Part shown: one piece after another, positions 1 to 64,000 of the stretch
Numbering within the stretch: position 1 is the stretch's first letter
How the letters are laid out: each line of letters starts with the position of its first letter
From: Margaritifera margaritifera
Lineage: Eukaryota > Mollusca > Bivalvia > Unionida > Margaritiferidae
DNA: 64,000 bases
Assembly (NCBI GenBank): GCA_029931535.1
Contig: JAQPZY010001688.1
Span: 1,208,501 to 1,272,500, forward strand
Direction of reading: 5' to 3'
Notes under the pieces: generated by a model
The model's input: the letters and a program-made list of their open reading frames with translations, nothing else
Told to the model about the DNA's origin: nothing
Databases searched by the model: none
Made by a program: the position numbers and the translations under genes

Positions 1-2129
1 AATGTCATTACATTTTCATCTCCTAATAGGAACAGGTATTTAATCTCACATATTTCATACTCAAACAAATTGCCAAATTTTCTATTAGACATTAGAACAC
101 TCGAATCCATGCTATTTTCAAAGCTAATATAAATTTATCAATGTCTATCCTCGCCAATCCACCTTTAGAAAAGGTTTGATCCATAACCATTCTTTTCACT
201 TTTTACTGCCATATAAAGGTGAAAAATAATATATTTAATTCCCTGATAACATTTTTCGGAGGATTTGGTAACGAGATAAGCAAATGATTAAGCTTTGGAA
301 TAATGAAAGTTTTCATAACTGTTATTTTACCAATTTGCGTTAAGGATCACTTTTCCCAATGTTTTAATTTTTTTTAATCATTTCGATTTTATTTTCAAAG
401 TTCATCTTTACCATTTTATCCAGATCCACCAAAATCTTTATGCCCAATGATGTAAATTCAGTCACCCCCTGTAATTTTAACCTGTGATGAAGTGTTTATG
501 CACTGTACTTCTTGCTTCCTATCCAAACCGCTCTTGTTTTGGTAATGTCAAGTTTCAGTCCTGAAATCCTTGCAAAGAAGTCTAATACTTCAATTGAGGA
601 TTTCAGAGATTCAAAAGAGCCATACAAAATTAAAGTGGTATCATCTGCAAACTGTGACAGTAAATATTCTGGTTCTTTTAGCTTGATACGTTTTATATTT
701 GTATTATTCTTTAATAATATAGACAATATGTCTGCACATAAGAAGAGATATGGGGATATTGGATCACCCTGTCGACAACCTCTGGAAACTTCGAAAAACT
801 CTGGAAGAAAGCCATTTTGTAAAACTGCCTATGAAATATTACAATAAAAAGTCTTGGCCCAGTGCCTTATACTTGGTCCAAAATTAAAGAAAGTTAGAAC
901 ATTATGAATAAGTTTCCATGAAATAGATTCAAATGCGTTTTCAAAATCGATTAATAATAGCATACCCGGAATTTGTAACTCTTCTGTAATGTGCATACTA
1001 TAATAAACGATCATTGAATTTTCGCCAATCCAATATATCTTCCTTTTGCAAAACCAACTTGATCGTCAGATAGTATTTCATTCATTACTGACTTCATTCT
1101 TTTGACAATACATCTTGATGCTAATTTGTATACAACATTAAGTAGAGAAATTGGACGCCAGTTCTTTAAGTACTGCTATGGTTTATCCTACTTGGGTATG
1201 CAAGTTATAATGCCTTGTCTCAAAACAGTTGAGAATGATCCAGTTTCATAGGCATCATTATTTGTTTTAAATACAAATTCCCTAATATTAATGGAAAAGA
1301 CTTTTAAAAATTCAGTTGTGAAACCATCTGATCCTGGGCTTTTGCTATTTTTCATACTTTTCAAACAATCTAGTACTTCTGTTTTTGGTAACTTTGCCCT
1401 CTAATCTTAAAGATTGCTCATGGTTAAGCCTAGGAGTTTTATAGTTTTTGAGAAGGTCCTCTAAGTCTATATCTTCTGTCTCATTTCACTCATTATATAG
1501 ATTATTATAATACTCTTTAACTTCCCCTAGAATATCAAATTGACTAGTAATAATTTCATTTTCATCTTTAATTAATTTTGTAATTATTTTATTCACATAG
1601 TTTCTTTTTTCTAGATGGCAAAAGTATCTTGTCGGTTTCTCGCCGTCTTCTACCCATTTTACTCTGGATCTAATAATACTTCCTCTAAGCCTTTCTTTTC
1701 TCATACTTTCAATCTCTTTTTTATACTCCAATATTTCCGAATCATAAGATCCCATGGAACCATTCTCTGAGGACTGTATTTGTCGTACAAATTCATTTTC
1801 CTGTATTAATTTACACTTTTTTTACATGAAGCATATGCAATGCTTTTGCCATGGATTTCCATCAACAATGTATCAAGAAATAATGAATCTGATATAGTCA
1901 ATCTTAGATCTGAATTCAATACATTGTCAATATTTCCACGAGAATCAGTTGAAACCTTTTGCAATTCATGCAATTTTTATTTCATCATAATAGTTTTTAT
2001 CAACCAGTAAAATCTTATTAAATCTGTACAAACCTTTACCTCTTATGAAACTATTTTAATTAAAATGCAATATTATCATGGAGTGGTCAGGCCTATAACT
2101 TGGTTCAATTGTCACTGTTCCTACGTGTG
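1..2129 (-). mobile_element. LINE ORF2 fragment (endonuclease end to reverse transcriptase), interrupted by element A
   Basis: Read on the minus strand this is the middle of a non-LTR retrotransposon ORF2 of the L1/Tx1 kind. From high to low coordinates one sees the end of the endonuclease (RPDHS near 2075-2095), a GKGLYRFNK segment near 2010-2035, the linker before the polymerase (1486-1755, with VKWVEDGEKPTRYF), reverse transcriptase (829-1014, LLLIDFENAFESISW) and the catalytic segment FADDTTL (496-726). Stops and frameshifts separate the pieces, so it is dead. It stops abruptly at 2129, where the terminal repeat of element A begins, so element A appears to have inserted into the endonuclease region. 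The family assignment rests on recognised motifs only. Confidence 0.85.
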
Positions 2130-2440
2130 AGTAGTAGGGGGGGGGTAAATAGGTCGGGGGGGGGCACTATAGGTACAAACGGGAATTTAGCATGGCGGGG
2201 GGCACTATAGGTACAAACGGGAATTTAGCATAGGGGGAGGCACTATAGGTACAAACGGGAAATTAACATTGGGGCCTCTACGGGTACAAACGGGAATTTA
2301 ACAGAGAGGGGGGCACTCTGGGTACAAACGGAAATTTAGCATTGGGGGTACTTGGGGTACCAACGGAAAATAAAAAAATGGCAATCATTGGAAAATTAAT
2401 CTTTTCTTGAAAAATGGGTGGCCCTGAAAAGAACCGTTGG
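2130..2440 (+). repeat. Left terminal repeat of element A with about six tandem units of roughly 38 bp
   Basis: After AGTAGTAG come two runs of nine G (2137-2145, 2156-2164). Tandem units follow of the form GGCACTATAGGTACAAACGG, each then GAATTTAGCAT and a G-rich spacer; about six units lie between 2160 and 2370. The end of the repeat carries a histone-type stem-loop. Element B has shorter but similar iterations (GGTCCTACGAGAAATTAACA) in its terminal repeats. Polinton ends are thought to be bound by the terminal protein and integrase, so repeated sites here are plausible, but binding is inference. Confidence 0.8.
2396..2440 (-). terminator. Histone-type 3' stem-loop and downstream element (copy 1)
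   Basis: On the minus strand the order is CCAAC, stem GGTTCT, loop TTTC, stem AGGGCC, then ACCCA, and about 5 bases later TCAAGAAAAGATT. The stem (2420-2435) pairs over 6 bp with two G-U pairs. It begins 14 nt after the stop codon of the minus-strand gene ending at 2450. Loop, both flanks and the purine-rich element match the known 3' processing signal of replication-dependent histone mRNA. Confidence 0.8.
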
Positions 2441-2449
2441 TGTTTTCTT

Positions 2450-2680
2450 TTAACATGCACATCTCCTGGAGGGTCTTCTTTTCCTTAAACTTCTACGGAC
2501 TTCCGGACCGTACATCAAGACCCTCTTCAGGCAGCCTTGTCTTTCTATATAGATGCGACGTTTCCATATGGCGGTCTCTGTGATTTTAGTAATGGCCCAT
2601 GAGGCTTTTACATACATGGGGAATGCTGGGTTAAACAACATCCCCGAGATAATAGTCGATGATTTCACACTTGTCCACAT
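2450..2680 (-). CDS. Conserved 76-residue basic protein, unknown function
   Basis: I do not recognise this protein. It is accepted as a gene because the same 76-residue frame exists in element B (44456-44686) with mostly conservative changes: the core KRRIYIERQGCLKRVL is identical, and both end in a basic, Cys-rich tail (RRCAC here, RRCTC in B). A hydrophobic segment with SGMLFNPAF and MYVKASWA lies in the N-terminal third; the C-terminal third is strongly basic (RRSLRKRRPSRR), so nucleic-acid or nuclear localisation is possible. It is transcribed toward the element end, diverges from the gene at 2940, and is followed directly by a histone-type stem-loop. It is short and could be an early regulatory protein, which is inference. 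Confidence 0.65.
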   Translation of the reverse strand: MWTSVKSSTIISGMLFNPAFPMYVKASWAITKITETAIWKRRIYIERQGCLKRVLMYGPEVRRSLRKRRPSRRCAC

Positions 2681-2734
2681 TTTGTTTTTCTTCTGGAGTG
2701 ATCTTGGAGAAAAAAAACCGATGAAGCTCTACGA

Positions 2735-2880
2735 GACAAGCGGTGGTATATATACCCTACGATCGGATTGAAATGCATCGAAATCAACTACCAATCCAAG
2801 CGCGCGTTACAAGAGGGTCGGATTTTCTTCCAATAGGAAGAGAGTAGGGGTGTGACGTCATTTAGGGTATACAGGCATCA
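2735..2880. promoter_or_regulatory. Divergent promoter with CRE, CCAAT and TATA-like elements (element A)
   Basis: Between the divergent genes lie a palindromic GGTATATATACC (about 2745-2756), which can act as TATA for the minus gene, two CCAAT motifs, and TGACGTCA (2853-2860), a perfect cAMP-response element. It is followed 8 bp later by TATACA (2868-2873) where element B has TATAAA. The layout is shared with element B (44735-44880), which supports function; the damaged TATA suggests weakening in A. Confidence 0.65.
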
Positions 2881-2939
2881 CAGCGTTAGTAGGGCTTTTA
2901 CTTTTTTGGACACCCTAAATAGAGACTACCAAGACCAGT

Positions 2940-3512
2940 ATGTATTGGGGTGAACCTGCAACGAATGCTTTGTTAAACTTCCAACCGGAAGAGTTTAATT
3001 TAGATTTTCTGTCTCAAGAATTTGAGCCTGAAATCACTACGACTGCTGCTGTACCAGCCTCTTTGCTGCCTGTCATGGACAATTTCAAAAAGAGGCAGCA
3101 AGAAGAAATGAAAATATTTTTACAGCGACAGAGAGAAGCGGAAGAAGTGTTTTTTCAACAAGAAGAGGAAAGGAGAAAACGAGAAGAAGAAATAAGACAG
3201 TTAGAAGAGGAGAAGAGTGAAGCACCGCAAGAAGAGAGTCAGGAAAATAAAACGGTGAGTCTACTACTCCAAGACATTTTACGTGAGTTAAAGCATCTAA
3301 GAAGGTTATATGAATATTCTTTAACTCAGCCTAGGAGAAAAAGACCATCACGGGCTAAACATGCGAAACCCATTACTACTTCTACTGAGATGCTACCACC
3401 ACCACCACCACCACCAGTCACTACTACTACCACCAAAGCAGCAGCAGCAGGAATTGGACTGGGTCGTGGAAAAGGATTACGACAATTGAAGTTGATCATG
3501 TCCACTCCATAA
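2940..3512 (+). CDS. Coiled-coil protein with conserved GLGRGKGLR tail, unknown function
   Basis: A 190-residue protein. Residues about 54-105 are almost entirely Glu, Gln, Lys and Arg in a heptad-like pattern (EEERRKREEEIRQLEEEKSE), predicting a long coiled coil. A conserved helix follows (SLLLQDILRELKHL), then basic KRPSRAKHAK, a proline run with Thr tracts, and the tail GLGRGKGLRQLKLI. The same order is seen in element B (44948-45546), where the gene has lost its frame near codon 24. It starts 66 bp after the TATA-like site and ends 27 bp before a histone-type stem-loop. No known family is recognised. The C-terminal motif, conserved across both copies, is the best candidate for a functional element. 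Confidence 0.75.
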   Translation: MYWGEPATNALLNFQPEEFNLDFLSQEFEPEITTTAAVPASLLPVMDNFKKRQQEEMKIFLQRQREAEEVFFQQEEERRKREEEIRQLEEEKSEAPQEESQENKTVSLLLQDILRELKHLRRLYEYSLTQPRRKRPSRAKHAKPITTSTEMLPPPPPPPVTTTTTKAAAAGIGLGRGKGLRQLKLIMSTP

Positions 3513-3534
3513 GTTTGTTTAACAAACAAACACC

Positions 3535-3580
3535 CCAACGGTCCTTTTCAGGGCCACCCAGATCTCTAGAAAAGAAATCA
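3535..3580 (+). terminator. Histone-type 3' stem-loop and downstream element (copy 2)
   Basis: CCAAC (3535-3539), stem GGTCCT (3540-3545), loop TTTC (3546-3549), stem AGGGCC (3550-3555), ACCCA (3556-3560), then a purine-rich TAGAAAAGAAATC. The loop TTTC and flank ACCCA are the metazoan histone consensus. It lies 27 bp after the stop of the coiled-coil gene. The remaining bases to 3780 are non-coding; an AATAAA sits at about 3730. Confidence 0.82.
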
Positions 3581-3780
3581 AATTGCCAAAAATAAAAAAT
3601 CAAGTAAAACTTTAAAAATCCCCATTTGTGTAAGAGTGAGTGCGAGCGTGCGTGTATCATCCATACTCTAAAACTTAATAACACAAAAACACTTATTTTT
3701 TTCCGTTCTGGTGTATTCTCTTTTTTTTTAATAAATAATTCACCATGAACATCACACTACACTCCAAAAAAGTTCATTGT

Positions 3781-4275
3781 TCACTGTCTGTCTCTCTTGT
3801 TCTTCTTGAATTTCTTCACAGGGATCAAGGGTTCTTTTTCTTCTTCACTGCCTTCCATCCATCTAACTTTCTTGCTTTTCTTGACGATATGTTCTTCTTC
3901 TTCTTCTAGGTTTGAAGATCCTTCGGCTTCCTCCCTCTCTGGTAGATTTTCTTCTTGTTTTTGAGGATACTCCGAAGACCAATGTCCTTTTCCTTTACAA
4001 TGATAACAAGTATATTTTCCTTTATCTCTGTTTTGATTTTGACGTTGTGGACATTCTGGAGCCCAATGTCCTTTCTCTTGGCAGATATAGCAAGTATCTT
4101 GACTTTTATCTCTCTTTTCTTTTCTTTGTTGACGTTGTGGACATTCTGGAGCCCAATGTCCTTTCTCTTGGCAGATATAACAAGTATCTTGACTTTTATC
4201 TATCTTTGCTGTTCCTCGGCTTAGATAATTCCAATAATAGGAAGCAAAATTTCTTTTCTTGTGGCATTGAGACAT
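3781..4275 (-). CDS. CCHC zinc-knuckle protein (three knuckles, third broken)
   Basis: A 164-residue protein with retroviral nucleocapsid/CNBP-type knuckles C-x2-C-x4-H-x4-C: residues 32-45 and 62-75 (CYICQEKGHWAPEC, identical) and a third at 90-103 (CYHCKGKGHWSSEY) whose last Cys is Tyr. The C-terminal half is acidic, then ends in a Lys-rich tail. I chose the ATG at 4275 because it aligns with the start in element B (46315); an upstream ATG at 4296 is also in frame. Such knuckles bind single-stranded nucleic acid; here a role in packaging or RNA handling is only inferred. The gene diverges from the polymerase gene. The duplicated knuckle comes from a 70 bp tandem duplication absent from element B. 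Confidence 0.82.
   Translation of the reverse strand: MSQCHKKRNFASYYWNYLSRGTAKIDKSQDTCYICQEKGHWAPECPQRQQRKEKRDKSQDTCYICQEKGHWAPECPQRQNQNRDKGKYTCYHCKGKGHWSSEYPQKQEENLPEREEAEGSSNLEEEEEHIVKKSKKVRWMEGSEEEKEPLIPVKKFKKNKRDRQ
4041..4200. repeat. 70 bp segmental duplication inside the zinc-knuckle gene
   Basis: 4041-4110 and 4131-4200 are the same sequence except one base (4090 G, 4180 A), period 90 bp. Each unit encodes one CCHC knuckle plus the linker DKSQDT. Element B has a single unit, so this is a recent, in-frame gain of a zinc knuckle in element A. Confidence 0.85.
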
Positions 4276-4383
4276 CTTTACAGTTTGAAAGTTCAATCAC
4301 AAAGACTGATTCTGAAGGTAAGAGGGTCTCTCTATATATAGGTTCCTGTGTGAAACTCCATCAGATCTAAATCAGATTTCAAG

Positions 4384-7300
4384 ATGAAAAGATCACGCCC
4401 AATCTATGAGAAACCAGAAGAAGAAACGAAGAGGCCACGGCGACAAAGACATGCCGTGCCGCCTGAAACACCGCTGGCTGAACTGCTAGCTCAAGTCCAT
4501 GCTAGCGACTTCGAAGAAGAGATGAGTGAGCCTGAAACCCCCAAAACCCAACCCAAAGAATCCACTACCACCACCAGAACCCCTGACCAAAAAAGACCTA
4601 CTACCGTGGCTCCCGAAACTTACTATCGGATTCGAGAGACGCAAAAAATAACCTCTCGACAATTTAAAACCACAGCCTACACTCACACGGTTCACTTCAA
4701 AGACTTCAAGTCCGAAGTACCTCTCGAGAAAGCGGCGGGGTTCATTAGCGATTTGTGGGGATCTGTGTTACAGAACTTGAAACGACAATGTGGAGCCAAA
4801 GAAGACGATCGATTGAGACTGCCCATCCATCACGACAATTTGAAGTCCCCTGTCTGGATCGAGTTCAGCACCCCGGCAGAATTAACACCAGACAAAGTCA
4901 TGTCCAAAATCGAACACGTTCAACAATCTAACGACAAGTTTACCATCACGGATGGAAAGGCCACACTTTACATGACTCACGCTGCTCCTCCTCGAGGGAG
5001 CAGACGAAGTAGGAAAGCGTTACAGGTGGACGACCTTCGCAGTACCAAACACAGTGTCGTCCAAATTGACAATACCCAAGACCAGATGTGTTTGGCACGA
5101 GCCATCGTGGTGGGGCGAACGTATGCCAACAAGAACGAGAGTAAAGAATGGAAAAGAGCCTGGAATAACATTCGAAAGTCTAACAAACCACAACAACGAA
5201 AAGAAGCAGAACTCCTGTTACGACAAGCAGGCATCCCTAAAAACACCGTGTGTGGCATTTCTCAAATGCAACAACTTCAAGACGTCTTGGCTCCTCACTA
5301 CACGTTGAAAGTACACCCTCAAGAAGTGCGCGGGGATATGCTGTTTCGAGGCCCCGATTTCCCCGAAGGAAAATACATTCACCTCTATTACCACCAAGAA
5401 CATTTCGATACCATCACCAGTATCACCGGATTTTTATGATACTCTTTCTATTGCGAGAAATGCAACCAAGGGTTTAACAGTCGAGAGCGACACATTCATT
5501 GCGGCGAGAGATGTCGGGGTTGTTTAGGGGACAAACCATGCCTTCCTGAACAACACCACGTCCATTGTGAAACCTGTCGACACACTTTTGTCAGTCCCTC
5601 TTGTTACCAACAGCATCGCAAGACACAAGGACACCAACAAAAATGTGCTTGCGACTTATTGGAATTGTGCTCCACGTGTGGACATCAAATTTGCACCAAC
5701 GACCCCAAGAGACACGTTTGTGCTGGAAAGAAAAGATGTCCTATTTGTCACCAGATGGTGGATTATGATCAGCAATGTTTTATTCAAAAGTACGACAAGA
5801 CAGAGAAGAAAGAATTAAAGAAGAACAAGAACCAAGTGGATTTCATCTTTTTCGATTTTGAATGCATGCAAGAAACAGGCATTCACATTCCCAATTTTTG
5901 CGTGGCTCATCGGGCTTGTGAGAAGTGCATTCAAGAAACGATCCATTTTCACTGTCCTCATTGTAGTCGGATTACAGGAGGATGTGAAAAATCTTTCGGG
6001 GTCCTAACACTTTGTCCGAGTTTGCTGAATGGCTTTTAGACCCTACCGACGACACTTAGAGCGAAGAGGACATTCAACGTTACGGAGACTGTCATCGCTA
6101 TGCGACCGTCATAGCTCACAATTTCTCGGGATACGATGGACAGTTTTTGTTAAATTATTATTGGCGACAAGGTACCGAACGCCCTAAGTCACCATAAACG
6201 GAAAAAACTCATCTACATGAAAGTGGGCCAAGTCAAATTCAAAGATTCCATGAGTTATTTAGCCATGCCTTTGAGTCGAATGCCTAACACATTTGGCATG
6301 ACAGAAATGGCCAAAGGCTATTTTCCTCACTTCTTCAATACGGAAGCCAATCAACATGCCGTCCTACCTCATTTGCCTGACCTCCATGATTACGACCCCG
6401 ACGGAATACGCCCCGAACAGCGAGAAGCCTTTCACTTTTGGTACCGCGCTCACCAGTCCGATCCATTTGACTTCCAAGAGGAAATACTCAAGTACTGTCG
6501 ATCCGATGTGGACATTTTACGGCGTTGCTGTGGAAAGTTTCGAGAGTTATTTCTAGATCACGGAGACGTCGATCCTTTGAAAGATGCGTGCACCCTACCC
6601 AAAGCCTGTTCCTTAGTGTACACCCAAAATTTCATGCCCGAGAACGAACTAGCCATCATCGACTCCAACACGTCTTTCTTTGCCAGTCGTCAATATTCGA
6701 CCAAAGCTTTACGTTGGCTCCATTACTTGTGTCAAAAAGAAGACAAATGGATACAACATGCCAGAAACGGAGGAGGAGAAAAGAAGATTGGATCTTATTC
6801 CGTGGATGGTTGGGATTTAGAAAACCCTCACACGGTGTACGAATTTCAGGGTTACTTGTTTCACGGATGTCCTACCTGTTATCCTGATCGAGAGATGAAA
6901 AGTCCTTATTCAGACTATACCATGGAACAGTTGTACGAACGCACTTACCAACGACGACTCAAGTTAGAAAGTCAAGGATACCAAGTGGTTGAAATGTGGG
7001 AGCACGACTACGATCGACGTTTGAAAACCGATCCTGAATTTAAGAGCATCACCGAAAGTTACGAAGTGGCCGACATCGAACCTTTGGATCCGCGCCACAG
7101 TTTATTTGGAGGACGAACCAATGCCACTCGCTTGCTGTACAACGTAGACGAATCCAAAGGAGAAGAAATCAAATACATCGACGTGTGTTCTTTGTATCCT
7201 TGGGTGTGTAAATATGCTCGTTTTCCAACCGGTCACCCAGAAATCTTGACAGAACACATCGACGTGGAACACATTCGTCAATACGAAGGATTGATCAAAT

Positions 7301-8549
7301 GTAAAGTCTTACCTCACCACCCCATCTTACCTCACCATTGCCAAGGAAAACTGATGTTTCCTTTATGCCGTACGTGTGCCGAAACATGCAACCAAGATCA
7401 CCCCTGTCACCACACGGAGGAAGAACGGTCTTTGACAGGAACGTGGGTCGGCGCCGAATTGTTTCGAGCTCTGGATCGTGGATACCGTTTGTTGAAAGTG
7501 TACGAAATCTGGCACTTTCCAACCACATCACAATACCAAAAGGACGACGCCACGAATCATCCAGGCATTTTCTCGGGGTACGTCAGCCAATTTTTAAACT
7601 GAAACAAGAAGCCAGCGGCTATCCTTCGTGGTGTCAGACTCCCGAAGACCAAATCCGATTCAAAGAAGAGTACCGTAACGTCGAAGGCATCACTTTGGAA
7701 GACGTGGAAAAGAACGAAGTAAAAAGATCGTTTGCCAAAGTCATGCTCAATTATTTGTGGGGAAAAATGGCCCAACGACCCATCTTAACCAAGACGGAAT
7801 ACGTGACCGATCCTTATCGCTACTTTCAACTGGTGGACGACAAAAGTGTACTAGTCAAACACGTCGAAATCGTCCGTGATGATTTGATCTTAGTCAATTT
7901 CGAAGAAGAACCCAAGTTTGTAAAACCTGACAAGTTTAGCAACGTAGTCATTGGCGCCTACGTGACCGCCCATGCTCGTTTGAAGTTGTACGACGAAGCT
8001 TTAGAAGTCTTGGGAGATCGTGTCCTGTACTTTGACACCGACAGTTGCATGTACATCCATCGACCCGGTTGCCCACACCCTACCATCCAAGGAGATCGTT
8101 TAGGAGCCTGGACAGACAAGCACCCTCAAGACACCATCCTGAGTTTTGCCAGTGGCGGCCCTAAAAATTACGGCTACCGATACCGAGACCTACAAGGACA
8201 ATTTTACACCCAATGCAAAGTAAAAGGATTGACCTTCAACTATCGAACCAGCCGAGTGGTCAATTTTGAGGTTTTGAAAAATGCTTTGCTGTCTGGATAA
8301 GTGGAAGACTTTCGAGTGCACACGTTAGAACCTCACAAGATCGTACGGTTACCTAATCACCAAATTGTCACTCGTCCTTTACAAAAAGTGTACCAAATCG
8401 TGTACCAGAAGCGAGTGAGACTTCCAGACCACACCACTTTGCCTTACGGACACGACGATCTGCAGTATAAAAAAGGGACCCCTTCCAAGCCAAACCATTC
8501 ATTGCAAATACAGACGTCAACCGAGCAAGAAGAAGAAAAAGATGAGTAA
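4384..8549 (+). pseudogene. polB: Protein-primed DNA polymerase B (pPolB), disrupted
   Basis: This would replicate the element from its protein-capped ends. In order one sees an N-terminal conserved region, a part resembling an OTU-type fold (DQMCLARAI ... EHFDTI), Cys/His-rich zinc clusters (about 5449-5790), exonuclease motifs FFDFEC (5852-5869), HNFSGYDGQF (about 6118-6147) and YCRSDVD (about 6495), then polymerase motifs DVCSLYP (7181-7201), KVMLNYLWGKMAQ and YFDTDS (8029-8046). Lesions against element B: TGA at 5437-5439, frameshifts between about 5985 and 6205, a one-base loss near 7594, and TAA at 8298-8300. Length and domain order fit Polinton polymerases. It cannot make a full protein. 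Confidence 0.93.
8463..8490 (+). promoter_or_regulatory. TATA-like site at the polymerase/BIR junction
   Basis: GTATAAAAAAGGGACCCC lies 70-80 bp before the BIR start. In element B the same string occurs twice, once at the polymerase end (about 50594) and once just before the second BIR gene (about 50982). Element A has one junction that combines both. Confidence 0.5.
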
Positions 8550-9090
8550 TTTTGTCATCCTCCCACCAAAGATGAATAAGAATACTCATGCCACCCACCC
8601 ACCAAGGGAGAAATCTAGTGTGAACTCCAAGTGCCATCACGACTTGAAGTGCGATGCAGTGCCATGCGAGGAGACGGATTCCGTACGCTTTGGCATCAGC
8701 GATTCACACGATGAGACGGATTCCGTACGCTTGGACATCACCGATGCAGCACCTCACCGTCCCTTTTACGATGCAGGAACACCTTTACTCTTTATTAATC
8801 GTACACATAATTGTCATATCTTCAGGAGTAAAGAATTGACGATACCTGTGGCTTTGCCTGGTTATTCCAAGTTTGAAAAGCGACTCAAGACGTTCCAAGA
8901 CAAGTGGCCTAATTATCTACTACAAGCAACTACTGCCAAAGCTTTAGCCAGATCTGGATTTATCTACTTGGGAGAAGGAGATAAAGTTCAGTGTTTCAGT
9001 TGCGGTGTGAGACTTCACCAATGGGAGCCTACCGACTCAGCTTACATTGAACATGCCAGATGGTCTCCGCACTGTAGTTCTTACCTTTAG
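8542..9090 (+). CDS. BIR-domain (IAP-like) protein, shortened C-terminus
   Basis: A 182-residue protein with one baculovirus IAP repeat at about 107-180. The zinc ligands are C151, C154, H171 and C178 with the canonical C-x2-C-x16-H-x6-C spacing, and the peptide-groove WEP segment is present. BIR domains bind caspases or their antagonists and block apoptosis, so this is probably a host-death control gene. The N-terminal part is divergent and contains two repeats of ETDSVR. It overlaps the polymerase 3' end by 8 bp (ATGAGTAA). A one-base loss near 9080 relative to element B removes the last ~20 residues after the BIR. No RING domain is present. Element B has two BIR genes here. Confidence 0.88.
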   Translation: MSNFVILPPKMNKNTHATHPPREKSSVNSKCHHDLKCDAVPCEETDSVRFGISDSHDETDSVRLDITDAAPHRPFYDAGTPLLFINRTHNCHIFRSKELTIPVALPGYSKFEKRLKTFQDKWPNYLLQATTAKALARSGFIYLGEGDKVQCFSCGVRLHQWEPTDSAYIEHARWSPHCSSYL

Positions 9091-9114
9091 TAGCCTTAGA
9101 AGAGTACGGGTACG

Positions 9115-10185
9115 ATGAGCCAGATGCCAAGAAGAAGTAACATGTCGGATGATACTTTACAAGAATACATTCATGGTTTACCTTGGGAGTTGCGAGAACA
9201 CATTTACCAGTATTTACCTAGCTTAGAAGACCGCATTCGTGGTTTACCTTTGGAGTTGCGAGAACGCATTTACAGAGAATGGGTTCAGATACAAGTGAAA
9301 CGTAAAGCACAGTTACATTATTTACGACATACATGTTTTAACCATTGGTATCTGAATGCTGTAAGAATACTGATTAGTGTCAAGTTGTTCAAATGGTCAG
9401 ACATTGACAGAAATGGAAATTGGGCTTGTAAGGAATTGGATGGCACCACCTACCGTGTGGGAGTGATTCATAGAATTCGATGGAACGAAGTAAAGGAAAC
9501 AACCAACTTACAGGAATACCAAAAACGTTTACGAGAAGTGTCACCTCAAGACGAAACGCCTTTACGTCAAGTGAGGTTGTGTAGTACGATCCTCACTGAA
9601 CATCTTGGACAACCTTTACCCACCAATTCCATTTGGCTAAAGTGTGACTGTTTTGTCACCAAGAAGACTAGTTTAGAAGACCGCATTCGTGACTTGCCTT
9701 CGAAGCTGCGAGTACGCATTTACAAAGAGTTGGTCCAGATCCAAGTGAAACGCAAACTCAAATTCATTCCTCGATTTTTAAACTACCGCGACTTCCAACG
9801 TATCAGAAGTCTGATTCTGGAGAGAAACTATCACCGCTATCGTGAAGAACACAAAAGAGAGTTACTTCTTTCCAAGTCGGATACTTTACAAGAACACATT
9901 CGTGGTTTGTCTTTGGAGCTGCGAAAACTCATTTACCAAGAGTTGGTCCCGATCCAAGTGAAACGCAAACTCAAAGTCATTCCTCGATCTGTAAACTATG
10001 CTTACTTCCAAAGTATGAGGAGACTGATTCTGGGAAGATTCTATCGCTGGCACCTTGGAGAAGACTTTCACAAAAGATACCAACCTTGGGAACCTGGATA
10101 TAAAAACCCACCACAAAAGATACCCACCTTAGGAATCTCACCCTATAAGGTCTCACCATGTCAGGACTGTGGTCTTCACTTGTGA
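9115..10185 (+). CDS. Protein with four F-box-like repeats
   Basis: A 356-residue protein built from repeats that begin with a stretch like GLPLELRERIYREWVQIQVK. Such stretches occur near residues 19-35, 39-62, about 190-212 and about 263-287, the last two each followed by a similar RKLK.IPR...Y..F...R.LIL segment. The leucine-proline start and the spacing of hydrophobic residues resemble the F-box core that recruits SKP1/cullin ubiquitin ligases; this is resemblance, not proof. The start ATG lies just after the BIR gene; in element B the two genes overlap. The 3' end overlaps the next gene by 28 bp. Neighbourhood with BIR genes suggests host-manipulation functions. Confidence 0.75.
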   Translation: MSQMPRRSNMSDDTLQEYIHGLPWELREHIYQYLPSLEDRIRGLPLELRERIYREWVQIQVKRKAQLHYLRHTCFNHWYLNAVRILISVKLFKWSDIDRNGNWACKELDGTTYRVGVIHRIRWNEVKETTNLQEYQKRLREVSPQDETPLRQVRLCSTILTEHLGQPLPTNSIWLKCDCFVTKKTSLEDRIRDLPSKLRVRIYKELVQIQVKRKLKFIPRFLNYRDFQRIRSLILERNYHRYREEHKRELLLSKSDTLQEHIRGLSLELRKLIYQELVPIQVKRKLKVIPRSVNYAYFQSMRRLILGRFYRWHLGEDFHKRYQPWEPGYKNPPQKIPTLGISPYKVSPCQDCGLHL

Positions 10186-10735
10186 AACGTATTCCGTGGA
10201 AGGAAGTCAACGATCGTGTTCAGACCTTAGAGGATTATAAAGACTTGATACAAGAACTGTTTCCATTGAATTTTGGACGCTATGCAGTGTGTGTCTTAGT
10301 GACTACCTTTCTTGGATTTCGTTTTCCAGGACATTCGTTGTGGAGTATTTTTGAGGATCAGTGTTTGTCTTGGATTATTTTGGAGGACCCGTGGTTGTTT
10401 TGGAATATTTTGATGAACCATCAACAAAAAAAAAACATGACCATTCATGCTTTATCGGTACACGAAAGACAAATTGTACTCAAAGTGTTGAGAGTTGTGA
10501 TGAAGACAAGTGGGGTACCTCCATGTGAAGAAGACATTAGTTAAACTTTATCTACCTTTGACACGTTTCAAGAAGTGTGTATTGCTAGTGAGTTACACCA
10601 ACAACTTTACGCTTAGAAAGATGTACGTGACTGGAGAAAAATTGGTTTCGATGTTTGGCTACAAGAAGTGGCCCAATTTGCCAAAGATCTGGTACGTCAC
10701 TAAGTGTCCAAAAGTGAAATGGGAACCGAAGTCAA
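10158..10735 (+). pseudogene. Conserved small protein, truncated by stop
   Basis: The frame 10158-10544 encodes 128 residues beginning near SLVKRIPWKE, with LFPLNFGRYAVCVLV, the tryptophan-rich FPGHSLWSIF...WLFW, and ending CEEDIS. In element B the corresponding region continues past this point (HTLSVHKTFQEVCTASE). In A a TAA at 10542-10544 ends it and the downstream homologous DNA to about 10735 is open only in other frames. I do not recognise the family. A second frame across 10510-10827 is present in both elements but looks like a shadow of this gene. Confidence 0.6.
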
Positions 10736-10741
10736 AACAAA

Positions 10742-11044
10742 ATGACCTTAGAAACCATCCTGGAAGAAGAACCAGACACAGCAGAGAAAGACCACACCGT
10801 TGTCGTCGTCCAAATACAACCCCCTGAGGAACACACCCCCTCCTTACCGTCAGAGACATTTCATTTTTCCAAAACAAAGACGAGTAGACTACCACCAGTG
10901 CCTGGGCCTTCCATTCCTAGGACAGTGTTTTGTTCTTGTTGTACATTGACTTGTTTGTACAGAACTTTAATTCTTTTAGTTGTAGCCTTAATCTTGTACC
11001 TCACCATTTTTGCCGTTTGCATTTTTGTCCTTCATGACTTGTAA
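10742..11044 (+). CDS. Small single-span membrane protein
   Basis: A 100-residue protein: acidic N-terminus (ETILEEEPD), a Pro/Thr-rich middle, a Cys-rich patch (CSCCTLTC) and a strongly hydrophobic segment of about 25 residues (LILLVVALILYLTIFAVCIF) near the C-terminus. It is probably a type II or tail-anchored membrane protein. Element B has the same C-terminal half (CCTLTCLY then a hydrophobic span and NDL), though its start is unclear. An AATAAA lies 40 bp after the stop, followed by the TATA of the ATPase gene. Confidence 0.65.
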   Translation: MTLETILEEEPDTAEKDHTVVVVQIQPPEEHTPSLPSETFHFSKTKTSRLPPVPGPSIPRTVFCSCCTLTCLYRTLILLVVALILYLTIFAVCIFVLHDL

Positions 11045-11100
11045 AAAAATATTTTTGTTGTTTGTTTGTTTTTGAAAAAAAAAATAAACGTGTATGAAAC

Positions 11101-11110
11101 GTATAAAATG
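11101..11110 (+). promoter_or_regulatory. TATA box of the packaging ATPase gene
   Basis: GTATAAAATG lies 49-55 bp upstream of the ATG at 11156; element B has the same string before its ATPase (about 53775). A start site ~30 bp downstream would exclude the in-frame ATG inside the TATA, so 11156 is chosen as the start. Confidence 0.5.
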
Positions 11111-11155
11111 TCTTGGGTCTTTTGTCTTCTTCTCAAAAATCTTCCTACCTCAGTC

Positions 11156-11893
11156 ATGGCTACATCTTCTTCTTCCTCTGCCTCTTCTACTTCCTCTGTG
11201 GTCAAAGTGATTGACGAAAAGTTAGATCGTCAAAGTTGGGACACTTTGTATCTGCGCCATCCTTTTAACATGTTGATTGCTGGACCCAGTGGTTCAGGCA
11301 AAACCGAATTTGTCAAACGTTTGATCGAACACAAATCTCATCTGTTCGATCGTCCACCTCAACGCATCGTGTGGTGTTACAAAGAGTGGCAATCGTCTTA
11401 CACGTTATTGAAAGAAAGTCAAGGAGAAGCCATTTCGTTTGTAGAAGGCATCCCTCGCGAAGACGATGGGATCGTGTCTGACGTGAGTCAAACACATCTA
11501 GTCATCTTTGACGACATGTTACGAGAAGACGAAGAAGAAATTAAACTTTGGTTTACACGAAAAGGACACCATCGAAATGCCAGCAGCATTTACATTACTC
11601 AAAATTTATTTCAACAAAGTAAAGCCCATCGTACCATCAGTCTCAACGCTCATTACGTGGTGTTGTTTAAAAGCCCCAGAGACAAATCTCAAGTGCAAGT
11701 GTTAGCCAAACAGTTAGGCACTCCTTGGTTGAATTATGCGTACGACGATGCCACTCAAACACCTCATGCGTATTTACTCATTGACTTAAAACCAACCACT
11801 CCCGACTATTTGAGATTTCGTGCCCAATTGTTTCACCATTGGTGCCAAGAAGGAGGTCCTGTCAGTTACACGTCCCCTTCAGTCACACTCTGA
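11156..11893 (+). CDS. FtsK/HerA-type DNA packaging ATPase
   Basis: A 245-residue ATPase that would pump the genome into capsids. After a Ser-rich leader it has Walker A GPSGSGKT (residues 43-50), Walker B LVIFDD (115-120) and the sensor-like YITQNLFQQ near 160, typical of the A32/FtsK-HerA ATPases of Polintons, adintoviruses and related viruses. The frame is open upstream to 11066, but the TATA box at 11101 favours 11156. It is intact in this copy, with full family length. The next gene follows after a TATA box (11903-11910). Confidence 0.92.
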   Translation: MATSSSSSASSTSSVVKVIDEKLDRQSWDTLYLRHPFNMLIAGPSGSGKTEFVKRLIEHKSHLFDRPPQRIVWCYKEWQSSYTLLKESQGEAISFVEGIPREDDGIVSDVSQTHLVIFDDMLREDEEEIKLWFTRKGHHRNASSIYITQNLFQQSKAHRTISLNAHYVVLFKSPRDKSQVQVLAKQLGTPWLNYAYDDATQTPHAYLLIDLKPTTPDYLRFRAQLFHHWCQEGGPVSYTSPSVTL

Positions 11894-11902
11894 AGAAAAA
11901 AA

Positions 11903-11910
11903 CTATAAAA
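11903..11910 (+). promoter_or_regulatory. TATA box CTATAAAA before the Lys-rich core-like gene
   Basis: It sits 38-45 bp before the ATG at 11948. The same CTATAAAAAC plus the following CTACTACGTCATTTCTGTCTC region is kept in element B (54591-54639), while the coding sequence just before it has changed. Confidence 0.5.
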
Positions 11911-11947
11911 ACATCTACTACGTCATTTCTGTCTCACAGTCTTCGAG

Positions 11948-12851
11948 ATGACTTCATTTCAAGCTCATCCTCCTGCTAAATTGATTCGTGCCTTGTATGG
12001 TATCAGTCGTGAAAAAAATGCACAAGTCAGTGCTCATTTGTTAGAAGCTAGTGTTAAAGAAGTGTTACGATGGTTTACTTTGACGGCACGTCAATTACTA
12101 CAAGGCATCATTCACATCCCTCATCAAACTCAACGTTTTTTTCAAAAACATAAAGGGGAGTTGTCACAACTAGCCGATCCTAGAATCGATCCATTGACTA
12201 AAAAACAAATCATTTTAACCCCTGGAGGGAGCGGTTATGATTCGTTCCCTTTTGAAATGGGATCCTAATGCCCAAGCCAAAAAACCCAAAACACCAAAAA
12301 AGAAGAAAAGCCCTAAAAAGAAAGCCACAAAAAAGAAAAGCCCTAAAAAGAAAGTCCCCAAGAAAAAGAAAAGTTCTGCCAAGAAGAAAAAAACACCCAC
12401 CACTGCAAGGAGCCGCAAGAGAGGTACTGCTGCCAGGACGCAAACGTACACCCGCAAGACACCACCACGACAACCAGCAGTGACAAGGTCTCCTTCTCCT
12501 TTTGCGTCCACATCATCTTTGTCTTCTTCACCACCCTTCACGATGATGCCTGCCAAACCGGACCTAAGACAAGTGTTTCCTAATTTGATGCAAAAATGGA
12601 AACCCATTTCGAAAGTCACCACTTTGGGACCCTCGACATCGGCTGATTTGGCCATGGCAGCAGCCGCGAACAAAGTACCGTCCCCTAAAACCAAAGCCCA
12701 AGAAAGAACCGGCGTGTTACAAAGTTTAGTGGATTTATCCAAAGAAGAATTGAGACGATTTAGTCTCTTGAAAACACCTCAACGTCGAGTGAGGCCTGTC
12801 ATGAAGATGGTACGTCGTGCAGACAATCAGTGGAGACGTGTTCCAGTATAA
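11948..12851 (+). pseudogene. Lys/Ser-rich core-like protein, frameshifted
   Basis: The N-terminal part (11948-12268) has KLIRALYGISREKNAQV, FTLTARQLLQGIIHIP and LADPRID; the C-terminal part (from 12237) starts with tracts of KKKSPKKK and ends LVRRADN-like RMVRRADNQWRRV. In element B the two parts form one 308-residue frame; here 14 bp are missing near 12231, so the frame breaks. The lysine tracts suggest a DNA-condensing virion core protein, analogous to adenovirus core proteins; this is inference from composition. A TATA box (12847-12853) overlaps its end and serves the next gene. Confidence 0.75.
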
Positions 12852-12901
12852 AATAGAAGGGTACCCTGCCAAAGACTTCGGACTTACTCCTAACCTCTAA
12901 G

Positions 12902-13325
12902 ATGGATCCCAAACGTGCACACCACCACCACCACCAAAAAAAAGAGGAAAAGCTAAAAAAGGACGACTTGCACCGCGTCTGGCGAAACATTGGGACGTCT
13001 TGTCTGTCCTGACCAAATCCAATCCTCCCATGCGAAAACAACTCATTCAAACAGCCCCAAAGAAATCATCGATACCGTGTGTGAATGTTGTTTGAACGTC
13101 TTGAAAGGAACGGTACCTTTGTCCAAGATACAGAAACAAAAATTAGGCAAACATCGGAACGTTCTTCACCAAATGGTGAAAAAGAAAATACCTCTCCAAC
13201 AAAAGAAAAAAATGTTGGTGCAACGAGGAGGATTTCTACCTATGCTGTTAGGACCGTTGTTAAAAATAGCTGGTCCTTTGTTAGGAACGATTGCTGGACC
13301 CCTTTTAGGAGGTGTCATGCGATAA
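12902..13325 (+). pseudogene. Basic protein with hydrophobic Gly-rich C-terminus, frameshifted
   Basis: The ATG at 12902 starts a His/Lys-rich leader, but the frame breaks twice against element B (in the His/Lys stretch around 12930-12960 and near 13055). The second half is intact: KEIIDTVCECCLNVLKGTVPL, KQKLGKHRNVL, KKKIPLQQKKKMLVQRGGFL, then an amphipathic PMLLGPLLKIAGPLLGTIAGPLL. This fits the small membrane-active virion proteins reported from adintoviruses; the functional statement is inference. Confidence 0.75.
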
Positions 13326-13392
13326 CAAAAAAAGAAGATAAAAAGGACACCCTTCTCTGGAAAGACCACACATTTTTGTACCTTTGGATGAA

Positions 13393-14010
13393 ATGGAAGG
13401 ACGAAAACTGACTTTAGTACCTTACAAACGATGGATGGAATTCCATCGTTGGAACGAACAACGGATACCTCATTTACCACCCAATCCTAATCTCTAGGAG
13501 ATGTCACAGTTACAACAAGAATTACAAACGCTGATGCAACGAAGCGATTTGTTAGAAACAGAAAAATCGCAACGGTACGGTCAACTTTTACAACGTCTGC
13601 AACTCTTTCACCAAAAAGCTGTAGACGAAACAGCTCCACCCACTCTGAGAGATTTGAAAACCCTGATGAAAAGCGAACCTAAAGTTACCACCACCACTAA
13701 AACAGACACCGCCACGGGGATGACCGTAAAAGAAGAAGAAGAAGAAGAAGAAGAAGAAGAGTTACAAACTACACCTCTTAAACAAATACGAAAGTTAGCC
13801 ACACCCGGTTGGATAAAAAAGATGATGTCTACCCCATTGCCATCAAATGAGAAAAAGGAAGAATTGAAGACAGAAGTCAAAACAGAACCGATGACCCCTG
13901 TTCAAACATCCTCCTTTACACCAGTGGCTCGTCGGACACGTAAAGCATTGCAATCCAAAAAGATACCCCACGAAGAAAAGAGCATTGGTACTTGGTTGAC
14001 TTATTCTTGA
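13393..14010 (+). pseudogene. Acidic/coiled-coil virion-associated protein, split by a stop
   Basis: The first part begins MEGRKLTLVPYKRWMEFHRW and ends at TAG 13495-13497, where element B reads through. A new ATG at 13501 opens a 169-residue frame: helical MSQLQQELQTL...SQRYGQLLQRLQLFHQKA, a Glu tract near residue 80, and TPVARRTRKALQSKKIP near the end. The second frame may still be translated. It overlaps no other gene and ends 11 bp before the integrase ATG. Function unknown; position between core-like proteins and integrase is the same in both copies. Confidence 0.65.
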
Positions 14011-14021
14011 GGAATCAAACC

Positions 14022-15143
14022 ATGGAGAAACTTTTAGCTACCATTTATTACAATCCTGGCCATGCTGCTGGTTACGGAGGAGTTCAAAAATTATATCGAG
14101 CTGCCAAAAGTAAATTGAAAAGTGTACGTTTGCCCGAAGTACGACGATGGTTACAAGAACAATCGACGTACACGTTACACAAACCCATTCGACGAAAATT
14201 TTCTAGAAGTCCAACCCAAGTGGAAGGCATCGATCATCAATGGCAAGCCGATTTAGCCGACGTCTCTCATTTGGCAGCCTACAATCGTGGTCACAAATAT
14301 TTGTTTTGTGTCATCGACGTGTTTTCCAAATTTGCTTGGGTCGTGCCTTTGACTTCTAAAAGCAGTACCGAATTGGTACGTGCCTTAAAATTGGTCTTGA
14401 AACAAAGTGGTCGTCACCCTTTACGATGGCAAACTGACAAAGGCACCGCATTTCTAAACCAAGCTTTTCAAAAAGAATTGAAACAAAGACAGATTCATGT
14501 TTTTACTACCGAAAATCCTGAAACCAAAGCCAGTATCGTGGAACGTTTTCAAAGAACTTTGAAAGAACGCATGTGGAAATATTTTACACCTCAACACACT
14601 CTCAAGTACATCGACGTGTTACCTCGTTTGGTCAAAGCGTACAATCAATCGTACCATCGAAGCATCGGATTTGCCCCCGAAGAGGTCAGCCCTGAAAACG
14701 AAGTGACCGTGTTTGATCGATTGTTTGGTACACCCCAGAGCAGACCACCTCAGAAGAAAACCTTGCTGGAGTTGAAGACGGGAGATTGGTTTCGCATCGG
14801 AAAAACCAAACGTACTTTTGACAAAGGTTATTTGCCCAACTGGACCACCGAATTGTTTCGTGTCACTACACCCGTGCGGGAACGCGATCCTCCCGTCTAT
14901 AAATTGGAAGACATGCACGGTGAAGTGCTCAAAGGAACATTTTACTTGCCTGAGTTACAACGAGTGACTAAAAAAGAAGACGCCTTGTACGACATCGAAA
15001 GCATTCTCGAACAAAGAACACGCAAAGTAGGCATACGTCGAGTAGAAGAAGTCAAAGTACGTTGGAAAGGATATCCTCCTAGTTTTGATTCTTTGGTTGC
15101 TGCTTCCCAAGTCGTCGACTATAAAAAGAAGAAGAAGAAGTAA
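14022..15143 (+). CDS. Retroviral-type integrase with C-terminal chromodomain
   Basis: A 373-residue DDE integrase that would insert the element and make the 6 bp duplication. The catalytic residues are D77 (QADLADVSH), D139 (QTDKGTAF) and E174 (SIVERFQRTLK), D and E 35 apart as in retroviral integrases. An SH3-like segment follows (DWFRIGKTKRTFDKGY), then a chromodomain (YDIESILEQRTRKV...VRWKGYPPSFDS), which may steer integration to marked chromatin. The start is the ATG at 14022; the preceding in-frame sequence belongs to the end of the upstream gene. Odd changes: TDKGTEF has become TDKGTAF, and the Trp after FDS in the chromodomain is Leu. The frame is complete. Confidence 0.94.
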   Translation: MEKLLATIYYNPGHAAGYGGVQKLYRAAKSKLKSVRLPEVRRWLQEQSTYTLHKPIRRKFSRSPTQVEGIDHQWQADLADVSHLAAYNRGHKYLFCVIDVFSKFAWVVPLTSKSSTELVRALKLVLKQSGRHPLRWQTDKGTAFLNQAFQKELKQRQIHVFTTENPETKASIVERFQRTLKERMWKYFTPQHTLKYIDVLPRLVKAYNQSYHRSIGFAPEEVSPENEVTVFDRLFGTPQSRPPQKKTLLELKTGDWFRIGKTKRTFDKGYLPNWTTELFRVTTPVRERDPPVYKLEDMHGEVLKGTFYLPELQRVTKKEDALYDIESILEQRTRKVGIRRVEEVKVRWKGYPPSFDSLVAASQVVDYKKKKKK

Positions 15144-15149
15144 CCTAAC

Positions 15150-15571
15150 ATGCCATTCAACACAACCACGACCTCAACTCCTTCGCAGAGTTCCTCTCTT
15201 CAAGAATTACAAAAACAACCGCTCTGGGTGGCGGTGCGGATAACTTGTGCCTAAAAATCAAATCGTCTTTTTCTGCCAAATTTTTGTAGTGTATTGTGTC
15301 ATCGGAGCAGCTATTGCCAATTTGAGTGTACAACAAGGAGACAAACACTTGTGGACCATTTTACTTAGCAGTTGCATCGGTTATCTTTTACTCAGTCCCT
15401 CTTTGAAATTTACGACGACGACGGACAACAGTCACCACAACGGTAGTAAGACCAACGCCAGTCCAACACCTTCTTCCAGTCACATAATACCACTCCTCTT
15501 TTGGAACCCTTTGAACATCCTTTGAACTCGAGTGACTCCTCGGACGCCAAAACCACTTTGGACCTACTATG
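15150..15571 (+). pseudogene. Two-span membrane protein, frameshifted
   Basis: The ATG at 15150 starts MPFNT with a Ser/Thr-rich leader, then the frame fails near 15225-15245. From 15247 another frame shows the conserved core PKNQIVFFCQIFVVYCVIG and LWTILLSSCIGYLLLSPS, two hydrophobic segments separated by a short polar loop. The same core is intact in element B (57880-58326) and is a recurrent small Polinton protein located between integrase and penton. It is probably a membrane or inner-virion protein. The tail frame also differs after about 15500. Confidence 0.7.
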
Positions 15572-16541
15572 AATGACCAATTTTATTTAACTTTACCCAG
15601 TGACAGTTCCATGGATGTGTTTCCCAACAACACCTTATGTTGTTTCACGACCAAATTACCTCAGTCCATCCAACTGGATCACGACGCTCATTGGAAAGTG
15701 GCTTTGGTAGAAATCATTCATCCTACGCAAATCATGAACATCAACGAAGGTCAAAACACTTTCGTCGTGGAAATCTTGAACCCAAAAATGGAAGATGAGT
15801 TGGAAAAAAATGATCCTAAAATGTCGGAATCAAAGAAAAGGGTAGTAGATCCTAAATCTCCTGTCTTGTCGCAGTATACCTTGAGAATTCCTACGGGGTA
15901 GTATTTTAGTGCTGAACATTTGGTGGAGACGATTGCGAACAAGTTTTCACTCCAATTTGGCAATGCCTTAAACACTGCCCAAAAATTTGTACGAATCGCT
16001 TACCATGATGTGTCACGCCGTTTCATCTTGCAATTTTTCAAAAGAGAAGGGGCAACTCATTGGCGAGAAAGACAAAGAATTACCCGTGGAGGAGAAAACA
16101 CCCTTAACCATCACTTTTTCTCCTGGATTGTATGCTATTTTGGGTGGAAATAAAAAGTATGCTACTAAAAATGTCGCAAGTAACGTAGAATTCGGAGATG
16201 CTTTTAAATACCCTATCGAATTGAACGTTGGACTAAATTTAATGTTTGTGTACTCCGATGTGGTGGAGTACAACGTGGTGGGACACACAGCTGCGCCCTT
16301 ACTGAGAGTCATTCCTTTCAAACTGGATTCTGGCGCTGGTGCTAAAGAAGAAGGTGGTGGAAACACATATCACGTTCACCGTGAATTTGTACACCCTCAT
16401 TATCTTCCAGTCAGTAAATCGTATTTTGACAGTGTCAACATTAGTATAAAAGGAGATTTGGGACAAAGTGTGCCATTCATTGACCAAGGAAAAGTCACGG
16501 CGAAACTACATTTTCGAAAAAAGTTCTCCAACGCATTGTAA
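15569..16541 (+). pseudogene. Penton (minor capsid) protein, disrupted
   Basis: It begins MNDQFYLTLPSDSSMDVFPN with FTTKLPQSI and WKVALVEIIHP, the usual start of Polinton penton proteins, single-jelly-roll subunits that occupy the capsid vertices. A TAG at 15899-15901 stops the frame (element B reads TAT), and the rest continues in shifted frames (15920 onward, then 15987-16541) through LNVGLNLMFVYSDVVEYNVVG and the end IDQGKVTAKLHFRKK. Not functional as it stands. Confidence 0.88.
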
Positions 16542-16551
16542 CATCCAAAAA

Positions 16552-16998
16552 ATGTATCAAGTGTACCGAGGAGTGGCTCGACAACGAGGACATGGCTTAG
16601 GAGATATGTTAAGATCGGCTTTTCGGACGGTAGCCATTATTTTGAAACCGATGGTGACTCGAGGATTCCATGCCTTAATAGATGCCGCTTTCACGCAAAG
16701 AAAAGAATTTTTGCAAAACGTCCTCATTGACAAGCAAAATCCTAAAGAAGCCTTTATGAGAGCAGGCAAAAATGTGTTGATGAACACTGGCAAAGATCTT
16801 TTAGGTCTCCGTGAGAGTCCTATAAATTCGCTTCACGCTTCAGGCCCTGGCATTACTTCTTCCTCCACTTCACAGCAAGGACAAGGTAGAAAGAGACGAC
16901 GTCGAAATCCCTTCAGAGTTCATAAAACACACTGTGGTGTTCTAAAAAAGAATAAGAAAAGAAGAACCGTCAGAGAATTAGACGTGTTTGATTACTAA
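16552..16998 (+). CDS. Minor capsid/core-like protein
   Basis: A 148-residue basic protein: MYQVYRGVARQRGHGLGDML, a hydrophobic helical stretch (FRTVAIILKPMVTRGFHAL), KNVLMNTGKDLLGL, and a very basic end (GRKRRRRNPF). Proteins of this shape, Gly-rich start then helix then repeated KEA...GKN segment, sit between penton and major capsid in Polintons and are compared with adenovirus minor/core proteins; the assignment is by position and pattern. The frame is intact. It follows the penton by about 10 bp. Confidence 0.75.
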   Translation: MYQVYRGVARQRGHGLGDMLRSAFRTVAIILKPMVTRGFHALIDAAFTQRKEFLQNVLIDKQNPKEAFMRAGKNVLMNTGKDLLGLRESPINSLHASGPGITSSSTSQQGQGRKRRRRNPFRVHKTHCGVLKKNKKRRTVRELDVFDY

Positions 16999-17009
16999 AA
17001 CCTTTGAAA

Positions 17010-18364
17010 ATGATGCACCGAGATTCTTGCTAATGTACCAAGTCAGAACTGGATATGTTTACCATGCCTCCCACCATGATGACGATGCAAGAATCCCAAT
17101 GGGTGGAGTTTCATCCTGTATCGTCTTTGACGGAATCAGCTCCTATCGAATTTGAAATCAAAGGACAAACCGAAGATTACATCGATCTGAATAACAGCTA
17201 CTTGTACCTGAAACTCCAAGTACAAAAAAATGACAACACCCTTCCTGGGGACGGTGACCGAGTGGCACCCGTCAATAATTTCATGCATTCCTTGTTCAGC
17301 GGAATAGATTTGTACTTGAATAACAAACTGGTCAGCAGAAGCTTGGATACTTACCCTTACCGTGCTTATTTGGAAAATCTCTTGACGTACGGAAAAGAAG
17401 CCAAGAACACTCATCTGGATGCTTCGGTGGTCTGGAAACCTGACACCTCGGAAAAGTTCAACCAAACAGACCTGTCAGTAGCGGCGAAGTCTACTGAGGA
17501 TGGTAATAATGGTACTAAAGATATAATTCCAGCAGTCCAACACAATGTGGGATTTAACGACCGTCGAAAGAAAATCAGACGCAGTTTAGAACTGATGGAT
17601 CGTTTGCATTTGGACATGTGGTTGCAAGACAAGTATTTGTTAAACGGAGTGGATGTACGTCTGAGACTGAATCGCAGTAGTGCCGACTTCCATTTGATGG
17701 CCGAAAACAACGAGTGGAAAACCCAAATCCAAGAAGCCAAACTTTACGTGCGACGTGTAGAAGTCTTACCTAAAGTAGGCAACGACATTAGTCAAACGTT
17801 GAGCAGAACCACTGCCAAGTATCCTGTGCGACGCGTGGAAGTGAAAACCTTTACCATTGCCGCTGGACTCCGATCCAAAGTCGAAGATCACGTCTTCCAA
17901 GGACAGCTCCCTAAACGTTTGCTGATTGGTATCGTCAGTAATGCAGCCCTCAACGGAGTCCACAATCAGAATCCGTTCGAGTTTAAACACTACAACGTCT
18001 CCAAGATTGAAGTCAGTCGAGATGGCAAGACATTGTGTACCAGACCTTTTGAACCTAAGTTTACCGTGAAAAATTACTTGCGATCTTACTTGAGCCTGTT
18101 TGAAGCCACATGACAGTTAGGTACCAACACAAGCCACGGTATTTCGTACGCGGATTATGCAGGAGGGTATGCCTTGTGGGCTTTGATTTCACTCCGGACC
18201 AAGGCAGCGACGAAGAACATTTCCACCCTATAAAATCAGGCCCACTTCGTGTGGAACTTCAGTTTGCAAATCCTCTACCCGACACGGTGAACGTCATCTT
18301 GTATGGAGAATTTGATAATACTCTAGACATCAACAGTTTGAGAGAAGTAATTCTAGACTATTAG
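17010..18364 (+). pseudogene. Major capsid protein (double jelly roll, hexon-like), disrupted
   Basis: Homologous to the widespread F54H12.2-like proteins, the Polinton hexon-type capsid protein that forms the shell. Motifs: ESQWVEFHPVSSL, SAPIEFEIKGQTEDYIDL, NNFMHSLFSGIDLYLNN, DTYPYRAYLENLLTYG and, near the end, FDNTLDINSLREVILDY. The conserved N-terminal KSELDMF region shows that translation should start near 17010, but a TAA at 17031-17033 cuts it; an ATG at 17055 could restart. A TGA at 18111-18113 (GGA in element B) and a one-base loss near 18180 break the C-terminal ~85 residues. Element B carries an intact gene. Confidence 0.92.
18229..18236 (+). promoter_or_regulatory. TATA-like CTATAAAA inside the capsid gene
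   Basis: CCCTATAAAATCAGGCCC lies about 145 bp before the gene at 18380 and is kept unchanged in element B (about 61067). It is also coding (PIKSG), so conservation alone does not prove promoter use. Confidence 0.3.
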
Positions 18365-18379
18365 AAGAAGAAAAAAAAG

Positions 18380-18940
18380 ATGCAACACGAAGAAGAAGAA
18401 CCTATGGAAATAGACGAGGGATTTTGTGAAGCACAACAGTCACAAACTATCACGGATGATGACGGGTTGATTCATCCAGAACTTCCAAAAGAAGAAGAAA
18501 ACAATCCGTTTCCCAAGTTTGCTGGATGTATTCCATGTATGCCATCAAGATGGTCAGAACACGAACAACATTTAGTCTCTTGTTTTGCTACGGCAATGGG
18601 TTCCAAAATTACAGAACTGTCTATGAAAGATTGTCATGGATGTCAAATCAATCATCCCAGTCAGAAACAACACGACAAATGTTTGATGATGACCGCCGAA
18701 GAAAAAATGGACGAATATATGGAGGACGCCTGGTCTCAGATCTCGGAAGAAAAGGTGTTGAGACAATGGTATAAAGACTTGCAGCATTCTTCTTCACCTC
18801 CACTCACTCCACTGGAGATCCGACGCATCGAAGCTCATTTACAAAAGGCTATAGAGACTGTCCGTGATTCATCGACTTACTTAAGAGACACATTTAAGCA
18901 TAAAGTCAAGTGTGAATTGATGACTTTTCGTTACCTGTGA
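18380..18940 (+). CDS. Conserved Polinton protein with CxGC...HPSQ motif
   Basis: A 186-residue acidic protein. The conserved centre is CHGCQINHPSQKQHDKC, whose Cys and His (C-x2-C-x3-H-x6-H-x2-C) could bind zinc. A helical part follows (EKMDEYMEDAW...VLRQWYKDL) and TPLEIRRIEAHL. Element B has the same protein (61219-61755). I recall similar HPSQ-containing proteins from other Polintons, always uncharacterised and between capsid and protease. It ends 5 bp before the protease ATG. Function unknown; intact. Confidence 0.75.
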   Translation: MQHEEEEPMEIDEGFCEAQQSQTITDDDGLIHPELPKEEENNPFPKFAGCIPCMPSRWSEHEQHLVSCFATAMGSKITELSMKDCHGCQINHPSQKQHDKCLMMTAEEKMDEYMEDAWSQISEEKVLRQWYKDLQHSSSPPLTPLEIRRIEAHLQKAIETVRDSSTYLRDTFKHKVKCELMTFRYL

Positions 18941-18945
18941 AAAAA

Positions 18946-19518
18946 ATGGATACCAGGGAACTTCATTATCTGTTGACTCGCAGTTTCTACATTTCTTCTT
19001 GGAATCCCGTGGTGTGTGCTAAAGATGAACTACCTCATCGCAAACCTAAAGACGTTCATGCCTATGTCATCAATACCGACGACAGTCATCGACCAGGAAC
19101 CCATTGGGTAGCCGTGTACTTTCACAACGATCACAGTGGTGGTGTGGAATATTTTGATTCTTATGGATTACCTCCTTTGGAAGACGACATCATCGAGTTT
19201 ATGAGAAGAAATGCCGTCTCTACTCGATTCAATAATGTTCGATTACAAGGATCGGATTCTATGGTGTGTGGACAATATTGTGTACATTTTCTTCATCAAC
19301 GCAGTCTCGGATATTCCTTAGAACATTTAGTGACTTGTTTTGATAGAGACTATGCTCGAAACGATGCTAAAGTCGAACGATGGTTTTGTGAACGTTATGG
19401 TTATCTCTTGTCTTTAGCTCAGAAACGTAGTGTGCATCAGAATGATGTAGATGTAGAAAAGTGGAAGTTTAGTTTACCTTCCCAACGTTGTCAACCCTGT
19501 AAATACGTTCCTGTTTAA
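18946..19518 (+). CDS. Adenain-like cysteine protease
   Basis: A 190-residue Ulp1/adenain-family protease, expected to mature capsid proteins. The catalytic His is H53 (GTHWVAVYF), the acidic residue D71 (EYFDSYG), the oxyanion Gln Q101 and the nucleophile C108 (SMVCGQYC). Length and order match adenovirus protease. The start is the ATG at 18946, right after the stop of the preceding gene. The C-terminus (PSQRCQPCKYVPV) is conserved in both copies. Intact. Confidence 0.92.
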   Translation: MDTRELHYLLTRSFYISSWNPVVCAKDELPHRKPKDVHAYVINTDDSHRPGTHWVAVYFHNDHSGGVEYFDSYGLPPLEDDIIEFMRRNAVSTRFNNVRLQGSDSMVCGQYCVHFLHQRSLGYSLEHLVTCFDRDYARNDAKVERWFCERYGYLLSLAQKRSVHQNDVDVEKWKFSLPSQRCQPCKYVPV

Positions 19519-19821
19519 TATCTTGTTGATTGTTAGTTTGAAATTTTTATGTTAGAGAAGCTTCTTCTTGTCCATTAAAAAATGTTGATTTTTTGAAAAA
19601 AAAATTGTGTTGTGTGGTTTATTGAATTTGAAAAACAAAATGTATAGGCTCTATCTATCTCTTTCTATCGATCTGAAGTCACCACCTCTATCCATTTTCT
19701 CACTCTCGATCTGAACCCCATGTTTTCCATCGCGTCCGCGCTTCAAGCATATAAAGCGGTGCGTTGGCTAGTGTAGTCAGCAGCGAACATAGAAGAGAGA
19801 ACACGTAGTTAATCCTTAGCG
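19519..19821 (+). promoter_or_regulatory. 3' region of the protease and right-end promoter box (element A)
   Basis: There is no gene here. After an AT-rich stretch, ATGTTTTCCATCGCGTCCGC (19720-19739) is followed by GCTTC and TATAAA at 19750-19755, and then GGCTAGTGTAGTCA. The same box, spacing and downstream string occur in element B (62552-62612) before an unrelated coding sequence, so this is very likely a promoter. Confidence 0.75.
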
Positions 19822-20866
19822 ATGGAAATAATAATCCCAGAACACGCCCTGAGTGCACTGAAGGGTTTATGCCTTCCTGTTGCAACTGGATGGAGCCTTC
19901 GGGCTCAGGAGAAGAGGACAACTCTTCTCCTAATTTGGGAAGAAGACAGAAGTAACCAAAGAGAAATAACCCCATGGGAAAGAAGAGGGCCAATGGATAG
20001 AAGCCCATGGGAGAGAAGAGGGCCTTATAGAAGCCCAGAACAGGGATGAAGATCACCAACACAGTGGAGGAGTTTTAGGCAGACGCCCTACACGCAGCAA
20101 AGGCAGAGTCAGCTTACACAACCTGCCCCTCCCGAGGGACCCAAGAAAACATCGGGTGAAACATTGTCACCTTCCATCAGGACTACAACAACAACAACAA
20201 CAACATCTACACCCCTAAAGGTAATGATAACTCCTGAGGAAATCAAGAAAAAAGAAACAAAAGGGACTCAAGTTACCCCCAAGGCACCACAAACAGTCAA
20301 GCCAAAGGAAACAAAAGGAACCCAAGTCACCCCCACAGCATCACCAGTTTCTTCAACACCAAGGTCACCAAAAAAACCTCCGGAAAAACAGTTGGAAACA
20401 CCGGTAGCGGCGGAACAGTGCAAGTCACCCCCCACCCACCTCAGTACCAACTCCACCACAGGAATTGAGTGACCTAGAAATGAAAAGGCAGGGTGAACAA
20501 TGTACATATGATTGTTCATATGGTATGGGACAAAACGAATTATGGACGAATAAAAAGGCAGCCTCCCAATACATAGAAGATTTTGGATTGGTAGTCCAAT
20601 CAAAAGTCCAATCAGTGCGTGGTGGCAGACAATCTAGAGTCAACAAAACTCGGACCAAAAAAGCAGCCGAGTCATTCCAAAAATGGGGGCAAAAGTATGC
20701 CGATTGCCCAATAATTGTAGCGATTTGTATCATTAACCTCCTGGCAAATTACCACGGGCTCGAGAAACCAAAAAAATTCCAACTAGAAGCGTCCCAAATA
20801 GCCCGAAAGAGAGGGATAGACAGACGCCCAGACAAAGCAGCAGCTGTTTTTTTATATTTATTTTGA
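19822..20866 (+). pseudogene. Element A right-end accessory gene, unknown, broken
   Basis: The ATG at 19822 follows the promoter box by about 70 bp. The frame has a TGA at 20047-20049, then stays open in the same frame to 20472; the remainder is open in a shifted frame to 20866. The middle is Thr/Pro/Lys-rich with a repeated KETKGTQVTP motif; the last part (CTYDCSYGMGQNELWTNKKA, CPIIVAICIINLLANYHGL) looks like a folded domain that I do not recognise. Element B has different genes at this place. The boundary with host or LINE sequence near 20850 is unclear, so the 3' end may not be native. Confidence 0.5.
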
Positions 20867-21055
20867 TAATTTGAGAAGTATCTTAATATTAATAACAATG
20901 CAAAGTTATTTGCACAAAGTATAAAAAGATATATACAAAACTCAGCACATCATCACAAGATATGGAATAATTTACACAGATCATAGCTCTCTGAACTTTT
21001 TGATAAGTAAAAAAATTGTTCAATGATACATATGCGATCTATGATTTGGAATTAA

Positions 21056-21925
21056 TCAATACGTAATGTCATCCAAAAGGTCAAGTCTAAGGCTTCTGTT
21101 TGTTTTTTGTTGTTGCATAGACCCGGCAATTAAAGATCTTCGAGTGCTTAGAGAGCATGCTAACGAAACCCATGTTTAGCTGAGTTACATCTTCAGTTAT
21201 TCTTGTTGAATGTTTTTCTTTCTATTATATATTCTAGGGCTATTTTGGCCTCAGAATTCAGAAGTTTCATTATTACTGGCTTTGGTACTCCTGTGGGTCC
21301 GGGAATTCTATGGATGGCGAGTATGTCTCTCTGATCCATGTCTTTACCCGTAATCTTCTTTGACGAACTGAGCCATTTTGGTCTTTAAATTTTCATTTTT
21401 TGTCACATTGTTTTTTTCAGGAGTACTGTTCATTTTGATTTTCATTCTGCATTACCCAATGTGCTGTAGTTTTGAGTTCTTGTTTCAAATTCACATTCTC
21501 CATTTTTGTATTTTCTAATTTTTCTTTCAATTGTTCATTTTCAAGCACTAAAGACTCCATCCTTTCTTGCAAATCTGCCATAATATCTTTTATTTCTTGC
21601 TCCAGTTCTTTCTTCAACTGTTTTCATTTTGGAAAATTGTCGAGACAATTTCTGACACCACCCCACCTAACTCCTCTCTTGTTACCAGTTGATATCTTCC
21701 TTTGTAACAGCCCCTTTCAGGATCGATTTAATTTCTTGCAAATCCCTCTGAATTTGGTAAACACCACTCTGTTCCACAGTGTCCATAATTAAATCTCCTG
21801 GATCATGTGTTGCACTGGACTGTGAATTAGTGTTTGACCTGGTTTGGGGATTTGAAGCATCTTTCCTTTGTCCCTGCAAACTTGAGTTGAGGGTAGTCTC
21901 AACTGTATTAGTATTACCCACGGTG
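21056..21925 (-). mobile_element. LINE ORF1 fragment (coiled coil plus RRM-like part)
   Basis: On the minus strand there is a Ser/Thr-rich start (21682-21921), a coiled coil (21417-21617, LQERMESLVLENEQLKEKLE), then about 21240-21350 DILAIHRIPGPTGVPKPVIM and a terminal segment ending LRLDLLDDITY at 21056. This is the layout of L1/Tx1-type ORF1 proteins. Frameshifts are present. It has the same orientation as the ORF2 fragment at 1-2129 and may be the other half of the same LINE. Nothing recognisable lies between 20867 and 21055. Confidence 0.7.
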
Positions 21926-22611
21926 CTTATATTAGAGTTGCAAGTAATTTAGTTATTTTCTCATCAAAAGTCAGTGGATTATGCTACTAAAAACCTGAAT
22001 GTCTCTACAGCAAAGAACAAAAAATACAATAGGGTCGTCTCGAATAGTTTAGGTCCCAACATATAGAAACAATGACAAAAGCTTTTCCATAGAATTAAAA
22101 ATATGGTTTTCCTTCTAAATTGCGTATTCCACAGGAATTCAGAGCAAATATATTCTAAGAGGAAACATTCAAATACGGATATTCCCAACATGAATCAAGC
22201 CATCACATTTGTAACTTACATAAAGAACCACAACACTTGAGAGATTTACACTAGCTTTTGGCTCTGGTGGCCATCTTGAATTTCCTCCTCTATATTATTA
22301 TGTTATCTATGAAAGTCATGATTTATTTTTGAATAAGATATTCGATCTGCTATGTCATGGAAAGATTGCACTTTAATTGCCGTGTGAAATCTATAGCAAC
22401 AAGAAATCGATAACAATCTGATGCCACTGATGACAAAGAGCACAAGGGCTCTAATGTTTAGATAGTCCATGTTCTCGCTCTCTCATTTATATTGCACCAT
22501 AATGGCTTCTTGCATAATAGAACATTGATTGTACTCGACCCATGTGCCATATATGTGTGGCCTTGAGTATGATTGTTTTTAATACAGTTTTATTTTGTTC
22601 TGTTTGGTTCA
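21926..22611. other. No recognisable gene
   Basis: AT-rich sequence with only short chance frames. No repeat or RNA gene is recognised. Confidence 0.6.
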
Positions 22612-23340
22612 GTAGTGTTTTACGGCACCTCAGCACGAAAGTGGCTATATAGTGCCAGCTAAAGATAAAGTTCAAAAAATATAAAACTTTATTGCACACA
22701 AATTTAGAAAGATAAATCCTTCCAAATAAATGTAAACATCAAGTACAACCCGATAAAATATACAATGTAAAAATGTTAAAATTCTGTAAAATGTATATAA
22801 AAGAAAACAAATAAAGGTAACACATGTAAAATCCTTAAAAGCTACGCCCACAAGTTTTTATATAAACCGCATTTCCTCAAAAATTTCCAAGATTTTCTCG
22901 GGTGGTTCAACCTCATACAGTTTCTTCATGCAGTTCACGTGAAAATACTTCTGTCTCACAAGGTTGAAATCGACACACTCGACAAGAATGTGTTCCACTG
23001 TTGGTATGCATTCCGGTCGAGGTTCACCCTTGAGGAGGTATGCGCGAGTCAGGTATGCGTGTCCGATACACGATCTGCACGATAACACCTCATCTCTGCA
23101 ATTTCTTCTATACGAGGGATGCCCCTCTCCAATAGCGGGTTTACTGTTCTTAAGTTTGTGGAGTTTTTATTCCACATATTTTGCCAAGTATGACAAACAT
23201 GCTGATTTATACAATATTTAAAATCGGTATATGGAACCTTCCATTTGGAAACTGGTGACTGCAGGGCAGCTTTGGCTGCTTGATCTGCCCGATCATTTAC
23301 CCTTTATCTTGTCTTTTCAATCGTACTACATTTTGTTAAA
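22612..23340 (-). mobile_element. Jockey-like LINE 3' fragment
   Basis: The minus-strand frame 22858-23088 encodes a C-terminal LINE segment (GHAYLTRAYLL, PTVEHILVECVDF, VRQKYFHVNCMKKLYE), the Cys/His-containing tail common in Jockey-like elements. The 3' untranslated part and end (GGCACCTCAGCAC near 22625) recur at about 26395, 28790, 31285 and 33500, so this is one family with several fragments nearby. Confidence 0.75.
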
Positions 23341-23359
23341 TACGTCCAATATGGTTGAG

Positions 23360-23393
<34 letters not shown>
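23360..23393. repeat. Poly(A) run
   Basis: 34 consecutive A. Simple repeat; it may be a retroposon tail. Confidence 0.9.
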
Positions 23394-23397
<4 letters not shown>

Positions 23398-26374
23398 CGT
23401 GATAAAGTTTCGAAACAAGCTCTTTATCAACGAATCTGTGTGTGTGTGATTCATGGCAATAACAGCTATCGTCCAATATTTCAAATTTGAGTGTCAACAT
23501 TCTGTCTTACTCATTTGTTTATCTTAAGCTGTGGCGCTTACTATAGTGGGTCACTAGATCAATACAATATAATGGTTAGTCATGTCGCCATTTATAAATT
23601 TGGTCATGAATAGTTTCTTACTATTAAAGAAATGTAGACAATGTTGGACTTGGGGCCATACTGGAGCCAATGTCCCTCCACATTCCCCTTATCACAAACT
23701 TTGCATAGTTAACTTACTTGAACCCGAGACCTTTGACATTTTTGTACCGTAGCTATCACTGTCTGCATCACTCCTAAACACGACTCATAGCAGCAAGATC
23801 TGGTGCATTGCAAAGGTTATTGTTTTCCCCCAGCCAATAAAAGAAGCCGTAGGATGGGAATTTTAGGTCCCCACTAGAACCCCCCTCCCCAACCCACATA
23901 CACACAGTTGCGAGGGTTGCTTGGGTGGTTGCTACGCCACTGAATGACACCAATATAATCCAACAAGTTTAAGAGTTATTCGTTCCAAGCAGGAATCAAA
24001 CCCATGCCGCGAGTAATCATGCGTCCTAACATATAATGTGGGATACAATGATAGGCATTTTTCCTTTTTTGGTACATAGGTGTCTTTTTGGTACATGGGT
24101 GTCTTTGGCTGTAATTTCTGCACAAAAAAATTAGGCTTTAACCGGTAACCGGGTCAAGATGGTGCCATGAGGTGTTGTAACGACATCTATAACTTTGACT
24201 CCATCGTTCGAACCGTCTGTGTACAGGACCTATGACTACGATAGCAAGCTCTGATTTTGTTGACAATTTTTTGAATTTGCAGCGGTTAAAGATTATTTTG
24301 GGAGGTTATGATAACAACGGTGGTGAATAGGGAATACAGAATTTTGCAACATTTGCAACACCGATTTTGTGGGCGTCTAGAGTGAAGAGAGATTCGTATA
24401 CCTAAAAGGTGAAATGAAAATTAGTTTTGGAGTGTGCAAGGTTTGGTATTTGGGCCTAAATACAATATCATAATGTGACCTTAGATGGATTAGAAGATCG
24501 TTTGGTGGTATACTGAAAAGCCAATTTCGTTCGTCTTAGAAAAAGTGATTTGTAGAAAAAGACGGAGGGAAAAACAACCAAAGACTCACAGATCTCGAGT
24601 TGGATGCCTGAGCAACTAATAAAAGGGGAGTGAAAAACGATATCAAATATGATGAATATTATGTCGGTCATGAAATATATAACCATCTTCCCATGCAAAG
24701 AAATTCGATCTGTAAAGTCTAAGAACGATACCTGTTAATAGCCTTGAGATATCAGAGACAACAAACCAATATATCACAACCTGACGATGCTGAGAAGGAC
24801 TACGACTGCGGTAATGATGATTGTTGCTTGATTTAGTTGGAGATCGTAGTTAACTTTAAGCCAACCTAAAACTACATAAATTTGATGAACAGGAAGCGAT
24901 TTAAGACAACTAATAACTCTTACGGATGAAATTAATCGCTGCTACCATAACTATGATATTTTTTATCAAATGTTTTTCACACACTTGGCTTCGTCCACCT
25001 GCAATACATCGTTAGTACAATATTTCGGGTGCTAAGAAGTCAATAATTAAAATTATTAAAAGCAAACCATGGCGCAATAAAATAAAAATATTATTTAGAA
25101 CCATTACGACGTATAATCTACCACAATTCTCAAATAGTCAGTGGAAACAAATAAAGTTCTGATTTTTTCATGAGGGTCGACCCACGCAGGCATTAAATTA
25201 ACGTAAAATATATAAACCATCACATTTTATCAATGACTTGACTATTATCACCACCGACCGGAGAATTCGACACAAGGGTAAGTCTGTGATATCCCGTAAA
25301 GCGATAGAATGGTTACAGGATGTTTTTTTTATTGTTTTCATCAGCGTGTTGAAAACTATCATATGGATCGGCCCAAACTGGTGTATTTAGCCAATAAAAT
25401 TGCAGATCACATTTTCGTTGTTTTAACCTGAGCCAAGGTTTAGTCTTTGCAGCAAGCTCTCTTCCTTTGAACTGAAAAACCAGGAGTAAATAAGTCAACA
25501 TTTCAACCATGCAGTTCATAAATGAAGCGGACACAACATACTCTACAGTCGTTCTTCACAAAGAAAAGGAGAAAAGCAGAAAAGGTCAAGAGTCTTGCAG
25601 GAACCATGGCCATTTGGCATCAATTGCTGAATCACTCGTAAAGGAAACATACATTTCCTTTGATATCTTTATGATTTTCAAGTTACCTATGCCATTATTG
25701 CTGATGTACATCAAAATTAGGACGAGGGCAACTTCGATGGCTGGCCATTATAAGTCTCCACACTTGTTATTGTTTAATACTACTCCATTGCCCACTCCTC
25801 CAGCCAAACCCATACAGTTATCACTGCCACACAATCACAGTTATCACCACATCCGTGTCTAACAAAGTGTTTTACTGCTGTGACTACAAATATAAAGTAC
25901 TACTGCATCAGCAAGATCATTGGGTCAGAACATTTTGCGATATGTTACAATCTGTATGCTAGAGTTTACTCTAACTTCCAGTATTGAACCGATATATCCT
26001 AGTTACAATAATGCTTTAGTGGAATGAAAGATATAAAATATAGAAAAAGGTAGCTTTAGATGCATGTTAACATACTGAATACAAGGGTGCAATTTCATAC
26101 AGAATGTTAACGAAGAAGGAACGTGAACAAAATACACATTTTTTTGTATTTTGTTTTGTTAGAGCATGCACTCATTTCTTATACAACGATCTTCATCTTA
26201 GTAAAATAATAAATGAATCTACCTTCCAGACAGAGCCAGAATAGTTATCAGTATCGGGCATACATACAAGTTTAATGCAGTAAATTTAATTGCTGTTCAT
26301 GGAAAACGTATTCTTTCTTCTTCAAACTTTAGGATAGTGACTTTGCGAGCACTCACGCCAAAAGGTGTCTTTGT
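23394..26374. other. No gene recognised; one LINE-internal fragment
   Basis: About 24230-24545 resembles 34030-34280 (shared GGAATACAGAATTTTG and TTAGATGGATTAGAAGA), so it is an internal piece of the Jockey-like LINE on the minus strand. The rest shows only short frames without recognisable similarity. Confidence 0.55.
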
Positions 26375-26730
26375 TTGTAGTGGTACTTTCCGGCACCTTA
26401 GCACAATGATGGCTCTCTGGTGCCTACTAAAGGTGGGTGTTAAAACAAATTCAGTAATAATTGCACAACGAGCACAAGGAATATAAACTTTTGCAAATAA
26501 ATGTAAACGTGAAGTACAACGAGACAAAATATGAAACGTAAAAATATTAAAATTCTGTAAAATATATACAAAACAAAAGATAAAACATGTAAAATCCTTA
26601 AAACATGATCAAAATGTGTTTGTATAAACAAGATTCCCTTCAAATGTCCTAAATGCTCTCGGGTGGTACTTTCTCGTACAGTTTCTTGAAGCAGTTAACG
26701 TCAAAATACTTGCCAAAAGTGTCATAAATA
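26375..26730 (-). mobile_element. Jockey-like LINE 3' end fragment
   Basis: It shares with 22612-23340 the 3' end (GGCACCTTAGCACAATGATG), the AAATAAATGTAAACGTGAAG stretch, and the coding end around CTCGGGTGGTACTTTCTCGT. Only the last part of the element remains. Confidence 0.7.
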
Positions 26731-29700
26731 TCGATTTTAAGCCAATAATCGATGTTCGCCACATATAAATCTACAGTGACTTGTCTAAACCAGAAAAAAA
26801 TCATATAACTGTAATAAAACTAATACAGTTGTGTTAGCTTATAAATATTCTTTACAATTCTCAGTATATGGTTATAGCAGTCGGGATAAATCGATAATCT
26901 TACTATTGCTTTATTTAATGCTTTATGTATTTATATAAGACTGCTTATTCCTATCAATAAATCAATCTATTTGTTTGTCTGTTTATTTCGGCGAGGCCCT
27001 ACCCCTGTTCTGTAATTCTTTTAAAGCAAACATTTTGATCGGTTGCACATTCATATTACATTGTTAAGAAGTTAATTGGCCTATGCTGGAGTATTCTGAC
27101 CCAAATAATGTCGAACTTCTGTTTATTCAGTCATGCAGTCGTAATAACATTTAAGCACCTGCTTTCAATCCTCAGCATTATTGGATACTCATGGCTGACG
27201 AACTCCTCTTCACTACTGTCATCGCCCCTGGGTACATTCAAATATCAACTTTGGGGCTAATGAATAACAGATAAAGAAATTCGAACGATTTGATTTCATC
27301 CGGTACAAACATTCGGAAATTTAAACCTCCATTCTCACCTCTCTGCCACTGAACGCTTGGTGGCTCCAAAACGAGATCATGGCGAAGATTACACAATTAA
27401 ACTCATTCTTCAAATATATTTTGGTTGTGCAACAACTCCATCTTTGTGTATGAGGAGGCAACCGCATTTTCTTATCTCACCGAGAAAAGAGAGCACTGAT
27501 CTGATTGGGCAATAGATTTTCTACGCTTTGCCGGTTAATGTACACTGGGGTGATGAATGTAGAAAAGCGAAGTGCGTCAGGCCTTGGCATCCAAAGAATA
27601 ATTGTCAGTTTCGTCACAATGATCTATTTATTTGAAGTCTAGTAGTTTTCTGGTATTCATGGATACATTTAACCATGATTTTCATCATCTTGCGTCCTTT
27701 TGTTTTTGTGATTACACGCAATGATACGACAAAGACGATTAGGTCAGTAAAATGTATGAGGGGTAACAACTTTAATCTATAGTATGTGCGGATATGGTTT
27801 GATAAAAATGCAGTAGTTTTTATTTTTAAGGACACGGTAGATAAAATAAGCAGGATGCCTTTGCATAAAACAAAGCATTCATGGTATCAAAGCAAGTAGG
27901 TTCCGAAATCAGTTCCATAAACAAACGAAAAATATAAAATAAATAAATAAATGAAATTAAAATAATATATATAAAATTTAAGAGACTATTGTTACTATAC
28001 TGCAAAGTCTGAATTATCTCAATCTCGTTATCTCAATGGTAAATATAAATAATCTTGAAATAAAAACAAAATTAATTACTTAGATTTTTAAAATCTCCGA
28101 ACTACTACATTGCGATGTCGAAAATTGACGGGAAGTGACATGTATAAACGATTTAGCTGTCATCCTTTCGTCTGTCCGTCCTTTTATCTATATGTTATCC
28201 GGCTGACTGTCAATCACTATCTATGCACCAGTACTGTACCCGTTTCTTTATTAATTTTTACTTTCTGTATCGATTGATCTAATCAGTATATAATCGGCAA
28301 AACTCTGGTGAAATAATCATATTTAAATAATAATAATGAAATAAACTCCATCAGACCAGTTGAACCTAGTTATCCTAGTTTGAACCTAGTTATCATTCAT
28401 TCTGTCCTTCTGTTGAACCGAGAATTGGGCATTTGAAGTAGAATTAATGAAATTGACGAATTTATGAAGTGCTAGATTCAAAATAAAATTTTATTCATTG
28501 AAAAGAGCAACGTAGATTAAAGAAAATGACATACCGGGAAGAGAAGAAACGTATTTACGTATGCACTCCTACATTCAATACAAGGAGTTCTTCATGTGTA
28601 GAACTCTATTCAGAATGAATATATTGTGCAGAAAGCAATGTATATAAAAACATATTTAATTATATAAGCATACGCTGAGCAAGAGAATCTGTAAACGTAG
28701 AATAAAAAAGGAAATTCGTTCATTAATTGTTGATTTTTGCATAAATACCTTGACCTTCACGAGGGATTGATTGATTTATTGTGGTGTAACGGCACATCAG
28801 CACTCTGAGGCTATTTAGCGCCATAGAAAAGTTTGTATGAAAAATAATTTACAAATGTTAAAAGGCTCATTATCGACCAGCGATAATAGAGTCAAACAAT
28901 TAAAATGTAAACGATGAAGTGGTGAGGGTAATATATGAAGTTTCCGGATCAACGGGTAATGTAAATGGTGTGTCTATGAGTACGAGTAAAGGTACTTAGG
29001 ATGAACGACTGTACATATATTCTAAAAATACTCAGTGTTTGCTCTAAAGTTAGATTTTAGAATAGATGTTTACTTCTTTCAAGTAATTTAAAATGCAGGG
29101 TATGTCCTTCACGAGGGATGTCATACCATTAGCCAGATTCTATAAGTACATGTAGATCATGATTATGTGGTCCTATATATGTTTCCGGGAAGCAGACAAT
29201 GTTCTAGTGAGTAATTTACGCCCGTTAATGGTCTCTCGAGCTCATTATCAATCTATTGCGGATTCAGTGCGGAACAATCATGTCCTTACTATATGAGACC
29301 ATCTTGGATCAATATGTATTTCTTAATACTATTTATTGATCAACTTTAGCAGTTATGATCGAAATAAGTCTTATGATTTTGAGCTAGTCGGTACACAAAC
29401 CTAGCCAATTTCCTATCTTTACTTAACATGTTTTGTGGAGAAGAAAATAAAACAAGTTTTGATAGAAACTGAAACTGGAAACGACACAATTCTCTATAAA
29501 CCATGAAATTATGAGTTGATTGGCAAACTTGTAATTATTCCTCTGCAAAACGCAAAACTCTTAGTGCAAGCGCAGTGTTTTCATTAAAGCTAGACTTTAC
29601 AAACTCGTGATTTCATATCAGTATGACAGAATCGTGGATATCAATTTGTCAAAAAGTTTCAGCTTAGAGTCTTTTTGGAATCAATACATTTACAATTTGT

Positions 29701-30984
29701 ATATACATACCAAACATAACTTTGTTTGCTTGCTCCATTATTCGTTTGCTCGTTGTGTTAACAATTTCATAACGACAATTATTAATAGGAGTCCAAAGAT
29801 AACAATACCCAATAACATCTTTTAACAGTTTACCGTTATAAAGGCTTCGAAAGTTTACATTTTCTCTTCTTTAAAATAATGCGGTTTGTTTTAATAGCGT
29901 TTACTTCAAGATTCCCACCAAAACAATATCGGTGAGTGAAGTCCAAGGTTTTTTTATGAATCAGTTTCAAATTACCGAACAATATAGTGTCATCATTACA
30001 TAATAATAAATATTTACCATAGATATTTAATTCTGAAAAAAGCCGATACAATGGAGAAAGGTTTTCTTTTTGTCTAATACCAGCTTAGATCGGCTATCGT
30101 GGTGTGTACTTGGGCAAGGCACTTGACTCCAATTGCCTCAGCACTAAATAACCTACTTGTGTTGCTGTGCTGTAAAACACCAAATCAAATGAATCAAACC
30201 GTGCAGACATAATGCACTAATAATGTTCAACTGCTTGCGAATCTTTACCCTAACGTTCAATTAAAAGACAGCGTGGACGAAATAAACAATAACGAGTTTA
30301 ATAAGAAGTAAGCAAAGATTAAAGAAAAGGCAGGTAAATAAAGACTATAATGAATTAAAGCCAGGAATCAAAAGTTATATTGGCACAGAATTATTAACGC
30401 ATGGGTTCTAGATATTCTTGAATTTCAGTTTCTCAAACTGCCAGGCATATTAATAATTTCGTAAGTAAGTACTCCATGAGCATCAACCTATGTTATAATA
30501 TATTCTCGAGATAGCGTCCGAAGCGTTGAGAATATATTAGAAAGGTCGAATATAAATTAACTTTCTTTCTCTCTCTCGCACTGTATTGAATGAATGGTGA
30601 TTCATTACGTATTGTATTGAATGAATGATGATTCATTGCGTACTTGATACTTGTACAGTATAGCATAAATAAAGGCCTGTCAAAACAATGCAAGTTCTCT
30701 TGGTCCAACTAAAGAACAAATAATAAAATCAGTTATAACAGAATTAAAAAAAAACATCTAATTGAACTTTTTTTATTAAGGGACTTGTCATTTGGCCGGA
30801 TCATTTGTCTGACTGCAATTTTATTGAAATCATTGCTCTTTATCCCCGTTGATTACATTATAAAACCAATGCTCGATACACTATCACTATTATAAGTACC
30901 TTACTTAGTATTTTTCCAAGTTTTCATTCGGCCGCACTTGAACTAGAGCCGATTTCTACAATTTTAATTATACCCCCACCACTT
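26731..30984. other. No gene recognised
   Basis: AT-rich non-coding DNA. A short LINE 3'-end remnant (GGCACATCAGCACTCTGAGG) sits near 28790. At about 30105-30180 a string CTTGGGCAAGGCACTTGACT resembles interspersed repeats common in invertebrates. All frames are short and unconvincing. Confidence 0.55.
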
Positions 30985-31016
30985 ATGACCCTGGGGAGGG
31001 ATTATAACATACAATT

Positions 31017-31130
<114 letters not shown>

Positions 31131-31264
31131 CACTTGGAATTACGTGTTCTGCTGCTGTGATTGCATATACAAAATCATTAAAATATCACTAACTGAATTA
31201 GTGTGTTTGTTTCACTTGTTACTTTTGAACCCTCCAAGGGATCCCAGTATATATGTATGTTTGT

Positions 31265-31990
31265 AGTAGCGTTTAAAACACCGCGGCACAATACTGACTA
31301 TATGCTGCCAACAAACAATAAAATTTGAAAATGTAACAATGAATAGCTCAAAAACTCTAGGAAGATAAACCCTTTCAAATAAATGTAAACATGAAGTACA
31401 AGATGAAACGTAAGGGACAAGAATGTTAAAATTCTGTGAAAGGTATATAAAAAAGATAAGGATACAACTGTAAAATCAATAAAACTGGTCAAAATTTGTT
31501 ATAGAAGCCACGTTTCCTCAAAAAGTCCAAGATTTTCTCGGGTTATGCATTGTTATACAATCTCTTCATCGAGTGCGCATCATAATACTTCTGTCTTACA
31601 GGGTGGAAGTCAACACACTCGACAAGAATGTGTTCCATTGTCAATTGACACTGGCTTCGTATGCACTCTGGTCGAGGTTCATCCTTCAAGGAGGTATGCA
31701 CGAGTCAGGTATGCGTATCCGATATGCCATCCGCACAATACTACTATATCTCTGCGATTTCGTCTACACGAGGGATGCCGTTCTCCAATTGTGAGGTTTG
31801 ATGTTCTGAAGTTTGTGGCGTTTTCATTTCACATATTTTGCCACGTATGAAGAACATGCTGATTTAAAGAATATTTGAAGCGAGTATACGGAATCTTCCA
31901 TTCGGAGACGGGTGACTGCAAGGAAGTTTTGGCTGCTTGATCTGCCCTTTTATTACTCTTTGTGCCAATGTGACTAGGCAAACTACAGCA
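31265..31990 (-). mobile_element. Jockey-like LINE 3' fragment
   Basis: Same family as 22612-23340: shared GTCAACACACTCGACAAGAA (about 31608) and the AAATAAATGTAAACATGAAG stretch, plus CTCTGGTCGAGGTTCATCCT. It is decayed, with no long frame. 31127-31264 holds nothing recognisable. Confidence 0.7.
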
Positions 31991-33005
31991 CAGAATACTT
32001 TTTCGAGCTTGTATGAGCCAATCATGTTGAACTGCAATATTAAGGACCTGGGGGGGTGGGGGGAGGAAGCAAAATCTATCCCTGCCTCCCCAATTCGCAT
32101 ATGGTTATTATATAGACAGGTTATCTGCAAAATTTAGTGAATTTCCACCAAGCGATTTAGGAGTCGATTGACTGGTGCTTAATGGCACATGAACGGACGA
32201 AAGGTATAACGTAAACGAGTCAATTTGAGTAAGGTGTCTTGTCCAGAGGCACGCCACAACGGCTGATCCTGGTTTGGGCGGAATTCAACCCCACATTTTT
32301 CTGGTCGTGCGTCCGGCCCGCTAACCACTGCTTTTCCTAGGAGGCGATTGAATTACGAAGACACAGATGGACGGATCACAATATCCCCTATACTGTAGCG
32401 TGGAAATTAAAAAACAAACAAACATGTTCTTTCAGATAATTTGCTGACTACAAATCTTCTACTTTTTAAACGTCAGATAAATGTACATTCTCTGCTATAT
32501 GAACAGGTGAATCAAAAGCAAGTGACATATTATCCTTTAAGATCGAGTAAATGTTCTATTAAAAAAAAAACTTTAAAAAAAAACAAACCAAAAAAAACAA
32601 ACCAAAAAAAAAAAAAAAAAAAACAAACAAACAAATGGGTGGAAAATAAGTTTCAACCATACCCTGGTGCATGATTTTTTTATAATATTTGGAACTTATA
32701 TCCAAGTGAACATAATTTTCTGCCAGTAGTAGAATATTTTTTAATTTGAAGCCACGAATTCCTTTCTTTATTACCCCAATGACATACATTCCCTTTTTCT
32801 TTGATCTAAAAGAAATATCCCAAGTAGAAGGAAGTTCCCAGTTGTAGCTGAAATAAATTAGCTCATTCAATTGGCTATTATTTAGTAAAGGACCAATTTA
32901 AACTCTTCAAACATTTTATAGGGCCTACACATTTTACAAGTCACAATATCGATCCTTTTTAATGAATGACAGAACTATTAACTGACGCCAAACATGCATC
33001 GTTGT

Positions 33006-33037
<32 letters not shown>

Positions 33038-33483
33038 CGCACCGGAAAATGTTGGAGATTGAATGTTCGTGATTTTATCGTCGACGTGATCTGCAACGTA
33101 ATTTCATTAATTTACCTTGTAATCAGTAAATGGCATTTGATGTTCGATACCGTTAAAGGAAGTCTGGCGTTATAAACTTGCTTGCGTGTTCACAGCGTCA
33201 AACTTCAAAGACAAGAGCGTTCATTAAGGTATCCGATATTTCCTTCGGTACGGGCCAACGTAGAAATTATTGGAGATTCGTTTATTTTCGTGGTTCGCCA
33301 AAATATGTGACATTAAATATGTACTTAAAGAAGCACTGCACAAATTTTATTTGTTACGAAAATAATTAAACATTTCCATCCAAGACGCTAAAGAATCTTA
33401 ATTCTTGGTATAATGATTTGATGCCAAAACGAGATTACTCTTCATTGATATACAAAGACGTAATCGGTATGTAAGTATGAAGT
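31991..33483. other. No gene; possible SINE-like segment and A-rich tracts
   Basis: About 32160-32340 contains GTGTCTTGTCCAGAGGCACG and GTGCGTCCGGCCCGCTAACC, strings of the tRNA-related interspersed repeat type, but I see no complete tRNA fold. A-rich runs lie at about 32560-32625 and 33015-33037. Nothing else is recognised. Confidence 0.4.
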
Positions 33484-34930
33484 AGGGCTTTGCGACACCT
33501 TAGCACAAAAGTGGCTATGTAGCGCTAACAAAACCACATATTCCAAAAATATAAAATGAATTGCACAAAAATTCGGAAGATAAAGTCTTCCAAATAAATG
33601 TAAAACTAAGGACAACAAGATACAGTATAAAACGTAAAGATGTAAAAATTCTGTAAAATCTATATAAAACAACAGATAAAGTAGACACATTTAAAATCCT
33701 TATAACGTGATTAAAATTTCTTGTATAAACGGAGAGATGAGGTGGTATTGTATAAACGGAAAGATGATGTGGGATTTTGTTCTTATACGAGGGATACCAC
33801 TCACCTATAGTCGGTTTGATGTTCTTAAGTTTGTGGAGTTTGCATTCCACACATTTCCATAATTTCAAGATTTTCTTAGGTGGTACGTCCTCGCACAGTT
33901 TCCTCAAGCAGTTAACGTTACAATACTTCTGCCTCACAGGGTGGAAATCAACACACTCGACAAAAATGTGCTCCACTGTCAGGGTACACACTCCCGTCGA
34001 GATTCACCCTTCAGGAGCCATGCAAAGGTAAAAAATTATTTCAGGAGGTTTATATAACCACGGTGGTGAGTTGGGAATACAGAATTTTGGAATGTTTCCG
34101 ATATTGATTATTATCTAAGTGGGGACGAATTCGTATGCCCAAAGGTGGAATGAAGTTTGGTTCCTGAACGTACAAGGTTTTGTATTTGGCCTAAACACTA
34201 CATCATATGCGGGGTTAGATGGATTAGAAGATAGTTTGGTAGCATACAGAAGAGCCAAATTCATTCGTCTGAGATGAAGTGATGGTTCCTTTGCCTCAAC
34301 ATAGAGGCTTTCTGAAGGGGAAGTTCTAAATGCACCCAGAGTCTAAGTCCCTGATTGTGTATCGGAGCAAGCATCTGCAGGTTGGATTAAACAAACTGAA
34401 TCGTACACAATCGAGCCATAGTCAAGTTTCCATCTTACAAACGACCTGTATAGTCGGAGCAAGACTTTCCGATTAACTCCCCAATCTGTGTTTGCCACGA
34501 CTCGCATTAAATCCAGGAATTTTGACATTTGTCCCTGAGGTATCTAATAAGTGGAAGAAAAGTTAGTTCACGGTCGAAGATAAGGCCTAAAAAATTTGCT
34601 CTCCTCCACAACAGGAACAAGACAACCGTCAAGATAGAGCTTTGGCTCATGATGAATGCGATGTAATGGGCAGAAATGCATTCAGTTACTTTTTGATTTC
34701 GAAATTTTGAACCCGTTTTCGACTGCCCATTTATGAACTTTGTTTATGCTCATCTGTATTTGGCGTTCAATATTATGCATACTCTTTGATCTATAGCAGA
34801 TCAAAATGTCAACATACAATGAGCAGTCAGTTCCTGGATTAAGGCATTTCACTATGCTGTTAATTTTGATGTTGAATAGGGTGACTGACAATATGTTGCC
34901 CTGAGGTACACCCATCTCCTCTCTGCTTTT
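33484..34930 (-). mobile_element. Jockey-like LINE, reverse transcriptase to 3' end
   Basis: The longest fragment of this family. On the minus strand: reverse transcriptase start MGVPQGNILSVTLFNI (34682-34915) with the catalytic YVDD degraded to YVDI, then VLLRLYRSFVRWKLDYGSIV (34343-34528), then TVEHIFVECVDFHPVRQKYC (33515-33991) and the shared 3' end. Several frame breaks. Not active. Confidence 0.8.
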
Positions 34931-36238
34931 GTATTCTAGATGTCAACATTGTGCACACTAAAATTCATTTAGAATTTGTAATACACATATCACCATGCTT
35001 CTCAGTAACTTCCGTCTGCCCTTCCCCCTGTGCCTGGGACCGTGGGCAAGGCTTTATTGGGCTATGGACCATTTTTTTAATTTTTTGTTCATCAATTGTT
35101 TCAGATTCCCCTTTCTCATTATACATGTACATGTAATTGGTTGTTGCAGATTTTTTTAATCTTCAGCATGAAACTTTAAAGCATTCAATTGTCATACAGT
35201 GTAAATGCAGTGGATTCAATTTTACAAATGTTTTAAGTTTTATCCCTTTTAGAAAATGATAAAATAACGTCTTGGTTGTTGTAATTTTGATTGATTTTAA
35301 GGAATCTTTTATTTCAGATGCTTGCTCATATGTGTCATTTTGTGTCTTATCTGATTACAAAAATAGAGGATTGTATTTCAAACAAAAGTTAAATGAAACA
35401 GGTAAAGTATTTGAAATGATTCAAATACGTTACTTTCCATTTTGAGCAAACCTGTAAAGGATCTCAATTACTGAAAGAGTTTCATAAGTTTTACTTGCAA
35501 TGAGCACAAATGTAAGATTCAATTCAACAAATGACTTTAAAAACTAACTTGCTCAACAAAACTGACTAGTGAAATGACATTGAAATACATTGGGATGTCT
35601 CAGACAATGTGCCTTTGCTTCATACGATATCATTAAGACATTTGTGACGTTACGAGTTTTATATTAAACGTTTTTATATAATTCACAATTATTGGTTTAT
35701 GAACATAAATAACAAAAATGATGATACAGAAGGACTAGTACATGTTAACGTAAAGAAATTGGATAATTTAATTATTCAGCTTTAAATATCTGCCAGGAAT
35801 AATTCTTTTTGCTACAAATTTGTTTTCAAAAACAAAGACAAAATGTATTGAATTCAGACTATGTATATTAACTGCCCATTGATAATGCAGCCCTTTATGA
35901 TAATGGTCATTGCTTTTGTTATAAAAAATACCCATTGATTTCGATACCACTCACCTTATGTATTTTATTCTCTGTTTAGGACTGAGAATGGTGAGCATTA
36001 GCAGGGTGATTTCATTATGTTTGTAATTACTTGCAATCATTTTTTGTTATAGTGTTTTAAATGTGTCATTATAAAAATATACCGTGAAAGGTTTAATTTG
36101 TACACATTACAAAAGTATTGCAAAATTGATATCGTCTTTACCGACTCGTTTTTTGCCAGAAATCTGTGGTACTTTCAGATACGTAGCATCTAAATGTGTT
36201 TTAAGCACGGAGAAATGACTCGTATATCTTCAGGCTAG

Positions 36239-36284
<46 letters not shown>

Positions 36285-37099
36285 CGCTAAATTACAATAT
36301 TATTTTTACAAATTTAAATTTGTTTCAAGTGTTTTCCGTGATTTCCATGTTCTACGTGTAGTTTACAGGAAATCCATGTGATCTCCGTGTCCACATACAC
36401 TTGGTCAGCGTGATCTCCATGTTCTACGTTTAATATCCATGTCATGGAGAACTTTCTATGCTCACTATGTTTTCTCCGCGAACACGTAAAAAGTGTCCAA
36501 ATGCTGTTTGTTTTCCCCCCAGATAATGGAGAAATTATGAAAAACTGCAGTTTCTTCATGATCTACATGTTCTGTGTGTATTCCATATCATGTCGAACTG
36601 TCACTTAATTATTCCGTGCTCTCCCGAGGTTTACATCAACACGTAAAAAGTGTCCAAATACTCCATGTTTTTTCCATAGTGTAATATTTTCTCCAGATCA
36701 TGAAGAAATCGTGAAGTGATGGAAAAATTAAGTACAGGAAGTGAGGCTGAAACAATAGCAGTAAAAAAAGAAACTCACAAATTAGCCGAGAGTGGCAGAA
36801 GAATGTGAACACCCTGTTTGAAAGAGAGAACACACCCAATGAAGGCAAGCTAGATCAAATAGTACCAAGACTAGACAATTTGTATGAAAAAGTAGGAAAC
36901 AACTGTAGTCTGAAACGGGAAAAAGAGAATACAAAAACTGGAACACTAAACAAGATGATAGGAATGACAACGTCAAAAGAAACGGTCACCAAAGAGGCTA
37001 CAATAAAAAATGGCTTTAAACGTGTACAAATAAAATACTAACAGAAAACAAAAACATACAAACCAAAATCCAAAGTACAAGAATAAACATGGCTTTAGA
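34931..37099. other. No gene recognised; (TAA)n at 36242-36284 and imperfect repeats
   Basis: A (TAA)n microsatellite occurs at 36242-36284. At about 36480-36520 and 36640-36690 the string AACACGTAAAAAGTGTCCAA recurs in two diverged copies about 155 bp apart with CATGTTCTAC-like units around them. The rest is unrecognised AT-rich DNA. Confidence 0.55.
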
Positions 37100-40000
37100 A
37101 AGAGAGAAGAAAGAATTGATAGACAGACCAGAGGTCAGGGAAACAGAAATGGGTCAAGCTTTGGGACCGAAGCGCGACTTCAAAGAAAGAAAGGTACAAA
37201 TAAATTAAACTGTACAATATGGGGCCTGATAGAGTATTTTGTAAATGTGAAAGTAAATGGAAAATCCGTTTCTTTGTAGTGTGACACACGAACAGTGTTA
37301 CAATTCATAGTAGCAAGGTAGTAAAATCTAAGGTGACTTCAGTAAAAAAAAGTATGTTTAAAATGTTACAGAAGTCAGTCAACCTTTTGATGGTAAAACT
37401 GAAGTAAAAATTATGTTAGGGAGTCGTACCTTTACACATGAAGTATTAGTAGCAGACATTCAACAAGATGGCATACTTGGTGTTGACTTTTTAAAGAAAC
37501 ACAAATTTGCCCCTATGATCAGTAAAAGGTTATTTAAATGTAACAGGAGAACGTTTACTGTGCTATATGAAATTAGATAAATGGAAAGCTACGAGTTATA
37601 GAATTGCCTTAACTGAAAATATTGAGATACCTCCAGAATCTGAAGTGACTGTAAATGTCAAACCAATTGATCAATATGATAAAAAAGCAATGGGTTTAAC
37701 AAAATCATTCTAAAAATTTGTGGAGAAAACTGCTTTACTAGCAGCAATTGTTTTAGTGCATCCTAAAAATGGACAAATTCCTGTCAGAATAGCAAATTTA
37801 AGTGAAAAACCAGTTCAACTGCAAAACAAAAAAAAAAAAAAAAAAAAATGTTACTGCAGAATTGCAACCTGTTCAAGTTGTACACAGTGAAAAAATTTGT
37901 GCATATTACAGGAAAGTGTGTAGTATTCAACAATTATCAGAGCATCTAACAAAAATGGTTGAAAGATCTTCTAAAAATATGTATAAAGAACAAACTGAAA
38001 ATGAAAAGAATTCTTGATAAAACATCAGAATATTTTTTGCGCATCATCAAGTGACATAGGTTATTCAAATTGATAAAACATCAAATTGATAACAGATATG
38101 AAAAACCTGTATAACTTATACCTACAGAATACAACTTGCTAAAAGATTAGTTGCTGAGAATGAAATTATAAAGATGACAGAAGATAGAATTAGAGAACAA
38201 AATGTCCACAAAGACCACGGAATGCTCCCGCTGTAATGGTGACTAAGCCTGATGGTTCGGTAAGGTTATGTTGTGATTTTTGAGGTTTAAATGAAGTCAC
38301 TGTCCAAGATCCTTCAGCCCTGCCCTTAATATATAATAGTCTTCATGATTTAGCTGGATCGAAATGGTGGTCTTGTTTAGATATGAAATCGGCCAGTGGC
38401 AAGTCGAGATTGATGAAAACGATAGGCATAACATTGCATTCTCCATATCAGGAGGGGAACAATGGCAATGCCGCCGATTAACCTTTGGATACACCGGCTA
38501 CTTTTTCCCGTCTTGTCCAGATGGCATTTTCAGGTCTCTTGTGGAAAATGATCATTTTGTAGCTTGATCACAATATTTGCTATTCAAAAAGCTTTGAAGA
38601 GCATTTCACGCATTTGGAGATAGTTTTACAAAGACTGAAATATGATAACTTGAAACTCAATCCTAAGAAAAGCAACCTGTTTCAAAGCGAGGTTACATTT
38701 CTGGATCATACTATAAGTGAATCTGGTGGTGGCACATGCACAGATAAAATCACAGAACCAAGAGATTGGCCAACTCCTAAAAATGTAACAGAAGCTGCAA
38801 TCTTCATTTCTTTGGCAAGTTACTATAGGTCATATGTTTATCAGTTTCCTATCTTGATTAAACCCATACATGAACTTTCTGAAAAAGGCAGATTTGTATG
38901 GACTGCGGAGTGAACAGAGCTTGAACGATATAAAACGTGCATTGATAAATGCACCAATCTTGTCATTTCCAACAGAGAATGATGCATTGATTTTAGACTC
39001 CGATGCCTCAAATGTTGGTCAGGGAGCTGTACTCTCCTAAATCGAGACTGAAAGAAAATATCGTGTCACTTGACGAGAACTTCTGGAAGTGGTAAATGTA
39101 GTCAAAGATTTTCACCACTCTCTTTCTGGAAAGAAGTTAACAGCGGAGACTGATCATGGAAGTCTGAGATGGCTGATAAATTTCAAAATGGCAGAAGGCC
39201 AATTAGCTATGTGGTTGACTTTTCTGGCCACCTATGATTTTGAGATCATACACGGAGCTGGTAGATTGCACTCTAATGATGATGCCTTATCAAGGCATCT
39301 ATGTGTCGATATAAACTGTACATAGTGATAAAGTAGAAAATTACTTTCAAAGTTAAACAACTAGAGAACTAGTAGTTTGTATTTCTCCCAAATTAAATTG
39401 GTTCCTTGTCTCTTCCACCCGATATAAACTCAAAGACAAATGATTTAAACTGACAGAAATATAGAAGGCATGTTTTGCTATCACTTGTCACAGTATTTTA
39501 ACTATGCCTTGTCCCCACTTTTAATTATGCCTAGTCCCCACTTTTAACTATGCCTAGTCCCCACAGAACTAATATCTTTGATCTGTCTCATGTTGAGGGT
39601 ATGTTATCTGATATTTGAATACTCTTCTTTTGATGACAATAATCCAGTGAGAAATCTATCAGAGATTAAACATGGTGAAGTAGAAAAACCAAGAGTATTG
39701 AAGAAAAACTGTGAGCAGCTGAAGAGTAGTAGTGATTAACTGTTATGTTACAAAAGAGGTTATGAAGAAACTCCTATCTCCTGACTGTAGCATAAGTACT
39801 GAGAATACTATCACTTCCCAATCAAAAGATGATATTGACAACTTTGCTATATCCAAATTACCCCATTTACAAAATAATGACCCATTTCTGCAAGTTGTAA
39901 AGGGTATGGTGACAGGTTAAAATAAATCTGAATGGGCAGATGTTTCCAATTACTGTCCGAAAATAAAATACTACTGGACACGACTTTATTCCTTTGTAGT

Positions 40001-40614
40001 AGAAAATGATATTCTATATAGGAAATACGAAAAGGAAGATGGAAAGACAGTCACCATGCAAACTGTTGTCCCAGAATGCTTACAAAGTGACAGCACAATT
40101 ACATAAGCGTCAGAGCTGCACACTTAGGTGTAGTTAAACTCTACAAAAAGTGGGACAGTGATTCTTTTGGTATGGGCTGAATAACGATGTAGAGAATTGG
40201 TGCAAGAAATGTGATGTATGCACCAGTAGAAAATCTTCCGTTAGAAAACCAAAAGCACCCATGCAAATTTACAACGTAGGTGCTTCTAAGGAAAAGGTGG
40301 CTATTAATTTCATAGGTCCACTCCCCAGGACTAAACAGGGAAATAAAAACATTATGGTTATAAGGGACTATTTTACTAAATGGACAGAGGCATACCCGGT
40401 GGAAAAGACTGATGCAAGAACTACAGCTAAAGAGCTGATTTATAATTTTATCGCAAGATTTGGAGTACCCCTTTTCATTCACACAGATCAAGGAACAAAT
40501 TTTGAGTCCACACTTTTCAAAGAAATCTGTATAATACTCGGAACTGAGAAAACAAGAACTTCTATTGCTAGACCCCAAAGTGATGGCATGACAGGGAGAG
40601 CTAACAGAACCTAA
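37100..40614 (+). mobile_element. Ty3/gypsy LTR retrotransposon, decayed
   Basis: All remains are on the plus strand in pol order: protease-like remnant (about 37430-37500, ILGVDFLKKHKF), reverse transcriptase (about 38240-38590, KPDGSVRLCCDF and the palm remnants), then LKYDNLKLNPKKSNLFQSEV and FLDHTISESGG (38614-38750), RNase H (about 38990-39320, DSDASNVGQGAV; TAETDHGSLRWL), integrase zinc part (about 40190-40260, WCKKCDVCTSRK) and catalytic core (40261-40614, FIGPLPRTKQGNKN; FIHTDQGTNFESTL). Many stops. LTRs were not identified. Confidence 0.85.
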
Positions 40615-43219
40615 CCTGGGTACAGTCGTCGATATATGTTTGCTTTGCCAATATATTTTTTCTTTTTATTCCCCCGCTTTTAATCCGTCGAAAATAGATT
40701 ATCATTTATGAATGGCACCGTATTGAGATTATGGCGATATCGACGCCTGGGGACAGGCGAGGTGTTTTCCTTGATGATCAATCCTATTAATACCCAATTA
40801 ACACATGACCGTTACCTTATCCAAAACGAGGCAAGGATGCTGCGGAACATTTGAGCAATTTCAAAACAGCATTGAAAAGTTACACCGATGCGTCACGAAT
40901 AAACAGGGGCACAGTAGTCCTAGCCAGAGGCAAGCATCAAAAAGACCCCCCTTTAAGGATTTTGAAACACAACACTAAGAGACCATTGTTTTTAAACCCA
41001 GGGGATGCTGGTGCCATTAAACATGTGCATTTTTTAAAGTCCATGCTTGCACACAAACTGACGACCAGACCGAAGTGCTTGTAAGCTGTAAGAACTCTTT
41101 TTATTACAACATTTATTTTCTTCTGTGCAAATAATAGTCTTAAAGGTGTCAGTCGTGGAATAAATTCATGGATTTTACGCAAACTTTGTGCGAAAAAAAA
41201 TTCTGTGATCGTCTCCAACACATATATCTAATACAATTTTGTTCCCTCGTTTTGAAAATACATTTAAACCATTTATTGTAATGTTTCAGTTATATGCAAA
41301 TATTTGTTATTATTATTTAAAGAATTCACGCGGAGTAATGCTTATAAATACCAGTTCGTAGAATTTATTTTATTCTAATATACTAAACTTTTGAATATTT
41401 CTGCTTCAAGATACAATTTGATGGATTAAATTTATACAGCTTGTTGGGATACAGAACTGCCAGATTTCATATAAATTAGATACAAGGGCTGACCATTTAT
41501 TTTTGTAGGGTCACCTGGGATTTTGCCTGAAAATTTCTTTCCCTGGTTTTTATTAATAATCTGGCTTTAACTGGAACTGACCCAAAAATTCTATGTAAGA
41601 TTCAAAAAGAAAAATTTGCTCAATCCTGGAAACAAAAATTCCGACAAGTTATTTGCTAAAAATACAATTTATTTTGCAAACGTTCTGCGAAAACATTAGT
41701 CCGTTTCCAACATTTTCCCAAACAATTTTCAGACCCCGTACCCCTCCCCCCCCATTAAATACTTGGTCCCTAAACGTGTAGAGTTTGCAAGTCATCTATG
41801 TACCTGTATATGTTGCGCTGGAAATATGTTGAGAACGACTCGGTGATAGAGGAAAGAGTATGTGAACAACTATAAAATATGAGCACTGATAAACAAATTT
41901 TGCTGATTGAGCAAGCCAAAAAAAGAAGAGTAAAACAGCACAGAGATTTGATGCACCCTGGGTATCAGTTTGTGGGTTATAATGTTGACTTTATTGTTAA
42001 AGTTCGACAAATGACAGCCTCAAATCAAAATAAGGACCATCATCTTTTCCAGTGTGTGGCATACAAAAATCACCTGTCTGGTAACCATCTATCTGACAAG
42101 CCAGAAGTAAAAGAATTGAGTGAACTTGATTGAACTCAGCTGCTGCTATCTATCTAACACAACGCCCTGCTGGTAGAGCATCAAACTTTCTATGTGCTGA
42201 AATTATGGTCCAGAAAAATCCCAGCAACTCAGTTTTGTGCGTAGTTTCTAGAGTCATACATAATACATCAGTATATGGCACAGGCCAAAAAAAGTACTGA
42301 CAATGTATGTATATAACGTATAGTCTGAACATTCACCAAATTAAATGGAGTGTTAGAAAAAACTTTCCTTTGGTTTTAAACTCATTTATAGCAGCACTGT
42401 GATTAGGCTATGTATGTAGTCTAGTATTAGTGGGAGGAAGAGCCGTTAATATTGGATTTGGGTTAACACCCATTTTCAGCGACTAGGCTATCTATGGTGC
42501 CCAGTATTTATGGTGGTGGAAGAGACTGCAATATTCAACTACATAGCCGTGGTGTTTTGCCGAATACAGCTGTCAGATTTGATTTTGGGTTGATAACACC
42601 TGTTTTCAGCACTGTAAGTAGGATATGTATGGTGTCCAGTATTACTGGACGAGAAAGAGCCCATGATAAGCTGCTGGCAGGCTTTTGTCCATATATATAT
42701 ATATATATATATATAGGAAAACACTTAAATAATTACATAAAGATATGTTTTTTTCCACCGAGTCCAAAAATTAAAGCAAGAAAAGTACACATTTAAAAAA
42801 AACAAACTAATTTGATCTACAAAGTGATGGCTTTTTTTCTTCAAGTTTTTTTAAAAATAAAATTATTCGTTAAATAATTTTAATATTTTTTCTTTACTAT
42901 ATTTTCACACGTGAAATGTATATCCTTATATTTTCACACGTGAAAATACAAGATTTCCCATCATGCCATGCGACGCTTGATTGTTTGTGCCTACAGAAGT
43001 TATACCTGCTGCTAGAAAACGAGTACTTTGTGAGCTAGAACAAATAAATGGAAACTGCATTACCTTTCAGACATGGAAATTAATTTTGGCTGAAGGAATT
43101 TGACTCAACGCCGTTCGCGTCTCTGTGAAGTTATTTCCCCTTACCGCCTTGACAACAGTTATAAACCAGCTGTGATGCATTGCTGATCGGACTTGCTTTG
43201 TGGTCAGATAGAGTAAAAT
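40615..43219. other. Unrecognised DNA with a possible transposon-derived fragment
   Basis: The plus frame 41879-42133 contains QHRDLMHPGYQFVGYNVDF and NKDHHLFQCVAYKN, resembling the GDNVD...KDHH region of DUF6589-type proteins spread in invertebrate genomes; the match is from memory and weak. An (AT)n run occurs at 42690-42715. Two copies of TATTTTCACACGTGAAA, a palindromic string, lie at about 42898-42950. No gene is otherwise seen. Confidence 0.45.
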
Positions 43220-43225
43220 AATGTA
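43220..43225. repeat. Target site duplication AATGTA, left
   Basis: AATGTA directly precedes the left terminal repeat of element B and recurs at 63971-63976 directly after the right one. Six bp is the duplication length known for Polintons. Confidence 0.93.
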
Positions 43226-43470
43226 AGTAGTAGAGTGGGAGTGTTGAGGGTCGTGGGGGACACTCTGGGGTCCTACGAGAAATTAACATGGCGGGGACAC
43301 TACAGGGTCCTACGAGAAATTAACATGGTGGGGGCACTACGGGAGTTTAACATTGGGAACAGTCTGGGGTCCTACGGAAGTTTTTAACGTGGCGGGAGTG
43401 TGGGTGGGGGTGTGGGAGGGAATAGAATTAATCTTTCTTGATAAAGGGTGGTCCTTAGAAGGACCGTTGG
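43226..43470 (+). repeat. Left terminal inverted repeat of element B
   Basis: 245 bp. It pairs with 63716-63970 except for a 10 bp gap and about four substitutions. It starts AGTAGTAGAGTGGGAGTGTT, contains about four iterations around GGTCCTACGAGAAATTAACA (period near 38 bp), then a pyrimidine/purine-skewed GTGGGTGGGGGTGTGGGAGG, and its inner end is the histone-type stem-loop. So the stem-loop is part of the repeat itself. Confidence 0.93.
43431..43470 (-). terminator. Histone-type 3' stem-loop and downstream element (copy 3)
   Basis: On the minus strand: CCAAC, stem GGTCCT, loop TCTA, stem AGGACC (43450-43465), ACCC, then TTTATCAAGAAAGAT. The stem is six Watson-Crick pairs. The loop fits U-Y-U-N, and CAAGAAAGA equals the element known downstream of sea urchin histone stem-loops. 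It begins 17 nt after the stop of the gene at 43483. Confidence 0.85.
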
Positions 43471-43482
43471 AGGAGGAATATT

Positions 43483-44079
43483 TTATTTCCTCCAACATTT
43501 GGTAAAGAAGCTTAGGAAGGTGGTGGATCTTTTTTTCTTGGTTGGAAGTGTTGGTGAATCAGGTAGCCAGTCAGGATGTTTCATCCGCCTGAATTTATCT
43601 TGGATTTTCATCCAATTTAAATTCATCCGTTGAAATTCCATTTCTTTCCTGGCTTCTTCTTTCTTCTTTCTTTCAAGAGCCCACAAGATTTTAATGTAGG
43701 CTACTTCTTGCTCTAAAGCTTGTTTTAACAATAGGGTTGTCGTGTGAATATTTATCTCTTCACGCCTGACACAACTAGTGGGTGGATACGACCATTCATC
43801 TTGTTGAACAAGGTGAAGGAAGTATTTCACTTCATCTAGTAAGTCAAGGGATTTTTTGATAAAACCCACACGACAAGGAGCACAAGAAGAAGAAGTTTTT
43901 AGTCTTTCCTCCACCAAAACATCATTCACCAACCTCCTCGCTGAAATGAGAGCCGCTAGTTGGCTGGTGACAAATGGTTTGGTGGTAGGATATCTCCACC
44001 AATACTCCAACCTTTCCATTAACGACTCCACATCCACCATCCTATCCCAAGCTTCCTGCAAGAGGTCTACAGTATTCAT
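43483..44079 (-). CDS. Helical protein at the left end of element B, unknown function
   Basis: 198 residues, rich in Leu, Glu, Lys and Trp, predicted mostly alpha-helical: MNTVDLLQEAWDRMVDVESL at the start, a possible CAPC motif near residue 67, a charged helix (ERKKKEEARKEMEFQRMNLN) and a basic end. I do not recognise it. It has no counterpart in element A. It is transcribed toward the terminus and has its own promoter box (44123-44160) and histone-type 3' end, so it looks like a functional accessory gene. A weak likeness of its first helix to the right-end gene at 63400 could mean they are diverged paralogues. Confidence 0.7.
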   Translation of the reverse strand: MNTVDLLQEAWDRMVDVESLMERLEYWWRYPTTKPFVTSQLAALISARRLVNDVLVEERLKTSSSCAPCRVGFIKKSLDLLDEVKYFLHLVQQDEWSYPPTSCVRREEINIHTTTLLLKQALEQEVAYIKILWALERKKKEEARKEMEFQRMNLNWMKIQDKFRRMKHPDWLPDSPTLPTKKKRSTTFLSFFTKCWRK

Positions 44080-44122
44080 TCTTCAGTGTGAAGTGTGAAT
44101 GGCGTCACTGTGGAAGGTACCG

Positions 44123-44161
44123 CTTTATATTCGAGAAGCGCGGACGTGATGGAAAACATCC
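44123..44161 (-). promoter_or_regulatory. Terminal-gene promoter box with TATA (left)
   Basis: On the minus strand GATGTTTTCCATCACGTCCG, then CGCTTCTCG and ATATAAAG (44123-44130), about 45 bp before the ATG at 44079. The same box precedes genes at 19822, 62664 and 63400. Confidence 0.78.
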
Positions 44162-44215
44162 CCCCCCCTTTTTTTCCAAAAAAAAAAAACCACACACATC
44201 ACACTATCCTTTTTT

Positions 44216-44286
44216 ATATCAATCACACCACACAAAACATACAAGGGGAGAAGGTTTTTTTTTGGTGGGGTAGACTATCACAAAAC
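44216..44286. repeat. 70 bp subterminal inverted repeat, left
   Basis: It contains ATCACACCACACAAAACATA and GGTGGGGTAGACTATCACAA. The reverse complement occurs at 62882-62951 with a few changes in the T-run. It marks the inner edge of the extra terminal module; element A lacks it. Confidence 0.85.
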
Positions 44287-44311
44287 AACAAAATAATATA
44301 CAAACATATAT

Positions 44312-44312
<1 letters not shown>

Positions 44313-44361
<49 letters not shown>
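44313..44361. repeat. (AC)n microsatellite
   Basis: About 24 AC units, followed by the GGCAATCATTGG string that in element A directly joins the terminal repeat. Confidence 0.9.
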
Positions 44362-44365
<4 letters not shown>

Positions 44366-44389
44366 GATATAGGCAATCATTGGAAAAAT

Positions 44390-44433
44390 TAATCTTTTCT
44401 TGAAAAATGGTTGGCCCTTAGAAGGGCCTTTGG
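44390..44433 (-). terminator. Histone-type 3' stem-loop and downstream element (copy 4)
   Basis: On the minus strand: CCAAA (the exact metazoan 5' flank), stem GGCCCT, loop TCTA, stem AGGGCC (44413-44428), AACCA, then TTTTTCAAGAAAAGATT. It lies 27 nt after the stop of the gene ending at 44456 and corresponds to copy 1 in element A. The loop changed from TTTC to TCTA while pairing was kept. Confidence 0.85.
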
Positions 44434-44455
44434 GTTTTTTTTTGTTTTGTGGGTT

Positions 44456-44686
44456 TTAGCATGTACATCTTTGGCTAGGTCTTCTTTTTCTTCTACTTCT
44501 TCTAACTTCTGGTCCGAAGAGAAGGACTCTCTTCAAACATCCTTGACGTTCGATGTAGATACGCCTTTTCCATTCGGTGGATTCTGTTAGTTTTGTGGTA
44601 GCCCATGAGGCTTTTACATACATTAGGAATGCTGGATTAAACAGCATTCCCGAGACAATGTTCGATGCTTCCACGCTAACCCCCAT
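44456..44686 (-). CDS. Conserved 76-residue basic protein, unknown function
   Basis: Counterpart of the element A gene at 2450-2680, same length, with KRRIYIERQGCLKRVL unchanged. The differences are mostly in the N-terminus (VSVEASNIVSGMLFNPAFLM) and in scattered conservative positions. Keeping an open frame of identical length in two diverged copies argues for selection on the protein. It diverges from the coiled-coil gene and ends in a histone-type stem-loop. Confidence 0.7.
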   Translation of the reverse strand: MGVSVEASNIVSGMLFNPAFLMYVKASWATTKLTESTEWKRRIYIERQGCLKRVLLFGPEVRRSRRKRRPSQRCTC

Positions 44687-44734
44687 GATTTAGTCTTTTT
44701 GAGTGGTTCTGGAGAAAACCGGTGAAGCTTTATG

Positions 44735-44880
44735 AAACAAGCGGTAGTATATATACCTTACGATAGGATTGAAATGGATCGAAATCAACTACCAATCCAA
44801 ATGCGCGTTACAAGTGGGTCGGGTTTTCTTCCAATGGGAAGAGAGCGGGGGTGTGACGTCATCTCGGGTATAAAGGTATC
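44735..44880. promoter_or_regulatory. Divergent promoter with CRE, CCAAT and TATA (element B)
   Basis: GTATATATACC near 44748 (TATA for the minus gene), CCAAT at 44831, TGACGTCA at 44854-44861 and TATAAA at 44869-44874. A canonical CRE seven bases before a TATA box is a strong arrangement for ATF/CREB-driven transcription of the plus-strand gene, as in adenovirus early promoters. Confidence 0.75.
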
Positions 44881-44947
44881 GTAGCGTTCGTAGGGTTTAT
44901 TACTTTTTTCGACAGCCTTCACGGAGACTGGAAAGACAAGTACTACA

Positions 44948-45546
44948 ATGTATTGGAGTGAGCCTTCAATATTTAATGCTGCTGCATTAATGAACTTCCG
45001 GCCGGAAGACTTTGATTAGATTTACTAAATCAAGATTTTGAGAATACTGCTACTACTACTGCTACTACACCAATGGTGGATGAATTTAAAAAAAGGCAAA
45101 TGGAAGAGATGGAAAATTTTTTAAAAAAGCAACGAGAAGAGGAAGAAATGTTTCTTCTTCTTCAACAGCAGCAGAAAGAAGAAGAAGAGAGAAGAAGAAG
45201 ACAAAGTGAGGAAGAAATCCGACAGCAGCAGCTTCAGCAGCAGCAGTTACAAGAGGAGGAGAAGAAGGAAACAGTAAAGGAAGGCATCAGTCTTGAAGAA
45301 AAAACCGTAAGTCTGTTAGAAGAGATATTATATGAGTTAAAATGGATGACCAATGTCTATAAGTATTCTTTAACTCATCAACCACCTAAACGAAAAAGAC
45401 CATCACGGGCTAAACAACATTCTTCTAAGCCTTCCAGTTCTAGTGAGATGCCACCACCACCACCAACGCCACCATCAGTAGCAGCAGCATTAACAGGATA
45501 TGGATTGGGCCGTGGTAAAGGACTACGGCATTTGAAGTTGATTTGA
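44948..45546 (+). pseudogene. Coiled-coil protein with GLGRGKGLR tail, frameshifted
   Basis: Counterpart of 2940-3512. The ATG at 44948 gives MYWSEPSIFNAAALMNFRP, then a one-base loss near 45018 brings a stop. From 45073 the original frame is open for 157 residues: long Gln/Glu/Lys coiled coil, SLLEEILYELKWM, KRKRPSRAKQ, a proline run and GYGLGRGKGLRHLKLI. Reinitiation at 45073 could still yield the main part. It is followed by a histone-type stem-loop 37 bp after the stop. Confidence 0.72.
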
Positions 45547-45577
45547 AAGTTTTGTTTTTAAACCAAAACAAAACAAC

Positions 45578-45625
45578 CCAACGGTCCTTCTAAGGACCAC
45601 CCAGATTTCTAGAAAAGAAATCAAA
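45578..45625 (+). terminator. Histone-type 3' stem-loop and downstream element (copy 5)
   Basis: CCAAC, stem GGTCCT (45583-45588), loop TCTA, stem AGGACC (45593-45598), ACCCA (45599-45603), then TCTAGAAAAGAAATC. Compared with copy 2 in element A, the fourth stem position changed from G-T to A-T pairing and the loop from TTTC to TCTA. 45626-45829 is non-coding. Confidence 0.83.
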
Positions 45626-45829
45626 TTGCCAAAAATCAAGTTAAAACTATAAAAAAATCCCATGGTAAAGTGTGAGTGCGTGCGTGCGTGCATCTCTACT
45701 CTAAAACAAAATAACACAAAAACACTTACTTTTTTTCTCCAGTCTGGTGTATTCTTCCATTTTTTTACAAAATAATTCAGCAATAACATATAACACCAAA
45801 AAAACACATAACAAAGTTCCTTTTTTTGT

Positions 45830-46315
45830 TCACTGTCTGTCTCTCTTGTTCTTCTTAAATTTCTTCTTCATAGGAACCCTTATCGTCACAGGAATCATGT
45901 TTTCCATTTCTTCTTCTTCATTCTCACTGTCTTCCATTCTTCTCACTCTCTTCTTACTTTTCTTGATGATATGTTCTTCTTCTTCTTCTAGATTTGAAGA
46001 TCCTTCTTCTTCTTCCTCCCTCTCCTCTGGTAGATTTTCTTCTTCTTGTTCTTTCTGAGGGCATTCCGAAGACCAATGTCCTGGTCCTTTACAATGATAA
46101 CAGGTATCTTTTGTTTTGTCTCTCTTTTGCTGTTGACGTTGTGGACATTCTGGAGCCCAATGTCCTTTCTCTTGACAGATATAACAAGTATCTTGACTTT
46201 TATCTCGAGAGGTAGAGGAGGAGGAGTAGTCCTTACTCTTACTGCTAGTATACTTTCGAATGACTGTCTGCAAATCTCTCACCAAAAAAGCAATCTGTCT
46301 TTTTGACTCTTCCAT
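45830..46315 (-). CDS. CCHC zinc-knuckle protein (two knuckles)
   Basis: 161 residues. Knuckles at 44-57 (CYICQEKGHWAPEC) and 72-85 (CYHCKGPGHWSSEC), both with complete C-x2-C-x4-H-x4-C ligands. The N-terminus (RQIAFLVRDLQTVIRKY) and a Ser-rich linker differ from element A. The acidic region and Lys-rich tail (KKKFKKNKRDRQ) are conserved. It is most like retroviral nucleocapsid and CNBP knuckles; the rest does not look like Gag. It likely binds single-stranded DNA or RNA. It diverges from the polymerase gene with TATA-like sites around 46379-46410. Confidence 0.85.
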   Translation of the reverse strand: MEESKRQIAFLVRDLQTVIRKYTSSKSKDYSSSSTSRDKSQDTCYICQEKGHWAPECPQRQQQKRDKTKDTCYHCKGPGHWSSECPQKEQEEENLPEEREEEEEGSSNLEEEEEHIIKKSKKRVRRMEDSENEEEEMENMIPVTIRVPMKKKFKKNKRDRQ

Positions 46316-46452
46316 CTTTTCAGCAGTTTTGAAAGTTCAATCACCAAAGACTGATTCTGAAGGTACGAAGCTCTCTCTTTATATACTCTTTTCTCTCTAT
46401 ATAAAGGTACCTGGGTGAAAAAAACTGAATCAGTTTCAAAGTAAAGTTCAAG

Positions 46453-49400
46453 ATGAAAAGATCACGCCCAAACCACGAGAAACCTGAAGAAGAAGAACAA
46501 GAACAAACCAAGAGGCCACGACGACGAAGGTATTCCGTGCCACCTGAAACACCCTTAGAGGAACTACTAGCTCAAGTCCATGCCAGTGACTTCGAAGACG
46601 AGATGAGTGAACCTGAAACCTTGCCACCACCTTCCAAATCACCCAAAACAAAAACCACTATCAGAACCCCTGACCAAGAAACACCACCACCACCACAATC
46701 AAGTACTTTGGCTCCTCCTGAAAATTACTATCTGATTCGAGAGACTCAAAAAATTACCTCTCGAAAATTTAGGACCACGGCGTACACTCACACGGTACAC
46801 TTCAAAGACTTTAAGTCCGAAGTACCTCCCGAGAAAGCGGCGGGGTTCATTAGCGATTTGTGGGAATCTGTCTTAATCAATTTGAAACGGCAATGTGGAG
46901 CCAAAGAAGATGATCGCTTGAGACTGGTCATCCATCATGACAACTTGAAGAGTCCCGTTTGGATTGAGTTTAGCACCCCGGCAGAATTAACGCCAGACAA
47001 AGTCGTGTCCAAAATAGAACATGTACAACAATCCAATGACAAGTTTACCATCACCGATGGAAAGGCCACACTCTACATGACACACGTTGCTCCTCGTCGA
47101 GGAAGTGGACGAAGCAGAAAACCGTTATTGGTGGACGATCTTCTTACTACCAAACGCAGTGTCGTCCAAATTAACAATACTGAAGACCAAATGTGTTTAG
47201 ACCGAGCTATCGTGGTTGGCCGCACCTATGCTAACAAGAACGAGAGAAAAGAATGGAAAAAAGCCTGGAATAACATTCGAAAGTCTAACAAACCCCCACA
47301 ACGAAAAGAAGCAGAACTCTTGTTGAAACAAGCGGGGATCCCCAAAGAGACCGTGTGTGGCATTTCTCAAATTCAGCAACTTCAAGATATTTTGGCTCCT
47401 CATTATACTTTGAAAGTTCACCCTCAAGAAGTGCGCGGAGCTCTACTGTTTCGAGGCCCCGATTTCCCTGAGGGAAAATACATTCATCTTTATTACCATC
47501 AAGAACATTTTGATACCATCACTAGTATCACCGGATTTTTGGGATACGGATACTACTGTGAGAAATGTAATCATGGGTTTAACAGTCGAGAGCGACACCT
47601 CCATTGCGGAGCAAGATGTCGGGGCTGTTTAGCCGACCAACCATGCCTTCCTGAACCACAACAACAACACGTTCATTGTGAAACCTGTCGACGAAGTTTT
47701 GTCAGTCCTTCTTGCTACCAACAGCATCGCAAGACACAAGGTCACCAACAAAAATGTGCTTGCGACTTATTGAAATCGTGTTCTACGTGTGGACATCTCA
47801 TTCGTACCAACAACTCTAAGAGGCACGTTTGTGCTGGCAAGAAAAAATGTTCTATTTGTCAGCAGATCGTCGATTTTGATCATCGATGTTTTATTCAAAA
47901 GTTTGACAAGACAGAGAAGAAAGAAATAAAGAAAAACAAGAAACAAGTAGATTTCATCTTTTTTGACTTTGAATGCATGCAAGAAACAGGCACTCACATT
48001 TTTAATTTTTGTGTGGCTCATCGGGCTTGTGATCAGTGCATTCAAGAATCGATTCATTTTCACTGTCCTCATTGTAGTCGGATTCCAGGAGGACGTGAAA
48101 AAATCTTTCGTGGAGTGAACACTTTGTCTGAGTTTGCTGAATGGGTTTTAGACCCTACCACCCACGACAGTTGGAGCGAAGAAGACATTCAACGTTACGG
48201 AGATTGTCATCGGTATGCCACCGTCATAGCTCACAATTTTTCGGGATACGATGGACAGTTTTTACTCAATTATTATTTGAACCATGGAACCGAACGTCCT
48301 GTAGTTACCATGAACGGAAAAAAGCTCATCTACATGAAAGTAGGACAAGTCCAGTTTAAAGATTCAATGAGTTATTTGGCCATGCCTTTGAGTCGCATGC
48401 CAAAAACGTTTGGCATGACATAAATGGCTAAAGGCTACTTTCCTCACTTCTTTAACACGGAAGCTAATCAACAGGCCATCCTACCGCATTTGCCTGACCT
48501 TCATGATTACGACCCCGATGGAATGCGACCCGAACAGCGAGAAGCTTTTCACGCTTGGTACCGTGCTCACCAGAACGATCCCTTTGACTTTCAAGAAGAG
48601 ATGCTCAAATATTGTCGATCGGATGTAGATATTTTAAGACGTTGTTGTGGAAAATTTCGAGAGTTATTTCTCGATCACGGGGAGGTCGATCCTTTGAAAG
48701 ATGCAGCCACCTTACCTAAAGCCTGTTCCTTAGTCTACAGACAAAATTTCATGCCCGAGAACTAGCCATCATCGACTCCAACACGGGTCTCTTTACTAGT
48801 CGTCAATATTCGGTCAAAGGTTTACGTTGGCTTCATTACTTGTGTCAAAAAGAAGACAAATGGATACAACATGCTAGAAACGGAGGAGGAGAAAAAAAGA
48901 TTGGAGGTTATTCCGTGGATGGTTGGGATTTAGAAAACCCGCACACCGTATACGAGTTTCAGGGTTGTTTGTTTCACGGATGCCCTACCTGTTATCCTGA
49001 CCGAGACATGAAAGGTCCTTATTCAGATTCTACCATGGAACAGTTATACGAACAGACTTACCAGCGACGACTCCAGTTAGAAAGTCAAGGTTACGAAGTG
49101 ATAGAAATGTGGGAGCACGAATACGATCGACGTTTGAAAACCGATCCTGAATTTAAGACCATTACTCAAAGTTACGACGCAGCCGACATCGAACCTTTAG
49201 ATCCGCGAAAACAGTTTATTTGGAGGACGAACCAATGCCACTCGCTTGCTGTACGACGTGAATGAATCCCAAGGAGAAGAAATCAAATACATCGACGTGT
49301 GTTCTTTGTATCCTTGGGTGTGTAAATATGCTCGTTTTCCCACCGGTCACCCTGAAATTTTGACAGAACACATTGACGTGGAACACATTCGTCAATACGA

Positions 49401-50619
49401 AGGATTAATTAAATGTAAAGTCTTACCTCCGACAAACTTGTTTCATCCCATCTTACCTTACCATTGTCAAGGAAAACTGATGTTTCCTTTATGTCGGACG
49501 TGTGCCGAAACGTGCAACCAAGATCATCCCTGTCACCACACGGAGGAAGAACGGTCTTTGACAGGAACGTGGGTCAGTGCCGAATTGTTTCGGGCTCTGG
49601 ATCGTGGATACCGTTTATTGAAAGTGTATGAAATCTGGCACTTTCCAACTACATCCCAATACCAAAAAGACGATGCCACCCATCATCCAGGCATTTTCTC
49701 GGGGTACGTAAACCAATTTCTCAAACTGAAACAAGAAGCTAGTGGTTATCCTTCGTGGTGTCAAACTCCCGAAGACCAAGAACGATTTAAAGAAGAATAC
49801 CGTGACATCGAAGGCATCAATTTAGAAGAGGTGGAAAAAAATAAAGGAAAAAGATCGTTTGCGAAAGTGATGCTCAATTGCTTGTGGGGAAAAATGGCTC
49901 AACGTACGATCTTACCCAAAACGGAATACGTGGACGATCCTTATCGCTACTTTAAACTGGTGGACGACAAAAGTATTCTAGTCAAGCACGTCGAAATCAT
50001 CCGTGAGGATTTGATCATTGTCAATTTCGAAGAAGAACCCAAGTTTGTCAAACCTGACAAGTTTAGTAACGTAGTCATTGCCGCCTACGTGACCGCTCAT
50101 GCTCGTTTGAAATTGTATGACGAAGCGTTAGAAGTCTTAGGAGATCGTGTCCTGTACTTTGATACTGACAGTTGCATTTACATTCATCGCCCCGGTTACC
50201 CCCACCCTACCATTCAAGGAGATCGTTTAGGAGCCTGGACAGACGAGCACCCTCAAGATACCGTTTTGAGTTTTGCCAGCGGTGGCCCAAAAAATTATGG
50301 TTACCGATACCGAGACCCGCAAGGTCAACTTCAGACCTCCTGTAAAGTCAAAGGGTTGACTCTGAACTATCGAACTAACCAAGTCGTGAACTTTGAGGTT
50401 TTAAAAAATGCTTTACTGTCTGGACAAGTGAAAGACTTTCAAGTAGCCACGTTAGAACCTCACAAGATTGTACGCCTACCTAATCATCAAATCGTGACTC
50501 GACCTGTTCAAAAAGTGTATCGCATCGTGTACCAAAAACGAGTGAGACTTCCAGATCACACGACTTTACCTTACGGACACGCCAATTTGGAGAAGTATAA
50601 AAAAAGGAAACCGTCTTGA
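46453..50619 (+). pseudogene. polB: Protein-primed DNA polymerase B (pPolB), disrupted
   Basis: The first 656 codons (46453-48423) are open and cover the N-terminal domain, an OTU-like part (DQMCLDRAI; EHFDTITS, about residues 245-355), zinc clusters (CEKCNHGF... from about 367) and exonuclease motifs FFDFEC (D505, E507) and HNFSGYDGQF. A TAA at 48421-48423 (GAA in element A), a 4 bp loss near 48762 and a one-base gain near 49210 interrupt the rest. The polymerase half from 49246 has DVCSLYP, KVMLNCLWGKMAQ and YFDTDS. Its lesions are at different sites from those of element A, so the two copies decayed independently. Confidence 0.94.
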
Positions 50620-50634
50620 AAAAAAACAGAAAAG

Positions 50635-51027
50635 ATGTCTTCAATATGGGCTTTGCCTGACTATGGTGAGTGTGACAGTCGCTTGAAGACGTTCAAAATT
50701 TGGCCTAAACACATGCCTGACTATTGTTATTGTCCTCATCGATGGAGCACAAAAAAACTTAGGAACAATGGATTACCTACTTCCTACGCTTTAGCCAGAG
50801 CAGGCTTTGTTTACTTTGGACAGGGAACCAAAGTACAGTGTTTTAGTTGTGGTGTCACTATTCGTATGGATTGTAAGAAATCAGCTCTCCTGGAACATAG
50901 CAGATGGTCACCAAACTGTGCTTACCTTTCTTTAGCGTTTCCACGGATCACATTACAATACTTTTCGGATGGTACAGTCGACAGGTATAAAAAAGGAACC
51001 CCTTCCAAGTCTAACCCTTCATTCTAA
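50635..51027 (+). CDS. BIR-like protein 1 (atypical), element B only
   Basis: 130 residues with a BIR-like domain: C69, C72, H88, C95. The gap between C72 and H88 is 15 instead of 16 residues, and the usual WEP of the peptide-binding groove is replaced (IRMDCKKSALLEH), so caspase or IBM-peptide binding may be altered. It starts 15 bp after the polymerase stop. It lies between two copies of a GTATAAAAAAGGAA(A/C)C string, and element A lacks the gene. It is probably a diverged duplicate of the neighbouring BIR gene. Confidence 0.8.
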   Translation: MSSIWALPDYGECDSRLKTFKIWPKHMPDYCYCPHRWSTKKLRNNGLPTSYALARAGFVYFGQGTKVQCFSCGVTIRMDCKKSALLEHSRWSPNCAYLSLAFPRITLQYFSDGTVDRYKKGTPSKSNPSF

Positions 51028-51067
51028 CTTTCAACGTTAACCAAGAAGCAAGAAGAAAAAAAAAAAG

Positions 51068-51637
51068 ATGAGTCACCACGACTTGGAGTGTGATGCAGAA
51101 CCATGCAATGAAACGGATTCTGTACGGTTTGGTATTCCCGATTCACACGTCGTTCAAAAGGATTCCGTAGCTTGTAACATCTTGGATTCAGGACCCTCTC
51201 CAAGTCTCACCACCACTCATAGGCCACCCTCTAAAGAGGCAGTACGTCCTTTATGTTTTACTGGAAATACTAAAGGAACTGGTATTGACGTTAATGACAA
51301 CAAGGTGAATCTGGGTCCATATTCGCATATCAGAATACCTGTGAGTTTACTTGGTTATTCCAAGTATGAAAGTCGACTCGAGTCATTCAAAGACAAGTGG
51401 CCAAAATTTCTAGAAGGACCTAAACCGGAAGGTTTAGCTAGATCTGGATTTAAATTCACGGGAGAAGGAGATAAAGTTCAATGTTTCAGTTGTGGTGTGA
51501 AACTTCACCATTGGGAGCCTACCGACTCAGCTTACATTGAACATGCCAGATGGTCTCCGCACTGTCACTTCTTACCTTTAGTGGCTTTAGAACAGTACGG
51601 GTACGATGAGCCAGATGCCAAACAAAAGAAGAAGTAA
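51068..51637 (+). CDS. BIR-domain (IAP-like) protein 2
   Basis: 189 residues. One canonical BIR at about 95-168 with C139, C142, H159, C166 and HHWEPTDSAYIEH between ligands. It corresponds to the element A gene at 8542. The N-terminal 90 residues are poorly conserved and carry ETDSVRFG and KDSVAC, remnants of a short repeat. The C-terminal tail after the BIR (ALEQYGYDEPDAKQKKK) is kept here but lost in A. No RING or CARD is seen. Likely an apoptosis inhibitor. It overlaps the next gene by 32 bp. Confidence 0.88.
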   Translation: MSHHDLECDAEPCNETDSVRFGIPDSHVVQKDSVACNILDSGPSPSLTTTHRPPSKEAVRPLCFTGNTKGTGIDVNDNKVNLGPYSHIRIPVSLLGYSKYESRLESFKDKWPKFLEGPKPEGLARSGFKFTGEGDKVQCFSCGVKLHHWEPTDSAYIEHARWSPHCHFLPLVALEQYGYDEPDAKQKKK

Positions 51638-52715
51638 AAAAAATTCCTTGGCGGAGAAGGAGAATACTTCTTTAGAAGAATACATTACTGGTTTACCTTT
51701 GGAGTTGCAAGAACATATTTTTCAGTATATACCTCCTACCTTAGAAGATCGCATTTGTGGATTACCTTTGGAGATACGAGAACGGATTTACAAAGAATTT
51801 GTTCAGATTCAAGTGAAACGTAAAGAACAGTTACATCCTTTACGACAGACCTGTTGTAACCAATGGTATTTGAAGGCAATAAGACATTTGATTGCTGGTA
51901 AGATATTCAAATGGTCAGACATTGATGAAGAACAACATTACCAATTTAAGAAATTGGTGGGTGCCACCTACAATGTAGCAGTGGAATATAGAATTCGATG
52001 GAATGAAGTGAAGGAAAAAAATGTGACTAACATACAAGAATACCAAAAACTGTTACAAGAACTGTCCCCTCAAGACGAATCGCCTTTACGTGGTTTGAAA
52101 ATAGATAGGATAATCACTCAAACTTGTTTTGGATCATATCCTTTACCTACCGATTCCGTTTGGTTGGTGTGTGAGTATTTTGTCACCAAGAAGACTACTT
52201 TAGAAGACCGCATTCGTGACTTGCCTTTGAAGTTACGAAAACGGATTTACGATGAGTTGGTTCAGATTCAAGTGAAACGAAAACTTCAAGTGACTCCTCG
52301 ATTTCAATACTATGGCTACTTTCGTCGCATCAGAAATTTGATTCTGAGCAACGACTATCACCAGTATCGTGAAGAATACAAAAGAGAGTTACTTCTTTCC
52401 AAATCGGAAACTTTACCCAAGTACATTTATGGCATGCCTTTGAATGTGCGCGAAAGGATTTACCAAGAGTTTGTCAAGATCCAAGTGAAACGTAAAATCA
52501 AAGTCATTTCTCGATTTTTGCACTATACCCTCTTTCAAGGGCATAGAAGAATGGTTATGGGAAACGTCTATCGCTACTACTATCCTGAAGGAGACTGCCT
52601 CAAAAGGTACCAACTTTGGGAGCCTGGCTATAAAAACATGCCACCCAAGATACCTACCTTAGCCATCGACCCCTATAAAGAGGCGGCACGTCTGTACTGT
52701 TCACGTCACACGTGA
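51606..52715 (+). CDS. Protein with four F-box-like repeats
   Basis: 369 residues, full counterpart of 9115-10185. Repeat starts: EYITGLPLELQEHIFQYIP, then DRICGLPLEIRERIYKEFVQ, DRIRDLPLKLRKRIYDELVQ and KYIYGMPLNVRERIYQEFVK. The first is closest to a cellular F-box core (LPLEL..HIF.YIP). Between repeats 2 and 3 there is a ~150-residue region with FKWSDID and RIRWNEVKE. If the repeats bind SKP1, the protein could act with the BIR proteins on host ubiquitin or death pathways; this is inference. The frame is intact. Confidence 0.78.
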   Translation: MSQMPNKRRSKKNSLAEKENTSLEEYITGLPLELQEHIFQYIPPTLEDRICGLPLEIRERIYKEFVQIQVKRKEQLHPLRQTCCNQWYLKAIRHLIAGKIFKWSDIDEEQHYQFKKLVGATYNVAVEYRIRWNEVKEKNVTNIQEYQKLLQELSPQDESPLRGLKIDRIITQTCFGSYPLPTDSVWLVCEYFVTKKTTLEDRIRDLPLKLRKRIYDELVQIQVKRKLQVTPRFQYYGYFRRIRNLILSNDYHQYREEYKRELLLSKSETLPKYIYGMPLNVRERIYQEFVKIQVKRKIKVISRFLHYTLFQGHRRMVMGNVYRYYYPEGDCLKRYQLWEPGYKNMPPKIPTLAIDPYKEAARLYCSRHT

Positions 52716-52862
52716 AACGGATTCCGTGGAAGGAAAGTCAAACATGAGCCTTCATGCTTTATCGGTACATGCCAAGTGTCTATTATTGGACAGCCTAGCT
52801 ATAAAAGAGTGGGTATGCCTGAACTCTACACGTCACTTGTGAAACGGATTCCGTGGAAGGAA
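52711..52862 (+). repeat. 25 bp direct repeat flanking a small insertion
   Basis: GTGAAACGGATTCCGTGGAA (continuing GGAAA) occurs at about 52711-52735 and again at 52839-52863; element A has one copy (10181). The segment between includes CATGCTTTATCGGTACAT, which in element A lies further downstream (about 10447), so sequence has been copied or moved locally. Confidence 0.7.
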
Positions 52863-53400
52863 ATCACAGATCATGTTCAGACCTTAGAGGATTATAAAAA
52901 AGTGATACAAGAACTGTTTCCATTGAATTTTGGACGTTATGTGGTGTGTGTCTTAGTGACTGCTTATCTTGGAATTCGTTTTCCAGGACATTCGTTGTGG
53001 ACTATTTTTGAGGACAAGTGTTTGCCTTGGATTCTTTTGGAGGATCCGTGGTTGTTTTGGACTCAATTGTTGAGTTCCAAAAAACAATATGACCCTGTGT
53101 TCTTTTTTGGACTTAGTAGAAGAAGAAGACTATAAAAACTTGATTTTATCAGTCCAAGAAAGAAACATTGTACGTAAAGCGTTGAGAGTGGTGATGAAAA
53201 TCAGTGAGGAACTTCCATGTGAAGAAGACATTCGTCACACTTTATCTGTGCATAAAACATTTCAAGAAGTGTGTACTGCTAGTGAGTTACACCAACAACT
53301 TTTCAATTGGAAAGATGTACGACCCTGGAGAAACCTTGGTTTCCAATATTGGCTACAAGAAGTGGCTCAGTTTGCCAAAGATTTGGCAACTTGTCCATAA
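52815..53400 (+). pseudogene. Conserved small protein, frame change in a T-run
   Basis: The ATG at 52815 starts MPELYTSLVKRIPWKEI, with LFPLNFGRYVVCVLV and FPGHSLWTIFEDKCLPW. The frame ends at 53135 after a T6 run near 53101-53106; the downstream part continues in the next frame (53089-53400) with YKNLILSVQERNIVRKAL, CEEDIRHTLSVHKTFQEV and a Trp-rich end. Element A is continuous across the T-run region but stops earlier. I treat it as one damaged gene; two overlapping genes or slippage at the T-run are alternatives. Family unknown. Confidence 0.6.
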
Positions 53401-53725
53401 GGGTCCAAAAGTGAAAAAATGGGAACCTCCATGGGAAACCCTGAAAGAAGAAGAAGAACGTGACACCACTGCTGCTGTGGTTCAAATACCTCTTGAGGAA
53501 CACAACCCTTCCTTACCGCCGTCGTCAGAGGATTCAAAAAAACAAAAGACGACCAGAAGAATGCCACCACCACCACAAACAGTATCTTTCATTACTAGGA
53601 CACGAAACTATTGTTGTACATTGACGTGTTTATATGACAGTTTGATTGTTTCAGTAGGAGCCTTCATTGTGTACCTGTTGATTTTGCTTTGCTATTTTAT
53701 CACTCGTGGTGTTAATGACTTGTAA
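53327..53725 (+). CDS. Small single-span membrane protein, start uncertain
   Basis: Counterpart of 10742-11044. The frame that ends at 53725 has acidic KEEEERD, a Pro-rich middle, NYCCTLTCLYDSL and a hydrophobic span (SVGAFIVYLLILLCYFI). The ATG used in element A is absent here; the nearest in-frame ATG is 53327, inside the end of the upstream gene in another frame. An AATAAA follows about 30 bp after the stop. Confidence 0.55.
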   Translation, partial: GETLVSNIGYKKWLSLPKIWQLVHKGPKVKKWEPPWETLKEEEERDTTAAVVQIPLEEHNPSLPPSSEDSKKQKTTRRMPPPPQTVSFITRTRNYCCTLTCLYDSLIVSVGAFIVYLLILLCYFITRGVNDL

Positions 53726-53830
53726 AAAAATGTTTTTTTTATTTTAATTTTTTAAAAATAAACGTGTATGAAAATGTATAAAATGCCTTGGGTCTTTTGT
53801 CTTCTTCTCAAAAATCTTCTTACCTCAGTC

Positions 53831-54676
53831 ATGGCTACATCATCCTCTTCTTCTTCTGCCTCGTCTACCTCCTCCTCTTCCTCTGTGGTTAAAGTGATTG
53901 ACGAAAAGTTAGATCGTCAAAGTTGGAATGCTTTGTATCTGCGCCATCCATTTAACATGTTGATTGCTGGACCGAGTGGTTCAGGCAAAACAGAATTTGT
54001 CAAACGATTGATCGAACACAAAGCTGATTTGTTTGATCGTCCACCTCAGCGTATCGTGTGGTGTTACAAAGAGTGGCAACCGTCTTACACGTTATTGAAA
54101 GAAAGTCAAGGAGAAACCATTTCATTTGTGGATGGTATTCCTCACGAAGACGATGGAATCGTGTCTGACGTGAGTCAAACTCATTTGGTTATTTTTGATG
54201 ACATGTTAGGAGAAGACGAAGAAGAAATTAAACTTTGGTTTACACGAAAAGGACACCATCGTAATGCTAGTATTGTCTACATTACACAAAATTTATTTCA
54301 ACAAAGTAAAGCCCATCGAACCATTAGTTCGAATGCTCATTACGTGGTCTTGTTTAAAAGCCCCAGAGACAAATCTCAAGTACAAGTGTTAGCCAAACAG
54401 TTAGGGGCTCCTTGGCTCAATTATGCGTACGACGATGCCACTCAAACCCCTCACGAGTATTTACTCATTGACTTAAAACCTACCACTCCTGACTATTTGA
54501 GATTTCGTGCCCAATTGTTTCACCCTTGGGGTCAAGAAGGTTGTCCTGTCATTTACACGTCCCCTTCAGCCCATGTTAAAAAAAAAAAAACTATAAAAAC
54601 AACCTACTACGTCATTTCTGTCTCACACTCTTTTGAGAGATGGCTTCCTTTCAACCTCATCCTTCGGCTAAATTGA
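53831..54676 (+). CDS. FtsK/HerA-type DNA packaging ATPase, extended C-terminus
   Basis: 281 residues from the ATG at 53831. After a Ser-rich leader: Walker A GPSGSGKT, Walker B LVIFDD, YITQNLFQQ, KSPRDKSQVQVLAKQLG. It is the same enzyme as in element A, but the stop after SPSVTL in A is lost; here the frame runs through an A-tract (54576-54590) and across the following promoter, adding roughly 30 unrelated residues and overlapping the next gene by 37 bp. The ATPase core is unaffected. Confidence 0.92.
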   Translation: MATSSSSSSASSTSSSSSVVKVIDEKLDRQSWNALYLRHPFNMLIAGPSGSGKTEFVKRLIEHKADLFDRPPQRIVWCYKEWQPSYTLLKESQGETISFVDGIPHEDDGIVSDVSQTHLVIFDDMLGEDEEEIKLWFTRKGHHRNASIVYITQNLFQQSKAHRTISSNAHYVVLFKSPRDKSQVQVLAKQLGAPWLNYAYDDATQTPHEYLLIDLKPTTPDYLRFRAQLFHPWGQEGCPVIYTSPSAHVKKKKTIKTTYYVISVSHSFERWLPFNLILRLN

Positions 54677-55566
54677 TTCGTGCCTTGTATGGCATCAGTC
54701 GTGAAAAAAATGCACAAGTCCGTGCTCATTTGTTAGAAGCGAGTCTTAAAGAAGTGTTAGGATGGTTTACTTTGACGGCACGTCAATTACTACAAGGCAT
54801 CATTCACATCCCTCATCAAACTCAACGTTTTTTTCAAAGACATAAAGGAGCATTGTCACAACTGGCTGATCCTAGAATCGATTCACGGACTAAAAAACAA
54901 ATCATTTTAACTCCTGGTGGAAGTGGTTCTTTAGGAGGGGTCATGATTCGTTCCCTTTTGAAATGGGATCCTAATGCCCAAGCCAAAACACCCAAAAAGA
55001 AAAAAAGTCAAAAGAAAAAAACCACCAAGAAAAAGAAGAAAGGCAGCCCTCAGAAAAAGAAAAGTCGTGCCCAGAAGAAGAAGAAAACAACACCTACCAC
55101 CACCACCACTAGCACCCGCCGTAAGAGAGGTACTGCAGCCAGGACGCAAACGTACACCCGCAAAACACCATCCTTACCATCACAGTCCCCAATGATGACG
55201 AGGTCTCCTTTTGCGTCCACATCCTCTTTGTCTTCTTCTTCTTCACCCCCTTTTACCATGATGCCTGTCAAACCAGACTTAAGATCCTTGTTTCCTAATT
55301 TGATGCAAAAATGGAAACCTTTTTCGAAAGTTACCCCGTCGGGACCGTCGACTTCAGCTGATTTAGCCATGGCAGCAGCCACCAACAAAGTACCATCCAC
55401 TAAAACCAAAGTCCAAGAAAGAACTGGCATCTTACAAAGTTTAGTGGATTTATCCAAAGATGAATTGAGACGATTTAGTCCATTGAAAACACCTCAACGT
55501 CGAGTGAGACCTGTCGTGAAGTTGGTACGTCGTGCAGACAATCAGTGGAGACGTATTCCAGTATAA
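54640..55566 (+). CDS. Lys/Ser-rich core-like protein
   Basis: 308 residues. N-terminal folded part with KLIRALYGISREKNAQVRAH and TARQLLQGIIHIPHQTQRFF, then GSGSLGGVMIRSLLKWDPNA, a ~60-residue Lys-rich stretch with Thr tracts, a Ser-rich linker, and conserved LFPNLMQKWKPFSKV, LQSLVDLSKDELRRFSPLKT and RRADNQWRRIPV. The composition suggests a genome-condensing or core protein. TATA at 54591-54598 is 42 bp before the start. Intact, unlike element A. A TATA (55562-55568) overlaps its stop. Confidence 0.78.
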   Translation: MASFQPHPSAKLIRALYGISREKNAQVRAHLLEASLKEVLGWFTLTARQLLQGIIHIPHQTQRFFQRHKGALSQLADPRIDSRTKKQIILTPGGSGSLGGVMIRSLLKWDPNAQAKTPKKKKSQKKKTTKKKKKGSPQKKKSRAQKKKKTTPTTTTTSTRRKRGTAARTQTYTRKTPSLPSQSPMMTRSPFASTSSLSSSSSPPFTMMPVKPDLRSLFPNLMQKWKPFSKVTPSGPSTSADLAMAAATNKVPSTKTKVQERTGILQSLVDLSKDELRRFSPLKTPQRRVRPVVKLVRRADNQWRRIPV

Positions 55567-55616
55567 AATAGAAGGGTGAAATGCCAAAGACTTCAGACTT
55601 ACTCCTCACCTCTAAG

Positions 55617-56045
55617 ATGGCTCCCAAACGTGCACACCACCACCACCAAAGAAAGAAGAAAAGTAAAACCACCAAAAAAGGACGACTTCCCCCTCGTCTG
55701 GCGAAACATTGGGATGTCTTGTCTGTCTTGACCAAATCCAATCATCCCATGCGAAAACAACTCATTCAAACAGCTCCTAAAGAAATCATCGATACCGTGT
55801 GTGAATGTTGTTTGAACGTGTTGAAAGGAACGGTACCTTTGTCCAAGATACAGAAACAAAAATTAGGGAAACATCGGAACGTTCTTCGTCAAATGGTAAA
55901 AAAGAAAATACCTCTTCAACAAAAGAAAAAAATGTTGGTACAACGAGGAGGATTTCTACCTATGTTGATAGGACCGTTGTTAATAATAGCCGCTCCTTTG
56001 TTAGGAACGATTGCTGGACCGCTTTTAGGAGGGGTCATGCGATAA
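55617..56045 (+). CDS. Basic protein with hydrophobic Gly-rich C-terminus (membrane-active virion protein candidate)
   Basis: 142 residues from the ATG at 55617, chosen because the TATA at 55562 lies 49 bp upstream. His/Lys/Arg-rich leader (MAPKRAHHHHQRKKKSK), KHWDVLSVLTKSNHPMRKQL, KEIIDTVCECCLNVLKGTVP, KKKIPLQQKKKMLVQRGG, then the amphipathic FLPMLIGPLLIIAAPLLGT and AGPLLGGVMR. The combination of core-like basic part and melittin-like tail has been reported for adintovirus virion proteins; membrane action here is inferred. Confidence 0.75.
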   Translation: MAPKRAHHHHQRKKKSKTTKKGRLPPRLAKHWDVLSVLTKSNHPMRKQLIQTAPKEIIDTVCECCLNVLKGTVPLSKIQKQKLGKHRNVLRQMVKKKIPLQQKKKMLVQRGGFLPMLIGPLLIIAAPLLGTIAGPLLGGVMR

Positions 56046-56126
56046 CCCCCCCCCCAAAAAAAAAAGAAGATAAAAAGGACCACCCTTCTCTGAAAAGACC
56101 ACACCTTTTTGGTACCTTTGGATGAA

Positions 56127-56729
56127 ATGGAAGGACGAAAACTGACTTTAGTACCTTACAAACGATGGATGGAATTTCATCGTTGGAACGAACAACGGAT
56201 ACCTCATTTACCACCCAATCCTAATCTCAACGAAATGTCCCAGTTACAACAAGAAATACAATCCCTGATGGAACGCAGCGATGTGTCCGAAACAGAAAAA
56301 TCCCAACGGTACGGTCAACTTTTACAACGTCTACAACTCTTTCGCCAAAAAGCAGTCGACGAAACAGCTTCACCCACTCTGAGAGATTTTAAGGCTCTGA
56401 TGAAAAGCGAACCTAAAGTGGCTACCACTAAAACAGACACCGGTACAGCGATGACCGTCAAAGAAGAAGAAGAAGAAGAAGAGTTTTTACTAACTCCACC
56501 TCTTAAAAAATTTAAAAAGTTAGCCACACCGGATTGGATGAAAAAGAAGATGCCTACCCCTTTACCCTCAGAAAAGAAAAAGGAAGAAGTGAAGAAAGAA
56601 GTCAAAACAGAACCGATGACCCCTGTTCAAACCACCTTTACCCCAGTAGCACGTCGGACACGTAAACAACAATCCAAAAAGATACCTCAAGAAGAAAAGA
56701 GTATTGGGACTTGGTTGACTTATTCTTGA
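56127..56729 (+). CDS. Acidic/coiled-coil virion-associated protein
   Basis: 200 residues starting MEGRKLTLVPYKRWMEFHRW. A helical region follows (MSQLQQEIQSLMERSD, SQRYGQLLQRLQLFRQKAVD), then an acidic tract of Glu near residue 115, a Lys/Glu segment (KKKEEVKKEVKTEPMTPVQT) and the basic ARRTRKQQSKKIPQEEKS. KTEP within such a segment resembles a sumoylation consensus (VKTEP). The frame is continuous, unlike A. It ends 11 bp before the integrase ATG. Function unknown. Confidence 0.7.
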   Translation: MEGRKLTLVPYKRWMEFHRWNEQRIPHLPPNPNLNEMSQLQQEIQSLMERSDVSETEKSQRYGQLLQRLQLFRQKAVDETASPTLRDFKALMKSEPKVATTKTDTGTAMTVKEEEEEEEFLLTPPLKKFKKLATPDWMKKKMPTPLPSEKKKEEVKKEVKTEPMTPVQTTFTPVARRTRKQQSKKIPQEEKSIGTWLTYS

Positions 56730-56740
56730 GGAATCAAACC

Positions 56741-57870
56741 ATGGAGAAACTGTTAGCTAGCCTTTATTACAATCCTGGCCATGCTGCTGGTTACGGAGGA
56801 GTTCAAAAATTATATCGAGCTGCTAAAAGTAAATTGAAAAGTGTACGTTTAGCTGAAGTACGACGATGGTTACAAGAACAATCGACGTACACGTTACACA
56901 AACCCATTCGACGTAAATTTTCTAGAAGTACCACTCAAGTGGAAGGCATCGATCATCAATGGCAAGCCGATTTAGCCGACGTCTCTCATTTAGCCACTTA
57001 CAATCGTGGTCACAAATATTTGTTTTGTGTCATCGACGTATTTTCCAAATTTGCTTGGGTCGTGCCTTTGACCTCTAAAAGCAGTACCGAATTGGTACGG
57101 GCCTTAAAATTGGTCTTGAAACAAAGTGGACGTCAACCTTTACGATGGCAAACTGACAAAGGTACCGAATTTCTAAACCAAGCTTTTCAAAAAGAATTGA
57201 AACAAAGGCAGATTCATTTTTTTACCACCGAAAATCCTGAAACCAAAGCCAGTATCGTGCAACGTTTTCAAAGAACTTTGAAAGAACGCATGTGGAAATA
57301 TTTTACACATCAACATACTCTCAAGTACATCGACGTGTTACCCCGTTTGGTCAAAGCGTACAATCAATCGTACCATCGTAGCATCGGATGTACCCCCGAA
57401 GAGGTCAGCCCTGAAAACGAAGTGTCTGTGTTTGATAAATTGTTTGGTTCACCCCAGACAAAAAAAAAAAAAAAAAGAAAAAGAAGACACCCTTGTTGGA
57501 GTTAAAGACAGGAGATTGGGTTCGCATCGGAAAAACCAAACGCACTTTTGACAAAGGTTATTTACCTAACTGGACCACCGAATTGTTTCGTGTCACTACC
57601 CCCGACCGTGGACGTGATCCTCCCGTCTATAAATTGGAAGACATGCACGGTGAAGTACTCAAAGGAACATTTTACTTGCCAGAGTTACAACGAGTGACTA
57701 AAAAAGAAGACGCCTTGTACGACATCGAAAGCATTCTCGAACAAAGAACACGGAAAGTAGGTAAACGTCGAGTAGAAGAAGTCAAAGTACGTTGGAAAGG
57801 ATATCCTCCTAGTTTTGATTCTTGGACTGCGGCTTCTCAAGTCGTCGACTATAAAAAGAAAAAGAAGTAA
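56741..57870 (+). pseudogene. Retroviral-type integrase, frameshifted and catalytic Glu changed to Gln
   Basis: Counterpart of 14022-15143. D77 (QADLADVSH) and D139 (TDKGTEF) are present, but the third catalytic residue is Gln: CAA at 57260-57262 (SIVQRFQRTLK) where A has GAA. An expanded A-run (about 57460-57477) then shifts the frame, separating the catalytic part (to 57505) from the chromodomain part (57493-57870: DWVRIGKTKRTFDKGY, VRWKGYPPSFDSWTAA). Both defects would abolish strand transfer, so the insertion of B needed an earlier or external integrase. Confidence 0.93.
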
Positions 57871-57879
57871 ACTCACAAC

Positions 57880-58326
57880 ATGCCATTCAACACAGAAGCA
57901 ACCCAGACTTCAACGACTCCTTCGCAGAGTTCTTCTCTTCAAGAATTACAAAAACAACCACTTTGGGTGTGGTGTGGAGAACGTGTGCCTAAAAATCAAA
58001 TCGTCTTTTTCTGCCAAATCTTTGTAGTGTATTGTGTCATCGGAGCAGCCATTGCCAATTTAAGTTTACAACAAGGAGACAAACAATTGTGGACCATTTT
58101 ACTGAGCAGTTGCATCGGTTATCTTTTACCCAGTCCCTCTTTGAAATTTACGACAACGACGGACAACAGTCACCACAACAACGGGAGTACGAGCAACGCC
58201 AGTCCACCTTCTTCGTCCAGTCACCACCACCAAAATACCAGTCCTCTTTTGGAACCTTTTGAACATCATTCTTCTTCTGTCCACTTGAGTGACTCCTCGG
58301 ACACCAGAACCACTTTGGAACTATGA
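57880..58326 (+). CDS. Two-span membrane protein
   Basis: 148 residues. Ser/Thr/Gln-rich leader, conserved PLWVWCGERVPKNQIVFFCQ, first hydrophobic segment (IFVVYCVIGAAIANLSL), short loop QQGDKQ, second segment (LWTILLSSCIGYLLPSPSL), then a Ser/His/Asn-rich tail. This is a recurrent small Polinton protein between integrase and penton. Its stop overlaps the penton start (ATGA). Possibly a membrane protein of the particle or of assembly sites; that is inference. Confidence 0.78.
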   Translation: MPFNTEATQTSTTPSQSSSLQELQKQPLWVWCGERVPKNQIVFFCQIFVVYCVIGAAIANLSLQQGDKQLWTILLSSCIGYLLPSPSLKFTTTTDNSHHNNGSTSNASPPSSSSHHHQNTSPLLEPFEHHSSSVHLSDSSDTRTTLEL

Positions 58327-59352
58327 ATGACCAATTTTATTTAACGTTACCTAGTGACAGTTCCATGGATATGTTTCCCAACAACAGATTATGTTGTTTC
58401 ACCACCAAATTGCCTCAATCCATTTAATTGGATCACGATGCTCATTGGGAAGTGGGTTTGGTAGAAATCATTCATCCTACGCAAATCATGAACATCAACA
58501 AAACTCAAAACACTATCATCGTGCAAATCTTGAACAAAAATATACAAGATGAATTAGAAAAAAACGATCCTAAAATCTGGGAAGGAGACAAAAAAAAACC
58601 CAGACATGAAGGGAGCATTCAAAAAGTTTTCAGATCCAAAAAAAGAAAAAGATTCTGACATAAGGGTCTTTGGGCATTATACGCTGAGAATTCCTACGGG
58701 GTATTATTTGAGTAGCCGACATTTGTGGGACACCCTTGAGTCCACCATTGAAAAGCAATTTGGTAAAGCCTTGGAAATAAACCAAAAACATGTACGAATC
58801 GGTTTCAATGAGGTGGCACGCCGTTTCCACATAGAATTTGCTATGTTGGATAAAGCTAATGGTGAATTCATTGACGACAAAACTGCTAAAGAAAGAAACA
58901 TACCCTCCGAGGAGAGAAGATTCATGAGCATCGAATTTTCTTCTGGATTGTATGCCATTTTGGGTGGAAATAAAAAGTATACCAATCGAAACATCTCAAC
59001 TGACATAGAATCCGCAGATGCTTTTAAACAGCCTTTGGAATTGAACATAGGACTGAATTTAATGTTTGTGTACTCCGATGTGGTAGAGTACAACGTAGTG
59101 GGACACACATCTGCTCCCTTACTAAGAGTCATTCCTTTCAAAGTGGATACTGCTGCTGGTGCGTACGAAGAAGGTGGAAACACGTTTCACGTTCACCGTG
59201 AATTTGTACACCCTCATTATCTTCCAGTCAGTAAATCGTATTTTGACAGTGTCCACATTAGTATAAAAGGAGATTTGGGACAAGATGTACCATTCATTGA
59301 CAAAGGAAAAGTCACGGTGAAACTACATTTTCGAAAAAAACAAGTTCTCTAA
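58323..59352 (+). pseudogene. Penton (minor capsid) protein, disrupted
   Basis: It starts MNDQFYLTLPSDSSMDMFPN at 58323, then a TAA at 58425-58427 (CAA in A) stops it after 34 codons. A second break lies around 58610-58655 in an A-rich stretch. The remainder (58606-59352) is open: YTLRIPTGYYLSSRHLWDTL, LNIGLNLMFVYSDVVEYNVV, HPHYLPVSKSYFDSVHISIK. The last codons are also shifted relative to A. With A also broken, the window has no intact penton. Confidence 0.9.
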
Positions 59353-59374
59353 CGAATTGTAACATCCAAAAAAA

Positions 59375-59824
59375 ATGTATCCAGTGTACCGAGGAGTGGC
59401 TCGACAACGAGGACATGGTTTAGGAGATATGTTAAAATCGGCTTTTCGGACGGTAGCTCCTATTTTGAAACCGATGGTAACTCGAGGATTTCATGCCTTA
59501 AAAGATGCTGCTTTGACACAAGGAAAAGAATTTTTGCAAAATGTCCTCATCGACAAACAAAATCCTAAAGAAGCTTTTATGAGAGCTGGCAAAAATGTGT
59601 TGATGACCACTGGTAAAGATCTTTTAGGTCTCCGAGAAAATCCTATAAATACGCTTCACGCTTCATTCTCTGGCATTACTTCACAGCAGCAAGGACAAGG
59701 TAGAAAGAGACGACGACGACATCGAAATCCTTTCAAAGTTCATAAAAGACCACACGGTAGTAGTTCCAGAAAGAATAGGAAAAGAAGAAGAACTGGTAGA
59801 GAATTAGACATGTTTGATTATTAA
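59375..59824 (+). CDS. Minor capsid/core-like protein
   Basis: 149 residues, close to 16552-16998: MYPVYRGVARQRGHGLGDML, FRTVAPILKPMVTRGFHAL, KEAFMRAGKNVLMTTGKDLL and a strongly basic tail (GRKRRRRHRNPF, RKNRKRRRTGREL). The conserved part is the first ~95 residues; the tail varies in length. It is read as an internal capsid or core protein by position and composition. Confidence 0.76.
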   Translation: MYPVYRGVARQRGHGLGDMLKSAFRTVAPILKPMVTRGFHALKDAALTQGKEFLQNVLIDKQNPKEAFMRAGKNVLMTTGKDLLGLRENPINTLHASFSGITSQQQGQGRKRRRRHRNPFKVHKRPHGSSSRKNRKRRRTGRELDMFDY

Positions 59825-59832
59825 CTGTGAAA

Positions 59833-61203
59833 ATGATGCACCGAGATTCTTGCGAATGTACCAAGTCCGAACTGGATATGTTTAGCATGCCTCCCACCAT
59901 GATGACGATGCAAGAATCCCAATGGGTGGAATTTCATCCTGTATCGTCTTTGTCGGATTCAGCTCCTATCGAATTTGAAATCAAAGGACAAACCGAAGAT
60001 TACATCGATCTGAATGACAGCTACTTGTTTCTGAAACTCAAAGTGATCAAAACGGCGGACTGCAGCCTTCCTGATGGCAATTCCAGAGTCGCTCCCGTCA
60101 ATAATTTCATGCATTCCTTGTTCAGTGGAATAGATTTGTACTTGAATAACAAACTGGTCAGCAGCAGTTTGGATACTTACCCTTACCGTGCTTACTTGGA
60201 AAATCTCTTGACGTATGGAAAAGAAGCCAAGAACACTCATCTGGATGCTTCAGTGGTCTGGAAACCTGACACCGCAGGAGAGAATACCTTCAACGACACA
60301 GAGGTGTCAGTACCGGCCAGGATTGAGGGTGCTGATTTTGATCATGCAAGAATAACTCCAGCAGAGCCGCACAATGTGGGATTTAACGACCGTCGAAAGA
60401 AAATCAGAGGGCACAGTTTAGAATTGATGGATCGTTTACATTTGGACATGTGGTTGCAAGACAAGTATTTGTTGAACGGAGTAGATGTACGCCTGAGACT
60501 GAATCGCAGTAGTACCGCTTTCCATTTGATGGCTAATGCTAACGAGTGGAAAACTGTCATCCAAGAAGCCAAACTTTACGTGCGACGTGTAGAAGTCTTA
60601 CCAAAAGTGGCCAACGACATCAGTCAATCCTTGAGTAGAACCACTGCTAAGTATCCTCTTAGACGTGTGGAAGTGAAAACCTTTACTGTGGCCGCTGGAC
60701 TCCGATCCATAGTCGAAGATCACATCTTCCAAGGGCAGCTCCCCAAACGTTTGCTGCTTGGTATGGTCAGAAATTCAGCCTTCAACGGAGTCCACGATCA
60801 GAATCCGTTCCAGTTTCAGCACTTCAACGTCTCCAAGATAGAAGTCAGTCGAGATGGCAAGACCTTGTGTACCAGACCTTTTGAACCTGACTTTAGTGTC
60901 AACGCAAAAAATTACTTACGATCTTACTTGACCCTGTATGAAGCCACAGGACAGTTAGGTACCAACACCAGCCACGGCATTACGTACGAGGATTATGCAG
61001 GAGGGTATGCCTTGTGGGGATTTGATTTCACTCCGGACCAAGGCAGCGATGAAGGACATTTCCACCCTATAAAATCAGGCCCCCTTCGAGCAGAACTTCA
61101 GTTTACAAATCCTCTACCTGAGACAGTGAACGTCGTCTTGTATGGAGAATTTGATAACACTCTAGAAATCAACAGCTTGAGAGAAGTGATTCTAGACTAT
61201 TAG
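59833..61203 (+). CDS. Major capsid protein (double jelly roll, hexon-like)
   Basis: 456 residues, intact. The start at 59833 is preferred over 59878 because CTKSELDMF, conserved in this family, lies upstream of the second ATG. Key segments: ESQWVEFHPVSSLSDSAPIE, DYIDLNDSYLFLKLKV, NNFMHSLFSGIDLYLNNKLV, DTYPYRAYLENLLTYGKEAK, RLHLDMWLQDKYLLNGVDVR, and the end FDNTLEINSLREVILDY. Similar to F54H12.2-like proteins, established as the Polinton hexon-type capsid protein. A short variable loop (about residues 148-180) is the main difference from A. Confidence 0.95.
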   Translation: MMHRDSCECTKSELDMFSMPPTMMTMQESQWVEFHPVSSLSDSAPIEFEIKGQTEDYIDLNDSYLFLKLKVIKTADCSLPDGNSRVAPVNNFMHSLFSGIDLYLNNKLVSSSLDTYPYRAYLENLLTYGKEAKNTHLDASVVWKPDTAGENTFNDTEVSVPARIEGADFDHARITPAEPHNVGFNDRRKKIRGHSLELMDRLHLDMWLQDKYLLNGVDVRLRLNRSSTAFHLMANANEWKTVIQEAKLYVRRVEVLPKVANDISQSLSRTTAKYPLRRVEVKTFTVAAGLRSIVEDHIFQGQLPKRLLLGMVRNSAFNGVHDQNPFQFQHFNVSKIEVSRDGKTLCTRPFEPDFSVNAKNYLRSYLTLYEATGQLGTNTSHGITYEDYAGGYALWGFDFTPDQGSDEGHFHPIKSGPLRAELQFTNPLPETVNVVLYGEFDNTLEINSLREVILDY

Positions 61204-61218
61204 AAGAAGAAAAAAAAG

Positions 61219-61755
61219 ATGCAGCACGAAGAACCTATGGAGATAGATGAGGGATTCTGTGAAGTGAATCATTCAGAACCTAGAATAGAAGAAGAAAAAG
61301 AAGAAGAAGAAGAAATCAATTCAGTTCCTGTGTTTACTGGATTTATGGCTTGTCGATGGCCAGAACACGAAAAACAGTTAGTGACCTGTTATGCTCAGGA
61401 ATTGAGTCCAATCATTAACAGTCTGATTAAAGAACAATGTTATGGATGTCAAAACGATCATCCCAGTCAGATACAACACGACAAATGTATGATGATGACA
61501 GGCGAAGAAAAATTGGATGAATATTTGGAAACGGTCTGGTCACAACTCTCGGATGAACACGTGTTGAGACAATGGTATAAAGTCTTGCAGAATTCTTCTT
61601 TTCCTCCACTTACTCCTCTGGAGATCAAACGGATCGAAGGACTCATTCATCAGAGTGCAGAACCTATCCGACGTGAATATTCGTGGAATTACAAGACAGA
61701 TACATTCAAGTTTAAAGTCAGGTGTGAATTGGTGACTCATTATTTCCATTGTTGA
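61219..61755 (+). CDS. Conserved Polinton protein with CxGC...HPSQ motif
   Basis: 178 residues. Acidic start (MQHEEPMEIDEGFCE), then CYGCQNDHPSQIQHDKCM with likely zinc ligands, EKLDEYLETVWSQLSDEHVL, TPLEIKRIEGLIHQ and a final KVRCELVTHYFHC. It shares all these points with the element A gene at 18380. Located between capsid and protease in both. Function unknown. Confidence 0.77.
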   Translation: MQHEEPMEIDEGFCEVNHSEPRIEEEKEEEEEINSVPVFTGFMACRWPEHEKQLVTCYAQELSPIINSLIKEQCYGCQNDHPSQIQHDKCMMMTGEEKLDEYLETVWSQLSDEHVLRQWYKVLQNSSFPPLTPLEIKRIEGLIHQSAEPIRREYSWNYKTDTFKFKVRCELVTHYFHC

Positions 61756-61767
61756 AGACAAAAAAAA

Positions 61768-62334
61768 ATGGATACCAGGGAACTTCATTACTTATTGAAT
61801 CGCGGTTCCTACACTTCTTCTTGGAATCCTGTGGTATATGCTAAAGATGAACTACCTCATCGTAAACCAAAAAACGTTCATGCCTATGTCATCAATACTG
61901 ATGACAGTGATCTACCAGGAACCCATTGGATTGCCGTGTACTTTCCCAACGCTCACTGTGTGGAATATTTTGATTCTTATGAATTACCTCCTTTGGAAAA
62001 AGACATCATCGAGTTTATGAGAAGAAATGCCGTCTCAACTCGATTCAATAATGTGAGACTACAAGGATCTGATTCCATGGTGTGTGGACAATATTGTGTC
62101 CATTATCTTCATCAACGCAGTCTTGGATATTCCTTAGAACATTTACTGACTTATTTTGATAGTGACTATGTTAGAAATGATGCTAAAGTACAACAATGGT
62201 TTTGTGAACGTTATGGTTATCTCTTGTCTTTAGCTCACAATCGTAGTGTGCATCAAAATGATGTAGATGTAGAAAGTTTGACATTTACTTTACCTTCCCA
62301 ACGTTGTCAACCTTGTAAATATGTTCCTGTTTAA
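61768..62334 (+). CDS. Adenain-like cysteine protease
   Basis: 188 residues. Catalytic H53 (GTHWIAVYF), D69 (EYFDSYE), Gln 99 and C106 (SMVCGQYC). It is two residues shorter than the A copy before the EYFD segment. Same family and role as in A, maturation of capsid and core proteins. Full-length and intact. The stop is followed by AATAAA at 62383-62388. Confidence 0.93.
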   Translation: MDTRELHYLLNRGSYTSSWNPVVYAKDELPHRKPKNVHAYVINTDDSDLPGTHWIAVYFPNAHCVEYFDSYELPPLEKDIIEFMRRNAVSTRFNNVRLQGSDSMVCGQYCVHYLHQRSLGYSLEHLLTYFDSDYVRNDAKVQQWFCERYGYLLSLAHNRSVHQNDVDVESLTFTLPSQRCQPCKYVPV

Positions 62335-62663
62335 TCTCTTGCTGAATGGTTAGTTTTTTTAATGTTAGAATAGTTATTGTTGAATAAAAACAATGCTATT
62401 GTTCTTTGAAAAAAAAATGGTGTTGTGTGTTTTTTTTTATTGAATTTGAAAATAATAATTATATTCTCTCTCTCTCTTTCTATCGATCTAAAAAAAACTA
62501 TCCTCTTTTTTTCCTCTATCTATGATCTCCCTGTCGATCTGACACCTTACCATGTTTTCCATCGCGTCCGCGCGTTATGCATATAAACCGGTACACTGGC
62601 CAGTGTAGTCATTCTCGTTGACTCGTCAAGATCTCAACAGTTCCAAAAAGAAGAAAGAAGAAG
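62335..62663 (+). promoter_or_regulatory. Poly(A) signal of the protease and right-end promoter box
   Basis: AATAAA at 62383-62388 with a T/GT-rich region after it; a CT-rich stretch; then ATGTTTTCCATCGCGTCCGC (62552-62571) and TATAAA at 62582-62587, followed by GGCCAGTGTAGTCA. Equivalent to 19720-19779 in element A. Confidence 0.78.
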
Positions 62664-62948
62664 ATGGCTGCCACCAAGATTACAAAGCTGAATGAAGCTA
62701 TGGTTAACATTCAAAGGGTGAAGAATCATTTGATGGAGACAAACCCAGAGAGAAAGACGATGACGTTCATTCAAATGGCGCATGATCTAGTAGAAGAGGT
62801 CATGAGAGAAGAAATACTTAGGGAAAGAACAGAATGGGAGGCAGCAGAACGACTGTGTGTGTTTTATATGTTTTGTAATGTTTTTGTGATAGTCTACCCC
62901 ACCAAAAAAACCCCTTCTCCCCTTGTATGTTTTGTGTGGTGTGATTAA
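62664..62948 (+). CDS. Small helical protein, right end of element B
   Basis: 94 residues in the open frame. Residues 1-66 (MAATKITKLNEAMVNIQRVK; VEEVMREEILRERTEWEAAE) are helical and charged. The last ~28 residues are encoded by the 70 bp subterminal inverted repeat and read as hydrophobic/Cys-rich (LCVFYMFCNVFVIVY), so the natural protein may have been fused to repeat sequence. It lies behind a strong promoter box. I see no histone-type stem-loop after it. Unknown function. Confidence 0.55.
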   Translation: MAATKITKLNEAMVNIQRVKNHLMETNPERKTMTFIQMAHDLVEEVMREEILRERTEWEAAERLCVFYMFCNVFVIVYPTKKTPSPLVCFVWCD

Positions 62949-62951
62949 TAT
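62882..62951. repeat. 70 bp subterminal inverted repeat, right
   Basis: Reverse complement of 44216-44286: GTGATAGTCTACCCCACC and CTCCCCTTGTATGTTTTGTG are shared, with a shorter homopolymer. Together the two define inner borders of the terminal modules. Confidence 0.85.
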
Positions 62952-63399
62952 ATTAAAAAAATTTAAAAACTAAAAAATAGGAATGGTGAATGAAAGTTTA
63001 ATATAAAAATTTTTTAAAAAAAAAGAAAGGGTTATGTGTGGTGTGTGAAAATTTTATATAAAAAAAATATACAAAAATGGTTGTGTAGTGTGTGTAAGTT
63101 TTTAAAATAAAAAAGTTTTTTTAAAAATAAAAAAATTAGGAATGGTATGGTGTGTATGTTTGATTTTTATCAAAAGTAGTTTCTTTTAGGTCCGCGCTTT
63201 TTAGAGCCAGGGGTCATGGAGTGCAAACTCCGCGAAGCCAAGAATGACGTAGAAAGAATTACGTCAGACGCGGGGTAGTGGGGTGATGTTTTTTTTTGTT
63301 TTTTTTTTACGTGTAAGGGATGTTTTCCTTCACGTCCGCGCTTCTAGTATATTAAAACAACGTCTTCACAACTTAAGCTATCCCAGTTTATTCAAGAGA
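62949..63399 (+). promoter_or_regulatory. Right-terminal intergenic region: inverted CRE-like pair and promoter box
   Basis: 62952-63180 is A/T-rich with repeated TGTGTGGTGTGTG and poly-A/T tracts. A partial box AGGTCCGCGC occurs at 63188-63197. TGACGTA (63245-63251) and TACGTCA (63260-63266) form a perfect inverted pair around GAAAGAAT. GATGTTTTCCTTCACGTCCG (63319-63338) with TATATT at 63348 precedes the gene at 63400. Confidence 0.7.
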
Positions 63400-63693
63400 A
63401 TGAACAGATCTGAAATAATCAGACAAGTTAGAGTACATCTAGAGGTGGCGTGGCACCTCCTCCATGACTTAGAAAAAAAGGAGGAGGAGGAGATGAAGAA
63501 GGAGGAGAGGGAAAGTAAAATTCCCATCAGACCTCATCCAATGTTGGAGGACTCCAATAAAGAAAATTGGGATCCGGAAGCGGATCATCCACCTTTTTCA
63601 TTTAAAAAAACCAACCGCTGCATGAGTTTAAAAACATGGAAGGGGAGCTGTCCTGCATGCAGGGCAAAGCCTGGGAGGTGCCCACACCTCTAA
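63400..63693 (+). CDS. Right-terminal small protein, unknown
   Basis: 97 residues. A helix at the start (MNRSEIIRQVRVHLEVAWHL), a Glu/Lys stretch (EKKEEEEMKKEERE), SNKENWDPEADHPPFSF, and a Cys-rich end with CPAC and CPH (C-x2-C-x6-C), which may bind metal. The longer frame upstream (from 63283) runs through the promoter and is rejected. The gene points to the terminus and ends 23 bp before a histone-type stem-loop, mirroring the left-end gene at 43483. Confidence 0.68.
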   Translation: MNRSEIIRQVRVHLEVAWHLLHDLEKKEEEEMKKEERESKIPIRPHPMLEDSNKENWDPEADHPPFSFKKTNRCMSLKTWKGSCPACRAKPGRCPHL

Positions 63694-63715
63694 GTGTACT
63701 CTAAAAACAAAAAAA

Positions 63716-63757
63716 CCAACGGTCCTTCTAAGGACCACCCTTTATCAAGAAAGATTA
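63716..63757 (+). terminator. Histone-type 3' stem-loop and downstream element (copy 6)
   Basis: CCAAC (63716-63720), stem GGTCCT (63721-63726), loop TCTA, stem AGGACC (63731-63736), ACCC, then TTTAT and CAAGAAAGA at 63746-63754. It is the inverted-repeat partner of copy 3. CAAGAAAGA is the sea urchin-type histone downstream element that pairs with U7 snRNA. Confidence 0.86.
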
Positions 63758-63970
63758 ATTCTATTCCCTCCCACACCCCCACCCACACTCCCGCCACGTT
63801 AAAAACTCCCGTAGGATCCCAGACTGTACCCAATGTTAAACTCCCGTAGGACCCCGTAGTGCCCCCACCATGTTAATTTCTCGTAGGACCCTGTAGTGTC
63901 CTCGCCATGTTAATTTCTCGTAGGACCCCAGAGTGTCCCCCACGACCCTCAACACTCCCACTCTACTACT
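63716..63970 (-). repeat. Right terminal inverted repeat of element B
   Basis: 255 bp, ending CACTCCCACTCTACTACT. Reverse complement of 43226-43470 with 10 extra bp (about 63845-63856) and about four substitutions. It contains the same ~38 bp iterations. Confidence 0.93.
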
Positions 63971-63976
63971 AATGTA
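63971..63976. repeat. Target site duplication AATGTA, right
   Basis: Directly follows the right terminal repeat and equals 43220-43225. Host DNA continues to 64000. Confidence 0.93.
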
Positions 63977-64000
63977 CAAAACGTCAAAAATGTAATTTAC

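What the first reader, a model, noticed from the sequence alone, without database searches (positions are those of the whole stretch)
2396..63757. Polinton genes that end in histone-type mRNA 3' processing signals
Six sites (2396-2440 minus, 3535-3580 plus, 43431-43470 minus, 44390-44433 minus, 45578-45625 plus, 63716-63757 plus) share CCAAC/CCAAA, a 6 bp stem beginning GG and ending CC, a 4 nt loop (TTTC or TCTA), ACCC(A)/AACCA, and a purine-rich element; four have CAAGAAA(A)GA. Each sits about 15-37 nt after the stop of an accessory gene, on the correct strand. The stem changes between copies preserve pairing (GGTTCT/AGGGCC, GGCCCT/AGGGCC, GGTCCT/AGGACC, GGTCCT/AGGGCC). This matches SLBP plus U7 snRNP signals of replication-dependent histone mRNAs, which make non-polyadenylated messages expressed in S phase. 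I know of no report of this in Polintons or adintoviruses. It would let early genes be expressed when host DNA replication is active. The signals themselves are seen directly; the processing and timing are inference.
Basis: partly seen in the sequence, partly recalled or inferred. Interest (0 to 1): 0.93.

Follow-up and report, generated by a model that had tools for sequence, protein, structure and literature searches.

The report
Polinton genes disguised as histone genes
Virus-like mobile elements in this animal genome put the host's own histone-gene signals around several of their accessory genes, the histone message-ending signal behind them and in some cases a histone promoter motif in front, which probably makes those genes be expressed when the host copies its DNA.

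Summary
All six sites match Rfam Histone3 (four above the curated threshold; none elsewhere in the window), 14-36 nt after stops of accessory genes of two Polintons. In the 2.45 Gb host genome an exact stem-loop + downstream-element pattern occurs 6,374 times, the control pattern 0 times. In two samples chosen by protein, not by hairpin, 18 of 20 and 18 of 20 gene copies keep the full stem. Host histone genes carry the same signals at the same spacing (13 nt from stem to purine element). Host SLBP is present; a candidate U7 snRNA pairs with the elements, but its identity is not settled. Most Polinton sites and most host histone sites share a further TTGCC element. A 21-nt element of host H2B/H1 promoters lies just upstream of the TATA box of the outward-facing accessory genes; a 19-nt H4 promoter element lies nearby. 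Best reading: accessory genes run through the replication-dependent histone pathway. Cleavage, lack of poly(A) and S-phase timing are inferred; no RNA data, no second species. One published census lists six histone stem-loops in polinton-like virus/virophage genomes without discussion (PMC12220804); I found no further report.

The parts
2395..2440 (-). Histone-type stem-loop + downstream element after gene L2 of Polinton A
   Evidence: RF00032 31.1 bits, E 5.9e-5; stop to stem 14 nt
2450..2680 (-). Accessory gene L2 of Polinton A (76 aa)
   Evidence: ORF read; coordinates from the sequence
2853..2860 (.). TGACGTCA (CRE-like) with CCAAT boxes nearby, between divergent genes L2 and R1 of Polinton A
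2940..3512 (+). Accessory gene R1 of Polinton A (190 aa), no Pfam family
3535..3579 (+). Histone-type stem-loop + downstream element after R1 of Polinton A
   Evidence: RF00032 31.1 bits; stop to stem 27 nt; TTGCC 7 nt after the element
19721..19741 (+). Histone-promoter element (1 mismatch) at the right end of Polinton A; what follows is probably disrupted at about 19775 by another repeat
43226..43470 (.). Left terminal inverted repeat of Polinton B; in the alignment its inner edge is the first base of the stem-loop element
   Evidence: self-comparison, 94.5% to 63716-63970
43427..43470 (-). Histone-type stem-loop + downstream element after gene L1 (inside the inverted repeat)
   Evidence: RF00032 34.5 bits; stop to stem 17 nt
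43483..44079 (-). Accessory gene L1 of Polinton B (198 aa, one open frame); 150 copies scored in the genome, more likely
44125..44130 (-). TATA box of L1, 7 nt after the histone-promoter element
44138..44158 (-). Histone-promoter element TGTTTTCCATCACGTCCGCGC, exact match to host H2B promoter (part of a shared word of 23-24 nt)
44388..44433 (-). Histone-type stem-loop + downstream element after L2 of Polinton B
   Evidence: RF00032 39.9 bits, E 3.1e-8; stop to stem 27 nt
44456..44686 (-). Accessory gene L2 of Polinton B (76 aa)
   Evidence: coordinates from the sequence
45073..45546 (+). R1 of Polinton B: 157 aa ORF from an internal Met; the reading frame is interrupted further upstream
45578..45622 (+). 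Histone-type stem-loop + downstream element after R1 of Polinton B
   Evidence: RF00032 38.1 bits; stop to stem 36 nt
62553..62573 (+). Histone-promoter element (1 mismatch) before an accessory ORF
62664..62948 (+). Accessory ORF (94 aa, MAATKITKLNEAMVN..), probably truncated; no stem-loop here, but one follows its relative in L010
63179..63197 (+). GTTTCTTTTAGGTCCGCGC, exact match to a host H4 promoter element
63321..63341 (+). Histone-promoter element (1 mismatch) before gene Rend
63400..63693 (+). Accessory gene Rend of Polinton B (97 aa, MNRSEIIRQVRVHLEVAWHLLH..)
63716..63759 (+). Histone-type stem-loop + downstream element after Rend (inside the inverted repeat)
   Evidence: RF00032 34.5 bits; stop to stem 27 nt
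63716..63970 (.). Right terminal inverted repeat of Polinton B

Best explanation
The accessory genes of these Polintons are expressed as imitation replication-dependent histone genes. SHOWN from sequence: four of five recognisable accessory genes of Polinton B (L1, L2, R1, Rend) and two of Polinton A (L2, R1) end in a histone stem-loop followed, at the host histones' spacing, by a GAAA(A)GA element, and most such sites in the genome sample by TTGCC as well; the outward-facing genes also begin with promoter elements found in host H2B, H1 and H4 genes. INFERRED: host SLBP and U7 snRNP bind the pre-mRNA, the histone cleavage complex cuts shortly after the stem, the message has no poly(A) tail and is stabilised and translated by SLBP, so its proteins appear when host histones are made: in S phase, and possibly in oocytes and cleaving embryos. 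No such signal was found elsewhere in the window, core replication and capsid genes included, so accessory and core genes seem to be under different control. This would let the element act when host replication machinery and nucleotides are available, and would end transcripts at the element's own inverted repeats.
For: Covariance model: 6 sites, none elsewhere in the window. Genome: 6,374 exact matches, control 0. Samples chosen by protein: gene L1 18 of 20 with a full 6-bp stem, 1 with 5 of 6 pairs, 1 deleted; gene R1 18 of 20 full, 1 with 4 of 6 pairs, 1 not found; third loop base T in 37 of 37 retained loops. Pairing: 98.5% of cells in 45 distinct sites, 19 cells changed on both sides, neither reached in 500 shuffles; slid controls at most 58.1% (see evidence against). 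Stem-to-element spacing 13 nt in 76 of 79 listed Polinton sites (75 distinct places) and 8 of 10 host histone sites. One host histone unit: H4, H2B, H2A, H1, H3 all end in the same signal at 36.1-38.0 bits; best Polinton copies reach 45.8. Host SLBP exon with TPNK and SRRSWD. U7 candidate: best of 18 examined pattern matches in pairing with 10 host histone sites (-18.6 kcal/mol, next -16.4); with its upstream GGCAA mean -22.4 (host) and -18.6 (64 Polinton sites); GGCAA ranks 2 of 1024 5-mers for host and 9 of 1024 for 25 sampled Polinton sites. Promoter: 4 matches in the window, 0 in 100 shuffles; 3 in the host histone unit, 0 in 200 shuffles; 11 of 12 L1 loci chosen by protein with at most 1 mismatch; the longest words shared by histone unit and window are the two promoter elements, 23 and 19 nt.
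Against: No RNA data. The 45 sites were picked with a pattern that fixed most of the stem and allowed only C/T against A/G at the two variable pairs (plus one variant added by hand), so the pairing figure leans upward; two of its five measures were not exceptional (pairs with both-sided change reached by 62 of 500 shuffles, further pair types by 290 of 500). The U7 candidate came from a pattern that itself demanded TCTTTT and a U7-type Sm site, with 27 places against 35 in the control, and was picked by eye; it scores 25.7 bits, below the gathering score, and another of the 17 rival places examined scores 26.7 (L149); its 5' end is unmapped and a comparison with U2 upstream regions failed. For 64 Polinton sites a rival place pairs slightly better. 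The sampled L1 copies lack TTGCC (0 of 19 retained) and 7 of 19 have loops CATC/CCTC, unlike host loops. R1 and L2 lack the H2B/H1 promoter element; L1 locus L094 lacks it too. AATAAA lies at 3591-3596, 15 nt after the GAAAAGA of R1 in Polinton A, so polyadenylation there is possible. In the R1 sample the stop-to-stem spacer is as conserved as the stem-loop (0.978 vs 0.977): too young to show selection by conservation. No second species could be tested.
Confidence: 0.8

Rival explanations
1. The signals form histone-type 3' ends, but the benefit is compact tail-independent termination at the element's edges (no read-through into or out of the element), not cell-cycle timing.
For: The inner edge of the inverted repeats coincides with the stem-loop, and the outward genes L1 and Rend stop there.
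Against: Histone promoter elements at the 5' side serve no termination purpose; L2 and R1 are internal and still carry the signal.
Confidence: 0.1
2. Histone-type control is real but tuned to the germ line: expression in oocytes and early cleavage divisions, where new copies can be inherited. This overlaps the best explanation and differs in timing.
For: Large copy numbers (150 scored copies of L1, many with near-equal scores) imply germ-line activity.
Against: No tissue or stage data here. The abstract of PMC12803260 (seen in the listing) describes SLBP-independent control of histone messages in oocytes.
Confidence: 0.2
3. The hairpins act as DNA or packaging structures (replication origin, transposition, encapsidation) and resemble histone hairpins by accident.
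For: Two of six sites are in the terminal repeats.
Against: Strand and distance to stop codons (64 of 90 sense, 3 of 90 antisense), downstream element at histone spacing, histone promoter elements.
Confidence: 0.02
4. The elements once captured regulatory pieces of histone genes and carry them passively; they no longer work.
For: R1 copies are young and the spacer is as conserved as the stem.
Against: Both-sided pair changes across families (with the caveat on how rows were picked), invariant third loop base in 37 of 37, presence behind several different accessory genes; flanks differ from this host's histones (mostly CCAAC/ACCCA versus mostly AAAC/ACACA), so they are not a recent copy of them.
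Confidence: 0.05

Closest known systems
Metazoan replication-dependent histone genes (Histone3 3' end, Rfam RF00032, SLBP/U7 pathway)
   Same: Stem-loop, 4-nt loop, purine downstream element at the host's spacing, short single-frame genes, TATA promoter with host histone elements on some of them.
   Different: The genes encode no recognisable histones; they belong to a virus-like mobile element with very many copies, and the flanks CCAAC/ACCCA differ from this host's histones.
Polintons/Mavericks and adintoviruses
   Same: DNA polymerase B, rve integrase with a chromo domain, A32-like ATPase, adenovirus-type protease, inverted repeats, capsid-block protein with relatives in bivalve genomes.
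   Different: Histone-gene promoter and 3' signals on the accessory genes. In the main text of PMC11071296 and PMC11071308 the word stem-loop does not occur.
Histone 3'UTR stem-loops tallied in polinton-like virus/virophage genomes (PMC12220804, section 16 read)
   Same: [quoted passage not shown] none in the 1,107 cryptophyte elements.
   Different: Given as a count only: no position, gene, host, downstream element or promoter is discussed in that section. Its supplementary tables could not be opened here.
Viruses that carry histone-like genes ('Histoid' genes of adomaviruses, PMC11071296 passages; bracovirus H4, recalled)
   Same: A virus borrows from the histone world.
   Different: There the protein is borrowed; here the regulation is borrowed and the proteins are not histones.

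Membership tests
Rfam RF00032 Histone3 (histone 3' stem-loop) | Score above the curated gathering threshold | tested here: met
   4 of 6 window sites and all 75 scored genome matches; the two sites of Polinton A at 31.1 bits are below 34
Rfam RF00032 Histone3 (histone 3' stem-loop) | 6-bp stem GG..CC with 4-nt loop, kept by compensatory change | tested here: met
   98.5% paired cells, both-sided changes at 2 of 6 pairs, with the row-picking caveat told above; 36 of 40 protein-chosen copies have the full stem
SLBP/U7 3'-end pathway | Purine-rich downstream element at the host's histone spacing | tested here: met
   13 nt in 76 of 79 listed Polinton and 8 of 10 host sites
SLBP/U7 3'-end pathway | Element complementary to the species' U7 snRNA | tested here: inconclusive
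   Complementary to a candidate U7, whose identity is not settled
SLBP/U7 3'-end pathway | Host has SLBP | tested here: met
   Exon with TPNK and SRRSWD; PDB match to histone RNA hairpin-binding protein, E 5.9e-13
SLBP/U7 3'-end pathway | Cleaved, non-polyadenylated mRNA bound by SLBP and limited to S phase | not testable with these tools
   No RNA or protein-binding data
Replication-dependent histone gene | Encodes a histone | tested here: not met
   No Pfam family for L1, R1, Rend; L2 was not scanned. It may work like one in regulation but is not one
Replication-dependent histone gene promoter of this host | H2B/H1 element (or H4 element) upstream of TATA | tested here: met
   Met for L1 and Rend type genes; not met for L2 and R1
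Polinton | PolB, rve integrase with chromodomain, packaging ATPase, protease, inverted repeats | tested here: met
   PF03175 4.5e-7, rve 8.4e-14, Pox_A32 4.6e-8; Chromo 2e-4 and Peptidase_C5 0.0043, both below curated cut-off; repeats
[quoted passage not shown]
   No OTU family in Pfam at E <= 1 for the PolB pieces scanned; reference adintovirus sequences were not compared; no PDB match for the capsid alignment

The most novel reading that the evidence does not exclude
A whole population of Polintons has made its accessory genes look to the cell like replication-dependent histone genes at both ends: histone promoter elements, single-frame body, histone stem-loop, U7 element, and a second element that U7 may also pair with. 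Their proteins would be produced in step with host histones, perhaps at histone locus bodies, and the host could not easily silence them without touching its histone supply. In this host U7 would recognise pre-mRNAs by two separate paired segments (TCTTTTC and GGCAA).
Probability: 0.6. Interest if true: 0.97.

Novelty: new variant of a known kind. Interest (0 to 1): 0.91.

Why it matters
Histone-type 3' ends are usually regarded as private to histone genes. Very many virus-like elements using them, with matching promoter elements, would be a wholesale borrowing of histone gene control by a mobile element, which I have not found described. It gives a testable answer to how Polintons, whose gene expression is little known, could tie themselves to host DNA replication, and it would explain why poly(A)-selected RNA data could miss their accessory genes. 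It also offers a natural experiment on which parts of the histone signals matter, because thousands of variants exist in one genome.

Tried and rejected
U7 search: Rfam U7 over the genome found nothing (only 65 of 776,085 candidates scored, and no control genome rang). A first pattern gave 293 places against 316 in the control, no signal. A narrower one gave five copies of one dispersed repeat, not U7. A third gave 27 places against 35 in the control; I picked C813:273655 by eye because it resembles sea-urchin U7 as recalled. As a check I later examined 17 of the other 26 places: it pairs best of 18 with host histone sites, but L149 scores slightly higher in Rfam U7 (26.7 against 25.7 bits). 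The remaining 9 places were not examined. Comparison with U2 upstream regions to place the U7 start failed: the fetched stretches did not read as U2 starts.

Mollusc haemocyanin domain as a test of the host's identity: none found, no control rang. Host identity rests on bivalve names among capsid relatives and on the recalled look of the histones; it is a guess.

Other species: IMG/VR held no match for two stem-loop patterns, none for the capsid-block protein or polymerase, and 67 pattern matches for the alignment but none confirmed. L1 protein: no homologue at E <= 0.001.

Structure of L1: AlphaFold without alignment, pLDDT 61, all helices; not used for a fold search. Poly(A) signals: in Polinton B 2 of 21 genes examined have A[A/T]TAAA within 200 nt of the stop, one of them the protease at the end of the core block; too few to build on. 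R1 sample conservation: not informative. The first stem scanner had a loop-length error and found nothing; repeated correctly. One search's scanner was too strict about loops and missed sites that searches show. The 20-nt word shared by Polinton A's right end and L051 is probably an inserted repeat.

Confidence lowered from 0.82 to 0.80, the novel case from 0.65 to 0.60 and interest from 0.93 to 0.91 for these reasons.

Full report
WHAT WAS CHECKED. The window holds two related Polintons, A (about 2.3-19.8 kb, right end damaged) and B (43.2-64.0 kb, inverted repeats 43226-43470 and 63716-63970), identified by DNA polymerase B, rve integrase, A32-like ATPase and, below curated cut-offs, chromo domain and adenovirus-type protease. 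The six reported hairpins are real. Rfam's Histone3 model finds 4 above its gathering score and all 6 at E <= 5.9e-5, with no further Histone3 match in the window at E <= 1. Two of the six are the same sequence because they lie in the inverted repeats, so five are independent. Stems begin 14-36 nt after the stop of an accessory gene on the same strand. Four of five recognisable accessory genes of B (L1, L2, R1, Rend) and two of A (L2, R1) have the signal; the fifth of B (62664-62948) does not.

HOW WIDESPREAD. The window's genome (2.45 Gb) could be searched. The 75 scored Histone3 candidates of 508,685 all pass the cut-off; the 30 highest were fetched and all show the Polinton form of the signal (ORFs were read there for 8 of the 30). 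An exact pattern of stem-loop plus downstream element occurs 3,095 + 3,279 times, the control pattern 0 times (only the first 100 places are listed, and they were not assigned one by one to Polintons or other sequences). Because the first loci were chosen by hairpin score, I drew two samples by protein. Gene L1 has 150 scored copies of 4,011 candidates; of 20 taken at steps of seven down the list, 18 have a full 6-bp stem 15-17 nt after the stop, one has 5 of 6 pairs, one has lost it. Gene R1: of 20 taken at about every seventh rank, 18 have the full stem, one has 4 of 6 pairs, in one none was found. The third loop base is T in 37 of 37 retained loops. In 45 distinct 26-nt sites 98.5% of pair cells are standard and 19 cells show changes on both sides, neither reached in 500 shuffles; two other measures were not exceptional, and the rows had been picked with a pattern that fixed most of the stem. 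Among 90 distinct sites with stem and element, 64 have an ORF of 60 aa or more ending within 60 nt upstream on the sense strand, 3 on the antisense strand (loci chosen mostly by hairpin or by L1).

COMPARISON WITH THE HOST'S HISTONES. The host has tandem histone units of about 8 kb. In one unit H4, H2B, H2A, H1 and H3 each end in a Histone3 stem-loop at 36.1-38.0 bits, with stems 27-36 nt after the stop; sites at single histone loci score 25.9-37.7. Polinton copies reach 45.8 bits. The purine element starts 13 nt after the stem in 8 of 10 host sites and 76 of 79 listed Polinton sites, which are 75 distinct places because four were listed twice through overlapping loci. A further element, TTGCC, lies 14 nt after the purine element in 6 of 10 host sites and 6-19 nt after it in 72 of 79 listed Polinton sites. 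It is missing in the protein-chosen L1 copies, those closest to Polinton B (TTGCC or TTGCT in 0 of 19), and present in the R1 copies (16 of 18).

THE HOST MACHINERY. An SLBP exon with TPNK and SRRSWD is present and matches histone RNA hairpin-binding proteins in the PDB. U7 is less certain. A pattern that demanded TCTTTT and a U7-type Sm site gave 27 places, no more than the control's 35. One, C813:273655, was picked by eye; it has TCTTTTC, AGTTTCTCTAG, a hairpin, and 25.7 bits for Rfam U7, below the gathering score of 34. Of the 26 others 17 were examined: by pairing with 10 host histone sites the candidate is best of 18 (mean -18.6 kcal/mol, next -16.4), with 64 Polinton sites second of 18 (-14.9 against -15.6), and one rival, L149, scores 26.7 bits for Rfam U7. 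The TTGCC element had been seen before the candidate was found; directly upstream the candidate has GGCAA. With it, mean pairing is -22.4 for host and -18.6 for 64 distinct Polinton sites, with at least 4 pairs in GGCAA in 9 of 10 and 63 of 64; among all 1024 5-mers at that place GGCAA ranks 2 for host and 9 for 25 sampled Polinton sites. I take it as the likely U7, not as shown, and whether GGCAA is in the RNA is unknown.

THE PROMOTER. The element TGTTTTCMATCACGTCCGCGC occurs before H2B and H1 and, reversed with one mismatch, before H2A of the host. It occurs four times in the window with at most 3 mismatches, each at an accessory region of a Polinton (19721, 44158 minus, 62553, 63321); 0 matches in 100 shuffles. 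In Polintons it lies typically 6-7 nt before a TATA box and about 57-60 nt before the ATG. Of 12 L1 loci chosen by protein (one is the window's own), 11 carry it with at most one mismatch; L094 does not. The H4 element GTTTCTTTYAGGTCCGCGC is exact in Polinton B at 63179 and in four other Polinton loci. The longest non-simple words shared by the histone unit and the window are these two elements, 23 and 19 nt; by hand, about 0.004 words of 19 nt or more are expected for even base use. None of 600 random picks of 21 nt from the histone unit (low-complexity ones skipped) matched the window with at most one mismatch. L2 and R1 share a different two-way promoter region with CCAAT and TGACGTCA. How often the element occurs elsewhere in the host genome was not searched.

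HOW IT PROBABLY WORKS. In the established pathway (PMC7614891, passages seen; PMC5011920, passages seen) a stem-loop bound by SLBP plus a downstream element paired with U7 leads to cleavage without a poly(A) tail and S-phase-linked expression. The Polinton accessory genes have the sequence parts of this, plus histone promoter elements on some of them. I infer they are transcribed and processed like histone genes. What the accessory proteins do is unknown: L1, R1 and Rend match no Pfam family, and L1 has no homologue in the large protein set.

LIMITS. No RNA evidence; a single host of unknown name; unusual loops in the sampled L1 copies; U7 not settled; young copies.

PRIOR WORK. Ten searches of the held open-access library were made; the one for Polinton plus histone stem-loop gave none. 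One paper from the listing, PMC12220804, states in its section on non-coding RNA that a collection of polinton-like virus/virophage genomes held six histone 3'UTR stem-loops, none in its cryptophyte elements, with no further comment in that section. Passages of PMC11071296, PMC11071308 and PMC12721341 hold nothing on such signals. The main adintovirus paper is not held. So the presence of such hairpins in this wide group has been counted once, and their use behind accessory genes together with histone promoters is, as far as searched, not described.

NOVELTY. The elements are Polintons and the signals are histone signals; the combination at both ends of the genes, in very many copies, is the new part. 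I file it as a new variant of a known kind.

Noticed in passing
43226-43470 and 63716-63970: In the self-alignment the inner edge of the terminal inverted repeats is the first base of the stem-loop element, so both outward genes take their 3' signal from the repeat.
   Followed up: partly
50635-51027, 51068-51637 (B); 8542-9090 (A): Polinton genes with BIR (inhibitor of apoptosis) domains: Pfam E 6.6e-14 and 6.7e-23 for the two of B; the one of A looks alike but was not scanned.
   Followed up: partly
45830-46315 (B); 3781-4275 (A): Zinc-knuckle (CCHC) gene on the minus strand facing R1 (Pfam for the one of B), without a histone-type 3' end.
   Followed up: no
51606-52715 and 9115-10185: Gene with several internal repeats of a LPLELRERIY-type unit; no Pfam family for the one of B.
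   Followed up: no
19721-20000: Right end of Polinton A: the histone-type promoter element is followed at about 19775 by sequence shared with another locus (L051), so it is probably disrupted by an inserted repeat.
   Followed up: partly
2853-2860 and 44854-44861: TGACGTCA and CCAAT boxes between the divergent genes L2 and R1; a possible two-way promoter of another type.
   Followed up: no
genome-wide: Many copies of gene L1 have near-equal scores and open frames, pointing to recent activity of these elements.
   Followed up: no
L095-L114 (gene L1 sample): Seven of 19 retained loops are CATC or CCTC, unlike host histone loops, while the third base stays T.
   Followed up: partly
L149: A second place in the genome with a Rfam U7 score of 26.7 bits (below threshold); could be a U7 gene, a relic or chance.
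   Followed up: no
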